From: Siphonodentalium dalli
Lineage: Eukaryota > Mollusca > Scaphopoda > Gadilida > Siphonodentaliidae
Length of the DNA: 64,000 nucleotides
Direction: 5' to 3'
Assembly (NCBI GenBank): GCA_032622095.1
Contig: CP136061.1
Location: 249,933,582-249,997,581, forward strand
Both the position numbers and the translations under genes were made by a program. Positions 1 through 64,000 of this stretch are shown piece after piece. Each line of letters begins with the position of its first letter. The first letter of the stretch is position 1. The notes beneath the pieces were generated by a model. It did no database searches. It was not told where the DNA came from and saw only the letters and a list, made by a program, of their open reading frames with translations.

Positions 1-235
1 TTAAGCCTTCCATGATGGAAGCTTCCTGAAATTTTCCAAAAACACTGTGCCAATGCATTCACTTATATACATTTATGCGAGTTTCCCTTAGGAAGCCTCG
101 CATATATAAGAGAATACATTGGCCTAACAATTTATACCTTGACCTTGTAACCCAGTGCATTCCCTTATATATGCGAGGCTCCCTGTGGGGAAACTCACAT
201 ATATAAGATAATGCCTGGCACAGGATTAAATTATT
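1..235. mobile_element. TTAA-type non-autonomous element, 'GCTTCCTGAAATTTT' subfamily, partial
   Basis: It starts TTAAGCCTTCCATGATGG and has the GCTTCCTGAAATTTT block seen at 21498 and 50934. Two copies of the CCAATGCATTC..TTATATATGCGAG hairpin module (55-125 and 151-215) flank a TTTATACCTTGACCTTGTAA linker. The TTAA at the left edge may be the true end or chance truncation at the window start. Confidence 0.6.
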
Positions 236-354
236 TGTCATACAAAGCTGCTACAGTTCTCTCTGTTTAATAGAACCTCTTCCTGCTGAAATCGCAAGTA
301 CAAATATCAACATATGTCCTGAAAATTACAAATATCTAGTAAGTAATTACTCAC

Positions 355-460
355 CAATGCCAAGTTGAGTTTATTTGTGTCCGCATTTGGATATGGCGTG
401 AACATGGCGAGAGCTATACAGTTGGCAAAGATTGTCATCAAGATGAGATACTCGAAAGGC
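355..460 (-). CDS. Cav1: Voltage-gated calcium channel alpha-1 (L-type, Cav1-like), coding exon 3
   Basis: Seen: the minus strand carries a 106-nt exon that reads as the last base of a Lys codon plus 35 codons, beginning [20 protein letters not shown] and continuing [15 protein letters not shown]. It ends in phase 0 before a GTGAGT donor (349-354). Known: PFE(Y/I)(L/I)ILxTIFANC(I/V)ALA is the domain I S1 membrane segment of high-voltage-activated L-type calcium channel pore subunits, and the charged loop after S1 follows. The protein conducts depolarisation-gated Ca2+ entry at the plasma membrane. The acceptor side has no AG; it has TTTTAAC preceded by a perfect U12 branch motif, matching the AT-AC donor of the exon at 31880-32234. 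Joining the exons gives an uninterrupted EWK-PFE. Later exons lie left of the window. Confidence 0.93.
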
Positions 461-484
461 GTTAAAATCTGAGTTAAGGAAAAA
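461..484 (-). promoter_or_regulatory. Cav1: U12-type (minor spliceosome) branch point and AC acceptor of intron 2
   Basis: On the minus strand the sequence TTTTTCCTTAACTC (471-484) matches the U12 branch consensus. The branch adenosine is at 474, 13 nt before the terminal AC at 461-462, inside the 10-15 nt window typical of U12 introns. There is no polypyrimidine tract and the intron ends AC, not AG, which pairs with an ATATCC donor. Confidence 0.9.
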
Positions 485-518
485 TAATGTAAAAACTGTG
501 AAATCTGAAAATATATAT

Positions 519-595
519 AAATAGATTACTATAATATTATTAATAAATAGATTATTATAACATTATTAATAAATAGATTATTGTAACATTATTAA
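519..595. repeat. 29-bp AT-rich tandem repeat, about 2.5 copies
   Basis: Units of the type aaatagattattataacatt followed by attaat, repeated with one or two changes, just upstream (minus-strand sense) of the U12 branch region of intron 2. Confidence 0.8.
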
Positions 596-1135
596 AGATG
601 GTCTATCTCTTTGTAAACATGTGTTATATAGTTACCGGGGTATAAAATATTAGATATGAATCGAAGAACCCTGTCCGGAAATGCTTCTATCGATTAATAT
701 TGATTATATTTTAAATATTTTCTGGTCTAAATACTGTGGTTGTTTAGCTAACAAACAAAAGTGGTTACTGTTAACAGAGACCAGAAATTTTATTGTTAAA
801 TTTTGACACAAATAAACAATAATTAGACTCATTATCGCTTATAAATATGGAATCAAACAATACAAACAATCAATCTGGGACATTTGACGTTCGGAGCATA
901 GATATGAGAACACCCTAATGATCTCTATTGCTGAATGGTCTGTTCTAAAAATAGAACAATAAAGTGTCCCATTTAATCATCTCATTTCGTAATAAAATTA
1001 TCGAAATAAAATCAATATTAATTAATAGAAGCATTTCCGGACAGCCTACAGGGGTCTTCAATTCATATTTATTATTTTATGCCCACGCAACTAATTCAAA
1101 TTTGTTATTTAAAGAGATAATCCATCTTTAATAAA
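596..1135. mobile_element. Long-TIR foldback element, ~540 bp
   Basis: Left arm (about 596-715: tggtctatctctttg ... ccggaaatgcttctatcg) is matched in reverse complement by the right arm (about 1005-1135: gaagcatttccggacag ... aaagagataatccatc). The interior is AT-rich and non-coding. The superfamily is not determined. Confidence 0.6.
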
Positions 1136-1185
1136 TGGATTAATATAACATTATTTCATGATATTTTCAAAATCTCTTTTCTAAC

Positions 1186-1467
1186 TTAACCCTTTCTATA
1201 CTAAATACTTTATTAATGAGTAATTCCCATAGCAAATGTTCAGATAATAAGTTCAACATACGACCATAGGTAGGTCGTTTGATGAACTTATTATCTGAAC
1301 ATTTCCCACCTAAGAATATGAATCCTTAACCACTTGTATTATCTTTTCGTCTGTCTGTTGTCTGCTTTTATTTCCTAATATTAACATCCCTCCAAATGAA
1401 TAATAGACCATTCCAATTAATATTGTTATAACTGATGGGAGAATCCATTCAGTATAGAAAGGGTTAG
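1186..1467. mobile_element. TTAA-bounded MITE, CCCTTTCTATACT subfamily
   Basis: Left end TTAACCCTTTCTATACTAAA mirrors right end AGTATAGAAAGGGTTA (TTAG at the end instead of TTAA). A hairpin around gttcagataataagttcaac (1230-1300) sits inside. Related copies are at 7568-7983 and 38721-38947. TTAA plus CCCT ends indicate piggyBac-like mobilisation. Confidence 0.7.
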
Positions 1468-1577
1468 CATAAATATACATGTATCTTATAAATGGCTAAA
1501 GTGAACATCAACTGTCCCAAGAGCGACATACGACAAAATCATAATTCTCAATTCATATAAAAAACACCTGTACTCAG

Positions 1578-1662
1578 GCTACATACATGTACATCACATT
1601 ATTACACACTTGTTCCCAGGCTACATACATGTACATCACATTATTATACACTTGTTCCCAGA
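1578..1662. repeat. 42-bp direct duplication (ACATGTACATCACATTATTA unit)
   Basis: Two near-identical units containing acatacatgtacatcacatt and cacttgttcccag. Confidence 0.8.
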
Positions 1663-1892
1663 AGAACAGTTTTATTGCTGTTCCATATCTGCAAATCTGT
1701 ACGGAACATACGTTCCATATGCAGCGTACATTCCATACAGGCATCTCGTTGATGTCAAATGACAACATGACGTTCGCTTCAACCGTGAAACCGGAACAAT
1801 AAAATAAAATCATCTTCACACAAGACAATACAAGCCCTGTATGTTCCTAAATAAACCTTGTAAGCCTGAAATTTTTAATGCACAGGTTATAT

Positions 1893-2260
1893 GACGTTGG
1901 ACTGTAATAAACACAGAACGACACGAGTGTTAATGGGTTTGTTGATAAGGCACTTGTGCCATCGTGGAAGGATAGAACGAGAGGTACAGCCTCAAGTTCT
2001 ATCCTCCATGCTAACACTCGTGCCATATCAACAACCCCATGCTAACACTCGTGCCATATCAACAACCAGATGCTAACACCCGTGCCATATCAACAACCCC
2101 ATGCTAACACTCGTGCCATATCAACAACCCCATGCTGACACTCGTGCCATATCAACAAACCCATGCTAACACTCGTGCCATATCAACAAACCCATGCTAA
2201 CACTCGTGCCATATCAACAAACCCATGCTAACATGTGTGTCGTTCTGTTTATGTACTGTA
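1893..2260. repeat. 30-bp tandem repeat (~7.5 copies) inside an inverted-repeat element
   Basis: Unit catgctaacactcgtgccat + atcaacaaac repeats from 2007 to 2230. The outer flanks acagaacgacacgagtgtta (1914) and acatgtgtgtcgttctgt (2231) are inverted, and a smaller hairpin lies around 1950-2015, so the array sits within a foldback element. A related hairpin without the array is at 23705-23785. Confidence 0.75.
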
Positions 2261-2473
2261 CAGTAATGACTTAAATAATCGACTCCTTAACTACAGCAGA
2301 ATTATGGGTAACTTTTCAGGATTTAGTCGGAAATATGGCTTGTTGACATTCATCGGAAAGCTCTCACTGAGAGCTTTCCGATGTATGGCAACAAGCCATA
2401 TTTCCGATTAAATCCTAAAAAGTTACCCATCATTCTGCTGTGGTTAAGGAGTCGATTATTTAAGGCATTACTG
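2261..2473. mobile_element. Family A foldback MITE (Tc1/mariner-like), copy 1
   Basis: Near-perfect palindrome with ends CAGTAATGaCttAAATAATC / GGCATTACTG, preceded and followed by TA. The arms contain ccacagcagaattatgggta-type and ggaaatatggcttgttgcc-type blocks meeting at gctctcaCTGAGAGC. It abuts the tandem-repeat element on its left. Confidence 0.85.
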
Positions 2474-2597
2474 TATGCTAATATTCAAGGAGAGCTTGTG
2501 ATCAGGGCTCAAAATGTATATCTATCCACCTGCCACAGACAGGTCATTTTCAGGGTGAGAGGTAGATTTCTGTGCTACATATGACAGACGAGTCTGT

Positions 2598-2742
2598 CAA
2601 GTTTACTGTGCCTGTCATTTGCAGAATGAGGTCCCAAGAGGGTGAATTTGGTGATACCAGTCCACTATGCAGGATAACATCACTAAATTCACCCTCTGGG
2701 GACCTAATTCTGCAAATGATAGTCACACTAAACTCAGACTTG
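2598..2742. mobile_element. Family B foldback MITE, short form, copy 1
   Basis: Palindrome with caagtttactgtgcctgtca ... aactcagacttg ends and the gcagaatgaggtccc / ggtgaatttggtgat arms of this family. Confidence 0.75.
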
Positions 2743-2760
2743 CCTGTCTCCTGTGACAAA

Positions 2761-2898
2761 CAAGCCTTGAAATAGCGTGTCTGTCATTTGCAGAATGAGG
2801 TCCCCAGAGGGTAATTTGGTGATGCTAGCCCACTATGTGGGGTAGCATCACTAAATTCACCCTCTGGCTCTGGGGACCTCATTCTGCAAATGACAGAA
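2761..2898. mobile_element. Family B foldback MITE, short form, copy 2
   Basis: Starts caagccttgaaatagcgtgt; arms meet at ctagcccactatgtggggta. The right end is truncated after atgacaga. It sits 18 bp from copy 1 in the same orientation. Confidence 0.75.
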
Positions 2899-3009
2899 TG
2901 ATTGTGATGATTCATCATAGTGAAATAAAACATGCAGGGTGCAAGGCTCAAAATAATAATTTTTTTACTGACTGTCAAAATGACAGGCACCAAATGGATG
3001 GTGTTGGTC

Positions 3010-4355
3010 ATTTCAAAATGGTACCTGTCAAATTTTCAGATGTACTGTATGAGACAGTATTTAAATTTCCAATCGACTTATTATTCGTCTATGATGCACA
3101 CATTTTAGTGAGCGTCCAATTGCCACCTAGGAAAAAACCATGTTATATTTGTTTTCAAAAGTTTGATTAGTAAATACATATGCAATTCGGCATAATTATA
3201 TTCACTTTGAATTGATCTGAAATTAAAAAAAAACTATTTTTTACTTTCAATGTCTATTTGGCCAGAAGTGGCTCCTTGGACAGATACAGATTGTTTAAAG
3301 AATTGCATTGTACAAAATGTCCGATAGATACAGAAGTGCACTGGAGTCGAGTGACTGGACATAAGCTATTTTTTTAGCCATGGCAGGGTGTAAGGCAGGG
3401 AATTGAAGTCGTGGGTGTACTAACAAACTCATATACACTTTGCCAATAGATATCAACCAATAAAAATAGCTAACAGGATCTGCAGTATATAACAAACTCC
3501 TCTGAGCATAATTTCCAATTAGTGAAAAACAACGAAAAATGAAAAGACAACATAGGCATAATAGCAAAATTACTTCTCGCCGTTATTTGAAGTCACCTTT
3601 GTTGCTCGGTTCTCTGTGTGAACATCAGGGGTCTAATGTAATTCTGTCGATCAAATCCCATTGGATAACTCATTCTAACGATGAATTCCCATTGGTTTAG
3701 CCTTCAAACAACAGCCTAATAGTTGTCATATATTCATATTCTGTGGAGACAGCGAAGAGCAGTTATTTAAATATAGTACTGCAATAACAGACTCCCTAAA
3801 CAACTGAACATATATCACCAGAACATTGTCTGAGTAAAATGGAAAAAAAATCTCGTTGATTATTCTATCATAGAGGTGGTAGCTCCTGATGTTTAATGGT
3901 TTCAGTGTGCGTCAGAGGTAATCCGCTTACATCTTGTAAGAATGGTGAATCAATCAAGTTTGCTAATAGGTCAATGATAAGAACATAATACCATGGAGCG
4001 GCTCGAAGTTAGAATTATAGAAACATGGATGATATAGACAGAACATAACGCACATCTTAATCGAGAATCTTTACTCGAATGAGTTGCAGAAGCACAAGGA
4101 TATATTTCACGAAAGCGGAGCTTGAGCGAAATGTGAATATGCGCCATCTGCAACAAATTAGATAAAAGAACAAATTATGATGCAAGTTGTGTTGTATTTA
4201 TTCCACACCCCATGTGTCGGATAAGTTTAATCCATGAATGTGACCACATTTGAAGCTATAAATACCTTTTATAATGTGATTAATGTCGGATGAAAAAACT
4301 AGTAATTATCTGTGCATCGCTTGGAGCGGATTGTTGTCATCATCGCTTTTGTCGT
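3010..4355. other. Intronic stretch, no gene or repeat recognised
   Basis: AT-rich unique-looking sequence. Open frames here are short and lack any family resemblance. Confidence 0.6.
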
Positions 4356-4361
4356 CAATGC

Positions 4362-4458
4362 GAAATAGATGCGGCTTGTGTTCCCTATATGGTGAAATAG
4401 ATGCGGCTTGTGTTCCCTATATGGTGAAATAGATGCGGCTTGTGTTCCCTATATGGTG
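4362..4458. repeat. 32-bp tandem repeat, 3 copies
   Basis: Unit gaaatagatgcggcttgtgt + tccctatatggt, almost identical copies. Confidence 0.9.
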
Positions 4459-4491
4459 AACAACATTATGTATACAATGGCTGGGATTACC

Positions 4492-4770
4492 TTGAATACA
4501 TGTGCCTCGCAGGTGTGGAATAAGAGAGCATATTAACTTACATGTGCCTCACAGGTGTGGAATAAGAGAGCATATTAACTTTGAATACATGTGCCTCGTA
4601 GGTGTGGAATAAGAGAGCATATTAACTTTGAATACATGTGCCTCGCAGGTGTGGAATAAGAGAGCATATTAACTTTGAATACATGTGCCTCGTAGGTGTG
4701 GAATAAGAGAGCATATTAACCTTGAATACATGTACCTCGCAGGTGTGGAATAAGAGAGCATATCAACTTT
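4492..4770. repeat. 47-bp tandem repeat, 6 copies
   Basis: Unit ttgaatacatgtgcctcgca + ggtgtggaataagagagcat + attaact, with a shorter second copy and C/T variation at the CTCGCA/CTCGTA site. Confidence 0.9.
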
Positions 4771-5019
4771 GCATATATTACTTCATTTGTTATGTACATG
4801 TACACGTAATTTGGGAAGAATACCAAACCATACTACATGTATGTCCTTCCAGAAGGGACCAGCCTCGACGTTAGAGACCATGCAGCCAAGAGTTTTTAAA
4901 TTGGGAGAAGCCACTTCTCCATATGAATTATTTGGGAGAAGTGGACTGTTTATCAGGGAGAAGTCATATTGGCCCAAGTTCAATTTACACCCCAACATCA
5001 CCCTTCTGTGATCCGGTAA

Positions 5020-6130
5020 GTATTATGCATGCAACACAGGAGCCTGTTTATACATGTAAAACCATTGTAGTGAGTAACAACACCATTATAATCAGTAAAT
5101 ATACTTTAAATATGCTGTTGGAACATATGCATACTGGTATATGAGAGAGTCACCTCTCCCTGTGACAAAATAGGGAAAACTGGCACATTTTACAATGAAG
5201 ATATCTCCCAAGCTGCCCTCTGGGCTGGTCCCTGTCTACCAGGACTATTTCCAGAATATGGATGACAGATTGTCCAAAAACACAACATCTAAATATATGT
5301 ACACATATTATGGCTTGTGCACACAAAATATGGAGCATGTTTTGCTTGTGTATATCTCACATACATGTATAACCATGTGTAAAATACAAAGGCTACCAGC
5401 ATATGGCCACTGTTCAGCAGATATTGAACAGGTTTTGGAGGCAGAGGAGAATCAGGTTATAAGAAGTAATTTTCTACTGGGATGCTGCATTGCAATAACT
5501 ACAACAGTTTTCCAACGGAAACATGATTGCGGCTAGAATTGGAACCTGTAAATTTACACTAAAAGAAAAACAATAACAGTCAGGCCATTATAGATAAATT
5601 AGTAGATTCTCTACTAACCTTTTTTTTTTAATTTGGGCGGGAGGGTAAATTGTTTTTATTCTTGCTAATATAAAAGGTCATGATCAGTTCTAGATATACA
5701 TGTATAAGTAGTATCCTACCTTGTACAGAACATTAGTGATTTAAATTACCAATTGGGATAAAATTAATTACACTGATTAAATGTACTTTGAAAGCCGAGG
5801 TATGACCACAAAAACTTTCTAATCCTTTCCACTTCAGCCACCCCTCCTTCCTTCACTTATTGAAGGTAGAATATAAATTCACCGCAGAGGAGCTGACTTA
5901 ACAAAAGAAATGTGTGTTGTCTAATCCACTATCCTCTATTTCCATACACCATCAGCATATTCCACTGTATCATTGTATGTACTAATTTATGTATATTATC
6001 TGACATTCCGATTTGGAAATAAAAATATGTTTAAACCAAGATATGAGAGAAAAAGTTTACATAAAATTTATCGAAAAAAAAAAATTGAGGGGGACCAAAA
6101 ATAGGGTCCAGAGGGGATGATAATCCACCA
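5020..6130. other. Intronic stretch, no gene recognised
   Basis: Contains a degenerate ggcccaagttcaatttacac block (4970-5010) also seen near 39490, otherwise no recognised structure. The 113-residue frame at 5195-5536 has no known-family features. Confidence 0.55.
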
Positions 6131-6139
6131 TTTTTCTAA

Positions 6140-6399
6140 CAGTAATGCCCTAATTAATCGACTCCTTAACCACAGCAGAATTATGGGTAACTTTTCAGGA
6201 TTTAGTCGGAAATATGGCTTGTTGCCATTCATCGGAAAGCTCTCCCAGAGAGTCGGAAATATGGCTTGTTGCCATTCATCGAAAAGCTCTCGGGGAGAGC
6301 TTTCCGATGAATGGCAACAAGCCATATTTCCGACTAAATCCTGAAAAGTTACCCATAATTCTGCTGTGTTTAAGGAGTCGATTAATTAGAGTATTACTG
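6140..6399. mobile_element. Family A foldback MITE, copy 2, with partly triplicated centre
   Basis: CAGTAATGCCCTAATTAATC / GATTAATTAGAGTATTACTG ends. The central segment tcggaaatatggcttgttgc occurs an extra time (about 6243-6295), so the element is longer (260 bp) than the usual 213 bp. Confidence 0.85.
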
Positions 6400-7234
6400 T
6401 ACCTCAATTTATTTTTATATTTGAGTAAAACTTATCATATTCAAACGTCTTGTGAAATAATTCATGAGTAATCCTGCTATTTGTAAATTGTTGTGGTGTT
6501 GATGCATACTTTTATTTATATTTTTTTTCCCTCCTGCACAGTGTCCTGCAAATACTTTTTTGCCAACCCAAATGTTCGTAACCAGACTATTTATTGTTGT
6601 GGCCCTATGAAGACGCAGACATATATTGTAGAGTTTTTGGCCGAGGAGAATTAGGTTGTAGGAACATACATAAGTTTATGGAGTCTGGAGGTAGGAATGC
6701 CAGCTATGATGGTTCATGGGAGTGTGTACACTCAACTTCATACAATTTGATTGCTAATCAACAGCCACCTACACAATATTTAAATCTTTTGGAACTCATC
6801 CATATTCTTAGAATGCAAACTGTGTATTGAGGATAAATAGGCTACACTGTTCCAAATAACCCAATAACTTGTTTTTGAAGAAGAAAACACATAGCATATT
6901 CTCAGACAATATTAATCAATCAAACTTCATTACCACTAAAAATTTCTGTTTGCTGTAATGGCAATACAAACAGAAGAAGAATGAAATTTTTAATTGTTCT
7001 TAATTGATATCATATTATATGACATATGTGGAATATATACCAGGTACAGCAGGGTAATAGTAGATCTTATAATGGCATACATCTGAATCTATATCTGGAT
7101 CTGACCCTGATCAAGTGAATGATCGAACTTTGGACAATATACTTACCCCACAGTACACCCCACTCGGTGCACTCAGCATTAAGTACACCAAGCTTGGGTT
7201 GACTACAGGTAAGGTACATGTGTGGCCCCATGTA
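6400..7234. other. Intronic stretch, nothing firmly recognised
   Basis: A splice-acceptor-like ctcctgcacag ends at about 6542, but the frames that follow (6543-6830) resemble no family I know and each is short. Confidence 0.5.
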
Positions 7235-7448
7235 CAGTAATGCCCTAAATAATAGACTCCTTAACCACAGCAGAATTATGGGTAATTTTTCAGGATTTAG
7301 TCAGAAATATGGCTTTGTTGCCATTCATCGGAAAGCTCTCACTGAGAGCTTTCCAATGAATGGCAACAAGCCATATTTCTGACTAAATCCTGAAAAATTA
7401 CCCATAATTCTGTGGTGGTTAAGGAGTCAATTATTTAGGGCATTACTG
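7235..7448. mobile_element. Family A foldback MITE, copy 3
   Basis: Full-length palindrome with TA on both sides; centre gctctcaCTGAGAGC. Confidence 0.88.
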
Positions 7449-7567
7449 TATAATTTACAACACAATAAATGTCACCCCATATCTTTTGCTACATAGGATT
7501 CAGACAATTTTAAGGTGGTATGCAGGATTCATACCCCTCTCTGTTAACTGCTACTCATATGTCCAAT

Positions 7568-7983
7568 CTAACCCATTTTACAGTAAATAGTCATTGACGA
7601 GTAGTTCCCACAAGAAATGTTCAGATATTAAGTTCAAATATCAAGGATTTCCTGTCATAAAGGAGACCAACATGGATCGAGCTGCTATTGGGAAGCCTAT
7701 CCTTATCAATAATATAATCGCTTTCTATACTAAATACTCATTGACGAGTAGTTCCCTCATTAACCCTGTCTATACTAAATTAAATACTCATTGAGGAGTA
7801 GTTCCCACAGGAAATGTTCAGATATCCAATGAATATGAATCCTTCAACACTTAATTGATTTATCTGTTCCTATTCTGCTGTCAGCTAATATTACATGAAC
7901 ATCCCTCCAAATGAATAATGGACCATTCCAATGTATTTATTTATGACTGAGTGGGAGAATCCATTTAGAATATAAAGGGTTAA
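7568..7983. mobile_element. TTAA-type MITE, CCCTTTCTATACT subfamily, rearranged copy
   Basis: The left end ctaacccattttaca is degenerate; the right end is tataaagggTTAA. The internal segment actcattgacgagtagttcc is present three times, suggesting nested or tandem copies. Confidence 0.6.
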
Positions 7984-8040
7984 TGTGGTGCAGGATATTG
8001 TCACTAAATTCACCCTCTGGGGACCTCATTCTGCAAATAT
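7984..8040. mobile_element. Family B fragment (right arm only)
   Basis: gtcactaaattcaccctctg + gggacctcattctgcaaat, without a matching left arm. Confidence 0.7.
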
Positions 8041-8089
8041 CCAGCACCATGTTTTTGGGCCTGACCTCAATGCATCTTTCTGGGACATA

Positions 8090-8303
8090 CAGTAATGCCC
8101 TAAGTAATCGACTCCTTAAGCACAGCAGAATTATGGGTAATTTTTCAGGATTTAATCGGAAATATGGCTTGTTGGCATTCATTGGAAAGCTCTCACCGAG
8201 AGTTTTCCGATGAATGGCAACAAGCCATATTTCCGACAGAAATCCTGAAAAATTCCCCATAATTCTGCTGTGGTTAAGGAGTCGATTATTTAGAGCATTA
8301 CTA
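8090..8303. mobile_element. Family A foldback MITE, copy 4
   Basis: Full-length, more diverged; right end GCATTACTA, then CAGTATT. Confidence 0.85.
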
Positions 8304-8477
8304 CAGTATTCGTATATGAAGGATTTCAAGTATTTATTGACCTATTTTAAAACCAGGAAAAATACAAAAGTGAATATTATTAGGTAGAATTTTGAGAGCA
8401 AACCAAAGTGTTTTAACTCAAAGAGCTAATACAATGTAAATATAAGTTCCTTTGATGGAAGTTAATGGATATATAGG

Positions 8478-8936
8478 AAGCCTGCAAATAGTGTTTCTGT
8501 CATTAGCCGAATGAGGTTACCAGAGGGTGAATTTAGTGATGCTATCCCACACAGTGGGCTAGCATCACTAAATTCACCCTGTGGGAACCTCATTCTGCTT
8601 TGGCCTCATCTTCTGGGAAGTATCTATAGTCTGAAATTAACATTTGTTTTTATATTTAGTTACTTTTTCCCTTCTGTTCTGTTTCTATATCCCCTAATTT
8701 GCAGAAGATAAAATGCATAATTGAGGTGCGCAATGGGTGAACATCATTAACTTCAACTGCAGAATTTCAATCTGATCCTAGCTAGGACTGCCATAGCAGT
8801 TGAGGCCTAAGCAGAATGAGGTTCCCAGAGGGTGAATTTGGTGACACTATAAAACCCACCTTGCAGGATAGCATCATTAAATTCACCCTCTGGGGGACCT
8901 CATTCTGCAAATGACAGACGCACTATTTGCAGGCTT
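8478..8936. mobile_element. Family B element, long form
   Basis: Ends aagcctgcaaatagtg / cactatttgcaggctt. Short foldback blocks at both sides (8510-8590 and 8812-8910) enclose a ~220 bp interior (cctcatcttctgggaag ... gaggtgcgcaatgggtgaac). Flanks atatatagg / atatacagg could be an imperfect target duplication. Confidence 0.75.
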
Positions 8937-8939
8937 ATA

Positions 8940-10110
8940 TACAGGAGTGGATGGGAAGCCTTGAGTAACATATGTATCAGACCCCATTAATAACATGGGA
9001 GAAAAATCAATAAAGTAGCAGAAAAAAACCAGCTCTTCCTTTCATAGGAGCAGGTCGCTCCAATACATGACAAGAGAGATGTCCCAATAGATTGAGAAGT
9101 CAATGCCAGCTAAACTGATTTACTCAAGTCAAATATTCTTGGGGTTTCTGCTGAAGTTTGGAGTGTGTGGATAACAGGCTATTAAACATGTTGTGTTGCC
9201 CCTGGGCCAAGGTGGCTGATTTGAAAATTCTTTCTAAATAACTATTTTTGTACTGGCCTAATGTTAGTCTGCAAGACCTTAATATTAAGGGTCAGGGGTG
9301 TAGTTGCAACTTAAATATTTGGTTGCCTGATCTGTCCATATAAAATCATTCACATACATGTATATTGCATTGTATGTCAGTGGCCAAATTGGCCAATGAG
9401 CCATTTTATTTCATAAATTACCCTACCTCAAATCGCTCAGAATATTTCACTTTAATGCTTCTAACTCGCAAGGAAATATTCTGAGCGATATGAGGTAGGT
9501 ATAATTTACTCATAAAATTACAACTTGATAAATTAATTTTGTTATTTTTTCTTGTAAAACGGCCCAAGAAAATTATATTTTTTTGGCCAAAAAGTTTCAA
9601 TTGTCATCAATCACCTCTCAAAGTATCAGATCACTGTGAAACTCTTAATCCATTATCAGGTTATCAGCAGTTTCTGGCCTGTGTATGTTCCATTCAGTTG
9701 AGACTATCTAAAATTATCATCTGGAAACCAAAAGGGAATGGACAGATGGACAGAGCAATAACATAATACGTTCCCATTTTTTTTTAAATAGGTGTATAAA
9801 AAGTGAAATGGCTAACTCATAAATGTACCAAATGGTATTATGACCTCCTAAATGTACCAGATGGTATTATGATTGATGGCGGCAACAGTGATGAATTAAT
9901 ATTACGAAGTTCAGGTGTTAACACCACATGGTCTAACTTGATTATGAAGCCATTTCCAGTACCTACCAGCATGGGATAATAGGGATAAAGGATTGCATAT
10001 ACTGGTATATTGAGTAATATATGCTAATGGATTAATTGATTCTCTCCAGATACTCAAGACTCATTATAGATTTCCAAAGGCTTAATTTACATGTAGGTCA
10101 AAACGACCTA
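8940..10110. other. Intronic stretch with one small hairpin
   Basis: An inverted repeat of about 35 bp (9418-9452 versus 9470-9502; cctcaaatcgctcagaatat) lies inside. Otherwise nothing is recognised. Confidence 0.55.
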
Positions 10111-10323
10111 CAGTAATGCTCAAAGTAATCGACTTCTTAACCACAGCAGAATTATGGGTAACTTTTCAGGATTTAGTCGGAAATATGGCTTGTTGCCATT
10201 CACCGGAAAGCTCTCGGGGAGAGCTTTCCAATGAATGGCAACAAGCCATATTTCCAACTAAATCCTGAAAAGTTACCCATAATTCTGTTGTGGTTAAGAA
10301 GTCGATTACTTAGAGCATTACTG
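10111..10323. mobile_element. Family A foldback MITE, copy 5
   Basis: Full-length 213 bp; CAGTAATGCTCAAAGTAATC ends, centre ctcggggagagc. Confidence 0.88.
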
Positions 10324-10617
10324 TACATAATTCTGATTGGGTATCAGTAGGTTATTCTGAAATTTAGAAGGTCAAAATAGATGGAAGATATAAGCAATAT
10401 TTTAAATATAAATCACTTTATATGTTGTTATTTACAGAGTAACAGTCAATGTGGGCCTTTATTTGCAGCATTTCTGTTCATTAATTATCTTAAAATCCAA
10501 GAAGTAGAAGAAATGAATAGGAAGGATCAGTCATGATAATGGTTATACTCTGACAACATGCAGACCTGTTATTTAAAACAGCTAATAAAAATACAGAAGG
10601 TTTTTTGTGGATATCAT

Positions 10618-10763
10618 TGTTTTTTCATCAACCCTTTCATGTCGGGAGCTGTGCTGGTGCAGCAATAAAGATCATGTGCCAGTGCATCCTCTTATATACC
10701 GGTATGCGAGTCTCCCACAAAAAAATTCTACTGTTAAGGAGTCGTTAATTTAGGGCATTACTG
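10618..10763. mobile_element. Composite fragment: TTAA-type element end joined to a family A end
   Basis: caaccctttcatgtcgggag to gagtctcccac (10628-10718) matches the GCACCAGCGCAGCTCC subfamily. It is followed directly by the last ~38 bp of a family A element (attctactgttaaggagtcg ... GGCATTACTG). Confidence 0.6.
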
Positions 10764-10980
10764 TATACAATAAAGAATCCTTTTCTCACCAAATTGACCA
10801 ACAGCTTAAACTTTTACACAATTCAGAAGCCTTCTAATTATGTCCTAGTAACTATGCTGAATGAACTAAATTTGGCTCTTCTGGAATCAGGGCCAGCCAA
10901 GAGGGCGACTTGGGGAGACATGAGGGCCCTTCCATATTAACAAGCTCTGCTTCAATAGTGTCATGTTGTGTGTATATGTA

Positions 10981-11193
10981 CAGTAAAGCCCTAAGTAATG
11001 GACTCCTTAACCATAGCAGAATTATGGGTAACTTTTCAGGATTTAGTTGGAAATATGCCTTGTTGCCATTCATCGGAAAGCTCTCGGGGAGAACTCTATG
11101 ATGAATGGCAACAAGCCATATTTCCATCTAAATCCTGAAAAGTTACCCATAATTCTGATGTGGTTAAGGAGTCGATTATTTAGGGCATTACTG
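10981..11193. mobile_element. Family A foldback MITE, copy 6
   Basis: 213 bp, CAGTAAAGCCC left end, GGCATTACTG right end, TA on the left. Confidence 0.85.
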
Positions 11194-11384
11194 GTCAATA
11201 TGGTGCTGAAAATATTACTTTTCATTCTTCTGGCAATATACAAAGCTCTCGGCTCATGTGGTCGACTCGCATATATAAGAGAATGCATTGGCACAGGGTA
11301 AAAAAGATGGTGTATCTATTCACGGAAATTTCTGTACATAGATTCAGGGTTATAAAATAATACAGAGAAACCAGTCAATATGAG

Positions 11385-11963
11385 CAGGCATGAGTATAAC
11401 GTGCCTGTCATTTGCAGAATGAGGTCCCCAGAGGGAACTATCCTGCATAGCGGGCTAGCATCACCAAATTCAACCTCTGGGGACCTCATTCTGTATGACC
11501 TCATCTGCTGGAGACATAAGACTCAGATTGAAGTTCCCATATGGTGAATATTGTGATGTACACCCATCGGGAACCTCGATTATGCAATTATGGGAATATA
11601 GAGAAACTAAACTAAAAATAAATATAGAACCCCCCTCTGGGGACCTCATTCTGCTTAGGCCTCATCTTCTCTGGAAAGTATCTTTATTGGCAAATTTCTA
11701 TAGAAACTTCTTCACATTGATTCTATTTCTTTTTTAGTTTAGTTTCTCTGTTCCCCCAAATTGGCATAATTGAGGTTCCCAATGTACAATATTGACCATT
11801 TGGGAACTTGAATCTGAGTCTATGTCTCCCATAGCAGATGAGGCCATGCAGAATGAGGTCCCCGGAGGGAGAATTTGGTGATGCTAGAACACTATGCGGG
11901 ATAGCATCACCCTCTGGGGGCCTCATTCTGCAAATGACAGGCACACAAAACTCAGACTTGCTT
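11385..11963. mobile_element. Family B element, long compound form
   Basis: Three sets of the gcagaatgaggtccccag / ctggggacctcattctgc arms are interleaved with the interior block (cctcatcttctctggaaagt, ggttcccaatgtacaatatt). The right end is aactcagacttg. Confidence 0.7.
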
Positions 11964-12018
11964 GCTGGGATTTACAACAATGTGAATGTGCCTTCAAAAC
12001 GATTTTCATATAAAGTTT

Positions 12019-12041
12019 GTTGTTGTTGTTGTTGTTGTTGT
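12019..12041. repeat. (TTG)n microsatellite
   Basis: Seven to eight TTG units. Confidence 0.85.
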
Positions 12042-12419
12042 CATTGGAAGATGTGCCGAGAAGAGGCAGAGTATTTTAATTTTAGCTGAATTTTCAATGC
12101 AATTATTTCAGATTGTGAGTTTATTTAGATGGGTGTAATAGGCCTGAATAAAGCATGTGACTGGATGAAAAGATGTGAAAAATGGTTGTAGAAGAAGCGA
12201 GGTGAATTCCCATCCAATTAACTCAATCTCATCCCTATGGCAGGTGTTTTAGTTCTAGACTCCAGAGATACCAGGCCAAGTCCTGCAGGGATGGTTGGAA
12301 AATATTGGCAATTCTTAACCAGCAGATGCTGCTGGGAATTAACAGCTAGTCTGACACAATACATGCATGGCTCGTTACTCAGAATCATGTGCATTTATAC
12401 TGCCAGTCATTGTTAGTAC

Positions 12420-12745
12420 ATGTACTGTATGCTCACAACCATACTTCTGTGTCGGTATGTAAACTGCTAGCCATGGTTAGTATATGTACTATATGCTCAT
12501 CCCATACATGTATGTGTGTATACTGGCAGGCAATGTTAGTAAATGTACCATATGCTCATCCCAAATGAATCTTCTGTGCATGTTTACATCAAGCCATGGT
12601 TCGTACATGTACTATATGCTCATCCCATACATGTATGTGTGTATACTGGCAGGCAATGTTAGTAAATGTACCATATGCTCATCCCAAATGAATCTTCTGT
12701 GCATGTTTACATCAAGCCATGGTTCGTACATGTACTATATCTTCT
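12420..12745. repeat. 123-bp tandem duplication plus degenerate flanking copies
   Basis: Two nearly identical units starting atgtactatatgctcatccc (12484 and 12607). Partial copies flank them. The open frame across the array is a by-product. Confidence 0.85.
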
Positions 12746-13146
12746 TCTTCAGAATACGGCTTGCAGTCAATGTCTGACTATCATAAGCCGCCTGGAGGAC
12801 ATGAGTGGTCTAAACTGATGACTCTTTCAGTGTTAATCAGATGTTAGTGAGTCACATTGGTTTAAATTTTGGTGCGCCATCAGGATTTGTGTTTTATTTT
12901 TGTTGTTTTTTTTTGCTATAGGATAAAATCAGTTTAAAACTATTTACAGTTGTTGGTGGTTTACAGAAGTTTGCTTCGCTTGCGCCTCGCGATCAGTGAC
13001 TGGATGATGTCTGCAGTGAGTTTAGATTTGAAGATTTTAGGGTCGGGTAGTAAGGTTAATGCTTCTGGTAATACTGTAGGTTAAATTCTGCTATGGTTCT
13101 GGGGAAGAAAGAATAGTAGTGGGCATCTATGACTGTATTCAGGGAG

Positions 13147-13550
13147 GAGCGGATAGCTCAGTTGGTTTGTGGGCTGACCTCTGAGCTACACCTTCGACAC
13201 GGTCGAGGGTTCAAATCCGACAAAAATATCGGTCGGACTTTGTGTCGCCATCTGCATTCCCAGTACCACGGGCATCACAAATCAATCATCGATGCCACGA
13301 TCAGTGATCTGAGAAAGATTCCAGAAGCCAAAGAGTCTCAGACAAAATTTGAAAAAATGCGTACTGGACTATAACTTCGTACCTCTGCTCCTCTCGTAAT
13401 GTCATGACCAGGGATGACACTACACTTGGCACACCGTCGAATCGGGAGCCGACGCTAATGGCTGTCCCGTGTGCAACAATGTGCGCACGTTAAAGATCCC
13501 TACCGTGGCGAAGAAGTCACGGGTTCGGCAAAAAAAGTTCCTGGAAAAAT
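13147..13550 (+). mobile_element. tRNA-derived SINE, family 1, plus-strand copy
   Basis: Head ggatagctcagttggtttgt (A box TAGCTCAGTTGG) with B box GGTTCAAATCC at 13208-13218. A ~330 bp conserved body runs to gtgcgcacgttaaagatccc and gcgaagaagtcacgg. The same body and tail occur inverted at 62247-62600. Known: A and B boxes 40-60 bp apart are the RNA polymerase III promoter of tRNA-derived SINEs. Confidence 0.85.
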
Positions 13551-13554
13551 TATG

Positions 13555-14640
13555 GATCTACTCGATCCCGTCCTGTAAAAGCCAGCCTTGGTCACTAGGA
13601 CGTAACAACTACAGATACAGACAGATGTTGGAAGATATTGTGTGGATTGTTAGCTTCTGTTCATCATTGTATCTTGTAGTAGTGGTTTTAGGAATTAGGA
13701 TTTTATTTGGGTATGTCAAAAGTTCCTTGTTAATTATTTTTGAGAATACAGTTAGTCTGGTTTGAGTTCGGTGCTCTTCAAGTTTTTGCAATTTTATTTC
13801 ACTGAGCATGTTGGTTACCGAGCTGGTGTAATGGTAGCAATTGCATATATACATGTATCTGGCTGCTCTTCTTTAGACCAATTCTAACATGCTGATTTGG
13901 ACTTCGTTGTGTGGGTCCCAGATGGTGGTTGAGTATATTTCTATGTGTCGGTATGTATACTTCCAGCCAAATTTATTTAATGCCAAAAGTAGAGAATTTA
14001 GACAATTTTGAAAATGGACTTCTCTAATGAGTTGACAAGATGCCGAAAAGTTTTGATAGAATCATCATCAGTTGCAGATTGCTAATTGTGTGCCGTACTA
14101 AACGCATGTCACAATACGTTTCGGCTCTTTACCTGCAAGATGTTGTACTTAAAGCCAGCTCAAGCCCGGATTTTTAAAGCTGCACCAGGACCAGAAAATA
14201 TTGTCACCACTGCATCACTGATAACGATATAAAGAAAGCCTGCAAAAGGTGCGCTGAGTTTGTCTGGAATTTGGCTTTGGTGTTTTTTTTATGACGGACG
14301 CCACTGTAACCACATACATCCTGAGAGAAGCAAACGCATTATATTAGCAAAATATCAACTTGATAACCTTTGGGAAATGCTTTATATATGATTTTTTGCG
14401 TATCGTATTCTAAGATGTGGTGCAGGACATAGTCAAAATTTTGGTGCAATCGGACAAAAGGGTGATATATTTTTTGAAAATCATGACAGAGTTACAGACA
14501 GAAACACACACACAGACAAACACAAGTCTTTTATATAAATTAGAGTAGATAATCCATCATCAAAATAAAATCTAATCTAATTATTTGCAGCAGAAGTGAG
14601 CAGATAAATCACCCTCCACATGCTCTAAAGGTGCCTTTAC
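13555..14640. other. Intronic stretch, no gene recognised
   Basis: AT-rich, no recognised structure. The 98-residue frame at 13469-13765 starts inside the SINE and is not a gene. Confidence 0.6.
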
Positions 14641-14644
14641 ACGA

Positions 14645-14886
14645 TTAACCCTTTGAGTGCCAGGGGCCGATCTCATCGGCCCTAAACCTACAAAATAAGT
14701 CTGTTAAAGAATATAAGAATAAATTATTAAAATTGTAAAAAATTGTAAAAAAAAATTAAATTGTTAGGCCAATGCATTCTCTTATATATGCGAGGCGACC
14801 TATGGTCGACTCGCATATATAAGAGAATGCATTGGCACAGGGTATATGGGTTGATACATAAATCGACCTGGCACTCAAAGGGTTAA
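14645..14886. mobile_element. TTAA-bounded element, CCCTTTGAGTGCCAGG subfamily
   Basis: TTAACCCTTTGAGTGCCAGG at the left mirrors CCTGGCACTCAAAGGGTTAA at the right. Inside is one copy of the CCAATGCATTCTCTTATATA hairpin module (14766-14834). Both TTAA sites are intact. Confidence 0.85.
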
Positions 14887-14889
14887 GCT

Positions 14890-15359
14890 TGTTTAATTCA
14901 GCAAGCTCAAGAGGCGAGCTGCATCGTGTAATACCATGCCATTTCATACAGCTCAGCACTTTTTATTACCCATTGAGCAAGCTGTAGGGAAAGGAACCTG
15001 GCCGTTTTTTCATTCAGCAAGGATCCCCCATTAATGTCAAGTAGCAGTTAAATAACAATATTCCTCCTGATATATGATAAAAGACACATGTGTAGTTCAC
15101 AATATTGGAGTCTAGTTTGTAAATATAACCACAGACCAGTTAATTATGATGGACAGTCTGTGAAAGATTTCCTGGTAAAACAGTGCTTTTAAAAGCTTGC
15201 TGGGTGGTGTAATGTGAACATCCAGCATAACCCCCTGTGGTTACCATTTGGAGCTGAATTAAGCAAGCTTAATCCTGTAATGGCACCTTAAAGCTCTTTA
15301 TTCTTATTTGAGCTGGGAGTTCCAATACCTGATGCCCTCAAGACCAACTGTCTGACATA
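14890..15359. other. Intronic stretch, no gene recognised
   Basis: Contains imperfect inverted segments around gcaagctcaagaggcgagct / gcaagcttaatcctgtaatg (14895-15275) that hint at an old foldback element, too diverged to define. Confidence 0.4.
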
Positions 15360-15572
15360 CAGTAACGCCCTAAGTAATCGACCTCTTAACCACAGCAGAA
15401 TTATGGGTAACTTTTCATGATTTAGTCGGAAATATGGCTTGTTGCCATTCATCGGAAAGCTCTCGGGGAGAGCTTTCCGATGAATGGCAACAAGCCATAT
15501 TTCCGACTAAATCCTGAAAAGTTACCCATAATTCTGCTGTGGTTAAGAGGTCAATTACTTAGGGCATTACTG
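15360..15572. mobile_element. Family A foldback MITE, copy 7 (near consensus)
   Basis: 213 bp, TA[CAGTAACGCCC ... GGGCATTACTG]TA; arms almost perfectly complementary, so this copy is probably young. Confidence 0.9.
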
Positions 15573-15885
15573 TAAAACCACATGCTAAGCCTCAAAGAAT
15601 GGGAAAGTAGATCAATGTTGGTGAAAACTAATCGACATGAGCACAGAACATGGGGCGACACACGAAGCCATGATAATTGACGTTCAATCACGAATCAGTG
15701 TGTTGGTACATGCACATGTCAGTGGTGGCTTTGTCTATGATTGATTAATCCCCACAGAGTGTGTCAAAGCACATCCCGGGAGACACAGTCACTCAATTGG
15801 TCATTGTCACAAGGCGCTGTGGATCATGATAATCACAATCAGGGTAATTACCGGTAGATTTCAAAATGTTTTCAGTTCATTAAAG

Positions 15886-16200
15886 TGAGGTGAAACACTC
15901 TGGTATGGTAATCAAATAGAAATGGAGAATAATCTTGTTTAAATTAGTAATTTTTACAAATAGTATATCCAAATTGACAACACACACCCTCATTTTTATA
16001 TATAAAGTGAATGCAGTGACTCCCGATGGCGAAATCGTTTTCGTTAATTTATCGCCGATAGATGCATCCCGAATCAAGTGGTAAATATTTACAATTGAGC
16101 GTAGTTCTGACGATGTTTTCTATGGAGTGGTACGGTCGATTTGCTTCAAATTTTCGGCAATGTTTGTAGAATTTTACATTCCTCCAGTTGCCATAGTGCC
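15886..16200. repeat. Dispersed repeat C, copy 1
   Basis: Shares gtgaaacactctggta, atagaaatggagaataatct, atcgccgatag and ggtaaatatttacaatt blocks in order with 32297-32590. The nature is unknown and no terminal repeats were seen. Confidence 0.7.
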
Positions 16201-16559
16201 TGAATAATAACTTATCAGTTTCACGCACCCGAACAAGTACACATAATATGTCTTTAAGGTTTACCAGCATTGAGCTTCTAGACCAAATGATGACATCAGT
16301 TTTACGGGTGGAGGAAATACCACACAGAGGGTAAATTTCATCAGAAAATTGATCCATTGCACGTAGAAAACACTGTCCTCCCCAGGAAGGGACTAGGGTT
16401 CACATTGGCAGGAAAATTCTTTTGGTCAATTGTTTGGCCATTTCTGAATATTTTTGGTTATTTTTCATAAACTTTGGCCAAATTTAAATATCAAATTTCG
16501 GGATCATCAAGAAAACTAAAACAAAATATAAAGAAACTGACAAGCTTGTCCATAAACAT

Positions 16560-16695
16560 GAATCATGTTACCTTCCCTGTGCATGGATCACAAATCCGCA
16601 CTTATTAGGATTAAGACCAACTTCACTATCGCGTGAATTTACCTAATTTGCCATGCACTTTACCAACTGATCCACTGGGGCACCATAATAATCTG
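16560..16695 (-). mobile_element. tRNA-derived SINE, family 2, degenerate copy
   Basis: Minus strand: ccccagtggatcagttggta (A-box-like) then aaagtgcatggcaaattag, and a decayed B box. It aligns in order with the better copy at 46060-46155. Confidence 0.55.
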
Positions 16696-16861
16696 GATCT
16701 CAAGAATGTAAAATATGGGTAGATTGACCACAAGGACCAGTCGGGTATCAAGTATCCCTAATGTTTACCTCAGAAGAAGTGACTTTTCTCTCATAAACCA
16801 GTTTGCTTGTCAAAACATCATATTTAAACTGTATTTTCTGATTGTAATGGTGTATATTTTA

Positions 16862-17300
16862 CTCAGTCGTTTAACTTCAGTGATCACACAAAGCATCTTA
16901 CGACTGTGAGGGAGAGAACTAGCTACTACACCTCTCGTGCAGAAAAGTCATCAGCCTCTAGACATGTAATTACAGGCATGAAAGTCAACAAATACAGTAA
17001 TACCCTAAATAATCGACTCTCGGTGAGCGCTTTCCGATGAATGGCAACAAGCCATATTTCCGACTAAATCTTGAAAAGTTACCCATAATTCTGCTGTGGT
17101 TAAGGAGTTGATTAATTAGAGCATTACTGTACATGGACTGAAAAAAACAAACAAATAGATACAGTAATAGAACTCATGCATAATTGAAATGTTGCGATGC
17201 CTTCTAAGTCTTGACTCTATCAAAGGAAATCATTTGGGAGCGACTCAGCGTGTGATGGCATGACCAGAAGAATTACCAACGCGAGTACAAAAAGAACATC
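16862..17300. repeat. 5S-like repeat flank with tail block, split by a family A MITE
   Basis: ttaacttcagtgatcacaca then cctctagacatgtaattaca, tgaaagtcaacaaataca and tggactgaaaaa, ending gcgagtacaaaaagaac. The same order is seen uninterrupted at 20573-20850. The family A insertion lies at 16995-17129. Confidence 0.75.
16995..17129. mobile_element. Family A MITE, copy 8, arm-deleted, with empty site known
   Basis: CAGTAATACCCTAAATAATC ... GCATTACTG with most of the left arm missing. It is flanked by TA at 16993-16994 and 17130-17131. The paralogous sequence at 20672 (caacaaatacatggactg) lacks it and has a single TA. Confidence 0.88.
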
Positions 17301-17304
17301 TCGC

Positions 17305-17410
17305 AGACCAGGGAGTCTCGCATATATAAGAGAATACATTGGCCTATAAATATTTACCTTGATCTTGTAAGCCAGTGCATTTTCTTATATATGCGAGGCT
17401 CCCTTTAATT
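17305..17410. mobile_element. TTAA-type element core (two half hairpins), fragment
   Basis: gagtctcgcatatataagag ... taaatatttaccttgatctt ... cttatatatgcgaggctccc, as in the elements at 1-235 and 50922-51107, without recognisable ends. Confidence 0.6.
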
Positions 17411-17599
17411 CATGATTGCTGATGAGTTGCTCCTACTGATTCCTTTGTAGGGATGTTTCTGCTAACAAATTCATGTTCCACCAACAAGTTCATAGGTAGG
17501 ACACTTGTGGAACTTAATAGATGAAAATCGGCATTCAAATTGGTGAACAGAACTCCCATTAATAAATGAGTGAACGCTAGCAGTGCTTGGAATCACAAA

Positions 17600-17656
17600 A
17601 TAGTCACCCATCCAAGGACTAACATAGCTCGACGTTGGATAACTTCAGCGATCACA
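17600..17656 (-). repeat. 5S rRNA-derived sequence (pseudogene-like)
   Basis: Minus strand reads gatcgctgaagttatccaac, gtcgagctatgttagtcctt, ggatgggtgac. This follows metazoan 5S rRNA (GATCxCxGAAGTTAAGCAAC, GTCGGGCC, GTTAGTACTTGGATGGGTGAC) through the box A, intermediate element and box C region. The 5' third and the 3' end of 5S are not clearly present, so it is a derived repeat rather than a working gene. Confidence 0.75.
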
Positions 17657-17728
17657 CAAAGCATCTAACGAGTGTGACCAAGAGATCAGACCTCTCATGA
17701 AGAGAAGTCATCGGCCTTATCTATCTAT

Positions 17729-18490
17729 ACCGCGGTCACTACCATACCCCCTCTTTTGTTTTTTTAAGTTCACCATACAGGAATGCGAACCTCACCCAGG
17801 TCTTCGTCATAAGGACCAGAATGAGCCCCCAATGCAATGGAATGAGTGAAAAGTATGGGAGCTGCACTGAAAGATAGCAGCTCCCAGCATCACCAACCAG
17901 TCACTATCCACGGACCGAGCTCGACATTGCTTAATACACCGCGGTCACTACCATACCCCCTCTTTTGTTTTTTTAAGTTCCCCATACAGGAATGCGAACC
18001 TCACCCAGGTCTTCGTCATAAGGACCAGAATGAGCCCCCAATGCAATGGAATGAGTGAAAAGTATGGGAGCTGCACTGTAAGATAGCAGCTCCCAGCATC
18101 ACCAACCAGTCACTATCCACGGGCCGAGCTCGACATTGCTTAATACACCGCGGTCACTACCATACCCCCTCTTTTGTTTTTTTAAGTTCACCATACAGGA
18201 ATGCGAACCTCACCCAGGTCTTCGTCATAGGGACCAGAATGAGCCCCCAATGCAATGGAATGAGTGAAAAGTATGGGAGCTGCACTGTAAGATAGCAGCT
18301 CCCAGCATCACCAACCAGTCACTATCCACGGGCCGAGCTCGACATTGCTTAATACACCGCGGTCACTACCATACCCCCTCTTTTGTTTTTTTAAGTTCAC
18401 CATACAGGAATGCGAACCTCACCCAGGTCTTCGTCATAGGGACCAGAATGAGCCCCCAATGCAATGGAATGAGTGAAAAGTATGGGAGCT
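17729..18490. repeat. 209-bp tandem repeat (~3.6 copies) containing a 5S-like segment
   Basis: Starts accgcggtcactaccatacc at 17729, 17938, 18147 and 18356, with only a few changes per unit. Each full unit holds catcaccaaccagtcactat / gaccgagctcgacattgctt, the reverse of a decayed 5S internal promoter region. The fourth unit is cut at tatgggagctgc by the element at 18491-20512, and the missing part resumes at 20511. Confidence 0.88.
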
Positions 18491-20510
18491 GCCCCTTATG
18501 AAAATGGGAGCTCGCTGCGAACTTATTTAAGTTACTTATTTAAGTTCGCAACGAGCTCGCAAGGCAACACGCGATCTCCCTGCGAGCTCACAAGAGCTCG
18601 CAGACGATTCTTGGTCTTCATATAAGCTAACACTTGCGAACTTAACTGTGATTTAAGCTCGCAGTTGCGAACTTAATTATGTACTGAGCTCGCGGTTGTG
18701 AGCTTATTTATGTTTGGAGCTCGCAGTTGCGAGCTTAATTATATTTGGAGCTCGCAGACGATTGTTGGTTTTCATTTAAGCTAACACTTGCGAACTTAAC
18801 TGTGATTTAAGCTCGCAGTTGCGAACTTAATTATGTACTGAGCTCGCGGTTGTGAGCTTATTTATGTTTGGAGCTCGCAGTTGCGAGCTTAATAATATTT
18901 GGAGCTCGCAGACGATTGTTGGTCTTCATTTAAGCTAACACTTGCGAACTTAACTGTGATTTAAGCTCGCAGTTGCGAACTTAATTATGTACTGAGCTCG
19001 CGGTTGCGAGCTTAATTATGTACTGAGCTCGCAGTTGCGAGCTTAATAATATTTGGTCAGTGCATGGCTGCTGATATTAAATATTCTATAAATACTTCTG
19101 TAATTTAATCCACTGACTGGCTCTGTAGAGACAGCATGTGTTCCTAGTTAACTTTCTGTGTTATTGTCAAATTTGAAATGGACTGTTAGTCTGTTACTGC
19201 ATGGTATATATTCTCTTTGTTCATAATGTTCTCTCTATGATTTGTGAATTGTTTCATTCAACAACTTTGGAGACTGATAGGATTGTACTAATACTTCAAG
19301 ATAACTGAGCTGGCAGGCATGGATCAACTATTTTCTAAAACTGAAAAAACTATTCAAAATCTGTTTATAAATTTGAAGCAATAATTCAGAGAAGATATAT
19401 AGCTGCAGGCCAGTGCATGGATTCCAGAAACTTAGGTAAGCATACTATTGAACTGTTGAAGACTTATAACTAGATTTGTTTATAATAACATTATGATTGG
19501 GCATGAAATTATGATGGGGGATAACTGGCTTTATTGGGCATGAAATGATGATGGGGGGGGGGGGGGGGGGGGGCGGGGGGGGGGGGGGGGGGGGGGGGGG
19601 TAGTTAACTACATGTAGATTTGTTTATTTGGCATAACATGGTGGGGAGGGGTAAGCATACTATTGAACTGTTGAAGACTTAATTATAACTATATATAACC
19701 TTGTTTATTGGGCATGAAATAACAGGGGGGGGATTATTATATACCTAGCTTTTTTTTATTTGACATGAAATGATGGGGGTACTAGCTTTGTGTATTGGGC
19801 ATGAAATTAATTTTCCAAACATGATAAATTTAAATTGTTAAACTTAAATTGTATATAAATTATTGTAATTATTGTATTACAGCTTACATGAAGACCATAA
19901 CTGGGTCAGATGGAAAACCAACTATTACAGAGCCATGGTTAACATTAGGGTCATTCCATATAGAACTGGACACGAAGATATAGAGGATAGAATGTTTTTC
20001 ACTGATACCTAACCTGTGTCTTTTGTATCATGGGAGCTCGCAGGAGTTTACATTGAGCTCGCAAGAGAAGGTAATAAGGTCGCAAAAGTTTGCAATAAGC
20101 TCGCAAGATTCGCAGTAAGCTCGCAGAAGTTTACAATAAGCTCGCAATGAGCTCGCAGGGAGCTCGCAGAGAGTTCGCAGAGAGCTCGCAGCGAGCTCGC
20201 AAGAAGCTCGCAGCGAGCTCGCAGAAGTTTACAATAAGCTCGCAATGAGCTCGCAAGGTGTTCGCAGGAAGCTCGCGGGGAGCTCGCAGCGAGCTCGCAG
20301 AAGTTTACAATAAGCTCGCAATGAGCTCGCAAGGTGTTTGCAGGGAGCTCGCTGAGTGCTCGCAGAGAGCTCGCAGCGAGCTCGCAGGGACTTCGCAGGG
20401 AGCTCGCAGCGAGTTCGCAGCGAGCTCGCTATAGTTCCAAATTACACGCTCGCTGCGAGCTCACAAAATTCATCTTCTGCGAGCTTATCGCGAGCTTATA
20501 ATTCATGCAC
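18491..20510. mobile_element. 2-kb GAGCTCGCA-rich insertion (unclassified transposon)
   Basis: It interrupts a 209-bp unit: left tatgggagctgc, right tgcactgtaagatagcagct, so a possible TGC duplication. The left ~560 bp hold three ~167-bp units of gagctcgcag / gcgaacttaa motifs. The right ~460 bp are a dense array of gagctcgca on the plus strand. The middle 970 bp are unique, with G-tracts and a ~200-bp duplication (gtaagcatactattgaactg at 19434 and 19651). The ends are only weakly inverted (tgaaaatgggagctcgc / tgaattataagctcgc). No transposase frame was seen. Confidence 0.6.
19553..19600. repeat. Poly-G tract, 48 bp with one C
   Basis: Nearly uninterrupted G run inside the GAGCTCGCA element; its length is likely an assembly-sensitive estimate. 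Confidence 0.9.
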
Positions 20511-20850
20511 TGTAAGATAGCAGCTACCATCATCACCAACCAGTCACTATCCACGGGCCGAGCTCCACATTGCTTAACTTTGGTGATCAAGTGATTGTGA
20601 CTAAGAGAAATAGCCCTCTCGTGCAGTATTTATACCGAAGCCTCTAGACATGTAATTACTGGCATGAAAGTCAACAAATACATGGACTGAAAAAATAAAC
20701 AAATAAATACCAGTAATAGAACTTATGCATAATTAAAACATTACAAAGCCTTCCGAGTCTCAACTCTATCAAAGGAAATCATGTGGGAGCGACTCAGTGT
20801 GTAATTGCATGACCAGAAGAATTTACCAACGCGAGTACAAAAAGAACCCT
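20511..20850. repeat. 5S-like repeat with tail block, uninterrupted copy
   Basis: 20531-20590 in reverse is a 5S-like box A to C region (gatcaccaaagttaagcaat, gtggagctcggcccgtggat). It is followed on the plus strand by cctctagacatgtaattact, gtcaacaaatacatggactg and gcgagtacaaaaagaac. It serves as the empty-site reference for the MITE at 16995-17129. Confidence 0.75.
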
Positions 20851-21011
20851 TTACTTCATGCTAGAAATGTTGAATAGTTGATGAGTGGCAGTGACATGCT
20901 GGAAAACATTATGTGGCACACAGATACAGCAGCCTCTGAAAAATATATACCCAAGTGTATCTTAAAGCAGTTGTTATAAGTTCATTGTGGCATAATGAAC
21001 GCTTCGCAACA

Positions 21012-21398
21012 GAACCCTGTCATTTGCAGAATGAGGTCCCCAGAGGGTGAATTTAGTGACGCTACCCCACATTGCGGGCTAGCATAACTAAATTCACCCT
21101 CTGGAGACATTCTGCTTAGGCCTCATCTTCTCTGGAAAGTTTCTTTTTTTATCAAATTTCTATAGAAACTTCTTCACATAAATTCTATTTCTTTTTTAAT
21201 TTGGTCTCTCTATATCCCCAAATTGGCAGACGACACATGGCATATATCAAGGTTTACCATTTGGGAACTTCAATCTGAGTCTATGTCTCCCATAGCAGAT
21301 GAGGCCATGCAGAATGAGGTCCCCAGAGGGTGAATTTTGAGATGATAGCCCACTGGGGACCTCATCTGCAAATGACAGGCACACTAAACTCAGGCTTG
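21012..21398. mobile_element. Family B element, long form
   Basis: ctgtcatttgcagaatgagg at the left and gacaggcacactaaactcag + gcttg at the right; interior cctcatcttctctggaaagt as in the copy at 11385-11963. Confidence 0.75.
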
Positions 21399-21497
21399 GT
21401 GCCAATGCATAATCTTATAATGCGAGACTGCCATACCGCAACTCAACCCCACATCTCTGGTGCAAATTCTTGTGAATATTTTGAAACTGTGTTTATA

Positions 21498-21697
21498 ACA
21501 CCTTCATGACTGCAGCTTCCTGAAATTTTGGTGAAAACCCTGTGCCAATGCATTCTCTTATATATGAGTCTCCCATAGGGAGCCTCGCATATATAAGAGA
21601 ATACATTGGGCCAACAATATTTTAAGATATATAAGAGAATGCACTGACACGAGATCTTTAATGCTGCACCACCGCAGCTCCCGTCTTGAAGGGGTTA
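21498..21697. mobile_element. TTAA-type element, GCACCACCGCAGCTCC subfamily
   Basis: gcttcctgaaattttggtga at the left, one hairpin module (21543-21610), and ctttaatgctgcaccaccgc ... gaaggggttag at the right. The TTAA sites are eroded. Confidence 0.65.
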
Positions 21698-21712
21698 GTA
21701 TGTTTTGTGTGG

Positions 21713-21856
21713 TTAACCCTTTCAGTGCCAAGTCCGATTTTTGTATCAACCCATATTTCCTTGATCATTTTTCAAATTTATTGATTATAATAATGTGATA
21801 CATTGATGAAAAGAGCTCTTAGATACAAAAATCGGACTTGGCACTGAAAGGGTTAA
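21713..21856. mobile_element. Short TTAA-bounded MITE, CCCTTTCAGTGCCAAG subfamily (144 bp)
   Basis: TTAACCCTTTCAGTGCCAAG + tccgatttttgtatc at the left is an almost exact mirror of gatacaaaaatcgga + CTTGGCACTGAAAGGGTTAA at the right. Both TTAA sites are intact and there is no hairpin module. Confidence 0.88.
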
Positions 21857-21863
21857 ATAAATG

Positions 21864-22092
21864 CTATAACACCATGGTTGTGAAACAGGTATCTATTGTT
21901 TCAACTTGAAATACAAATTGAAAGAATTAGGATATATCACATGCAAATGGTTTGTGTTCTTATTGCTATATCTCCCATCCTTTTGATCCCCTGGTCCTCA
22001 TCCATGTGACATGTGTCCTAATTCATTCAATTTGTATTTCAGCTTGAGACAATAAATACTTGCTTCACAACCATGGCATTATAGCAATTCTT
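21864..22092. mobile_element. Foldback element with ~85-bp arms
   Basis: Left arm tgctataacaccatggttgt ... gaaagaattagga is mirrored by tcctaattcattcaatttgt ... caaccatggcattatagca. No coding potential. Confidence 0.75.
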
Positions 22093-22338
22093 TAACCACA
22101 TGATACACAAAGGATATAATAACCAGGAAGCCAATGCAATGCATGAGAAACAAAACCGAGTGTGCATGCACCTGCCAACAGCATGCAGGACTTCACTCCC
22201 CATCACAGAGAATATCAGTCTGTGTGATGTACATTATGTAATTCATAAGGCGATAAATTAAAGGGGAACAATTATTATGAGCAAAGCACAATATCGAAGA
22301 AATGTGCGACCTTGTAAATTGTAGGTGAAATATATGAA

Positions 22339-22445
22339 CAGTAATGCCCTAAGTAATCGACTCCTTAACCACAGCAGAATTATGGGTAATTTTTCAGGAT
22401 TCAGTGAGAGCTTTCCGGTGAATGGCAACAAGCCATATTTCCGAA
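22339..22445. mobile_element. Family A foldback MITE, truncated, joined to a family B fragment
   Basis: CAGTAATGCCCTAAGTAATC to atggcaacaagccatatttc, then a switch to aagttcacaaatggtgaata (family B interior). Confidence 0.75.
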
Positions 22446-22499
22446 AGTTCACAAATGGTGAATATTGTGATGTACACCCATTGGGAACCACCAACCTAT

Positions 22500-23038
22500 T
22501 GACCGAATATTTCTAAGTCGAAAAAGGGGAATAACTCCACAAAAAAAAGTTGGACAGACATCATAATCGCAGGTGCACAGGTTCCCATGGTACTAAATAT
22601 CAGGGCCAAGATTAAAAAACATTGACCTAAAAATGTAGGAATAAAACCTCGGACAAAATTATGCATGTTGCAAAAAATATTCTAAGTCGAAAAAGTGTGA
22701 TAACTCCACCAAAAAATGTTGGACAGACGTCATAATCCCAGGTGCAAAGGTTACCATGGTACTAAATAACTGTGCCGAGTTTAAAAACATTGACCTAAAA
22801 ATGTAGGAATAAAGGTTCTGACAAAATTATACATGTTGCGAAAAAGGGGGGATAACTCCACCAAAAAAAGTCTGACAGACGTCATAATCACAGGTGCACA
22901 GGTTCCCATGGTGGTTGATGTCTGTGCCAAGTTTCAATGAAATTGATAACAAAAATGACTGAGAAAAACTCCGGACAAATTTTTGTCCACGGATGGATGA
23001 CGGACAACGGATGGACAAGCTGATTCGTTGCGGGGGGT
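22500..23038. repeat. ~170-bp tandem repeat (3 copies) ending in a GTCCACGGATGG block
   Basis: Units share gtcgaaaaaggggaataact-like, ttggacagacgtcataatc and ggttcccatggt segments at about 22506, 22676 and 22838. The end is tccggacaaatttttgtcca, cggatggacaagctgattcg, then gggggtataaaa. It interrupts a family B element (22446-22499 and 23039-23213). It is probably a non-autonomous transposon with an internal array. Confidence 0.65.
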
Positions 23039-23213
23039 ATAAAAAAAGAAATAGAATCTATGTGAAGAAATTTCTATAGAAATTTGATAATAGAGAAACT
23101 TTGCAGAGAAGATGAGGCCTAAGCAGAATGAGGTCCCCAGAGGGTGAATTTAGTGATGCTAGACCTCTGGGGAAGTCATTCTGCAAATGACATTCACATT
23201 CAACTCAGGCTTG
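23039..23213. mobile_element. Family B element, right part
   Basis: agaaatagaatctatgtgaa interior, then gcagaatgaggtccccagag and the right arm caactcaggcttg. Confidence 0.7.
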
Positions 23214-23786
23214 GTTCTCCATAGAAGATATACCCCGGGATATAACAAACAGGAAGCCAACTCAATACATGAGTTTGCATGCACCTGCCGACAGCATGCG
23301 TGACTTCACTCCCCATCATGGCTTATCAGTCTGCGTGACTTCACTCCCCATCACGGCTTATCAGTCTGCATGATGTACTTTATCAGGCGATAAATTAATG
23401 GAGAAAAAATAGTGTGAGCAAAGCATAATATCGAAGAAAAGTGCGACCATGTTGCAGATTAAATGTCTAGAGCGTTTTTTAAGTTTTTTACAATATCTGG
23501 ATTGTTTCAGGAGTCTTTTAGCATTGGAAACATCAGTTTGAGAATACCACAGGAAACAATTATTAAAGTTATATTAAGCAAACAAGGGCAATGAGCCAGG
23601 AGGGTGGAGGGTGGGCAGAACTTCCAGGAACGCCATGCTTTTTGGTCATAGCTGAATCAGAAATACAATGTACATAGAATGACATCAGTGTGTGAACAGG
23701 GTTGTCGTTGCGGCACAAGTTCAAGGGTGGAAGGGTAGAATGAGAGATGCAGCCTTGAGTTCTAACCTTCTGTGATGGCACAAGAA

Positions 23787-24144
23787 CAGTAATGCCCTAA
23801 ATAATCGACTCCTTAACCACAGCATAATTATTGGTAACTTTTCAGGATTTACCGGTAGTCAGAAATATGGCTTGTTGCCATTCATCGGAAGCTCTCACTG
23901 AGAGCTTTCCGATGAATGGCAACAAGCCATATTTCCAGCTAAATCCTGAAAAGTTACCATAACCACAGCAGAATTATGGGTAATTTTTCAGGATTTAGTC
24001 GGAAATATGGCTTGTTGCCATTCATTGGAAAGCTCTCACTGAGAGCTTTCTGATGAATGGCAACAAGCCGTATTTCCGACTTAATCCTGAAAAATTACCC
24101 ATAATTCTGCTGTGGTTATGGATTTGTTATTTAGGGCCTTACTG
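23787..24144. mobile_element. Fused double family A MITE
   Basis: It begins CAGTAATGCCCTAAATAATC, runs through one complete hairpin to gaaaagttaccat, then enters a second hairpin at aaccacagcagaattatggg and ends CTTACTG. It is 358 bp, against 213 bp for a single element. Confidence 0.85.
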
Positions 24145-24171
24145 TATGGTTTTGATAAACCCATTCACACT

Positions 24172-25005
24172 ATACAGTTGTCGCCCGCTGTCGAGGGAGA
24201 CATTGAGATTTGTCACCCGCTCGAGAACGGAATGTCTCCCGAGGAGCGCAGCTCCGAGGGAGACATTCCGTTCTCGAGCGGGTGACAAATCTCGATGTCT
24301 CCCGAGAAAAAGGGCAACAACTGTTTTGTTATCCGATTATACCACAGGAAAAAAATCCTTGCCATCCACACGCACGATGTTGCGAGTGCTATTTTCCCCG
24401 ATTATGTATATTTTCAGTAACTACTTATCATCCTATAGGATTTCTCTTCCATAAACGATTGTCAAGCCGTTAAGCGTTTGATAATCAGCGTTTAGTTACG
24501 ATGATTTTGGTGGTAAAATCGTCAATATCGGTCCATGCAATGTAAACCAATAAGCCATAAGGTATGTTATCGCCTTTTGCAATGTGGCATATTCAATATT
24601 CGCGACAAACGTATGCATTACGTTGTCCACCAGCAAACATTTATAACCAACCAACCTCAAGGGATCCACTCTTTCAATCTTGCATCATAATGTCGACATG
24701 AACATATTGAATCACCGAGATGTTTCGATGTAAAAAGGACATAATAACGCTTGTCCGATAAAAGTATCAACTTAAAAGTTCGAATATTAGTGTTCCTTAA
24801 ATATATGCAAATTAGCAAACACCACAACTGGTGTGTTTTGCGAATCCGTGGGGTATATAAGATCTATGATTTTTTAGTACATCGTAGTGATGTGAAATAG
24901 GTGAGTTACTGCAGTGTGTGTTTGGAGATATTCTTGCAATATAACGCCAGGCGGGCGACAAAAACAATGTCTCCCGGGTCAGCGGGCGACAGTGTGATTT
25001 GTCGC
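24172..25005. mobile_element. TIR element with GTCGCCCGCTG ends and internal long hairpin
   Basis: Left tcacactatacagttgtcgc + ccgctg pairs with right cagcgggcgacagtgtga. A second palindrome at 24192-24308 (gagacattgagatttgtcac ... gtgacaaatctcgatgtctc) lies next to the left end. The interior is AT-rich with no transposase. Confidence 0.65.
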
Positions 25006-25088
25006 CCGGCACGTGACAGCACATGGGCCAATCAGAAGGGTGGAAAATAGGGAGGAGGATAACAAACATGTTTGTTTCAGCATGCATT

Positions 25089-25133
25089 CAAGCCTACAAA
25101 TAGTGTGTGTCTGTCATTTGCAGAATGAGGTTA
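25089..25133. mobile_element. Family B end fragment
   Basis: caagcctacaaatagtgtgt + gtctgtcatttgcagaatga, then lost. Confidence 0.65.
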
Positions 25134-25558
25134 CCGCAGTAAATAATAGGTTGTCAATATTTTAAATATAGAGACAAATATGTCACCAGATCTAACATAT
25201 CTATCTACAATGCTATATAGATCTGTTCCTTATAGTATTACAGGTAACTCTGGTGATAAAAGTGACATCGCCATCAGCTTTAATGGACTGGTGTTCGGTG
25301 AGAGATTTATATTACATATGTACTCCTGCTCCATAAACCCAATCAATTATTTCAGCAAGCTACTACAGTTAATGACCACAGGATAATAAGCCAATATTCG
25401 TAACCCAAGATCTATGTACTGCTAAGGATGGATTTCTTCTTATGTCTGCTATGCCAGACAGTGGGTATAATCCACCTGCTACTCTGACAGATGTATGGTA
25501 AATGTACTTATACCACCAATCAATGTAATACTGGCAACATAAAGCCCACAGCTCAGCT

Positions 25559-26108
25559 ACATGGTTCATACATCTACCTTTGAACAAAATTCCAAAACTT
25601 TTCCATACCTTTTCCAGACTTCCTGATCATTTTTTCAAGACTTTTCAATGAACAAATTCAATAACTTTCCCATACGTCACATCAGGGAATTTGAAAAAAA
25701 AATTGGGAAAGACTTTACAATTTCCTTATTTTGAAAAGGTCACTGGAATTAGTGTTCGAATTATAGGAAGATGAGTAGCTATTGTGTTTACCATCCATAA
25801 AGTCTACGCTTTTATATGTTTTCATGGTTGATCACCGTGGCCTCCCCCATGTTTGCTGCAGTGATATATTATCCCTGAACAAACAGTTGCCAGTCATTTA
25901 GACATCATGTAAGTAATCAGCACTGCATGATATTTTATATTATTCCATGACTTTTCAAGACCTTCTCCCAGTCCCCCACCAATTTTCAAGACCTTTTCCA
26001 TAACTGGGTGAGAAAAGGTCCCATTTTCCAGACTTTTCAAGGGTATGGAAATCAAATTTTCGAATTCCATAACTTTTCCAGGATTCCAGACCCGCGTATG
26101 AACCCTGA
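25559..26108. mobile_element. Non-autonomous element with GGGTTCATAC ends (hAT-like?)
   Basis: The right end in reverse reads cagggttcatacgcgggtct; the left end reads catggttcatacatctacct. Both halves are rich in inverted ttttccagactttt / cttttcaagac blocks. Flanks share only agcta, so the TSD is uncertain. Confidence 0.5.
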
Positions 26109-26289
26109 GCTATTAAAGATGCTCTTTCTCTTCTGGACAACACATCCAACAACAACAACAACATTTCTTGGATACTCCTTTTCAAGACACCTTTCAATGA
26201 ACATGACCAGAAATGAGGGTTTCCTCTATAGAGGCAGCATGTCCCATTTAGAAACAACTGGTGTTATACGTATTTCATTCAAAAGTGTT

Positions 26290-26692
26290 TTAACCCTTTA
26301 CCCAACAAAACGCCCAAATAAAGCTTCAACAGCCTAAAATATCTTCGGTCTGTCTCAATAACATCATACCAATATGGATATCATTGGAACCGGTTCATTG
26401 ACCACATTGTGATGGTTACAGTTATGCCCTGTGGTCGCCTCGCATATATAAGAGAATGCATTGGCCTAAAAAAAAATTATAATTTTTTCTTGCATTCTTT
26501 AACAATTTTATAATTTGTTCTTACATTTTTTAACAACTTTTATAATATCTTTCTACATTCTTTGACAATTTTATCATTTTTAATATGTGTTAAGCCAATG
26601 CATTCTCTTATATATGCGAGGCGACCTATGGTCGACTCGCATATATATGAGAATGCATTGGCACAGGGCCGTTCTGTTGGGTAAAGGGTTAA
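26290..26692. mobile_element. TTAA-bounded piggyBac-like element, CCCTTTACCCAACA family, copy 1
   Basis: TTAACCCTTTACCCAACA at the left and TGTTGGGTAAAGGGTTAA at the right. Inside are a caacagcctaaaatatcttc leader, two hairpin modules (first one half-deleted), and a tcttacattttttaacaa linker array. Confidence 0.88.
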
Positions 26693-26868
26693 GAGATATA
26701 TTTCCAATAAAAAATGTTGTAATGTTTTAAGAAATTAAAATTAGCCAAATTTTCTTTCTAAATTTATAGAAAATTATTGGAGCAATTTCTCACCATTGTA
26801 TAAGAATCCTTTTGCACTTGCATTATCGGTCTGTCTGTCATCTGCTCATTTTCTATGAGCACCTCTCC

Positions 26869-27014
26869 CAGAAATATGGCTTGTTGCCATTCATCAGAAA
26901 GCTCTCCCCGAGAGCTTTCCGATGAATGGCAACAAGCCATATTTCTGACTAAATTCTGAAAAGTTACCCATAATTCTGCTGTCGTTAGGGAGTCGATTAC
27001 TTAGGGAATTACTG
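26869..27014. mobile_element. Family A foldback MITE, left end truncated
   Basis: Begins inside the left arm (agaaatatggcttgttgcca); complete right arm to GGAATTACTG then TA. Confidence 0.8.
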
Positions 27015-27113
27015 TATGTACCTCTAATGATGGATTTCTTACATAATGTTTATAAAATCACTAAATTTATTACCAGGCTTGTTTAGAGGGCCCTGAGAGA
27101 ACCCAGTCACTTG

Positions 27114-27367
27114 CAAGCCTTGAAATAGTGTGCCTGTCATTTGCAGAATGAGGTCCCCAGAGGGTGAATTTAGTGATGCTACCCCGCATAGTGGGCTAGC
27201 ATCACCAAATTCACCCTCTGGGGACCTCATTCTGCTTACACCTCAGCAGAATGAGGTTCCCAGAGGGTGAATTTGGTGATGCTAGCCCGCTGTGCGGGGT
27301 AGCATCACTAAATTCACCCTCTGGGAACCTCATTCTGCAAATGACAGACACACTATTTCAAGGCTTG
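27114..27367. mobile_element. Family B foldback element with perfect 8-bp TSD (reference copy)
   Basis: CAAGCCTTGAAATAGTGTGC ... ACTATTTCAAGGCTTG, flanked by gtcacttg at 27106-27113 and 27368-27375. It holds two hairpins in tandem, both with gcagaatgagg / cctcattctgc arms. An 8-bp duplication is the hAT superfamily hallmark. Confidence 0.88.
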
Positions 27368-27387
27368 GTCACTTGATCAGATAGATT

Positions 27388-27900
27388 ATGTCATGAATCT
27401 CTGCACTGGTTAACGCCCATAGAGATCATATAGTACCATCAGTACAAAACCTGGGAACTGTTTGAAGTTTTGACAGGGAACCTTATGAAGTTGAACAAAT
27501 AACGCGGGGAATATAACGTATGTCTTAGTTGGGGTTCCTTAATAATATACTTCACTGTAGGTGAAGGTCCTGACTAAAATTTTTACGATTTAAGTGACTT
27601 TGTGAGCAGTTTTGCTTTGCGTCGCTTACGCTTATAGAATTTCTCCTTGGTAATTAATTCAATGTTTATTGCGATATCGTCTCAGAAAAATCACAGAAAA
27701 GCATGAAATTTTGAGTTTGGACCTTCACCTTCAGTGAAGTAGATTATTAAGGAACAGATAATCTTTAAGAAATACATTCCCCACATTAAGTTATTGAATT
27801 TATAAGGTTCCCTGTCACAACATAAAAAAATTCCCAGGTTGTGTACTGGTGGAATATGATCTCTATGGGCGTTAGCCAGAGTAGAGATTCATGGCATGAT
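27388..27900. mobile_element. Long-TIR (~160 bp) foldback element
   Basis: catgaatctctgcactggtt and gcccatagagatcatat at the left mirror atatgatctctatgggcgtt ... gagattcatg at the right. The arms extend inward to cttcactgtaggtgaaggtc / gaccttcaccttcagtgaag. The ~100-bp loop is non-coding. Confidence 0.75.
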
Positions 27901-28755
27901 CTATGGATTAGAAAATGTGCATTCATTGCTTCATATGTGTGTGAACAAATGATCAATTCTTATCAAAATGGCCATATTACGATCGGAATATATAAAATAA
28001 AGAATGCTATTCTCAACAACACACCAACAGCTTAAACTTTAACTCAATTCAGAAGCTTTCTATATTTGTCATGGTAACTATCCATATAGCTGCTGAATTT
28101 GAATGAACTATATTTGACTCTTCTAGAATTGATAGAAACCCAAAAAGTCACATTCTAAAATAAGAACAAAGAAAATTCAAATTGAGAAGCCTGAAAACTG
28201 CCACTCAGACCTTTTACAAATTATCTCTAATATTTTCTTCCGGTGAGAGAAGAAAAACTACTATGTGAGACCTAGGATCAGACTGATGTTATTTTCCCAG
28301 TTGAATTTGGTGATGTTCACCCATTAGTCACCTCGATTATGCATTTTATCATCTGAAAATTAGGGGATATAGAAACTGAACAGGAGGGGAAAAGGTAACT
28401 AAAATAATGTTAATTTCAGATTATAGACATACAGTCAGTACCGTAATACCCTACCATCGATCTACATGTATATTTAATACGATATCCATCGATGACCCAA
28501 CCAAGCTTTCATACTAACATTGAAGCAATAAAATATAACAATAGCTTAATTTCCTTTACCACCCTACTGACATTTATTGTCCTTGCACTTTTGTCTGAGA
28601 TAAAAGAGTAATCTAATTTTCTGTCAGAGGGAATTGAATTTATATATAAGTACTCCGTCAGAGAGAATTGAATTCATATATAATTATTCCGTCTTCAGGG
28701 AACCAAAAACAACCGCAGAATACATAAATTCCTGAAGAAGGGACAAATATGTCTA

Positions 28756-29548
28756 CAAGCCTGAATTTAGTGTGTCAGACATTCCCAGAGGGTGAATTTA
28801 GACTCGCTATCCCGCACATCGGGCTAGCATCACCAAATTCACCCTCTGGGGACCTTATTCGGCTTAGGCGTCATCTTCTGTGAGGTATCTATTTAAGTAA
28901 TGGATGTTGACTTTGTTGCGTTCCATAGAGTATGGATGCAAGTTGGTCTGACATTTTGTGTGGCATCCGAAAGGTTTCCACACATAAAAATGTCAGACCG
29001 ACTTGCATCCATACTCTATGGAATGCAACAAAATGAACATTCATTACTTATATTTACACTCAAATGAGTCAACTGGAAGATTAGAATAGCATAAAGCACC
29101 AATTTCCAATGTTATTCTCATGACTTGATGCAAGTTGCATCTACACAAAAATGGATGCAAGATGGTGTCAGCACGCGACGTCATGTGACGTAATTTCGAC
29201 CAACCAACGTCCTGCATTCATGTTCCACAAAGCGAATGCATGTGTGAGTGTAAATATAGTCTCATATTAACATTGTTCTTAGTTTACTTTTTCCCTTCTA
29301 TTCAGTCCCCTACATGTACACGTAATATTCAGAACATCAAAATGCTTAATCGAGGTGACTGATGGATGAACATCAACAACTTCAACTGGGGAACTTCAAT
29401 CTGATCCTAGGTCTCATATAGCCACAGTGCTTAGCAGAATGAGGTCCCCATAGGGTGAGTTTGTTGACGCTAGCCCACTGTGCAGGATAGCACTACTAAA
29501 TTCACCCTCTGAGAACCTCAAAAGACAGAGACACTAAATTCAGGCTTG
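28756..29548. mobile_element. Family B element, long form, carrying another foldback insertion
   Basis: caagcctgaatttagtgtgt ... cactaaattcaggcttg. Flanks tatgtcta (28748-28755) and catgtcta (29549-29556) are a 7/8 TSD. The interior is interrupted by the palindrome listed at 28890-29275. Confidence 0.78.
28890..29275. mobile_element. Foldback insertion nested in a family B element
   Basis: Strong palindrome ttccatagagtatggatgca / tgcatccatactctatggaa about 28950-29030. Outer segments tttacactcaaatgag and gtgagtgtaaatat are inverted. Exact ends are unclear. Confidence 0.55.
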
Positions 29549-29723
29549 CATGTCTACAGTAATTTAATTTTTTGAATTCTTGAGTAATGGATGATGAAAT
29601 CAAATTGTGGCCATGAATTTTCAATGTTACTTTCTGCGAAGAAGAATATCATTATGTTAGCTCCAAGCCGCGATTTTGAAAGACTAAATTTGGGAGAAAT
29701 TACTTATCCATATAGCATCGCCT

Positions 29724-30113
29724 TTAACCCTTTACCCAACAAACCGGCCAAATAAAACTTCAACAGCCTAAAATATCTTCGGTCTGTCTCAATAGAACCA
29801 TACAAATATGGATATCATTGGAACCGGCTCCTTGACCACATTGTGATAGTTACAGTTATGCCCTGTGCCAATGCATTCTCTTATATATGCGAGTCGACCA
29901 TAGGTCGCCTCACATATATAAAAGAATGCATTGGCCTAAAAAAAATCTTTTTTTAACACTTTTTACCATTTATTCTTACATTCTTTAACAATTTTATAAT
30001 TGTTAACGTGTTAAACCAATGCATTCTCTTATATATGCGAGGCGACCTATGGTCGACTCGCATATATAAGAGAATGCATTGGCACAGGGCCCTTCTGTTG
30101 GGTAAAGGGTTAA
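29724..30113. mobile_element. TTAA-bounded piggyBac-like element, CCCTTTACCCAACA family, copy 2
   Basis: Both TTAA and 18-bp ends present; two hairpin modules of opposite arrangement (29868-29936, 30015-30083) with an AT-rich linker. Confidence 0.9.
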
Positions 30114-30164
30114 CAGAATAGAGAAAGAGATGGGAAGTCACACCAAAAGTTAGCTCACCGTCAC

Positions 30165-30290
30165 CCAACTACGGACTACATTAAGGTGGTAACTGGACTT
30201 CATATTGGTTAACTTCGGTGATCACACAATAACTGTGATGCATGGAGCCCCTCATGTGGGATACACGAAGTGTTATCATTATTTTCTTAA
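30165..30290. repeat. Degenerate 5S-like repeat
   Basis: ggttaacttcggtgatcaca with cgtcacccaactacggacta upstream, i.e. the same box C to box A order (minus strand) as at 17600-17656 but much decayed. Confidence 0.4.
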
Positions 30291-30385
30291 ATCTAGAGCA
30301 GATAAGTAATCGTTCCTCCATATTCACCGTGACAACTACACTACATGTACACTTTAAGATTCACCAGATCTCATTCTGAGTCCTC

Positions 30386-30849
30386 TTAACCCTTTACCCA
30401 TCAGAACGGCCCTGTGCCAATGCATTCTCTTAAATATGCGAGTTGACCATAGGTCGCCTCGCATATATAAGAGAATGCATTGGCTTAACACATATTAAAA
30501 ATGATAAAATTGTCAATGAATGTAGAAAAATATTATAAAAATTGTTAAAAAATGTAAGAATTTTTTTTTAAATTGTTAAAGAATGTAAGAAAAAATGGTA
30601 AAAAGTGTTAAAAAAAGATTTTTTTTAGGCCAATGCATTCTCTTATATATGCGAGGCGACCTATGGTCGACTTGCATATATAAGAGAATGCATTGGCACA
30701 GGGCATAACTGTAACCATCACAATGTGGTCAAGGAGCCGGTTCCAATGATATCCATATTTGTATGGTGTTATTGAGACAGACCCAAGATAATTTAGGCTG
30801 TTGAAGCTTTATTTGGGCATTTTTGGCCGGTTTGTTGGGTAAAGGGGTT
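30386..30849. mobile_element. TTAA-type piggyBac-like element, CCCTTTACCCAACA family, copy 3 (inverted)
   Basis: TTAACCCTTTACCCatcaga left; right gttgggtaaaggggttg has lost its TTAA. Modules run in the reverse order to copies 1 and 2. Confidence 0.85.
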
Positions 30850-31018
30850 GTACAAGGTTTATTCAGGCACAGACAGGGCTTGTTTTGTCATTTGAGATGA
30901 TGCTTTTATGTTATAGTCATTTACTTTGTGTGACGCCAATGTAATGTGTACGCCACTTGTGGGTCATACGAATTTGTAAATATTGCACAAGAAACATTGT
31001 AATTCTAGGAACAAGCGT

Positions 31019-31227
31019 GTAATAAATAGCATTACTGTGTAATGGTGTAGGGCCCTGCGAATCATTAATAAATAGCATTATGTGTAATGATGTAGGGCCC
31101 TGCGAATCATTAATAAATAGCATTATGTGTAATGATGTAGGGCCCTGTGAATCATTAATAAATAGCATTATGTGTAATGATGTAGGGCCCTGCGAATCAT
31201 TAATAAATAGCATTATGTGTAATGATG
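31019..31227. repeat. 45-bp tandem array that contains a hAT-like terminus in each unit
   Basis: Units tagggccctgcgaatca + ttaataaatagcattatg + tgtaatgatg repeat about 4.6 times and run directly into the element starting at 31228, whose first 17 bp are the same tagggccctgcgaatca. Confidence 0.9.
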
Positions 31228-31766
31228 TAGGGCCCTGCGAATCAGGCATTTTCATTTCGAATTGAATCAGGCAAATGATTCCGAATCGCATCGAATCATG
31301 GCATCAGACGTATCAATAGTGAAAATGATTGTAGATATCACTTGACTGAGTGGCCGTACCGGTATCAATAGTGAAGATGATTGTAGATATCACTTGACTG
31401 AGTGGCCGTACCGGTATCAATAGTGAAGATGATTGTAGATATCACTTGACTGAGTGGCCGTACCGGTATCAATAGTGAAGATGATTGTAGATATCACTTG
31501 ACTGAGTGGCCGTACCGGTATCAATAGTGAAGATGATTGTAGATATCACTTGACTGAGTGGCCGTACCGGTATCAATTTGGTCACTTCGTAACAACGATA
31601 AGTGATTGTCAGTATATTATGTAAATATTATCCATAAATGGATCAAATTTGCATTTAACCAAATAAGTGCACATTCTTTTTTTGCGAATCAGGACAGCCG
31701 ATTTTTGAATCGAATCAAATCAGCCGAAAGAATCTGAATCGCATTGAATTGATTCACAGTGCCCTA
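31228..31766. mobile_element. hAT-like element, TAGGG(G)CCTGCGAATC family, copy 1
   Basis: tagggccctgcgaatcaggc at the left; gattcacagtgcccta at the right. Flanking taatgatg / aaatgatg (7/8). The interior has gaatcgaatca-type inverted motifs and a 52-bp tandem array. No transposase. Confidence 0.8.
31311..31576. repeat. 52-bp tandem repeat, 5 copies
   Basis: Unit atcaatagtgaagatgattg + tagatatcacttgactgagt + ggccgtaccggt, nearly identical; a single-copy relative is in the sister element (33610-33662). Confidence 0.92.
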
Positions 31767-31870
31767 AAATGATGATTGCATGTCTGCAACATATCTACAT
31801 ACATTGTACTCACTTGAAACCACCAACTTCTCTGAAAATGAAAATTACCAATGATAAACACTGGGATTAA

Positions 31871-31879
31871 AAAGGATAT
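31871..31879 (-). promoter_or_regulatory. Cav1: U12-type AT-AC donor site ATATCCTTT
   Basis: Immediately after the TGG AA of exon 2 the minus strand reads ATATCCTTTT, the U12 AT-AC donor consensus. No usable GT lies at the position where the coding match to exon 3 must break. Reading on without splicing gives YPF and a stop. Confidence 0.92.
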
Positions 31880-32234
31880 TTCCATTCCACGACACTTATA
31901 CACAGCTTCCGTATAGGATTTTTCAAAGTCAAACAGAACAAAGCACGAACGGGTCTGACAACCTGATTTTGTTGTTTCCTGACTGCGGCGCGTTTTCTCG
32001 TCATGGTGGCAGATGCAGCGGCAGCTCCGAGTGCCAAATTCCATGCGTTACTCACAGTCTTAACTGGTTGGTCAGGATCAGTTGTTAACGTTATAGTCCT
32101 GCTACCATCTTCGGCAGGATCAGTAGGACCTCCAGCGGGCGCCGGGGCAACAGGTGGGGACACAGGTGATTTCTCGCTTGGAGGATTTCCACCAGGTCTT
32201 GTTGGACTCGATGGTGGCCGAGCATTATTTGTTC
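31880..32234 (-). CDS. Cav1: Voltage-gated calcium channel alpha-1 (L-type, Cav1-like), coding exon 2
   Basis: Seen: a 355-nt open exon on the minus strand after the acceptor TTTTTTCTTGCAG (intron ends at 32235), entered in phase 1. It encodes a Pro/Ser-rich tail ([11 protein letters not shown], then [11 protein letters not shown]), then [20 protein letters not shown], then a basic stretch, then [20 protein letters not shown] ending EWK. Known: AW-x-A-A-rich, basic segment, RAL(F/L)CL(T/S)L(K/N)NPIR and S(I/V)VEWK are hallmarks of the cytoplasmic N-terminus of Cav1 channels just before domain I S1. The upstream Pro/Ala tail is variable in the family. Cav2 and Cav3 channels have different sequence here. 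The exon ends at an AT-AC intron. The in-frame ATG at 32163 is not the likely start, because the frame is open to the acceptor. Confidence 0.93.
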
Positions 32235-32296
32235 CTGCAAGAAAAAATGTATCAAGTTAATTTTGTTTTCGTATTTTTTACAACATTAACAATTTA

Positions 32297-32590
32297 AACT
32301 GATGTGAAACACTCTGGTAGGGTGATCAGATAGAAATGGAGAATAATCTTGCTCAAAGTAGTGTAGTATATCCAAACTGACAACAAACACCGACATTCTT
32401 AGTTATTAATTATATACAGTGACTCTCGATGGCAAAATTGTTTTCGTGCGTTTATCGCCGATAGTTGCGTCCCGAATCGGGAAGTAAATATTTACAATTT
32501 TTTCTATGGAGTTGTAAGGTTGATTTCTTTAAAATTTTCGGTAATGTTACTAAAATGCTATAAAACTCCAGTTAGCATTGAAATACAATA
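32297..32590. repeat. Dispersed repeat C, copy 2
   Basis: Same blocks and order as 15886-16200. It begins about 60 bp upstream (minus sense) of the calcium channel exon 2 acceptor. Confidence 0.7.
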
Positions 32591-32599
32591 TGTTATTTA

Positions 32600-33175
32600 C
32601 AGATATAACTATTAGTGTTTATATATGTCTTGTCATTTGTGTTCAATGTTATGTTTATAATACATGTATTTATGGATTACATCGAAATGATAATTCCAAT
32701 AAAGAAATTTTAAATTTAAAATTTAAATTTGGTTTAAAAATTAAAATAATTTTTACAAAGTAAAACTTTATATGGACATTCGACCTTAAGCTGCACACAT
32801 GTAAGTTACTGGCCAGCGGTAAGCTGCACTGTAATAGTTAGCTTGAGTGACTCCAAACGATGCACGAAGGGCAGTTTCTGACTGGACTAGTTTCTTTCAG
32901 AGGCCTGACCGAATCCCTTCTTTATTCGGGGTTTCTGTTAGGGGTTGGGGGAATGGGGGGGGGGGGGGGGGGGGGGGGGGGTACCCAATAGCCACTGGGG
33001 GAAATCTAAGTCCATCAACAAACTGTGTATATCTAATATAATAGTATTTAGTAAATCAGTTGATAATTTAAGCCCAAGTTCTGAACATCTGTGGTGATAT
33101 AAGTAGATTAAGTTAAGGAATCATAATTGTATCTTACTTTTTAACAATTTGAAGGGTTCAGTAATGTACAGTAAT
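32600..33175. other. Intronic stretch with a poly-G tract
   Basis: AT-rich sequence with a ~27-bp G run (32955-32981); no gene recognised. Confidence 0.6.
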
Positions 33176-33176
33176 G

Positions 33177-33262
33177 TCCTAGAGGTGAATTTGGTGATGC
33201 TAGCCCACTGGACGGGAAAGCATCACTAAATGCACCATCTGGGGACCTGATTCTGCAAATGT
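33177..33262. mobile_element. Family B core fragment
   Basis: agaggtgaatttggtgatgc ... gcatcactaaatgcaccatc palindrome with gacctgattctgcaaatg. Confidence 0.7.
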
Positions 33263-33507
33263 AGGGTATATATATTTTTTTTCACATTTTTTTCCCCAAA
33301 ATAAATATTTTTAAGTTAGTGGGTACATACAAGTGGCAAGTAAGTGGGTTTTTTAATTATACATATAAATTTATCACAATTCTAATGGGTAGCATATGGA
33401 ATCTTAGATTTTTGTAGAAATATTCAATTAAAGAACAGAAAGCATGAAAACATGCAATCAAAACGTGTTGATGTTCAGTGTATACTAGTACGAGTTAATG
33501 CATAATA

Positions 33508-34528
33508 TAGGGCCCTGAAAATCAGGCGTTTTCATTTAAAATCAAATCTCGAATGAATCAGCCAAGTCATTCCGAATCGAATCTGGAATCGAATCATTGC
33601 ATCAGTGGTATCAAGCATGAAGATATAGATATCACTGGACTGAGTGGTCATACCGGTATCAATTTGCTCACTTTGTAATGACGATAAGTAATTGTCAGTA
33701 TATAATGTAAATATTATCCAAAAATGGATAAAATTCTCATTTAACCAATTAAGTGCATGTGCATTTGTTGTGTCCATCTCTGCTATAAATAATGAAACAG
33801 TATCTTAACCCTTTACCCAACAAACCGGCCAAAAACGGCCAAATAAAGCTGCAACAGCCTAAATTATCTTGGGTCTGTCTCAATAAAACCATACAAATAT
33901 GGATATCATTGGAACCGGCTCATTGACCACATTGTGATGGTTACCGTTATGCCCTGTGCCAATGCATTCTCTTATATATGCGAGTCGACCATAGGTCGCC
34001 TCGCATATATAAGAGAATGCATTGGCCTTTTTTAAACACTTTTTACCATTTATTCTTACATTCTTTAACAATTTTATAATTTTTAATGTGTTAAGCCAAT
34101 GCATTCTCTTATATATGCGAGGCGACCTATGATCGACTCGCATATATAAGAGAATGCATTGGCACAGGGCCGTTCTGTTGGGTAAAGGGTTAAGCAATAA
34201 TGAAGTCAGTAAGCAATCTCATTCATGCAGCTGAAGATTGACATATACATGTATGAAATTTTACTAGATCAGTTACAACAGTTGTGCAATGCTTCGGTGG
34301 TCTTCGTGGTATATAGTATACATGTAGCTCAGTCAACAACAGTGTTTGTGTGTGTGGTCTTTCGTTGGAATTATAATCTATCTTCGCGAAAAAGCAAAGG
34401 TACGTGTCCATTGAGAATGCAACTGGTGCCAATGATTCGATACAATTCAGATCACGACAGCTGATTTCGATTCGAATTGAATCAAACGTAAGATTCCGAA
34501 TCACATCGAATCGATTCGCAGGCCCCTA
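33508..34528. mobile_element. hAT-like element, TAGGG(G)CCTG family, copy 2, with nested piggyBac-like insertion
   Basis: tagggccctgaaaatcaggc left; gattcgcaggcccc + ta right. Flanks gcataata (33500-33507) and gcataatg (34529-34536) are a 7/8 TSD. It is split by the TTAA element at 33805-34193; without it the element is about 630 bp. Confidence 0.82.
33805..34193. mobile_element. TTAA-bounded piggyBac-like element, CCCTTTACCCAACA family, copy 4
   Basis: Intact TTAA and ends; two hairpin modules; inserted in the hAT-like element around it. Confidence 0.9.
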
Positions 34529-34789
34529 GCATAATGATTAATCCTGTGTGGTATGCACTATTACCATCACTAATTAGTTTTAACTTTTATAATAGAAGGT
34601 TCGTTAGCATGTGATTCACTGGTAGTATCTCAGTACTATAGAATGAAGTTCCCAGTAGAATATTTTTATGTATATTTTGCTGCAGATGGCCCAGACATCA
34701 TTTATGAATTTGAATAAAATACATTATTTTTAAGTTGAGGGTCGAATGGATTTCTCAGGGTAATACTAAATTCCCAACTGGTATCAAAA

Positions 34790-34852
34790 CAAACCGCCAA
34801 ATCTCCAGTGTATCAAAACAAACTGCCAAATCTCCAGTGAAGTCTAAGTTAA
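34790..34852. repeat. 31-bp direct duplication
   Basis: tatcaaaacaaac(c/t)gccaaat + ctccagtg occurs twice in tandem. Confidence 0.75.
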
Positions 34853-35025
34853 TCACTCAATGTACAAACAAGCACTGGGATCTCTAATCAGACACCTGCT
34901 ATCAAAGCATTCATCCAACAATAGGTCACTAATAAGATTGGCATAAAAGACTCCTGTATGAACATATATACTGGCAGGTGCAAAATGTATGGCCTATATG
35001 GCAGAGTATAGCATTACACATACAG

Positions 35026-35508
35026 GATGGTATCACCCCCCTCCCCCCTGAATCCTGAATACCAGTTAAGTTTGGGGGGGGGGGGTGAATCCTGAATACC
35101 AGTTAATTTTGGGGGGTGAATCCTGAATACATGTTAAGAAATAATATGCGATAAATGAGATACAAATTTAGTTTTTTAATATCAGACAGATACAAGCAGA
35201 AGTTACATAGACACATTATGATCCATTATACCTGATATGATATTGGAGTAGAGTATTATGGGCGTTATGAGGCCGTTATGATACGATTAATGATACTTTA
35301 TGATGGCATGGTGGTCGAATATGCCCAAGAAGATATTCTACCCACTCATTCATACAGATAACTAGCCAAAAATATTATTTTGCGCCATCAAAACCTGCAT
35401 CCAAGATGTTTTGCTTGAACCCGAATACCAGTTAATTCCGGGGTATAAATCCCGCATACGGCTTCAAAACACCCTGAATCCCGCGTACCGAAAAGGGGGG
35501 TGATACCC
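35026..35508. mobile_element. TIR element with GGTATCACCCCCCT ends
   Basis: gatggtatcacccccctccc left mirrors aaggggggtgataccc right, followed inward by tgaatcctgaataccagtta repeats. Flanks acatacag / tcatacag (7/8) suggest an 8-bp TSD. ~483 bp, no transposase. Confidence 0.65.
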
Positions 35509-35577
35509 TCATACAGGCATTTGTCACAGTAATTTTTCAATGTAGTTACCCATACCATGGTGTATCTATATTATATA

Positions 35578-35753
35578 CAGTAATGCCCTAAGTAATCGAC
35601 TCTTTAACTACAGCAGAATTATGGGTAACTTTTCAGGATTTAGTTGGAAATATGGCTTGTTGCCATTCATCGGAAAGCTCTCGGGGACTAAATCCTGAAA
35701 AGTTACCCATGATTCTGCTGTGGTTAAGGAGTCGATTACTTTGGGCTTTACTG
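35578..35753. mobile_element. Family A foldback MITE, right-arm deletion
   Basis: CAGTAATGCCCTAAGTAATC left; the centre jumps from cggaaagctctcggg to actaaatcctgaaaa; right end GGGCTTTACTG then TA. Confidence 0.82.
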
Positions 35754-36104
35754 TATATCATAATGTGCACAAAGGGGAGTGTAGTCTCCAGAAGATTTAG
35801 CCATAAATATATATATTTGATATGAAATAAAGTTGCAGCTTATCCTATATCTATCATTTATTTGTATAAACCGGTTCACACCCCTCGGCCAATCAAATTT
35901 CTCCAATTCATGAATAATATTCCTTGTATGAATCTGTATTTCGACTAATCCAAAATATAGAATTGAGCTACATGTAAATATCACACATAAATTGTTGTTG
36001 TTGTTGTGTTGGACATCCCTCCTTTATTTATGAGGAGCACCCCACGTGTGGGTTAAAATAAATATAAAACCTAGTCTTGGTTGTGAAACAGTAAGATGTA
36101 TTGG

Positions 36105-36503
36105 TTAACCCTTTACCCAACAAACCGGCCAAAACCGGCCAAATAAAGCTTCAACAACCTAAAATATCTTCGGTCTGTCTCAATAGAACCATACACATAT
36201 GGATATCATTGGAACCGGCTCATTGACCACATTGTGATAGTTACAGTTAGCCCTGTGCCAATGCATTCTCTTATATATGCGAGTCGACCATAGGTCGCCT
36301 CGCATATATAAGAGAATGCATTGGCCTAAAAAAAATCTTTTTTTAACACTTTTTACCATTTTTTCTTACATTCTTTAACAATTTTATAATTTTTAATGTG
36401 CTAAGCCAATGCATTCTCTTATATATGCGAGGCGACCTATGGTCGACTCGCATATATAAGAGAATGCATTGGCACAGGGCCGTTCTGTTGGGTAAAGGGT
36501 TAA
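36105..36503. mobile_element. TTAA-bounded piggyBac-like element, CCCTTTACCCAACA family, copy 5
   Basis: Complete ends and TTAA sites; leader aaaccggccaaataaagctt; two hairpin modules. Confidence 0.9.
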
Positions 36504-36767
36504 GATTGCATTACATATGTACACTTGGTTTGTTTGTTTGTTTGTTTTTTTTTTTTGGTTTGTTTGTTTTTATTTTTTTATTTTTGTGCGATGTTTATGT
36601 ACCTGTGATTTTGAGCTTCAATTAGCTCTCAGTAGCTCGTACAGCTCTATTGGTTAAAATATTTGGTAGGTAGATAAAAACATTTAAAAAACTACAATTA
36701 TTAAAATATAGGTTTATTTGTTTTTGGACATGTTTTTTATGTCTTACAGTGGTCTATCTTTCCATCA

Positions 36768-37294
36768 TCACTTTGCAGTCAATTGCTTTTTCAGTATGTT
36801 GGTTCTTATTGTATGTATTGAATATATGTAGTTCCTTGCTGCTTCTTCGATACTATGTAAGGTTGTAGGGTCATCTATTTCGATGATTTTTGTGCAGTCA
36901 ATCACTAGCTGGTGAGTATTTCATGTTGTTTAAGTGGTTGGTTTCCACTGTTACATAATTTATTTTTGAGGAGATGTTCTATTTTGCTCATATATTTACT
37001 TCTTTGCATGGAGTATGATGGGCATTTGGCAATGAAGTGCAATCTGTCCTCAGTTTCAGTTTGGCAAACTGGGCATATATTGTTTGTTAAGTTCTGTCTG
37101 TATTTAATCCTATTTGATTGTAATAGGTAGGTATCAGTCATGAGCCACACTTTAATAACTGCCTTTCTTGATGCCACAGGCCAGTGTTTTGATGCTTGCC
37201 ATACTAGATGTGGTGTATTGGTGGAATCAATTTGTAGCTTTATCATACTAGTACTTAGTGTGGTTCTGTTTTTATACTCACACTCATTTTGCAT
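36768..37294 (-). pseudogene. Non-LTR retrotransposon ORF2 C-terminal fragment (zf-RVT)
   Basis: Minus-strand frame with HLVWQASKHWPVASRKAVIK, a TDTYLLQSNR block, then a zinc-knuckle CPVCQTETEDRLHFIAKCPS (C-x2-C-x7-H-x4-C). This is the module found downstream of the RT domain in many non-LTR elements. The frame stops at 36905 (EILTS-stop), but in the next frame the sequence continues LVIDCTKIIEIDDP to a stop at 36768, so there is a frameshift near 36908. The RT domain itself is absent. The right side is cut near the piggyBac-like element at 37304, and a (CAAA)n-like tail in minus sense lies at about 36530-36580. Confidence 0.8.
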
Positions 37295-37303
37295 GTGCCA
37301 GTA

Positions 37304-37694
37304 TTAACCCTTTACCCAACAGAACGGCCCTGTGCCAATGCATTCTCTTATATATGTGAGTCGACCATAGGTCGCCTCGCATATATAAGAGAATGCATTG
37401 GCTTAACACATATTAAAAATGATAAAATTGTTAAAGAATGTAAGAAAAAATGGTAAAAAGTGTTTAAAAAAGGCCAATGCATTCTCTTATATATGCGAGG
37501 CGACCTATGGTCGACTCGCATATATAAGAGAATGCATTGGCACAGGGCATAACGGTAACCATCACAATGTGGTCAATGAGCCGGTTCCAATGATATCCAT
37601 ATTTGTATGGTTTTATTGAGACAGACCCAAGATATTTTAGGCTGTTGAAGCTTTATTTGGGCGTTTTTGGCCGGTTTGTTGGGTAAAGGGTTAA
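37304..37694. mobile_element. TTAA-bounded piggyBac-like element, CCCTTTACCCAACA family, copy 6 (inverted)
   Basis: TTAACCCTTTACCCAACA directly followed by gaacggccctgtgccaatgc; the leader segment is on the right side, so it is inverted relative to copy 5. Confidence 0.9.
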
Positions 37695-37734
37695 TGGACT
37701 TGTTTTTTACACATTGCTTTATATTCCTCTACTT

Positions 37735-37828
37735 TTTATTTATTAATGGTAGTACATGTATGCATTATTAACAGTGGGTCAGGTTGATTTATTAATGGTA
37801 GTACATGTATGCATTATTAACAGTGGGC
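37735..37828. repeat. 47- to 49-bp direct duplication
   Basis: tttattaatggtagtacatg + tatgcattattaacagtggg twice. Confidence 0.85.
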
Positions 37829-37829
37829 A

Positions 37830-38505
37830 GATCATTGACATTAATTGAATAGTAAGCTGAAAGGAGATCCAAGCGGAAGGTGTGAAATTCTATAACAATA
37901 CGCCATAATGATAGCACCAGTCACTCGGGAAGTTAAAACACAGTAAGTAGCGGTCATAGAGGTGGTGGGCTGCATCGGTGGGGGCCCAACACTTTCAATT
38001 AAATATGTTTTGGTTTGTCGGGAGGGGCGGGGTGATTGGAAGTAAACTGAACGAAATCCAAACCTATTTGGAATGTATAATCCACAATAATCATGAGCTT
38101 TTGGAATCATACCATTGAGAAAATTCCACAAACTGTTCACATACGCATGCATGTGCGCCGAAAATGCAGGTAATATATGCAGGTTTGGTTAAATATTTTG
38201 TCATGAATGACGGTGATATTTCATCACACACACTTCATGCAATGTGGAATAGTTTCACGTCGGAGTCCGAACACTACCGGAACTTTGATTGCCTCCTGTA
38301 TTCTGAACGATAATCCCAATGACAACAAGACGAAAAATAACCTTAACAGCCGAAACAGTTTATTATCACAAGGAAGAATATGTTTTATCCAGAAACACGT
38401 CATCAGTATACAGATGTTTTCAAAATCGGAGACAAAATGGTTTATCAACGCTGATAAATAATGCTGATGCAAGTGATCCGATTGTCAATGAGCATGTTCA
38501 TATAA
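37830..38505. other. Intronic stretch, no gene recognised
   Basis: Frames of up to 103 residues exist on both strands but overlap one another and match no family. Confidence 0.55.
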
Positions 38506-38507
38506 TA

Positions 38508-38720
38508 CAGTAATGCCCTAATTAATCGACTCCTTAACCACAGCAGATTTATGGGTAACTTTTCATGATTTAGTCGGAAATATGGCTTGTTGCCATTCAT
38601 CGGAAAGCTCTCAGCGAGAGCTTTCCGATGAATTACAACAAGCCATATTTCCCACTAAATCCTGAAAAGTTACCCATAATTCTGCTGCGTTTAAGGAGTC
38701 GATTACTTAGGGCATTACTG
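38508..38720. mobile_element. Family A foldback MITE, full length
   Basis: TA[CAGTAATGCCCTAATTAATC ... GGCATTACTG]TA, centre gctctcaGCGAGAGC. Confidence 0.88.
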
Positions 38721-38947
38721 TAGTTCCCTTAGGAAATTTTTAGAAAATAAGTTCAACAAACAACCATAGAACATATTATCTAAATATTTCCCACCAATGA
38801 ATATGAATTCTTCTGCACTTGTATTATAATTTGGTCTGGCTGTTGTCTGCTTATATTTCTTTAACATCCCTTCAAATGAATAATAGACCGTTCCAATGAA
38901 TACTTTTATAACTGAATGGGAGATTCCATTTAGTGTAGAAATGGTTA
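38721..38947. mobile_element. TTAA-type MITE, CCCTTTCTATACT subfamily, left-truncated by a family A element
   Basis: agttcccttaggaaattttt through aataatagaccgttccaat to tagtgtagaaatggTTAA; the left end is replaced by the MITE at 38508-38720. Confidence 0.65.
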
Positions 38948-39176
38948 AAGATAATGTACATGTATCTCCTTTCTGAATACATTATTACATATACCCTGTA
39001 GATTCTGGGGTATATGAGCTTCGGTCACCAGGAAATAATTTTTTTCACTAATACTTTCCACACACTGGGACAGAACATGTGGCTATTTTACACTGATCAT
39101 CTGTACAGGGACCAGCTTAGAGGGCAACTTGGGAGATATCATCTCCATAAATTGTTTCACTACCTACAGTAATGCT

Positions 39177-39343
39177 CTAAGTAATCCACTTCTTAAACAC
39201 AGCAGAATTATGGGTAACTTTTCAGGATTTAGTCGGAAATATGGCTTGTTGCCATTCATCGGAAGCCATATTTCCGACTAAATCCTGAAAAGTTACCCAT
39301 AATTCTGCTGTGGTTAAGAAGTCGATTACTTAGAGGATTACTG
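39177..39343. mobile_element. Family A foldback MITE, loop-deleted
   Basis: CAGTAATGCTCTAAGTAATC ... GGATTACTG; the centre lacks the gctctc hairpin tip. Confidence 0.83.
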
Positions 39344-39753
39344 TATTTTTGTCTTCTTTCTCATATACACTGTACCAGTATGCAGATGTCCCTACAATAT
39401 ATTTAAACCTTATTTTCTGATCACTTTATAACTGGGCTATTGACATTGTATTACATAATACTTATTGGATCATAGAATGGTGATGTTGGGTGTGTAAATT
39501 GAACTTGATCCATTATGACTTCTCCTTGACAACAGTCCACTTGTCCCTAATAACAAAACAGGGAGAAGTGACTTCTCCCAATTTTAAACCCACTTTTAAG
39601 TTGTATATGTGCAACAATGGATGTTCTTTTTGTTGGAATAATAATGTGAACAAAACCTTAAAAACTACGGTATTAAAAACAGAAATATTGTTGTTGTTAG
39701 AATTGTTGCCATTAGATTTTAATTTTAAATTTGTTTAAAATATACGGTACATA

Positions 39754-39880
39754 CAGTAATGCTCTAATTACCGGGGAGAGCTTTCCGATGAATGGCAACA
39801 AGCCATATTTCCGACTAAATCCTGAAAAGTTACCCATAATTCTGCTTTGGTTAAGAGGTCGATTAATTAGAGCATTACTG
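39754..39880. mobile_element. Family A MITE, left arm deleted
   Basis: CAGTAATGCTCTAATTA then ccggggagagctttccgatg and a complete right arm to GCATTACTG then TA. Confidence 0.8.
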
Positions 39881-39911
39881 TACATGTATATAAAAGTTTG
39901 TCTAACGGGAT

Positions 39912-39980
39912 AACAACAAGCCATATTTCCGACTAAACACTGAAAAGTTACCCATAAGTCGATTACTTAGAGCATTACTG
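39912..39980. mobile_element. Family A right-end fragment
   Basis: aacaacaagccatatttccg ... GAGCATTACTG, with an internal deletion. Confidence 0.75.
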
Positions 39981-40058
39981 TATCGATTGTGCCCTGATTT
40001 TGAGCACCAAACACATTTCAACCATTTCACAGATGTTCGTAAAATGTACTAATCCCTT

Positions 40059-40176
40059 TCACTCGGTAAGTTCATTAACACTCGGTAAGTTCATTAACAC
40101 TCGGTAAGTTCATTAACACTCGGTAAGTTCATTAACACTCGGTAAGTTCATTAACACTCGGTAAGTTCATTAACAG
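40059..40176. repeat. 19-bp tandem repeat, 6 copies
   Basis: Unit cattaacactcggtaagtt, perfect in most copies; it abuts the 57-bp array. Confidence 0.92.
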
Positions 40177-40195
40177 AGTCCTGCAACAAATATCT

Positions 40196-43055
40196 AGCTC
40201 ATCCACTGTAAGCAACGGTTTAGAGATTACATTAGTGATGTATACAGGTAGGTTCCCGAATGTCTGAAGCAACCGTTTAAAGATTACATTAGTGATGTAT
40301 ACAGGTAGGTTCCCGAATGTCTGAAGCAACCGTTTAGAGATTACATTAGTGATGTATACAGGTAGGTTCCTGATGTCTGAAGCAACGGTTTAGAGATTAC
40401 ATTAGTGCTGTATACAGGTAGGTTCCTGATGTCTGAAGCCACGGTTTAGAGATTACATTAGTGATGTATACGGGTAGGTTCCTGATGTCTGAAGCCACGG
40501 TTTAGAGATTACATTATAGTGATGTATACGGGTAGGTTCCCGAATGTCTGAAGCAACCGTTTAGAGATTACATTAGTGATGTATACAGGTAGGTTCCTGA
40601 TGTCTGAAGCAACGGTTTAGAGATTACATTAGTGCTGTATACAGGTAGGTTCCTGATGTCTGAAGCCACGGTTTAGAGATTACATTAGTGATGTATACAG
40701 GTAGGTTCCCGAATGTCTGAAGCAACAGTTTAGAGATTACATTAGTGATGTATACGGGTAGGTTCCTGAATGTCTGAAGCAACGGTTTAGAGATTACATT
40801 AGTGATGTATACGGGTAGGTTTCTGAATGTCTGAAGCAACGGTTTAGAGATTACATTAGTTATGTATACAGGTAGGTTCCCGAATGTCTGATTACATTAG
40901 TGACGTATATGGGTAGGTTCCCGAATGTCTGAAGCAACCGTTTAGAGATTACATTAGTGACGTATACAGGTAGGTTCCCGAATGTCTGATTACATTAGTG
41001 ATGTATACGGGTAGGTTCCCGAATGTCTGATTACATTAGTGACGTATACGGGTAGGTTCCCAAATGTCTGAAGCCACGGTTTAGAGATTACATTAGTGAC
41101 GTATACAGGTAGGTTCCTGAATGTCTGATTACATTAGTGACGTATACGGGTAGGTTCCCGAATGTCTGAAGCCACGGTTTAGAGATTACATTAGTGACGT
41201 ATACAGGTAGGTTCCTGAATGTCTGATTACATTAGTGACGTATACGGGTAGGTTCCCGAATGTCTGAAGCCACGGTTTAGAGATTACATTAGTGACGTAT
41301 ACGGGTAGGTTCCCGAATGTCTGAAGCCACGGTTTAGAGATTACATTAGTGACGTATACAGGTAGGTTCCTGAATGTCTGAAGCAACCGTTTAGAGATTA
41401 CATTAGTTATGTATACGGGTAGGTTCTCGAATGTCTGAAGCCACGGTTTAGAGATTACATTAGTTATGTATACAGGTAGGTTCCCGAATGTCTGAAGCAA
41501 CCGTTTAGAGATTACATTAGTGACATATACGGGTAGGTTCCCGAATGTCTGAAGCAACCGTTTAAGAGATTAGATTAGTGACATATACATGTATGGGTCA
41601 GTTCCTGAACATTTGAAGCAATGGCTTAGAGATTACATTAGTGACGTACATGTATACGGGTAGATTTACGAATGTCTGAAGCAACGGTTTAGAGAGCAGA
41701 TTAGTGACATCTGAAGCAATGGCTTCGAGTCTAAGAGATTACATTAGTGACGTATATGGGTAGGTTCCTGAATGTCTGAAGCAACGGTTTAGAGATTACA
41801 TTAGTGACATAAAATCCTGAACGTCTGAAGCGATGGTTTAGAGTTTACATTAGTGACGTATATATGTGTACCGGTAGGTTCCTGAACATCTAAAGCAACG
41901 GTTTAGAGATTACATTAGTGACGTACATGTATACGGGTCGATTTCCGAAAGTCTGAAGCAACGGTTTAGAGAGTAGATTAGTGACATATACAGGTCAGTT
42001 CCTGAACATCTGAAGCAATGGCTTAGAGATTACATTAGTGACGTATATTGGTAGGTTCCTGAATGTCTGAAGCAACGGTTTAGAGATTACATTAGTGATG
42101 TATACGGGTAGGTTCCCGAATGTCTGAAGCAACGGTTTAGAGATTACATTAGTGATGTATACGGGTAGGTTCCCGAATGTCTGAAGCAACGGTTTAGAGA
42201 TTACATTAGTGATGTATATGTGTACCGGTAGGTTCCTGAACATCTGAAGCAATGGCTTAGAGATTACATTAGTGACATATATGGGTAGGTTCCCGAATGT
42301 CTGAAGCAACCGTTTAAGAGATTAGATTAGTGACATATACGGGAACATCTGAAGCAATGGCTTAGAGATTACATTAGTGACGTATATGGGGAGGTTCCTG
42401 AATGTCTGAAGCAACGGTTTAGAGATTACATTCGTGACGTAAAATCCAGAACGTATGAAGCGACGGTTTAGAGTTTACATTAGTGTTGTAGGTTCCTGAA
42501 CGTCTGAAGCAACGGTTTAGAGATTACATTAGTGACGTATATGGGTAGGTTCCCGAATGTTTGAAGCAACGGTTTAGAGATTAGAATAGTGACATATACG
42601 GGTCAGTTCCTGAACATCTGAAGCAACGGTTTACATGTAGAGATTACATTAGTGACATATACGGGTAGGTTCCTGAACATCTGAAGCAACGGTTTAGAGA
42701 TGACATTAGTGACATATACGGGTAGGTTCCCAAATGTCTGAAGCAACCAATTAAGAGATTACATTAGTGACATATACGGCAAGGTTCCTGAATGTCTGAA
42801 GCAATGGTTCAGAGATTACATTAGTGATGTACACGGTTACATGTAGGTTCCTGAATGCTGGAAGCGACAGTTTAGAGATTACATTAGTGATGTACATGTA
42901 GGTTCATGAACATCTCAACAACTGTTTTGAGATTACATTAGTGAAGTATAGGTTCCTGAACGTATGAAGCGATGGTTTAGAGATTACATTAGTGATGTAT
43001 GATCCTGAACGTCTGAAGCGATGGTTTAGAGATTACATTAGTGACATAGGTTCCT
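40196..43055. repeat. 57-bp minisatellite, about 2.9 kb
   Basis: Unit gaagcaacggtttagagatt + acattagtgatgtatacggg + taggttcccgaatgtct. The array also contains shortened 39-bp units lacking gaagc..agag (about 40890-41235) and increasingly diverged units towards 43055. Long frames read out of it repeat every 19 residues because 57 is divisible by 3; they are not genes. Confidence 0.95.
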
Positions 43056-43059
43056 GGAA

Positions 43060-43740
43060 CAGTTCTTTATGCACCGACGAGCCAAGTGACCTCTATGCTC
43101 TTACAAAGATGGCCACTGTACTCAGCACTAATATTACCTCCAAACAAACTGTACCTCAGAAACTGTATTCTCAGAAACTGTAAATGGACTGAAAAACTGA
43201 AGCTAAATATAAACCTGGAACACACTTCAATGGCTTCATTTGTTTACACTGTAACATAAGACATCTTACCCAATGGAATTATCCATGGCACCATTGGAGA
43301 TGCTGACCATCACAACAGATAGACCATCTATAACGCTGTGTATAAGTCTTAAACAAAACAATCTTGACATCAATAGTCAATAATGTCCCCAGATACTAAT
43401 AGTCCCTACAAGCGTAGATACATGTGTATATATCCAATAGGTTAGATACATGTAGATATGTATATATATATATCCAATAAGTTAGAGAAATATAAAAGAT
43501 GGAGAGGTAGAAATTTATCCAAACCAGCTCAACAACAAAGCAAAATGCTATGCCGACCCAGCCACAGACAACAAGACGTGTTGGACAACCTGATAATGAA
43601 ACAAGACAGGACAAAGCAAAAGACTGGTTCCATGTGAGGTCTACCTGTCAACCAATATTCAAATGAATTTCAAGAAGCAACTCTATAGATGGCATACAAT
43701 AATGTCACACAATTCCGATCTGCTTCCTACTGTGAATTGA
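43060..43740. other. Intronic stretch, no gene recognised
   Basis: No recognised repeats apart from a short tatccaata(a/g)gttagatac duplication near 43430-43490. Confidence 0.55.
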
Positions 43741-43755
43741 CTACTGAATCGATGC

Positions 43756-44187
43756 AGTGCAAATAGTGTGTCTGTCATTAGCAGAATGAGCTCCCCAGAG
43801 GGTGAATTTAGTGATGCTGTCTCGCACAGTGGGTTAGCATCCGGGGACCTCATTCTGCTTAGGTCTGATCTTCTGGGAAGTATCTATAGTCTCAAAATAA
43901 CATTGGTTTTAGTTACTTTTTCTATATTTTCTATATTTTTCTATATCCCCTAATTTGCAGAAGATAAAATGCAACATTAAGGTGACTAATGGGTGAATAT
44001 CACAAACTTTAACTGGGGAACTTAAATCTGATCCTCAGGTCTCCCATAGCAGTTGAGGCCTAAGCAACATGAGGTTCCCAGAGGGTGAATTTGGTTATGC
44101 TAGCCCGCCATGCAGGATAGCATCACCTAAATTCACCCTCTGGGGGACCTCATTCTGCTAATGACAGACACACTATTTGCAGGCTTG
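43756..44187. mobile_element. Family B element, long form, with 13-bp flanking direct repeat
   Basis: tgcaaatagtgtgtctgtca ... gacagacacactatttgcag + gcttg. The flanks are actgaatcgatgc at 43743-43755 and 44188-44200. The left terminus has lost caagcc. Confidence 0.78.
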
Positions 44188-44521
44188 ACTGAATCGATGC
44201 CTTGTATGTAAGGTTTACTCTGCGCTCAATTCAAAAGAAGCTGGACAAAAGAAGAAGCTAAGTTGAACACATGTAAATCCATTAAAATCCAGTAGCCCAC
44301 ACTGATACCTATACAACAAAATACTGGGTGCAAAACAAGAAGCAAAGGTAAAATCAATGGGTTTTTATAGGACAGGCCCGGGCCTGATCGCGGAGGATAC
44401 GGTGTGCTGCTGCAAGTTCACAACAATCCATATGATATACATTGATCAGTCCTGTTAATTAGCATCGGCTATCCGCTCAAAAATAAAACATATTGCTGCA
44501 GAGATTGTCTTATTTGTCTTA

Positions 44522-44721
44522 CAGTAATGCCCTAAATAATCGACTCCTTAACCACAGCAGAATTATTGGTAATTTTTCAGGATTTAGTTGGAAATATGGC
44601 TTGTTGCCATTCATCGGAGAGCTTTCTGATGAATGGAAACAAGCCATATTTCCAACTAAATCCTGAAAAGTTACCCATAATTCTGCTGTGGTTAAGGAGT
44701 CGATTATTTAGAGCACTACTG
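44522..44721. mobile_element. Family A foldback MITE
   Basis: CAGTAATGCCCTAAATAATC ... GAGCACTACTG; shortened centre (cattcatcggagagctttct). Confidence 0.85.
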
Positions 44722-44725
44722 CTTA

Positions 44726-44818
44726 CAAGCCTGAGTTTAGTGTGCCTGTCATTTGCAGAATGAGGTCCCCAGAGGATGAATTCAGTGATGCTATCCCACA
44801 TAGCCAAATTCACACTCA
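44726..44818. mobile_element. Family B left-end fragment
   Basis: caagcctgagtttagtgtgc, gcagaatgaggtccccagag, then lost inside the second arm. Confidence 0.7.
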
Positions 44819-45215
44819 AAATGGAGGAATTGATCGCCCCAAAGTCAGATTTCCTATGTGCTTGAACAATTCCTGCACTAAAAACTTATTGACAGAATGG
44901 AGAATTATAGCGGTAGTTTTGTTGACGATTTTTGCACGCTACTCAGCAAAATGGCAGCAAATTAGAACTCTCGTGTTTAATTTGACTGATATTTGCCATG
45001 CATGTTGTCGTCTATGTGTTTAGACTTTTGTGTTGATAAAATAATCGGAGAGCCAAATCACACCGTTTCGAGATATACATGCAGTTCAGTTTTAGTGGAA
45101 CTTTCCAAACTTAACGTGTGGAATTACACAATTTGTTTTTCAATATTTTGTGTGCTTGATAAAATGCAACATGTGACTGTTTGCTCAGTATACGGTATAT
45201 ACTAGTATATGTAGA

Positions 45216-45352
45216 GGAACTACAACTCGTCCCCAGTTTATAGCGGAATTTACAAAACGAGTCCAGTAAATGAGAGCCTTTGGCGAGGTCCATACCTAAT
45301 TTACTGAACTCGTTTTGTAAATTCCGCTATAAACTGGGGATGAGTTGTAGAT
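45216..45352. repeat. Large hairpin (arms ~55 bp)
   Basis: ctacaactcgtccccagttt / aaactggggatgagttgtag, arms continuing through cggaatttacaaaacgagt; loop tgagagcctttggcgaggtc. Confidence 0.85.
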
Positions 45353-45889
45353 TCTATTTATTACATTATCCAAAACCTCGACAAAACATGCTTAAACCAA
45401 CAAATGGGACGCAACTAACATTCTTCTATAAGGCATGCAATGTTGTTTCATGTAACTATGCATTGTTTGCCCGCGTAAAGAAATAGTCCCAGATAAATAA
45501 AGACACTTTGGCATATTTAATTGCGTATATTTAATGACATAACTTTTCAAACTCTTCATTCATTATAGTTTGTTGGAAAAATATTGGAAGCCATAGTATT
45601 TTTAGACGTAGCGTGCGGAATGTAAACAGATATCAAACCGGAAGTCAAAGGTCACCTGGCACTATTTCCTGTTATTAAACGAACGTTTAATATCACAATT
45701 TATAGAATGGGTTTATTGAATGGAATAAGGGTAGGATCATGTAATAAATATTATTATTGCGGAAGTCCATCAAATGTGGGTAAAATATTGCCGGTAGTAG
45801 CGGTCTTACGGAGTCAATGACTCCACTCGATGCAGAATCCACCGACCCCGAAAAAGGAAACAATAGACTTGCCCAGTTACAGTAATGCC

Positions 45890-46040
45890 CGAAGTATATG
45901 ACCCTTTAATCACAGCAGAATTATGGGAAATTTTTCAGGATTTAGTCGGAAATATGGCTTGTTGCCATTCATCGGAAAGCACTAAATACTGAAAAATTCA
46001 CATAATTCTGCTGTGGTTTTGATTATTTAGGGAATTACTG
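45890..46040. mobile_element. Family A foldback MITE, degraded
   Basis: CAGTAATGCCCGAAGTATAT ... GGAATTACTG with a deleted right arm. Confidence 0.75.
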
Positions 46041-46059
46041 AACACTTATACGGTTACCT

Positions 46060-46155
46060 TCCGTGCTTATCTGGAATCGAACCAGCTTCTCCATCGTTGA
46101 ATGGCTTATGTTGGTCTAATGCGCCATGCACCTTACCATGTGAGTGATGCATGTA
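46060..46155 (-). mobile_element. tRNA-derived SINE head, family 2
   Basis: The minus strand has B box GGTTCGATTCC (from ggaatcgaacc at 46073) downstream of ggtaaggtgcatggcgcatt + agaccaacataagccattca. The A-box region is partly degenerate. It matches 16560-16695 in order. Confidence 0.65.
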
Positions 46156-46289
46156 CTGGTAGATGTTCATGATACATGATTTTGTGCATTGAGTGTTTTA
46201 GTCTTCTTCTTAGGATTTCTGATCCATTTACCAGGTAACTGTAATCTTACTAATTCAGAAGGGCCCACATAGAAGGTACTATCTAATCT

Positions 46290-46570
46290 TCTTAGGCCAA
46301 AGAAAATTAAAATGTGTGGTTGGGGTTACATGTGAAAAAAAATAGGGTCGGTAGGTCTGCTTAAAATTAAATGTGTGGATGGGGTTACTGTCAGAAAAAA
46401 TTAGGGTCGGAAGGTACAGGTAGGCTTAAAATTAAATGTATGGTTGGGGTTACCATGGTTACATGTAAAAAAAATCAGGGTCTGTAGGTAGCCTTAAAAT
46501 TAAATGTGTGGTTGGCGTAACAATGTCGGAAGAAATTTTGGTCGGTAGGTACATGTACATGTAGGCTTAA
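46290..46570. repeat. ~60-bp imperfect tandem repeat, 4 copies
   Basis: Units share ttaaaattaaatgtgtggtt, ggggttac and a tagggtcggtaggt block. Confidence 0.8.
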
Positions 46571-46989
46571 AATTTTATTTTTTAAATAATTTTTTATTGA
46601 GATATTTTTATGACTTTCTTTACTGCCCTGAAATTTAATGATATAATATCATCAGGAGGCGGAGAAAATTTTCGTTGCTTTTTGCACAAACCAAATACAT
46701 TGACTAAGAAAGACATCAACAGATTTTGGACATTGGAATGTGTTTTTCCCGTTTATTATTTGTTGCCTATATAATGTAATAAAATATTCCAGAGATATTT
46801 ATAGTTGTTCATATGAAACATTTTTAGAGTAGGGGTTTAAATTAGAGTCGGTAAGGAAACCCCAACCAAACATTTTTTCCTTTAGCCTCATGTCTCTGGA
46901 GCTAGGGATTGAGCAACTTAATACTGTATTGTTCCCAATGGATTCAATGTTCTTATCTCACTCTCATTACCAAAAGCCATACTCAATAT

Positions 46990-47364
46990 TTAACCCTTTA
47001 CCCAACAGAGCGGCCCTGTGCCAATGCATTCTCTTATATATGCGAGTCGACCATAGGTCGCCTCGCATATATAAGAGAATGCATTGGCTTAACACATATT
47101 AATTGTTAACAAATGTAAGAAAAAATTATAATTTTTTTTTAGGCCAATGCATTCTCTTATATATGCGAGGTGACCTATGGTCGACTCGCATATATAAGAG
47201 AATGCATTGGCACAGGGCATATCTGTAACCATCACAATGTGGTCAATGAACCGGTTCCAATGAAAACCATATTTGTATGGTGTTATTGAGACAGACCGAT
47301 GATATTTTAGGCTGTTGAAGCTTTATTTGGGCGTTTTTGGCCGGTTTGTTGGGTAAAGGGTTAA
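46990..47364. mobile_element. TTAA-bounded piggyBac-like element, CCCTTTACCCAACA family, copy 7 (inverted)
   Basis: Both ends and TTAA sites intact; two hairpin modules separated by a shortened linker. Confidence 0.9.
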
Positions 47365-47424
47365 TGCAGCAGAAATACTGGAGCTTTTAAATCTTACTTT
47401 CAGTTATTATTTGTGACAAGATCT

Positions 47425-47490
47425 TTCTCTTTCTTTCTGTCCCTCTTTCTCTTTCTCTTTTTCTCTCTTTCACTCACAATCTCTCTATCA
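47425..47490. repeat. CT-rich low-complexity tract
   Basis: Runs of ttctctttctttctgtccct type. Confidence 0.85.
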
Positions 47491-47517
47491 ATGCAGCCTA
47501 TCAAAGAATTACCTGAT

Positions 47518-47622
47518 ACATGTACCACCATACCAGGGCTACATGTACCGGGGTAGCACAATACCAGGGCTACATGTACATGCACCGGGGTAATACCGTA
47601 CAAGGGCTACATGTACCGGGTA
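47518..47622. repeat. ~38-bp imperfect tandem repeat, 3 copies
   Basis: Share ggctacatgtaccggggta and accataccag/ataccag. Confidence 0.75.
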
Positions 47623-47817
47623 GATATATTATTTTTTTCCCTCACCCTACAGTACATGTACCTTACAGCACTAGTATTTAAAAGAGTACTAGTATATGTA
47701 CCCGTATATCAATGCCACAAACTGTAACAGATCAAAGGGTTTTACCACTGACTATTTTCATTTCATCTGAAACAAATTCAAAGAGTCATTCCCTAAAACA
47801 GGGGAAATGATACTGTA

Positions 47818-47907
47818 CAGTAATGCCCTAAGTAGAATTATGGGTAACTTTTCAGGATTTAGTCGGAAATATGGCTTGTTGCCATTCATGGGAAAGCTCT
47901 CGGGGAT
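47818..47907. mobile_element. Family A left-arm fragment
   Basis: CAGTAATGCCCTAAGTAGAA ... ggaaagctctcgggg, right arm absent. Confidence 0.75.
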
Positions 47908-48457
47908 TCAATGACCGACAGAACGTTTCTAGCATACTGTTTCGGTGGATGTATACGCTCGGAAATAATGTACACCTCATGTGTGATGAGGAACATCTTT
48001 TTAGACATTGCGTCTGCTTTATTCGCTTGTTGTGTAGATGAATTTCGCATATACACTAATTTCCTATGATAATCGACAACGAATTGCCATTATTTATATT
48101 TTATAATGTGATATCATGTAATGTATATAATTGTGTATGATTGTAACATATTATCTTCTGATATGGAGGAATAAAACTATCTCTCTCTCTCTTTTCGTAT
48201 CAAAAGTATGATTTTGGCGAGGAAGACCTGGATGACAGTTGGCAGGGAAAACTGAGACATGTGTGCAGACAGGATTGAACTTGAACTCAAGATATTTTTT
48301 AGCTATCGTCTGATACTCTATGATATATCAATCATCTGTTAATCCATCCATAGATCATAAATTTCTGTTGGAGACTAATGAATTTAAATGGGATTGTATA
48401 ATTGTACCATGAAAATTAACTTTGATAAATGTCCCGTTCATAAATAGTAATTCTGCA

Positions 48458-48851
48458 TTAACCCTTTACCCAACAAAACGGCCAAAACCGGCCAAATAAA
48501 GCTTCAACAGCCTAAAATATCTTCGATCTGTCTCAATAGAACCATACAAATATGGATATCATTGGAACCGGCTCCTTGACCACATTGTGATAGTTACAGT
48601 TATGCCCTGTGCCAATGCATTCTCTTATATATGCGAGTCGACCATAGGTCGCCTCGCATATATAAGAGAATGCATTGGCCTAAAAAAAATCTTTTTTTAA
48701 CACTTTTTACCATTTTTTCTTACATTCTTTAACAATTTTATAATTTTTAATGTGTTAAGCCAATGCATTCTCTTATATATGCGAGGCGACCTAACTCGCA
48801 TATATAAGAGAATGCATTGGCACAGGGCCCTTCTGTTGGGTAAAGGGTTAA
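48458..48851. mobile_element. TTAA-bounded piggyBac-like element, CCCTTTACCCAACA family, copy 8
   Basis: Intact ends and TTAA; the second hairpin tip has an 8-bp deletion (gcgacctaactcgc). Confidence 0.9.
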
Positions 48852-49499
48852 GGATTAGATTGATCTGATATTACCAGATTGTGTATGATATGACTTCAAT
48901 TTTCCATGTGACTATGTCCCTACATGTACCTTCATCTTACTCACAAATGCCAGATAAGCATACATGTACATGAACAATGTCGCTTATTAATTTCCTGATA
49001 AATATCCTAACTGTATATGGTCATTATTTGGCCCTGTACTAGTACCTTTATTAATTTCCTGATAAATAATCGTTATTTGGCCCTGTATGTTTATAAATTT
49101 TTTGCTGCGAAAATCTCCAAAACAATCCTCAATCTTCAATTGGAGTGAAAAACAGGAATGTGACTGTCGTGATTCGAGAAACAAATTAAATCTTAACTAA
49201 AATGAAAACACTGCGCTGTTACTAGTATATCCATAGGGATAATAGCTACCGGTAGCACAGAGTGGAATAGTATGTAAAATTCATACTGGTAAGTCGCGAA
49301 TGAATAAGCAGTTCCACCCTGTATTGTTATTACCGTATGCCCCTGCCACAGCCCCAACCCTTGAAATTTTATTCTGCAGCATTTCATTAGAACTGCATCA
49401 AATAATTTAAATTCTATATTGGTTTCTGTGGCTTTTTCTATGGCATTGCCTTTTGCCAACGCTAATTTCTAGGGCGGCTGTACATACTGTTATTTAGTT

Positions 49500-49605
49500 T
49501 TCCAATATTTCCCACCCTGTACTGTTATTCCACCCTGTACTGTTACTCCACCCTGTAATGTTATTCCATCATGTACTGATATTTCACCCTGTACTGTTAT
49601 TTGGC
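49500..49605. repeat. 18-bp tandem repeat, ~6 copies
   Basis: Unit ccaccctgtactgttatt with small changes; a relative (ccaccctgtacttttatt) is at 62115. Confidence 0.85.
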
Positions 49606-49692
49606 ACTCAAGAGTACAACTGGATTATTCTTGTTTGTGAATGAGTTGATTGTGTTTACCACAAATTACCAGCCTGTTGGTGCTTAGGGGGG

Positions 49693-50925
49693 TTAACCTT
49701 TTAAGCCCCGGTTCCATATCCCCGATTTTCCATCCCGAATGTTCCCGAATGACTCCCGAATCATAATTTTGCAAAAATCGTGGAGTAAGTTCGGGACGAG
49801 TCGGGACAGTGAATTTTTACCCCCGAAGATGATCGGGGATATCAGTGCTATCGGGGTCGATTCGGGACGATTCTGGACTCGCTCCCGACAGTTTTGAAAT
49901 GTTCAAAACTGTCGGGAACCAAGCCGAATCGCTCCCGATTTGTCAATCATCGGGAGCAATTCGGCACCTATTCTGGAGTAGTCGGCAGTATTCGGGTGGA
50001 TATTCTGGAGTAGTCGGCAGTATTCGGTAGGTTATTCCCGAATTCGCCATGTGTGGCTGCTTTTATACTTAGATCCGGTGTATCTGCAAAATTCGGCATC
50101 GATTCGGGACGTTCGGTAGCAATTGAATACCAATTCGGTATTTATTCTGCATCAATTCGGTACCAGTTCGGCATTGATTCGGGGTATTCGGCAACAACTC
50201 GGTGTAAGTCGGTAGTAATCTGGGCAATTCGGCAGCTATTTGCACGAAATTTCGGTATCAGTTCGGGATAATTCTTTATCATTCGGGAAGAAATTCGGAA
50301 GCATTCTGGAATACTCGGCAATGTTCGGGACGATTAAATTTTGTCATCAGTTCGGCGGCTTTTGGAATAAAACTCGTCCAGAATTCTCTCGAATGCTGCC
50401 GATTTGGTCTGGTCCCGAATTGGTGCCGAATATACTAATTCGGGACAGAAAATCGGGAATATGGAACCGGGGCTTTACCCAACAAAACGGCCAAAAACGC
50501 CCAAATAAAGCTTCAACAGCTAAAATATCTACGGTCTGTCTCAATAACACCATACAAATATGGATATAATTGGAACCGGTTCATTGACCACATTGTGATG
50601 GTTACAGTTATGCCCTGTGCCAATGCATTCTCTTATACATGTATATGCGAGTCGACCATAGGTCGCCTCGCATATATAAGAGAATGCATTGGCCTAAAAA
50701 AACACTTTTTACCATTTTTTCTTACATTCTTTAACAATTTTATAATTTGTTCTTACATTTTTTAACAATTTTTATAATATTTTTCTACATTCTTTGACAA
50801 TTTTATCATTTTTAATATATTAAGCCAATGCATTCTCTTATATATGCGAGGCGACCTATGGTCGACTCGCATATATAAGAGAATGCATTGGCACAGGGCC
50901 GTTCTGTTGGTGCTTAGGGGGTTAA
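49693..50925. mobile_element. TTAA-type piggyBac-like element, copy 9, carrying a nested transposon
   Basis: TTAACCttt at 49693, interrupted at 49704-50474, then resuming ttacccaacaaaacggccaa with two hairpin modules. The right end is gttctgttggtgcttaggggg + TTAA instead of the family's ctgttgggtaaagggTTAA. The left flank also reads ctgttggtgcttagggg, an unexplained match. Confidence 0.8.
49704..50474. mobile_element. TTCGG-motif-rich TIR element (Harbinger-like?)
   Basis: Ends agccccggttccatatcccc + gattttc / gaaaatcgggaatatggaac + cggggct, flanked by TTA (49701-49703, 50475-50477), a 3-bp TWA-type duplication as in PIF/Harbinger. Almost the whole 771 bp is made of short tcggga / attcgg / cccgaat motifs spaced about 8-20 bp. 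No transposase. Confidence 0.7.
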
Positions 50926-51107
50926 TAATTGACTGGAGCTTCCTGAAATTTTGCGAAACAATATTTACCTTGATCTTGTAAGCCAGTGCATTCTCTTATA
51001 TATGCGAGGCTCCCTATGGGAGACTTGCATACATGTACATAAGAGAATGCACTGGTGCACAGGGTTTTTAATGCTGCACCAGCGCAGCTCCGTCATCAAA
51101 GGGTTAA
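50926..51107. mobile_element. TTAA-type element, GCACCAGCGCAGCTCC subfamily
   Basis: gactggagcttcctgaaatt left, a hairpin module at 50990-51055, and tgctgcaccagcgcagctcc + gtcatcaaaggg + TTAA right. It shares its left TTAA with the neighbouring element. Confidence 0.7.
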
Positions 51108-51109
51108 AC

Positions 51110-52485
51110 TCCAATTTAGTTTAAAATGAACTCTACCTCCAGTTATAAACTTTTTGTTTCTGATAATTCATGCGGTATTCAGTTGGAAATACTAATTTAG
51201 TGTATCGTGATATGTATTGTATCTTTGATCATGTATCGTGAATCGTATCGTGACCAAGTGTATCATCACAGCCCTAGTAGGCATTATATTGTTGAAATAA
51301 TTGGAAGATATTAAAAAATCAAAAGTTTTACCGACCCATTTTTTTTGTCCAACAGTCTTTCTTTTTTATGCCTAATGACAAAAACTGTAATTGCACATCC
51401 AATATTAAAAAGTATTTAGAGATACGGGCGGCGTTGGCAGTGGGTATGCTGTTAAAATATTCAGCTCCGTCAAAAACAGCCATAAACAGAAAGAATAGTA
51501 AAATATAGACAGACTTTGTTCTTACGTGTATACCAATCAGAAATATGGCATCAACACTATGTTATTGTCAAATGTTTTTCCTTTGTTATGTAAACAAAAG
51601 CAAAAAACGTTACAGAACCTGGCTTTTGTTTGATCCGGATATGGTAAACATAGAGCGTTATTTGTTACTGTTTTCCTGATATGGAAATAATAAAGAGCGT
51701 TTATATCATTTGTGTGTGATTAACCAAAAGAATTGCGCTGTGTTATGGAAACAGACGCAAAACTTCTGTAACATGAGAAGGTTCTTGTTTACGTACACCA
51801 TCGTACGTCTTGACGACAATATACTATTTACACGCTGATTATGTTTGCCATATGAACAAAACTACTAGTATATATATTTTAATATTCCTTCCGTTGATGG
51901 CGATTTGAACAAATATGAATATTTATACAACGAACGCCACCCGTGCCTTTAACTGTCAAGCCTGGATATATATTTTTTTTTAAATATTTGTATTCATATT
52001 ATTTTTAATATTTCAAATGTGATAATAATCTTGTTCAATAGTACATAACATTTTCAGATATATATAAACATACATGTACCGGTGCATGTGTATATACATG
52101 TACATGTATGATTAAGTGTCATTTGTATATATAACAGAACAGTGTATACAACAAGTAATTTTTAGATAATAAAAAAATCAGTGTATTTGAGAAGTGGGAA
52201 TATTCAAAATTATTTCTGAACTGCCGTGGGGAATGTCATTAAGTCTACGGTATATTGTGAGCATGTATGATTACTAATTTCACTCAAAAGTAAATGTTGA
52301 CTCATTTTCAATTTCCAAGAATTGCTTCTAGGACCTTAAATTCATCATTCCCTATATTTTTGAATTCAATCGTTCAAAGAATATGTGTTTAGAATTAAAA
52401 AAAAAAATCATAATACTACTATTTAAAAAATTCAGTAAGTCCATTTACAGTTGGGTTGGTAGATCTCATTTTACATGAGTATATA
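51110..52485. other. Intronic stretch, no gene recognised
   Basis: AT-rich; ACATGTAC microsatellite-like run at 52065-52110. Confidence 0.55.
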
Positions 52486-52487
52486 CA

Positions 52488-53678
52488 TTTGTAGAATGAG
52501 GTCCCAGAAGGTGAATTTAGTGATTCTGCCACACACAGTGGGCTAGCATCACCAATATTCATTAACTGGGGATCTCATTCTACTTTGGCCTCATCTTCTG
52601 GGAAGTATCTATGGTCTCAAATTAAAATTGTTTTTAGTTACTTTTTCCCTTCTGTTCAGTTTATATATTTCCTAATTTGCAGTAGATAAATTGTATAATC
52701 CAGGTGACAAATGGGCAGAGGCGGACTGGGCCAAAAAACCGGCCCGGGAAATGAATATAATATCGGCCCATCTGCCAGTTGCCAGAGTGGGGTCTCTGTT
52801 CGGGGGGTGTCCACCTTGGGAAATTCCAACTGCACCCTCCCTTGAATCAGAATCAGACCAAATACATGTTTTTGCATAATTCCATTTGCACCCCTCCCCC
52901 CTTGAATCAGAATCAGAATCAGACCAAATACATGTTTTTGCATAATTCCATTTGCACCCCACTTGAACCTCAGTGCTCTGGCCTAATATCCTATATATTC
53001 CTAAACCATGGTTCTATATATTCCCGGTATGAGACCATTCAGATATTTTTACCTGAAAAATTGCATAAATTCTAACATCTGGCGGTCTATCTCCAGACAA
53101 ATGCACACGGCTACGGACAAGAGACCAGGACACACCGGGCTGTCCATGGTTGTTCGGCCCGGGTTGAGAAAATTTTGAAAACTATACAAGAAAATCGCTA
53201 ATCCTAGCATCTAGACTGGCCTCAACTGAAGCGTTCCTATTGTGTTGAAAATTTCAATTGGGGGAGGATCCGGGAGGGGTGCGTGAGAATTTTTTTAGGA
53301 TTTACAGCTGGGAGTTACCGTTAAAATCTCGAGATTAACGGGGTCTTTACATGGTGTTATATGATGCTGACAAGTTCATTTAATGAAAAAATTACGATTA
53401 GCCAATTAGGCTGGTTAAACAACACATGTGGCGGCCCACGTCAGGCCTCCGGCCCATCGGGATTTCCCGGTCACACGATCGGCCAGTCCGCCTCTGCAAA
53501 TGGGTGAACATCATCAACTTCAACTGCGGAACTTCAGTCTGATCCTATATCTCACATACCATAGCAGTTGAGGTCTAAGAAGAATGAGGTTCCCACAGGA
53601 GGAATTTCGTGATGCTGGCCTTCTGTGCAGGATAACATCACTAAATTCACCCTCTGCAATGTCAGACACCCAGACTTG
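52488..53678. mobile_element. Family B element, long form, split by a hAT-like insertion
   Basis: tttgtagaatgaggtcccag left arm and interior cctcatcttctgggaagtat up to 52715; continues gtgaacatcatcaacttcaa at 53505 to cagacttg. The join matches the intact long copies (tgactaatgggtgaacatc). Confidence 0.82.
52716..53496. mobile_element. hAT-like non-autonomous element, CAGAGGCGGACTGG ends
   Basis: cagaggcggactggg left, ccagtccgcctctg right, with inner ggcccgggaaat / atttcccgg matches. Perfect 8-bp TSD caaatggg (52708-52715, 53497-53504). It contains a 57-60 bp duplication (cttgaatcagaatcagacca). 781 bp, no transposase. Confidence 0.9.
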
Positions 53679-53689
53679 GTGTCAAGTTT

Positions 53690-54885
53690 ATTTGGGTTTA
53701 AGGTCATTGCTAGTACCATATTAAACTCAAAATTTAATCTTTTAAAATAATATACCGTTACGCAGAAAACCAGATGTAAAACCTTATAAATAATTCAAAT
53801 ACCATACCTGTATTATATACCGGTATATCAAATGTAAATGTGTACCGGTATGTACATGTACATGTACTAGTACCCTAATATGCAACCTTTTATTTACAAA
53901 TATGCAATGATATTATACTGTATATATACCGTCATATATGTACCGTGTGGTAGTATTGGTACCATACATGTACGTCTTGACATTCCAGAAATTTTGATTT
54001 TGTTGCATCATTTCTGTATATAATATTAGCTCTTTAAAATTGCATTGAAATTGTATATTTATAAATAGCGGTAAAGGGGAGGGGGTTAAATTATTTGAGA
54101 TATTGCATGGTTAGATTAAACAAATTGAAATTGTACTAAGAAATATGCTGGTGGTGGCAGAGGTGTGATACCGGAATAGGAATACATGAATGCTACTATG
54201 GTGGCAGAGTTGGGATCAAGCACTCAGAACAGTTCTCAAGAGGAGAGTTAATGATTTTTTTTAATTTTTCAGTAGGGTTCAAATAAATGAGTGACAGTAT
54301 ACCTGCAAAACACATTGTGAATGCATTATAGTCACACAAACAATGCTTTAAACAGATTAGGATGAATGTCAACTATTTAAATGCCTTTGAAGACAAATTA
54401 AAATTGTGTGGTTGCACTCATTTTGGACGCAACTGTACATAAAACTAAATGGTCTGACATGTACTATTAGAATGATGCAGAAGGAAAAACAACAATCTCA
54501 GAAATCAATACATTCTCATATAATTTTGGGTCAACATGTGAAAATAACCAATAAAAATAAATAATTGATTAAAATTTAAAGGGTTAAATAATGTTTCTTT
54601 CTTTGGGGCATAATCAGCTGACAATACACAGATACATTTATCACTGAAACCGAAAGAAATATGTTTTAATACATATTTTGGGATCAAATGATAACCACCA
54701 TCAATAGAAGAACCCTAATGTAAATTCCTGCATAGTTCTACTTCCAGAATACATGCCTTGCGATGAATGTCTTGTGGATTTGTTGAAATTAAAAAGATAG
54801 GATCATCAAAGATGAAAATAAGTATGAGAGGATAGTGGCAACACAATATTCTCACAACACATAAATGAGAACAAATCAGTGGTTA
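53690..54885. other. Stretch upstream of the divergent starts, no gene recognised
   Basis: Short acatgtac and taccggta runs (53815-53880); otherwise unique AT-rich sequence. Confidence 0.5.
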
Positions 54886-54890
54886 CTGAC

Positions 54891-54909
54891 CTGTCACCTG
54901 AGATGCCAT
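54891..54909 (-). CDS. Cav1: Probable start micro-exon of the calcium channel gene (MASQVTG)
   Basis: Minus strand ATGGCATCTCAGGTGACAG is followed by GTCAGTAACC. It encodes M-A-S-Q-V-T plus the first base of the next codon. That phase is exactly what exon 2 needs (G + GA = Gly), giving [14 protein letters not shown]. Known: vertebrate Cav1 genes also begin with a short coding exon that splices near a Gly-rich start of exon 2. An alternative donor, CAG|GTGACA, would leave phase 0 and not fit. The evidence is phase, position and donor only, with no homology because this tail is not conserved. Transcript data would settle it. Confidence 0.45.
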
Positions 54910-55417
54910 TCTTTAGAATTAGGTCTGATATTCACACCTATAATCAATGAATTGTCCGCTAAATCCCATCCATTTTTCCCGTGATTTTTCAGAATAAATC
55001 ACATCCGGGGAATTCCATAATAATTCTATTTACAAGCGTTTTATACATTATATACACTCCACAATCAACAAGCATATGAAACAATCAGTACGCTGCTTAT
55101 TGCTTGAATCACAGCGAGCAAAAGAAAATTCCACAAGCGTAAAGGAATGACACAACCATATTTTGGTATCGGTATGGAATATTCGCTCTCAGACAATCTC
55201 AGACTAGATCCTCCACAAATCAAACAACGATATTTAATTATGAAATACTATCACTACTGATTGAAATATATTCCTGAATAGCATGACATATGTGTTTTAT
55301 TGCTATCGATTGAGTGTGATTTTAATGCCACAATTCACTTCTGCACTTTATAACCCTCAGAAAATGATTACTCCATTGAGTGCGGAGTTGCGATTCGCTG
55401 CGCAGGTGCTTGTAAAA
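54910..55417. promoter_or_regulatory. Divergent intergenic region between calcium channel and DCP1 starts
   Basis: 508 bp separate the predicted minus-strand Cav1 ATG and the plus-strand DCP1 ATG. It is largely free of the MITE families that fill the rest of the window. I see no clear TATA box at a convincing distance. The 60-80 bp before the DCP1 ATG are less AT-rich and contain CpG (gtgcggagttgcg). A shared promoter and both 5' UTRs are inferred. Confidence 0.45.
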
Positions 55418-55546
55418 ATGGCGACCAAAGCAGAAGGAAGGATGAATTTGGCTGCTCTGCAGCAGCGAGATCCTTATATTGTCGATATTGTAGGCACAGC
55501 AACCCAAGTGGCGCTATATTCATTTAGCCCTAAATCTAATGAATGG
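55418..55546 (+). CDS. DCP1: mRNA-decapping enzyme 1 (DCP1), coding exon 1
   Basis: Seen: ATG at 55418 opens 43 codons beginning MATKAEGRMNLAALQQRDPY and continuing IVDIVGTATQVALYSFSPKS then NEW, ending in phase 0 before donor GTACGT (55547). Known: MxLAALxQxDPYI, then QVALYxFxPKxNxW, is the first strand and helix region of the DCP1 EVH1-like domain. DCP1 activates the DCP2 decapping enzyme in P-bodies. The frame stays open upstream (to 55283) and past the donor, but homology starts at MATKAEG and stops at W, so the exon is shorter than the open frame. The next DCP1 exon (TEIEGTLFVY-like) is not found to the right edge, so intron 1 exceeds 8.4 kb. Confidence 0.9.
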
Positions 55547-56127
55547 GTACGTATGTCCAGAAAGTGTTGTTACTTCACGATTTCGCGAACAATCGCTGCC
55601 GTTTTCGATGCCGGTAAAAAGAAATTGTTCAGAAAATGTAAACAAACAATGGGCCATGTGCTTTTTTACTCTCATTTATCATTATTTGAGAGACCAGTAG
55701 CATGTGCCAAATGGTAAATCACGCACAGAAAAGGTTAGGTGTGATACAATTTTTAGTAGTTTCATTCAGATGGTAGTATACATGTGTACTTTTACAAATA
55801 AAAAATTTTGTCTCTTTTTTTCTATCTTCGAATTCTTGTCAGTGCTGACTCTAGTGACACTGACAGTCACAGTGCTGTCACTGTGTCAGTGCACTTCACA
55901 GCTTCTCCATGTTATCACTTGCTGTTATTTATATATAAGCATGGGTCAAGTACCGGTAGATCCATCCAGTTTTCAATTTTTATCTACTAATTTTGTCGAA
56001 CTTGTGATCTAGTACTGTAGTAGGCCTACCTGGTGAGGGTATTCTGACAAAAATAAGAACTCTTGTCAGATACCAAGTTTGTTCAGGCTGAAAAGTCTCA
56101 TTCGAGATCATTGAATAAAGGGTACAG

Positions 56128-58011
56128 GACGTTTCGTACCATGGTCGTTTCGTACTTGGTCGTTTCGTACCATCTGGTCGTTTCGTACCATATTTCTTGG
56201 TCGTTTCGTACCGCATTGTTTGGTCGTTTCGTACCATGTGTTGGAAATGGGGAAAACACGGTATTTTATATATATATTTATATTATGTATGTATAATTAT
56301 TCATGTTCTGGAATGCGGCGAAAGATCTTATGAGATTTGCTTACATCGAATGTGAATAACAATCACGCTGACAATAGTATTCATCTGATTGACTGCGGGA
56401 AAGATCTTATGAGATGTTTTTACAACAAGTGTTAATACTAATCACGCTGTATAAACAAGAGGTGAGCTCTTACTGATTACCACTGATAATGTGACCGGCA
56501 TCGAGATTTCAGCGCGTCTGCGACAATTGGCCGTCAGAAAGGAACAGATTTTCGTCCCTGCGTCAACTCTGGCTGAAGATTTAATGCGGGATGAGTTCGA
56601 CAAGAACCCCAGCGCCGACCTGCCAAAGCCAGATAATTTGATCCGCCAAGCTAATCGAAGGCGACAGAAGGTGAAGCCGAAACCACCACACGACAACAAC
56701 TTCATCACCGACACTGGATTTCTGCCAAAAGACTTCCTTCAAGACGACATCCATTTCGACGGCCAAAGGCATCAGATTTTCGCAACATCCGCCCAGCTTG
56801 AAATTCTATCCAGGTCAAAGAATTGGTACATCGATGGAACATTCAGCATAGTGCGTCAGCCATTCCATCAACTGATGACCATCCACGCCTTCGTCAGAAA
56901 AGGCGAACACTTAAAACAGATTCCGCTGATATATATATGTTCTGATGAGTCGTCGAAAGGCAAAAGATTATGATACGGTACGCATCATTTATACATTATG
57001 AGTTTTCAAGATAATAGTTTCAAATATAATTTCTACAATTAACTTGTTCTCATAGAATAGAATTGTATGAATAAAATAATAGAATTGTATGATTAAATGA
57101 ATTTTTTCAAAATATAACTTATATGATTTTATTTTTATTTCAATTATATAAGTAGAATAATGCTATTATTTCAATTAGCAGAAATAAGGGTATAATTAGA
57201 ATAATATATAACAAACTGAATTTTTTTCTTATTTATGTTTATATCTTCTTTTCATTTTTGTAGGCAACTGCGAAAGCTTTATGCTTTGCCACTTCTGCCA
57301 GCCGAACACATCCGACCAGCATTTGCCAGGATGCGAGATCACCCGACAGCCAAAATCGGCAACATGCCGTTAATCTACGAATATGTGGAATCACAGTGGC
57401 TGGACTCTCGATGCCTACCAATGGAATCGTGGTGCGTCTACGGGCGCTCCATCCGAACGAACAATGACACTGAGGGATGGCACAGACGCATCCAATACAA
57501 AAACAAGGCAACAAACGTCCCATATTATATCCTGGTTCCAATGCTCAAGAAGGAATCGGCAACGACAGACATGACAGTAAAGTTGGTTGGTGAAAAAAAG
57601 ATGAAAAGGTACCAAAGACTCCAGTATCGGGAGAACAAGGCGCAACTATTCTGCTTGTGGAGTAACTACGAAAACGGCGGCATCTCCACCAGTGGTCTGT
57701 TGAAGGCATGTTCAAAACTGTTTGCGCCAACAGTTGTTGTCATTGCTGTCGAGTCGGCTGATTGTTAATATCAAATATCATGTTCGTCCCATATTGTTGT
57801 GTAAAATAATGTTGTTAATGTTAATATGTTATTGTTATTTTAAAATAAAGAATAAAGTATGAAATTAATACTGTTTTCCCCCATTCCCAACATGGTACAA
57901 CGACCAATTGATTTTTCTACATGGTACGAAACGACCAATTGATTTTCTACATGGTACGAAACGACCAAACAATGCGGTACGAAACGACCAAGAAATATGG
58001 TACGAAACGTC
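56128..58011 (+). mobile_element. Mutator-like (MULE) DNA transposon
   Basis: The left terminus is a stack of six (g)gtcgtttcgtacca repeats (56128-56235). The right terminus carries five inverted copies (57890-58011), giving outer ends gacgtttcgtaccat / atggtacgaaacgtc. It encloses a broken MULE transposase. No convincing 8-9 bp TSD is visible (left gggtacag, right tagaagcc). An ~80-bp duplication (ggcgaaagatcttatgagat) lies at 56316-56450. Confidence 0.8.
56491..57768 (+). pseudogene. MULE transposase, frameshifted and internally incomplete
   Basis: First part (56491-56955): a zinc-finger-less N-terminus, then LEILSRSKNWYIDGTFSIVR, which contains the DDE-type first Asp (W-x-x-D-G-T-F), and QLMTIHAFV...IPLIYI. 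At about 56945 a one-base shift is needed to continue MSRRKAKDYDT, the expected M(S)xRxxxDY block. An AT-rich segment (56980-57261) ending in tttttgtag looks like an intron or deletion; the expected middle block with the second Asp and the CxFHWxQ motif is missing. Last part (57262-57765): LRKLYALPLLPAEHIRPAF ... WCVYGRSIRTNNDTEGWHRR, the conserved R-T-N-N-x-x-E-G-W-H C-terminal signature. It is not functional as it stands. Confidence 0.82.
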
Positions 58012-58504
58012 TAGAAGCCTGAATAAAGATCCAAATGCAAAATGAAAGTTGCCCCCATTACAACATTTGTCCAGGTACATGTACATGTATGTTTTCGTGG
58101 GCTGTTCGGTCGGGGGCTGACTCGCATACATGCTTTGATATGTGCATGTTAAAGAACGCTACCAGAGTCACCACAGGGTTATAAAGTTACTGGCTCATTC
58201 TCATTTATGACGCACAATCATTGAAGCCAGTGCGCAATCGGAAAACGAAACACCGAGAGCTATACGTGTCTTGTGTAATTTTTATGTGTGTTGCGTTGGG
58301 TAGTATGGAAAATATTCACTTGCTATGCAAACATTGCTATTTTCCGTTAAGAAGAACAAAAGTAGTCCAAAATGATACATACGTTACTGAATCCAGCCAA
58401 CGCCAACCGTTCATATGTTCAAACAGTATCATTTATCTTGAATTGGGACAATTTCCAATATTATTTTCTGTTCTGGCTTCGATAGGGTCTTATTGTCATA
58501 TTTA

Positions 58505-60920
58505 GCAGAGAAATACCACAAATAAGCCTAGAATATCTTGGCACCAGGCACCATGAACTCTCCATCAAAAAACCCCGCCAAATCACACCACCTCGAAAAA
58601 TCAAAATATATAAAAAGGCAGACTGGGATTCAATTAAACAAGAACTTGAATTATTCCAAGAAACATACCATTCTCAGACCCAACACATGGACACTGAAGG
58701 TAAATGGCTCACAATCAAAGAAAAACTATCCTCCCTGTCCGACAAATACATCCCCACAAAAGTGATGAAAAAACAACACCAAATCCCGTGGCTAACACCT
58801 GAACTGAGGCGGTTATACCGCAAGAAAGCCAAAGCCCACAGGAAACTGAAAACCACAAAAAACAAGCAGCAAATCCAGAAAATATACTGCTCTCTCAAAC
58901 GCCTCACTCAACAACTCTCAAGGCGAGCCTACTGGAGCCACGTAGAGAGCATCATTCATGATGATAACCTCCAGCTAAATCCTATGCATTACACAAAGCC
59001 TAACACCCTTTCCAATCAGCCAAGCAGGCCCAGCAAGAAATTCTGGTCATTCATTAAAAGACAAAAAAGTGAAAACATCGGAGTGTCCCCCCTCAAAGTA
59101 AATGGGATGATGAAAACACACCCTAAAGATCAGGCCGAGGCCCTAAACAACCAATTCTACTCAGCTTTCTCTACCCCTAAACCCCTTAAACTCTCTCACA
59201 TCTGTGAAGCCAACTCCTTGATCACAAACCCTCCAACTGGCTCAATGAGTGAAATTGAAGTATCAACTGATGGCGTCTCAAAAATGCTGGCAAAGCTCAA
59301 ACCAAACAAAGCCTTCGGGGTTGACAACATCTCCCCTCACCTGCTGAAAATGGTCCACAAAGAAATAGCCCCCGTCATTGCAGATCTCTTCTCAATTTCG
59401 CTCCGCACTGGCCATGTACCATCAGACTGGAAGAAAGCCATAGTCTCTCCTATCTTCAAAAAAGGCTCCAAATCTAAACCTGCTAACTACCGGCCTATAT
59501 CCCTGACTTGTATCCTCAGCAAGCAGCTCGAACACATTATTGTCTCCAAAATCATGTCGTACCTAGACTCAAAACAGCTCCTAGCATCTAACCAACATGG
59601 CTTCCGCTCAAAACTGAGTTGTGAAACCCAGCTCATTGCCTTCACACAAGAAATTTTTGAAAATATGACCAAAGGCAAGCAGACCGATGTCACAGTTATG
59701 GACTTTTCAAAAGCTTTCGACAAAGTTGACCATCAAAGGCTAATCCTAAAACTCAGGCGTATCGGCATAAACAACACAGCTGTAAACTGGATTAAAGACT
59801 TTCTATCCAACAGATCACAAAAAGTTGTTGTCAATGGCCAAGAATCATCCGCTCGTCCGTACTTTCTGGGGTTCCACAAGGCTCTGTCCTTGGGCCCTGT
59901 CTCTTTCTCATCTACATAAATGACCTGCCATCCTCTCTATCAAGTCACTCCCACCTCTTTGCAGATGACACTATAGTCTACTGTACAACAATATCCTCAC
60001 CCTCAGACTGCAACACGATCCAACAAGACCTGATCAAACTCGAAAAGTGGGAAGATGATTGGCAAATGGCATTCAATACTGACAAATGTGAAATAATCCA
60101 CATACATAGGAAAAAGGAACCTGTAATCCATGACTACTATCTCCACCATCAGAAACTAAATAGCACAGAAAAGGCAAAATATCTAGGAATAACCATCTCT
60201 AAAGATATGTCATGGAATTCTCACATAAACAACATCACAAACAAAGCCAATGCCTCATTGAGGTTCATCAGAAGAAACATCAGGACAAATAACCACAAAA
60301 CAAAAGAACTAGCCTATAAAACATATGTCCGCCCTAAACTGGAATATTGCTCAACCATATGGCATCCATGGCAAGCATACCTAAGAGACCAAATAGAAAT
60401 GGTCCAACACAGAGCAGCCCGGTACACAATGAACATCTACAACTACCCAAGCAGTGCCTCCGATATACTAAGACAGCTGCAATGGCCTACTCTAGAACAG
60501 CGGCGTTTGTACCAATCACTTGTCATGTTCTATAAAATAAAAAACAACATTGTCAACATACGAGACACCGCTCCCCTCACAACATCGAGAGGTCATAAAT
60601 TCGTGTTCTTTTATACTGGACCCAAATACATCTGCACCTCATTCTACCCTCGCACTATCCTTGCATGGAATTCTCTCGACCCTTCTATTGCTACCCTCAC
60701 AGACCTGGACAAATTCAAATCTACTCTCTATAGCGACCACTTTAAACTCCCATAACCAACCTGTACCAAATCTGAGTTTTATCATGTTTTTAAATATAAT
60801 CCAAAATTCACCAAAAATATTGCACAAAAATTGTATAGTTACACCTCATGCGCCTCCTTTAAAATTTCAGCATAATGAAGGTTAGGAGAAACCTATAGAT
60901 AGATAGATAGATAGATAACT
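58505..60920 (+). mobile_element. Non-LTR retrotransposon (Jockey/CR1-type), 5' truncated
   Basis: The coding part begins mid-linker (no endonuclease domain) and ends at 60755. A ~140-bp 3' region runs to a (TAGA)n tail, tagatagatagatagatagat, at 60895-60917. Short-repeat tails rather than poly-A are usual for CR1/Jockey-group relatives. Confidence 0.85.
58510..60758 (+). pseudogene. Reverse transcriptase ORF2, one frameshift
   Basis: Open from 58510 (HHELSIKKPRQITPPRKIK, then KKADWDSIKQEL) through the RT domain: FGVDNISPHLLK, VSPIFKKGSKSKPANYRPIS, QHGFRSKLSCETQ and motif A VMDFSKAFDKVDH (about 59692). Near 59857 one base is missing. The next frame resumes VLSGVPQGSVLGPCLFLIYI and LFADDTIVY (catalytic FADD), then the thumb (KYLGITISKDMSW) and C-terminal region to FKLP-stop. 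Apart from this shift both frames are clean, so the copy is fairly recent. Confidence 0.9.
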
Positions 60921-60924
60921 GTCT

Positions 60925-62240
60925 GAAGCCTGGATACATACGTTACCATCAAGGAAAATGTATCAGAGATAATTTAGTTTTGCAAGAAAATATTTATATT
61001 GTACATTCTTAGAATCTCATATGAACTACCTTCCAGAAAATATTAAATATAATCGTCCAGAGGCTTATTCAATCATCGTTTGATCCAATTTAACTTATGA
61101 GATTGCCGATCGGTGGTTACAAACTAGGATGATACATACGTTACCATGGGTTTGAGCAATTTAGCACAGATGCTTTGAATTTTCTGTCCCCTATCTTTGT
61201 TACCCATTAGACAATGAATAAAAAAGTATAACACCCACTTCAATCGTCTTTACATATACCGTATATCACTATCAGACCAATTGTTTGGTGAGAATGATAC
61301 ATACATGTACGTTACCGATACATACGTTACCACTCATGAGGGGTAATATTATGATATGACTTAATTTTGGCAAATCAGCCACCCAATCCATTGTCGAATC
61401 ATGCATATCGATTTCCAACCAATTATATACTATGTACATGTACATCCATTGGTGTGACCTAATCTCGTTGAATTAGTGAAGGTCGCATATATCTGATGAT
61501 TTTGAGAGCCCATATGATCTCGAAACGTTGATTTTGGTACCCAGGATCTCCAAAACGTTTACCAGGGTATACTTGATGTATACTTGATCTCCATAATATT
61601 GCCCAATAGACGGGACTTATCAGATATTGCCCAAATAGACGGAAAGTATTGGATATATACCTGACTGTTTGTTCCCCAATTCAAAATTGATGTCTCTAAT
61701 ATATACCGGTAGCTATATCCCTAGTTTTTGCATATGGGTTTCAGTTCAGTGTGACATTAACATAAGTGCAGCCAGCCACCAAACAACAATGCAGTTTCCA
61801 TTAAATAATACATACGTTCATTACGTTGCCGATAGATGAAGAATATAATTAATGTTACGATGGTGTGAATAACAAACATTAACCAGCTGGATCACGTATG
61901 ACACTGAACATAAAATTAAGTAACCACATGTTCTTGTATTCTCCATACTAATAAACTGTTCCCAAGATAACATCTGGAGAAAAGAATTAACAAAAATTAA
62001 CAATCCGTCAATTAGGGATTTGGTGTTAAAATCAAATGTTCTGAGAATAATCTTCAGTTTTCCCACACCTACTTTTATTCCACCCGCTTCTCTTATTTAA
62101 TTTTGGGATATTTTCCACCCTGTACTTTTATTCCACCCCTTCTTTTATTTGGATATATAAAGTACATTGGACAGTCATTATCTGTTAGCTGTTAAGCCTA
62201 ACTCCCATAGACGGCATTATACCGGTAAGCAGTTTAGCCA
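60925..62240. other. DCP1 intron 1 stretch with scattered GATACATACGTTACC motifs
   Basis: gatacatacgttacc-like 15-mers occur near 60943, 61130, 61303 and 61317. No gene recognised. Confidence 0.5.
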
Positions 62241-62246
62241 ATTTGT

Positions 62247-62600
62247 CCAGGAATTTTTTGCTGAGCAGGTGACTTCTTCGCCAAGGTAGGGATCTATAAC
62301 ATGCGCACATAACAATCGAGCGACAGTGTGCCTAGCCTAGTGTTATCCCTGGTCATGACATTACGAGAGGAGATGAGGTATGGAATTTGCCCAGTACATA
62401 TTTTTCAAATTTGTTTGGGATTCCTTTTGCTTCTGGGATCTTTCTCAGAGCTCTGATCATGGCATCGATGGTCGATTCGTGATGCCTATGGAACTGAGAA
62501 TGTAAATGATGACACAAAGCCTGACAGATACCATGTCGGAATCGAACCCTCGACCGTAACAGAAGGTGTAGCTCACAGGTCGGTCCACAAACCAACTAAG
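62247..62600 (-). mobile_element. tRNA-derived SINE, family 1, minus-strand copy
   Basis: Minus strand: agttggtttgtggaccgacc, gagctacaccttctgttacg, B box GGTTCGATTCC (62538-62548), body with gatcagagctctgagaaaga, and tail ggcgaagaagtcacctgctc. It aligns along its length with 13147-13550. The first few bases of the A box are missing. Confidence 0.83.
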
Positions 62601-62604
62601 TTTT

Positions 62605-64000
62605 TTAGTTTTAACGTATTTTATTGTATCATTTTTGTACAATTGGAATTGGGGCACGAGTTATAACAACTGTTACAGAGTGTGAGCATGCTTTGTTAGT
62701 ACCTGTAGGCCTCTCTGATACAGTTATTACAGCATGGCAAAGACAACACAGTCTCATTTCGTACATCGCAGCGATCAGTCCACTCAAAATCATAGCAAAT
62801 CTATAACATCAGAATCATGGCTATGTCTGTGATTTTGGGTGGAGATGATTAATATTCAATACACATAGTTACTGTTTGTTGCTGCAAATCACTGGTTTTC
62901 GTCACAAATTACAGACTGTCACCATAAACACCAACATAGATGTTTTAATTAACTTTTAAATACATGTAGATCTGAATAAATATTATTCAAAGCAACTGAT
63001 GGGACCTCACACTTAAAACAACAAAATTTGACGACATGTGAAAAAGTTTATGTGAAACTACATGTAAATGAACAATATGTTTTCCAACGAAACTCAAAAT
63101 GCTGAAGATACGAATAAAAAAAAACGGTCACATAATAGGGTCCATGATAATTCGACCAGGAAGATTCTTCCAGTCTTTATGCCAAATTTTCTTACAAATT
63201 TCCTTCATTTATGACCAGATATACAAAATTTATTTTATTATATGAATTTAAATCAAAGTTATTACTTACAACTTGTGTTCTAAATCCAAATATCACATTC
63301 AACTCGGTCACAGAATAATATTAATGTGTCTACGGAATCCTCTTTCGGATGATGAGATGATCGCAGAGGGAACTAACAGTACATGTACTCAACTCTTTGT
63401 TTTAGTTAATTTGGCTCAGTGCATTTCAGTCATAAATAATCGGATGTGCTTTTTTACCACATCAGATCTAAAGACTATTATACTATATAACCCCGATGAA
63501 TTTGACCGAAGTTCACCATCACTGACATTTTTGTTCAAACAACCTATGTGGAACTCATACCATTCGTCACCATATACCTATCGGTATGTATTGAGTGCAA
63601 TAGGAATGTACGCCATTGAGAAATAAAAATCATTTACAAACATATTTCTATGTCCAAATAAAAAATATATAATATATAAAACTTTTATTGTCAATTATGA
63701 AACAAATTATTCTTCATTTCTGCACGGCATTGAAGGCTCAACAGTAAGTCCTGTCAGTATCTGACAGGGGTCAAAAATTGGGACAAGTCTAATTAATAAA
63801 ATGTGCTATGACAATAACTGATACAGATACAGCATTCTGAGATACATGTATCATATCCGGTCATATAACATAATGGATCCCTTCACATGTATACATATGC
63901 CCAAATGCTGTTTGAACTGTCACCATTTTCAGCTTCTAATGTGTACTCTTAGGTGCCTAAAAATAATAGTGATGGGTGAAATGTTTGGTTGAAACCAATA
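62605..64000. other. DCP1 intron 1 stretch, no gene recognised
   Basis: The 117-residue frame at 63273-63626 has no family features or codon-use signal that I can identify, and no DCP1 exon 2 was found. Not annotated as a gene. Confidence 0.5.

What the first reader, a model, noticed from the sequence alone, without database searches (positions are those of the whole stretch)
461..31879. A 31.4 kb AT-AC (U12) intron splits the calcium channel at EWK|PFE
Exon 2 ends TGG AA and is followed at once by ATATCCTTT. Exon 3 begins G CCT TTC GAG and is preceded by TTTTAAC with a perfect TTTTCCTTAACTC branch site 13 nt away. Minor-class introns are known at conserved sites in voltage-gated cation channel genes. 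Here the minor intron has grown to over 31 kb and is filled with about a dozen transposon families. AT-AC introns are usually the rarest and most constrained class, so size and transposon tolerance are noteworthy.
Basis: partly seen in the sequence, partly recalled or inferred. Interest (0 to 1): 0.8.

Follow-up and report, generated by a model that had tools for sequence, protein, structure and literature searches.

The report
Conserved AT-AC intron, enlarged by repeats
An animal calcium-channel gene carries the rare type of intron that most animal calcium and sodium channels are reported to have at this spot; here it is 31 kb long and half repeats, which looks ordinary.

Summary
On the minus strand, exon 2 of an L-type (Cav1) calcium channel ends at 31880 (…TGG AA). 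The intron opens with ATATCCTTT at 31879 and closes with TTTTAAC at 461, 13 nt after the branch A of TTTTCCTTAACTC. Exon 3 starts at 460 (G CCT TTC GAG). Of 12,100 cut pairs tried around the two ends, only AT-AC and its one-base slip TA-CG restore WKPFE; all 8 open GT-AG pairs lose EWK. So it reads as a U12-type AT-AC intron of 31,419 nt.

It is not a surprise. [quoted passage not shown] Minor-intron lengths track genome size and major-intron lengths. Self-repeats cover 50% of this intron, 40% of the next 23 kb upstream and 9% beyond that. None of 63 ORFs of 70 aa or more inside the intron hit Pfam, so the "transposon families" are better called repeat families. No transcript or relative was available. 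Verdict: real, correctly read, a further case of a known conserved intron.

The parts
355..460 (-). Cav1 exon 3 (106 nt), (K)[34 protein letters not shown], followed by a GTGAGT donor at 354-349
   Evidence: gapless match to Cav1 structures in the 4 alignments printed; no second copy in the window (next best tblastn hit E 0.22)
461..31879 (-). U12-type AT-AC intron, 31,419 nt, phase 2
   Evidence: only placement with recognised termini that restores WKPFE
31871..31879 (-). U12 5' splice site ATATCCTTT, 9 of 9 to consensus
   Evidence: consensus as printed
471..483 (-). U12 branch-site sequence TTTTCCTTAACTC; second A of TTAAC lies 13 nt before the intron end
   Evidence: optimum distance 11-13 nt
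461..467 (-). 3' splice site TTTTAAC
31880..32234 (-). Cav1 exon 2 (355 nt): N-terminus with a WxxxL NSCaTE-like motif ([11 protein letters not shown], then Met 5 residues on) and [27 protein letters not shown]2-type acceptor TTTTTTCTTGCAG in front
   Evidence: NSCaTE definition. The scripts started 3 bases too early, at 32237; the start 32234 is read
54891..54909 (-). tentative exon 1, MASQVT(G), donor GTCAGT; would make intron 1 22,656 nt
   Evidence: one of 6 candidates under a filter that demanded G as last exon base, which is an assumption; weak

Best explanation
This is the ancestral minor-class (U12-type, AT-AC) intron that animal Cav and Nav genes share just before segment S1 of domain I, here in the L-type Cav1 gene of an animal, probably a protostome. 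The minor spliceosome should remove it in one step: U11/U12 recognises ATATCCTTT and TTTTCCTTAAC, a branch A attacks the first base of the intron, and exons 2 and 3 join as TGG AA|G CCT, giving EWK-PFE. Shown from sequence: gene identity, junction, signals, frame. Inferred: that it is transcribed and spliced this way, and that the intron grew neutrally as dispersed and tandem repeats accumulated, as in the DNA next to it, while only the splice signals stayed fixed.
For: Joined exons match 42 distinct PDB sequences up to E 1; 41 are calcium or sodium channels (the other, GST2, has E 0.55); best is Cav1.3 (9e-28), then Cav1.1 and Cav1.2; the 4 alignments printed all run through VEWKPF without a gap. 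Of 12,100 cut pairs, 2 restore WKPFEYLI, AT-AC and TA-CG; 8 open GT-AG pairs all lose EWK. Joint chance of the two signals about 1e-9. Branch distance 13 nt, within the 11-13 optimum. Same site published as U12 AT-AC in Cav1, Cav2, Cav3, Nav1 and Nav2 and as often U12 AT-AC in L-type channels. Repeat cover 0.499 in the intron against 0.404 just upstream. Minor-intron lengths follow genome and major-intron size.
Against: No transcript, second species or whole genome was available (none held), so splicing and orthologous lengths are untested. The branch site (11 of 12) and the 3' end AAC depart slightly from the printed consensus. A second ATATCCTTT lies inside the intron at 22117-22109 on the sense strand. 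Repeat cover in 55265-64000 is only 0.091, so the load is not even along the window; the measure counts only repeats within the window. The site is not universal: passages say fruit flies kept few channel U12 introns, and list fly Ca-alpha1D with a GT-AG one (its position relative to this site not checked).
Confidence: 0.93

Rival explanations
1. The 31 kb is not one intron in every transcript: an alternative first exon or a cassette exon lies inside, so some isoforms use shorter introns.
For: [quoted passage not shown] A second perfect U12 donor 9-mer lies at 22117-22109.
Against: No Cav peptide duplicate in the window; none of 63 ORFs of 70 aa or more inside the intron hits Pfam; the 4 printed Cav alignments have no residue between K and P. 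Short or non-coding exons are not excluded.
Confidence: 0.1
2. The junction is spliced by the major spliceosome with GT-AG ends, or is a U2-type AT-AC intron.
For: 8 GT-AG pairs near the ends leave an open frame. U2-type AT-AC introns exist (SCN4A intron 21).
Against: All 8 GT-AG pairs delete EWK; 6 of the 8 add 3 to 15 residues before PFE and the other 2 delete PFE. The donor is the full U12 9-mer and a U12 branch site stands at the optimal distance.
Confidence: 0.01
3. Special mechanism: the long intron is removed in steps (recursive splicing or a nested intron), or pairing repeats bring the ends together.
For: Between the first and last 3 kb of the intron one search found 5 links, 3 of them inverted; one inverted pair, 67 bp and 84% alike, joins 1796-1862 with 30917-30851. 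A twintron is listed for fly prospero (that it nests a U2 in a U12 intron is recalled).
Against: No YAGGTRAG ratchet site on the sense strand (0, against 3 on the other strand). Inverted repeats are common in the window (627 pairs), so such a pair is unsurprising.
Confidence: 0.04
4. Assembly artefact or pseudogene.
For: Repeat-rich DNA with long tandem arrays and G runs can be misassembled.
Against: No N in 64 kb, open frames, intact signals at the four exon ends seen, conserved protein.
Confidence: 0.03

Closest known systems
U12-type AT-AC intron at domain I S1 of Cav1/Cav2/Cav3/Nav1/Nav2 (PMC6259924, abstract, passages and legends seen; Wu and Krainer 1999, not held, known only from citations)
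   Same: Same gene family, same place at S1 of domain I, same donor consensus ATATCCTTT, same class of branch site, AT-AC ends
   Different: Only the species and possibly the length; no lengths at this site were found in the passages read
Minor intron 2 of rat Cacna1c (PMC8767276, abstract and passages seen)
   Same: Cav1 gene with a minor intron numbered 2; loss of U6atac retains Cacna1c minor splicing targets (intron 13 is the one named as measured)
   Different: Rat; its length and exact base position were not in the passages read
Long minor introns, e.g. Hermetia illucens, median 4,019 bp (PMC10639083, section read)
   Same: Minor introns can be far longer than is typical
   Different: 31 kb is well above that median; maxima for single introns were not found

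Membership tests
U12-type (minor) intron | 5' splice site RTATCCTTT at the exon end | tested here: met
   ATATCCTTT at 31879-31871, 9 of 9
U12-type (minor) intron | branch site near TTCCTTRAC | tested here: met
   TTCCTTAAC at 481-473; 11 of 12 of the longer consensus
U12-type (minor) intron | short branch-to-3'-end distance, optimum 11-13 nt | tested here: met
   13 nt from the second A of TTAAC, 14 from the first (range)
U12-type (minor) intron | 3' end YAS (a preference; one search names the 5' splice site and branch site as the defining features) | tested here: not met
   AAC: AC is met, Y at -3 is not
U12-type (minor) intron | removed by U11/U12/U4atac/U6atac | not testable with these tools
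   no RNA data, no genome held to look for the snRNAs; Rfam found none in the window
U2-type AT-AC intron | U2-like donor ATAAGT (recalled) and no U12 branch site | tested here: not met
   donor ATATCC, U12 branch site present
conserved Cav/Nav D1S1 minor intron | position between N-terminus and domain I S1, at EWK|PFE | tested here: met
   the published figures were not seen, only their legends, so identity to the base with other species rests on the text
L-type Cav1 | best match Cav1 over Cav2 and Cav3; NSCaTE motif WxxxL with Met downstream | tested here: met
   Cav1.3/1.1/1.2 chains E 9e-28 to 1.5e-24 for the long chains (trimmed constructs down to 1.9e-15), Cav2 5.9e-15 to 2.5e-9, Cav3 0.004 or worse (aligned to a later domain). 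Motif in exon 2 (definition). Pfam Ion_trans is below its cut-off (16.7 against 25), with only profile positions 2-31 of 241 covered

The most novel reading that the evidence does not exclude
This is one of the longest AT-AC introns in any invertebrate and needs help, such as pairing of repeats or stepwise removal, so that its length tunes Cav1 output.
Probability: 0.05. Interest if true: 0.45.

Novelty: new member of a known kind. Interest (0 to 1): 0.15.

Why it matters
It adds one clear case in which an ancient minor intron keeps its splice signals while its body fills with repeats to 31 kb. That fits published surveys in which minor-intron length follows genome size and is not capped by the minor spliceosome. 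It changes no current view.

Tried and rejected
GT-AG alternatives: enumerated and rejected. A hidden or duplicated Cav exon: tblastn of exon 2 and exon 3 peptides gave the exons themselves; next best E 0.22 (top 25 hits seen). Genes or transposon proteins in the intron: one search lists 63 stop-to-stop ORFs of 70 aa or more that lie wholly inside it; 60 scanned and the other 3, no Pfam hit at E 0.01; ORFs that cross the exon ends were not scanned, and shorter pieces could be missed. Recursive splice sites: none on the sense strand. RNA families: 0 matches in the window at gathering scores. Relatives in viral contigs: none by protein or by a 25-base repeat motif; no collection of animal genomes was available, so the species and the length in relatives remain unknown. 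Length of the same intron in print: searches (0 papers; 0 papers) gave no length for this site in what I read; the papers listed were seen as listings only, except PMC6717393, PMC10639083 and PMC7367187, read in part. GTRAGT is 3 on the sense and 9 on the other strand of the intron; too few to claim depletion. The idea that the minor intron is specially repeat-rich was dropped: 0.499 against 0.404 just upstream, though 0.091 further on. Upstream coding exon 1: 7 candidates with GTRAG donors in 32238-64000 and 6 under a donor score plus a last base G; none is convincing.

Full report
What is there. The gene lies on the minus strand. Exon 2 (31880-32234) follows a normal acceptor TTTTTTCTTGCAG and ends …GTG GAA TGG AA. 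The next base, 31879, opens ATATCCTTT. At the other end TTTTCCTTAACTCAGATTTTAAC runs to 461 and exon 3 starts at 460 with G CCT TTC GAG. The intron is 31,419 nt. Exon 3 is 106 nt (355-460) and is followed by GTGAGT.

Which gene. The joined exons read …[61 protein letters not shown] search of the PDB gave 42 distinct sequences up to E 1, of which 41 are calcium or sodium channels and one (GST2, E 0.55) is not: best Cav1.3 (9e-28), then Cav1.1 and Cav1.2, then Cav2 (5.9e-15 to 2.5e-9), then Nav (0.0005 or worse) and Cav3 (0.004 or worse). So this is Cav1. Exon 2 also carries [11 protein letters not shown] with a Met 5 residues on, which fits the NSCaTE motif described for L-type channels of protostomes and vertebrates (passages of PMC3634016). 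The species was not identified.

Is the AT-AC reading forced? I tried 121 donor by 100 acceptor positions (12,100 pairs). Two give WKPFEYLI: AT-AC, and the one-base slip TA-CG. Eight GT-AG pairs keep an open frame; all lose EWK, which stands without a gap in the 4 channel alignments printed. So the protein alone points to AT-AC, before any motif is considered.

Is it more than chance? Scanning 64 kb for the motifs is not convincing by itself: RTATCCTTT 2 found, 2.03 expected; TTTTCCTTAACTC with up to 2 mismatches 2 found, 2.43 expected; TTCCTTRAC followed by AC 2 found, 0.62 expected. At the places that the protein fixes, the joint chance is about 1e-9 under a first-order model, with the caveat that the motifs were chosen after the site was seen. 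Two small misfits: the branch site matches 11 of 12 letters of the printed consensus, and the 3' end is AAC where YAC or YAG is usual.

How it most likely works. Donor, branch site, 13-nt distance and lack of a pyrimidine tract after the branch fit removal by the minor spliceosome (criteria from passages of PMC3584512). The sequence is shown; the splicing is inferred. Work on rat heart cells shows that U6atac loss causes minor intron retention in Cacna1c and lowers Cav1.2 (abstract and passages of PMC8767276), so output of this gene plausibly depends on minor splicing too.

What fills the intron. Self-comparison marks 49.9% of the intron as repeated, against 40.4% of 32235-55264 and 9.1% of 55265-64000; the measure sees only repeats with a partner in this window. 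Of the 25 clusters of at least 80 bp printed, 19 have a segment in the intron; 12 of those have two or more segments and 7 are single segments that match themselves. The two largest clusters make up about 60% of the repeated bases in the intron (7,123 and 2,305 bp of about 15,700). The largest merges at least two short palindromic families (D4-D6 and D10). No RNA family was found in the window, and none of the 63 ORFs of 70 aa or more inside the intron hit Pfam at E 0.01. They look like non-autonomous elements and tandem arrays, but I could not name them. A tandem repeat begins at 517, 34 nt from the branch motif, and the 31020-31684 cluster ends 195 nt from the donor. Constraint therefore seems confined to the ends.

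Is the size special? The DCP1 gene starts on the other strand near 55.4 kb, which probably bounds the upstream part of this gene. A tentative exon 1 at 54891-54909 would give a major-class intron 1 of 22.7 kb, the same order as the minor intron; this exon is one of 6 weak candidates, found with a filter that assumes G as the last exon base. In print, mean U12 intron length correlates with genome size at r 0.87 across 24 genomes (section of PMC7367187 read), and median minor length with median major length at rho 0.903 (section of PMC10639083 read). In mouse and human, short minor introns are the ones more often retained and long ones the ones more often alternatively spliced (passages of PMC6717393). 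So 31 kb in repeat-rich DNA is long but not strange; whether it is long for this site is open.

What is known of the site. [quoted passage not shown] PMC3634016 (passages) says the N-terminus of L-type channels ends at an often U12-type AT-AC junction. PMC2831892 (passages) lists calcium-channel U12 introns in fly and human, among them a GT-AG one in fly Ca-alpha1D and an AT-AC one in the fly T-type gene, and says flies kept few of them; I did not check which of these lie at this site. For length I found nothing in the passages read.

Verdict. Real, correctly described, and a further case of a known, deeply conserved minor intron. Not tested: transcripts, species, lengths in relatives.

Noticed in passing
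55265-55714 (+): First coding exon of DCP1 (mRNA decapping enzyme 1; Pfam DCP1 E 2.2e-10, PDB DCP1A E 4.6e-9), ATG at 55418 or 55442, head-to-head with the Cav1 gene.
   Followed up: partly
54891-54909 (-): Possible Cav1 exon 1 (MASQVT, donor GTCAGT) about 0.5 kb from the DCP1 start, which would suggest a shared promoter region. Weak.
   Followed up: partly
58486-60752 (+): Retrotransposon reverse transcriptase (RVT_1) split over two overlapping frames, so broken; perhaps in a DCP1 intron.
   Followed up: partly
56455-57765 (+): Two ORFs (172 and 182 aa) that resemble a MULE-type transposase from memory; no Pfam or NCBIfam hit.
   Followed up: partly
22109-22117 (-): A second perfect ATATCCTTT on the sense strand inside the intron; may be a silent decoy U12 donor.
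   Followed up: partly
1796-1862 and 30851-30917: Inverted repeat (67 bp, 84%) near the two ends of the intron that could pair in the pre-mRNA; unsurprising in such repeat-rich DNA.
   Followed up: partly
40060-43056: Tandem arrays of 19-, 57- and 41-base units, about 3 kb, upstream of exon 2.
   Followed up: no
36908-37303 (-): Fragment with a zf-RVT-like match (E 3e-5, below the Pfam cut-off): perhaps a remnant of another retrotransposon.
   Followed up: no
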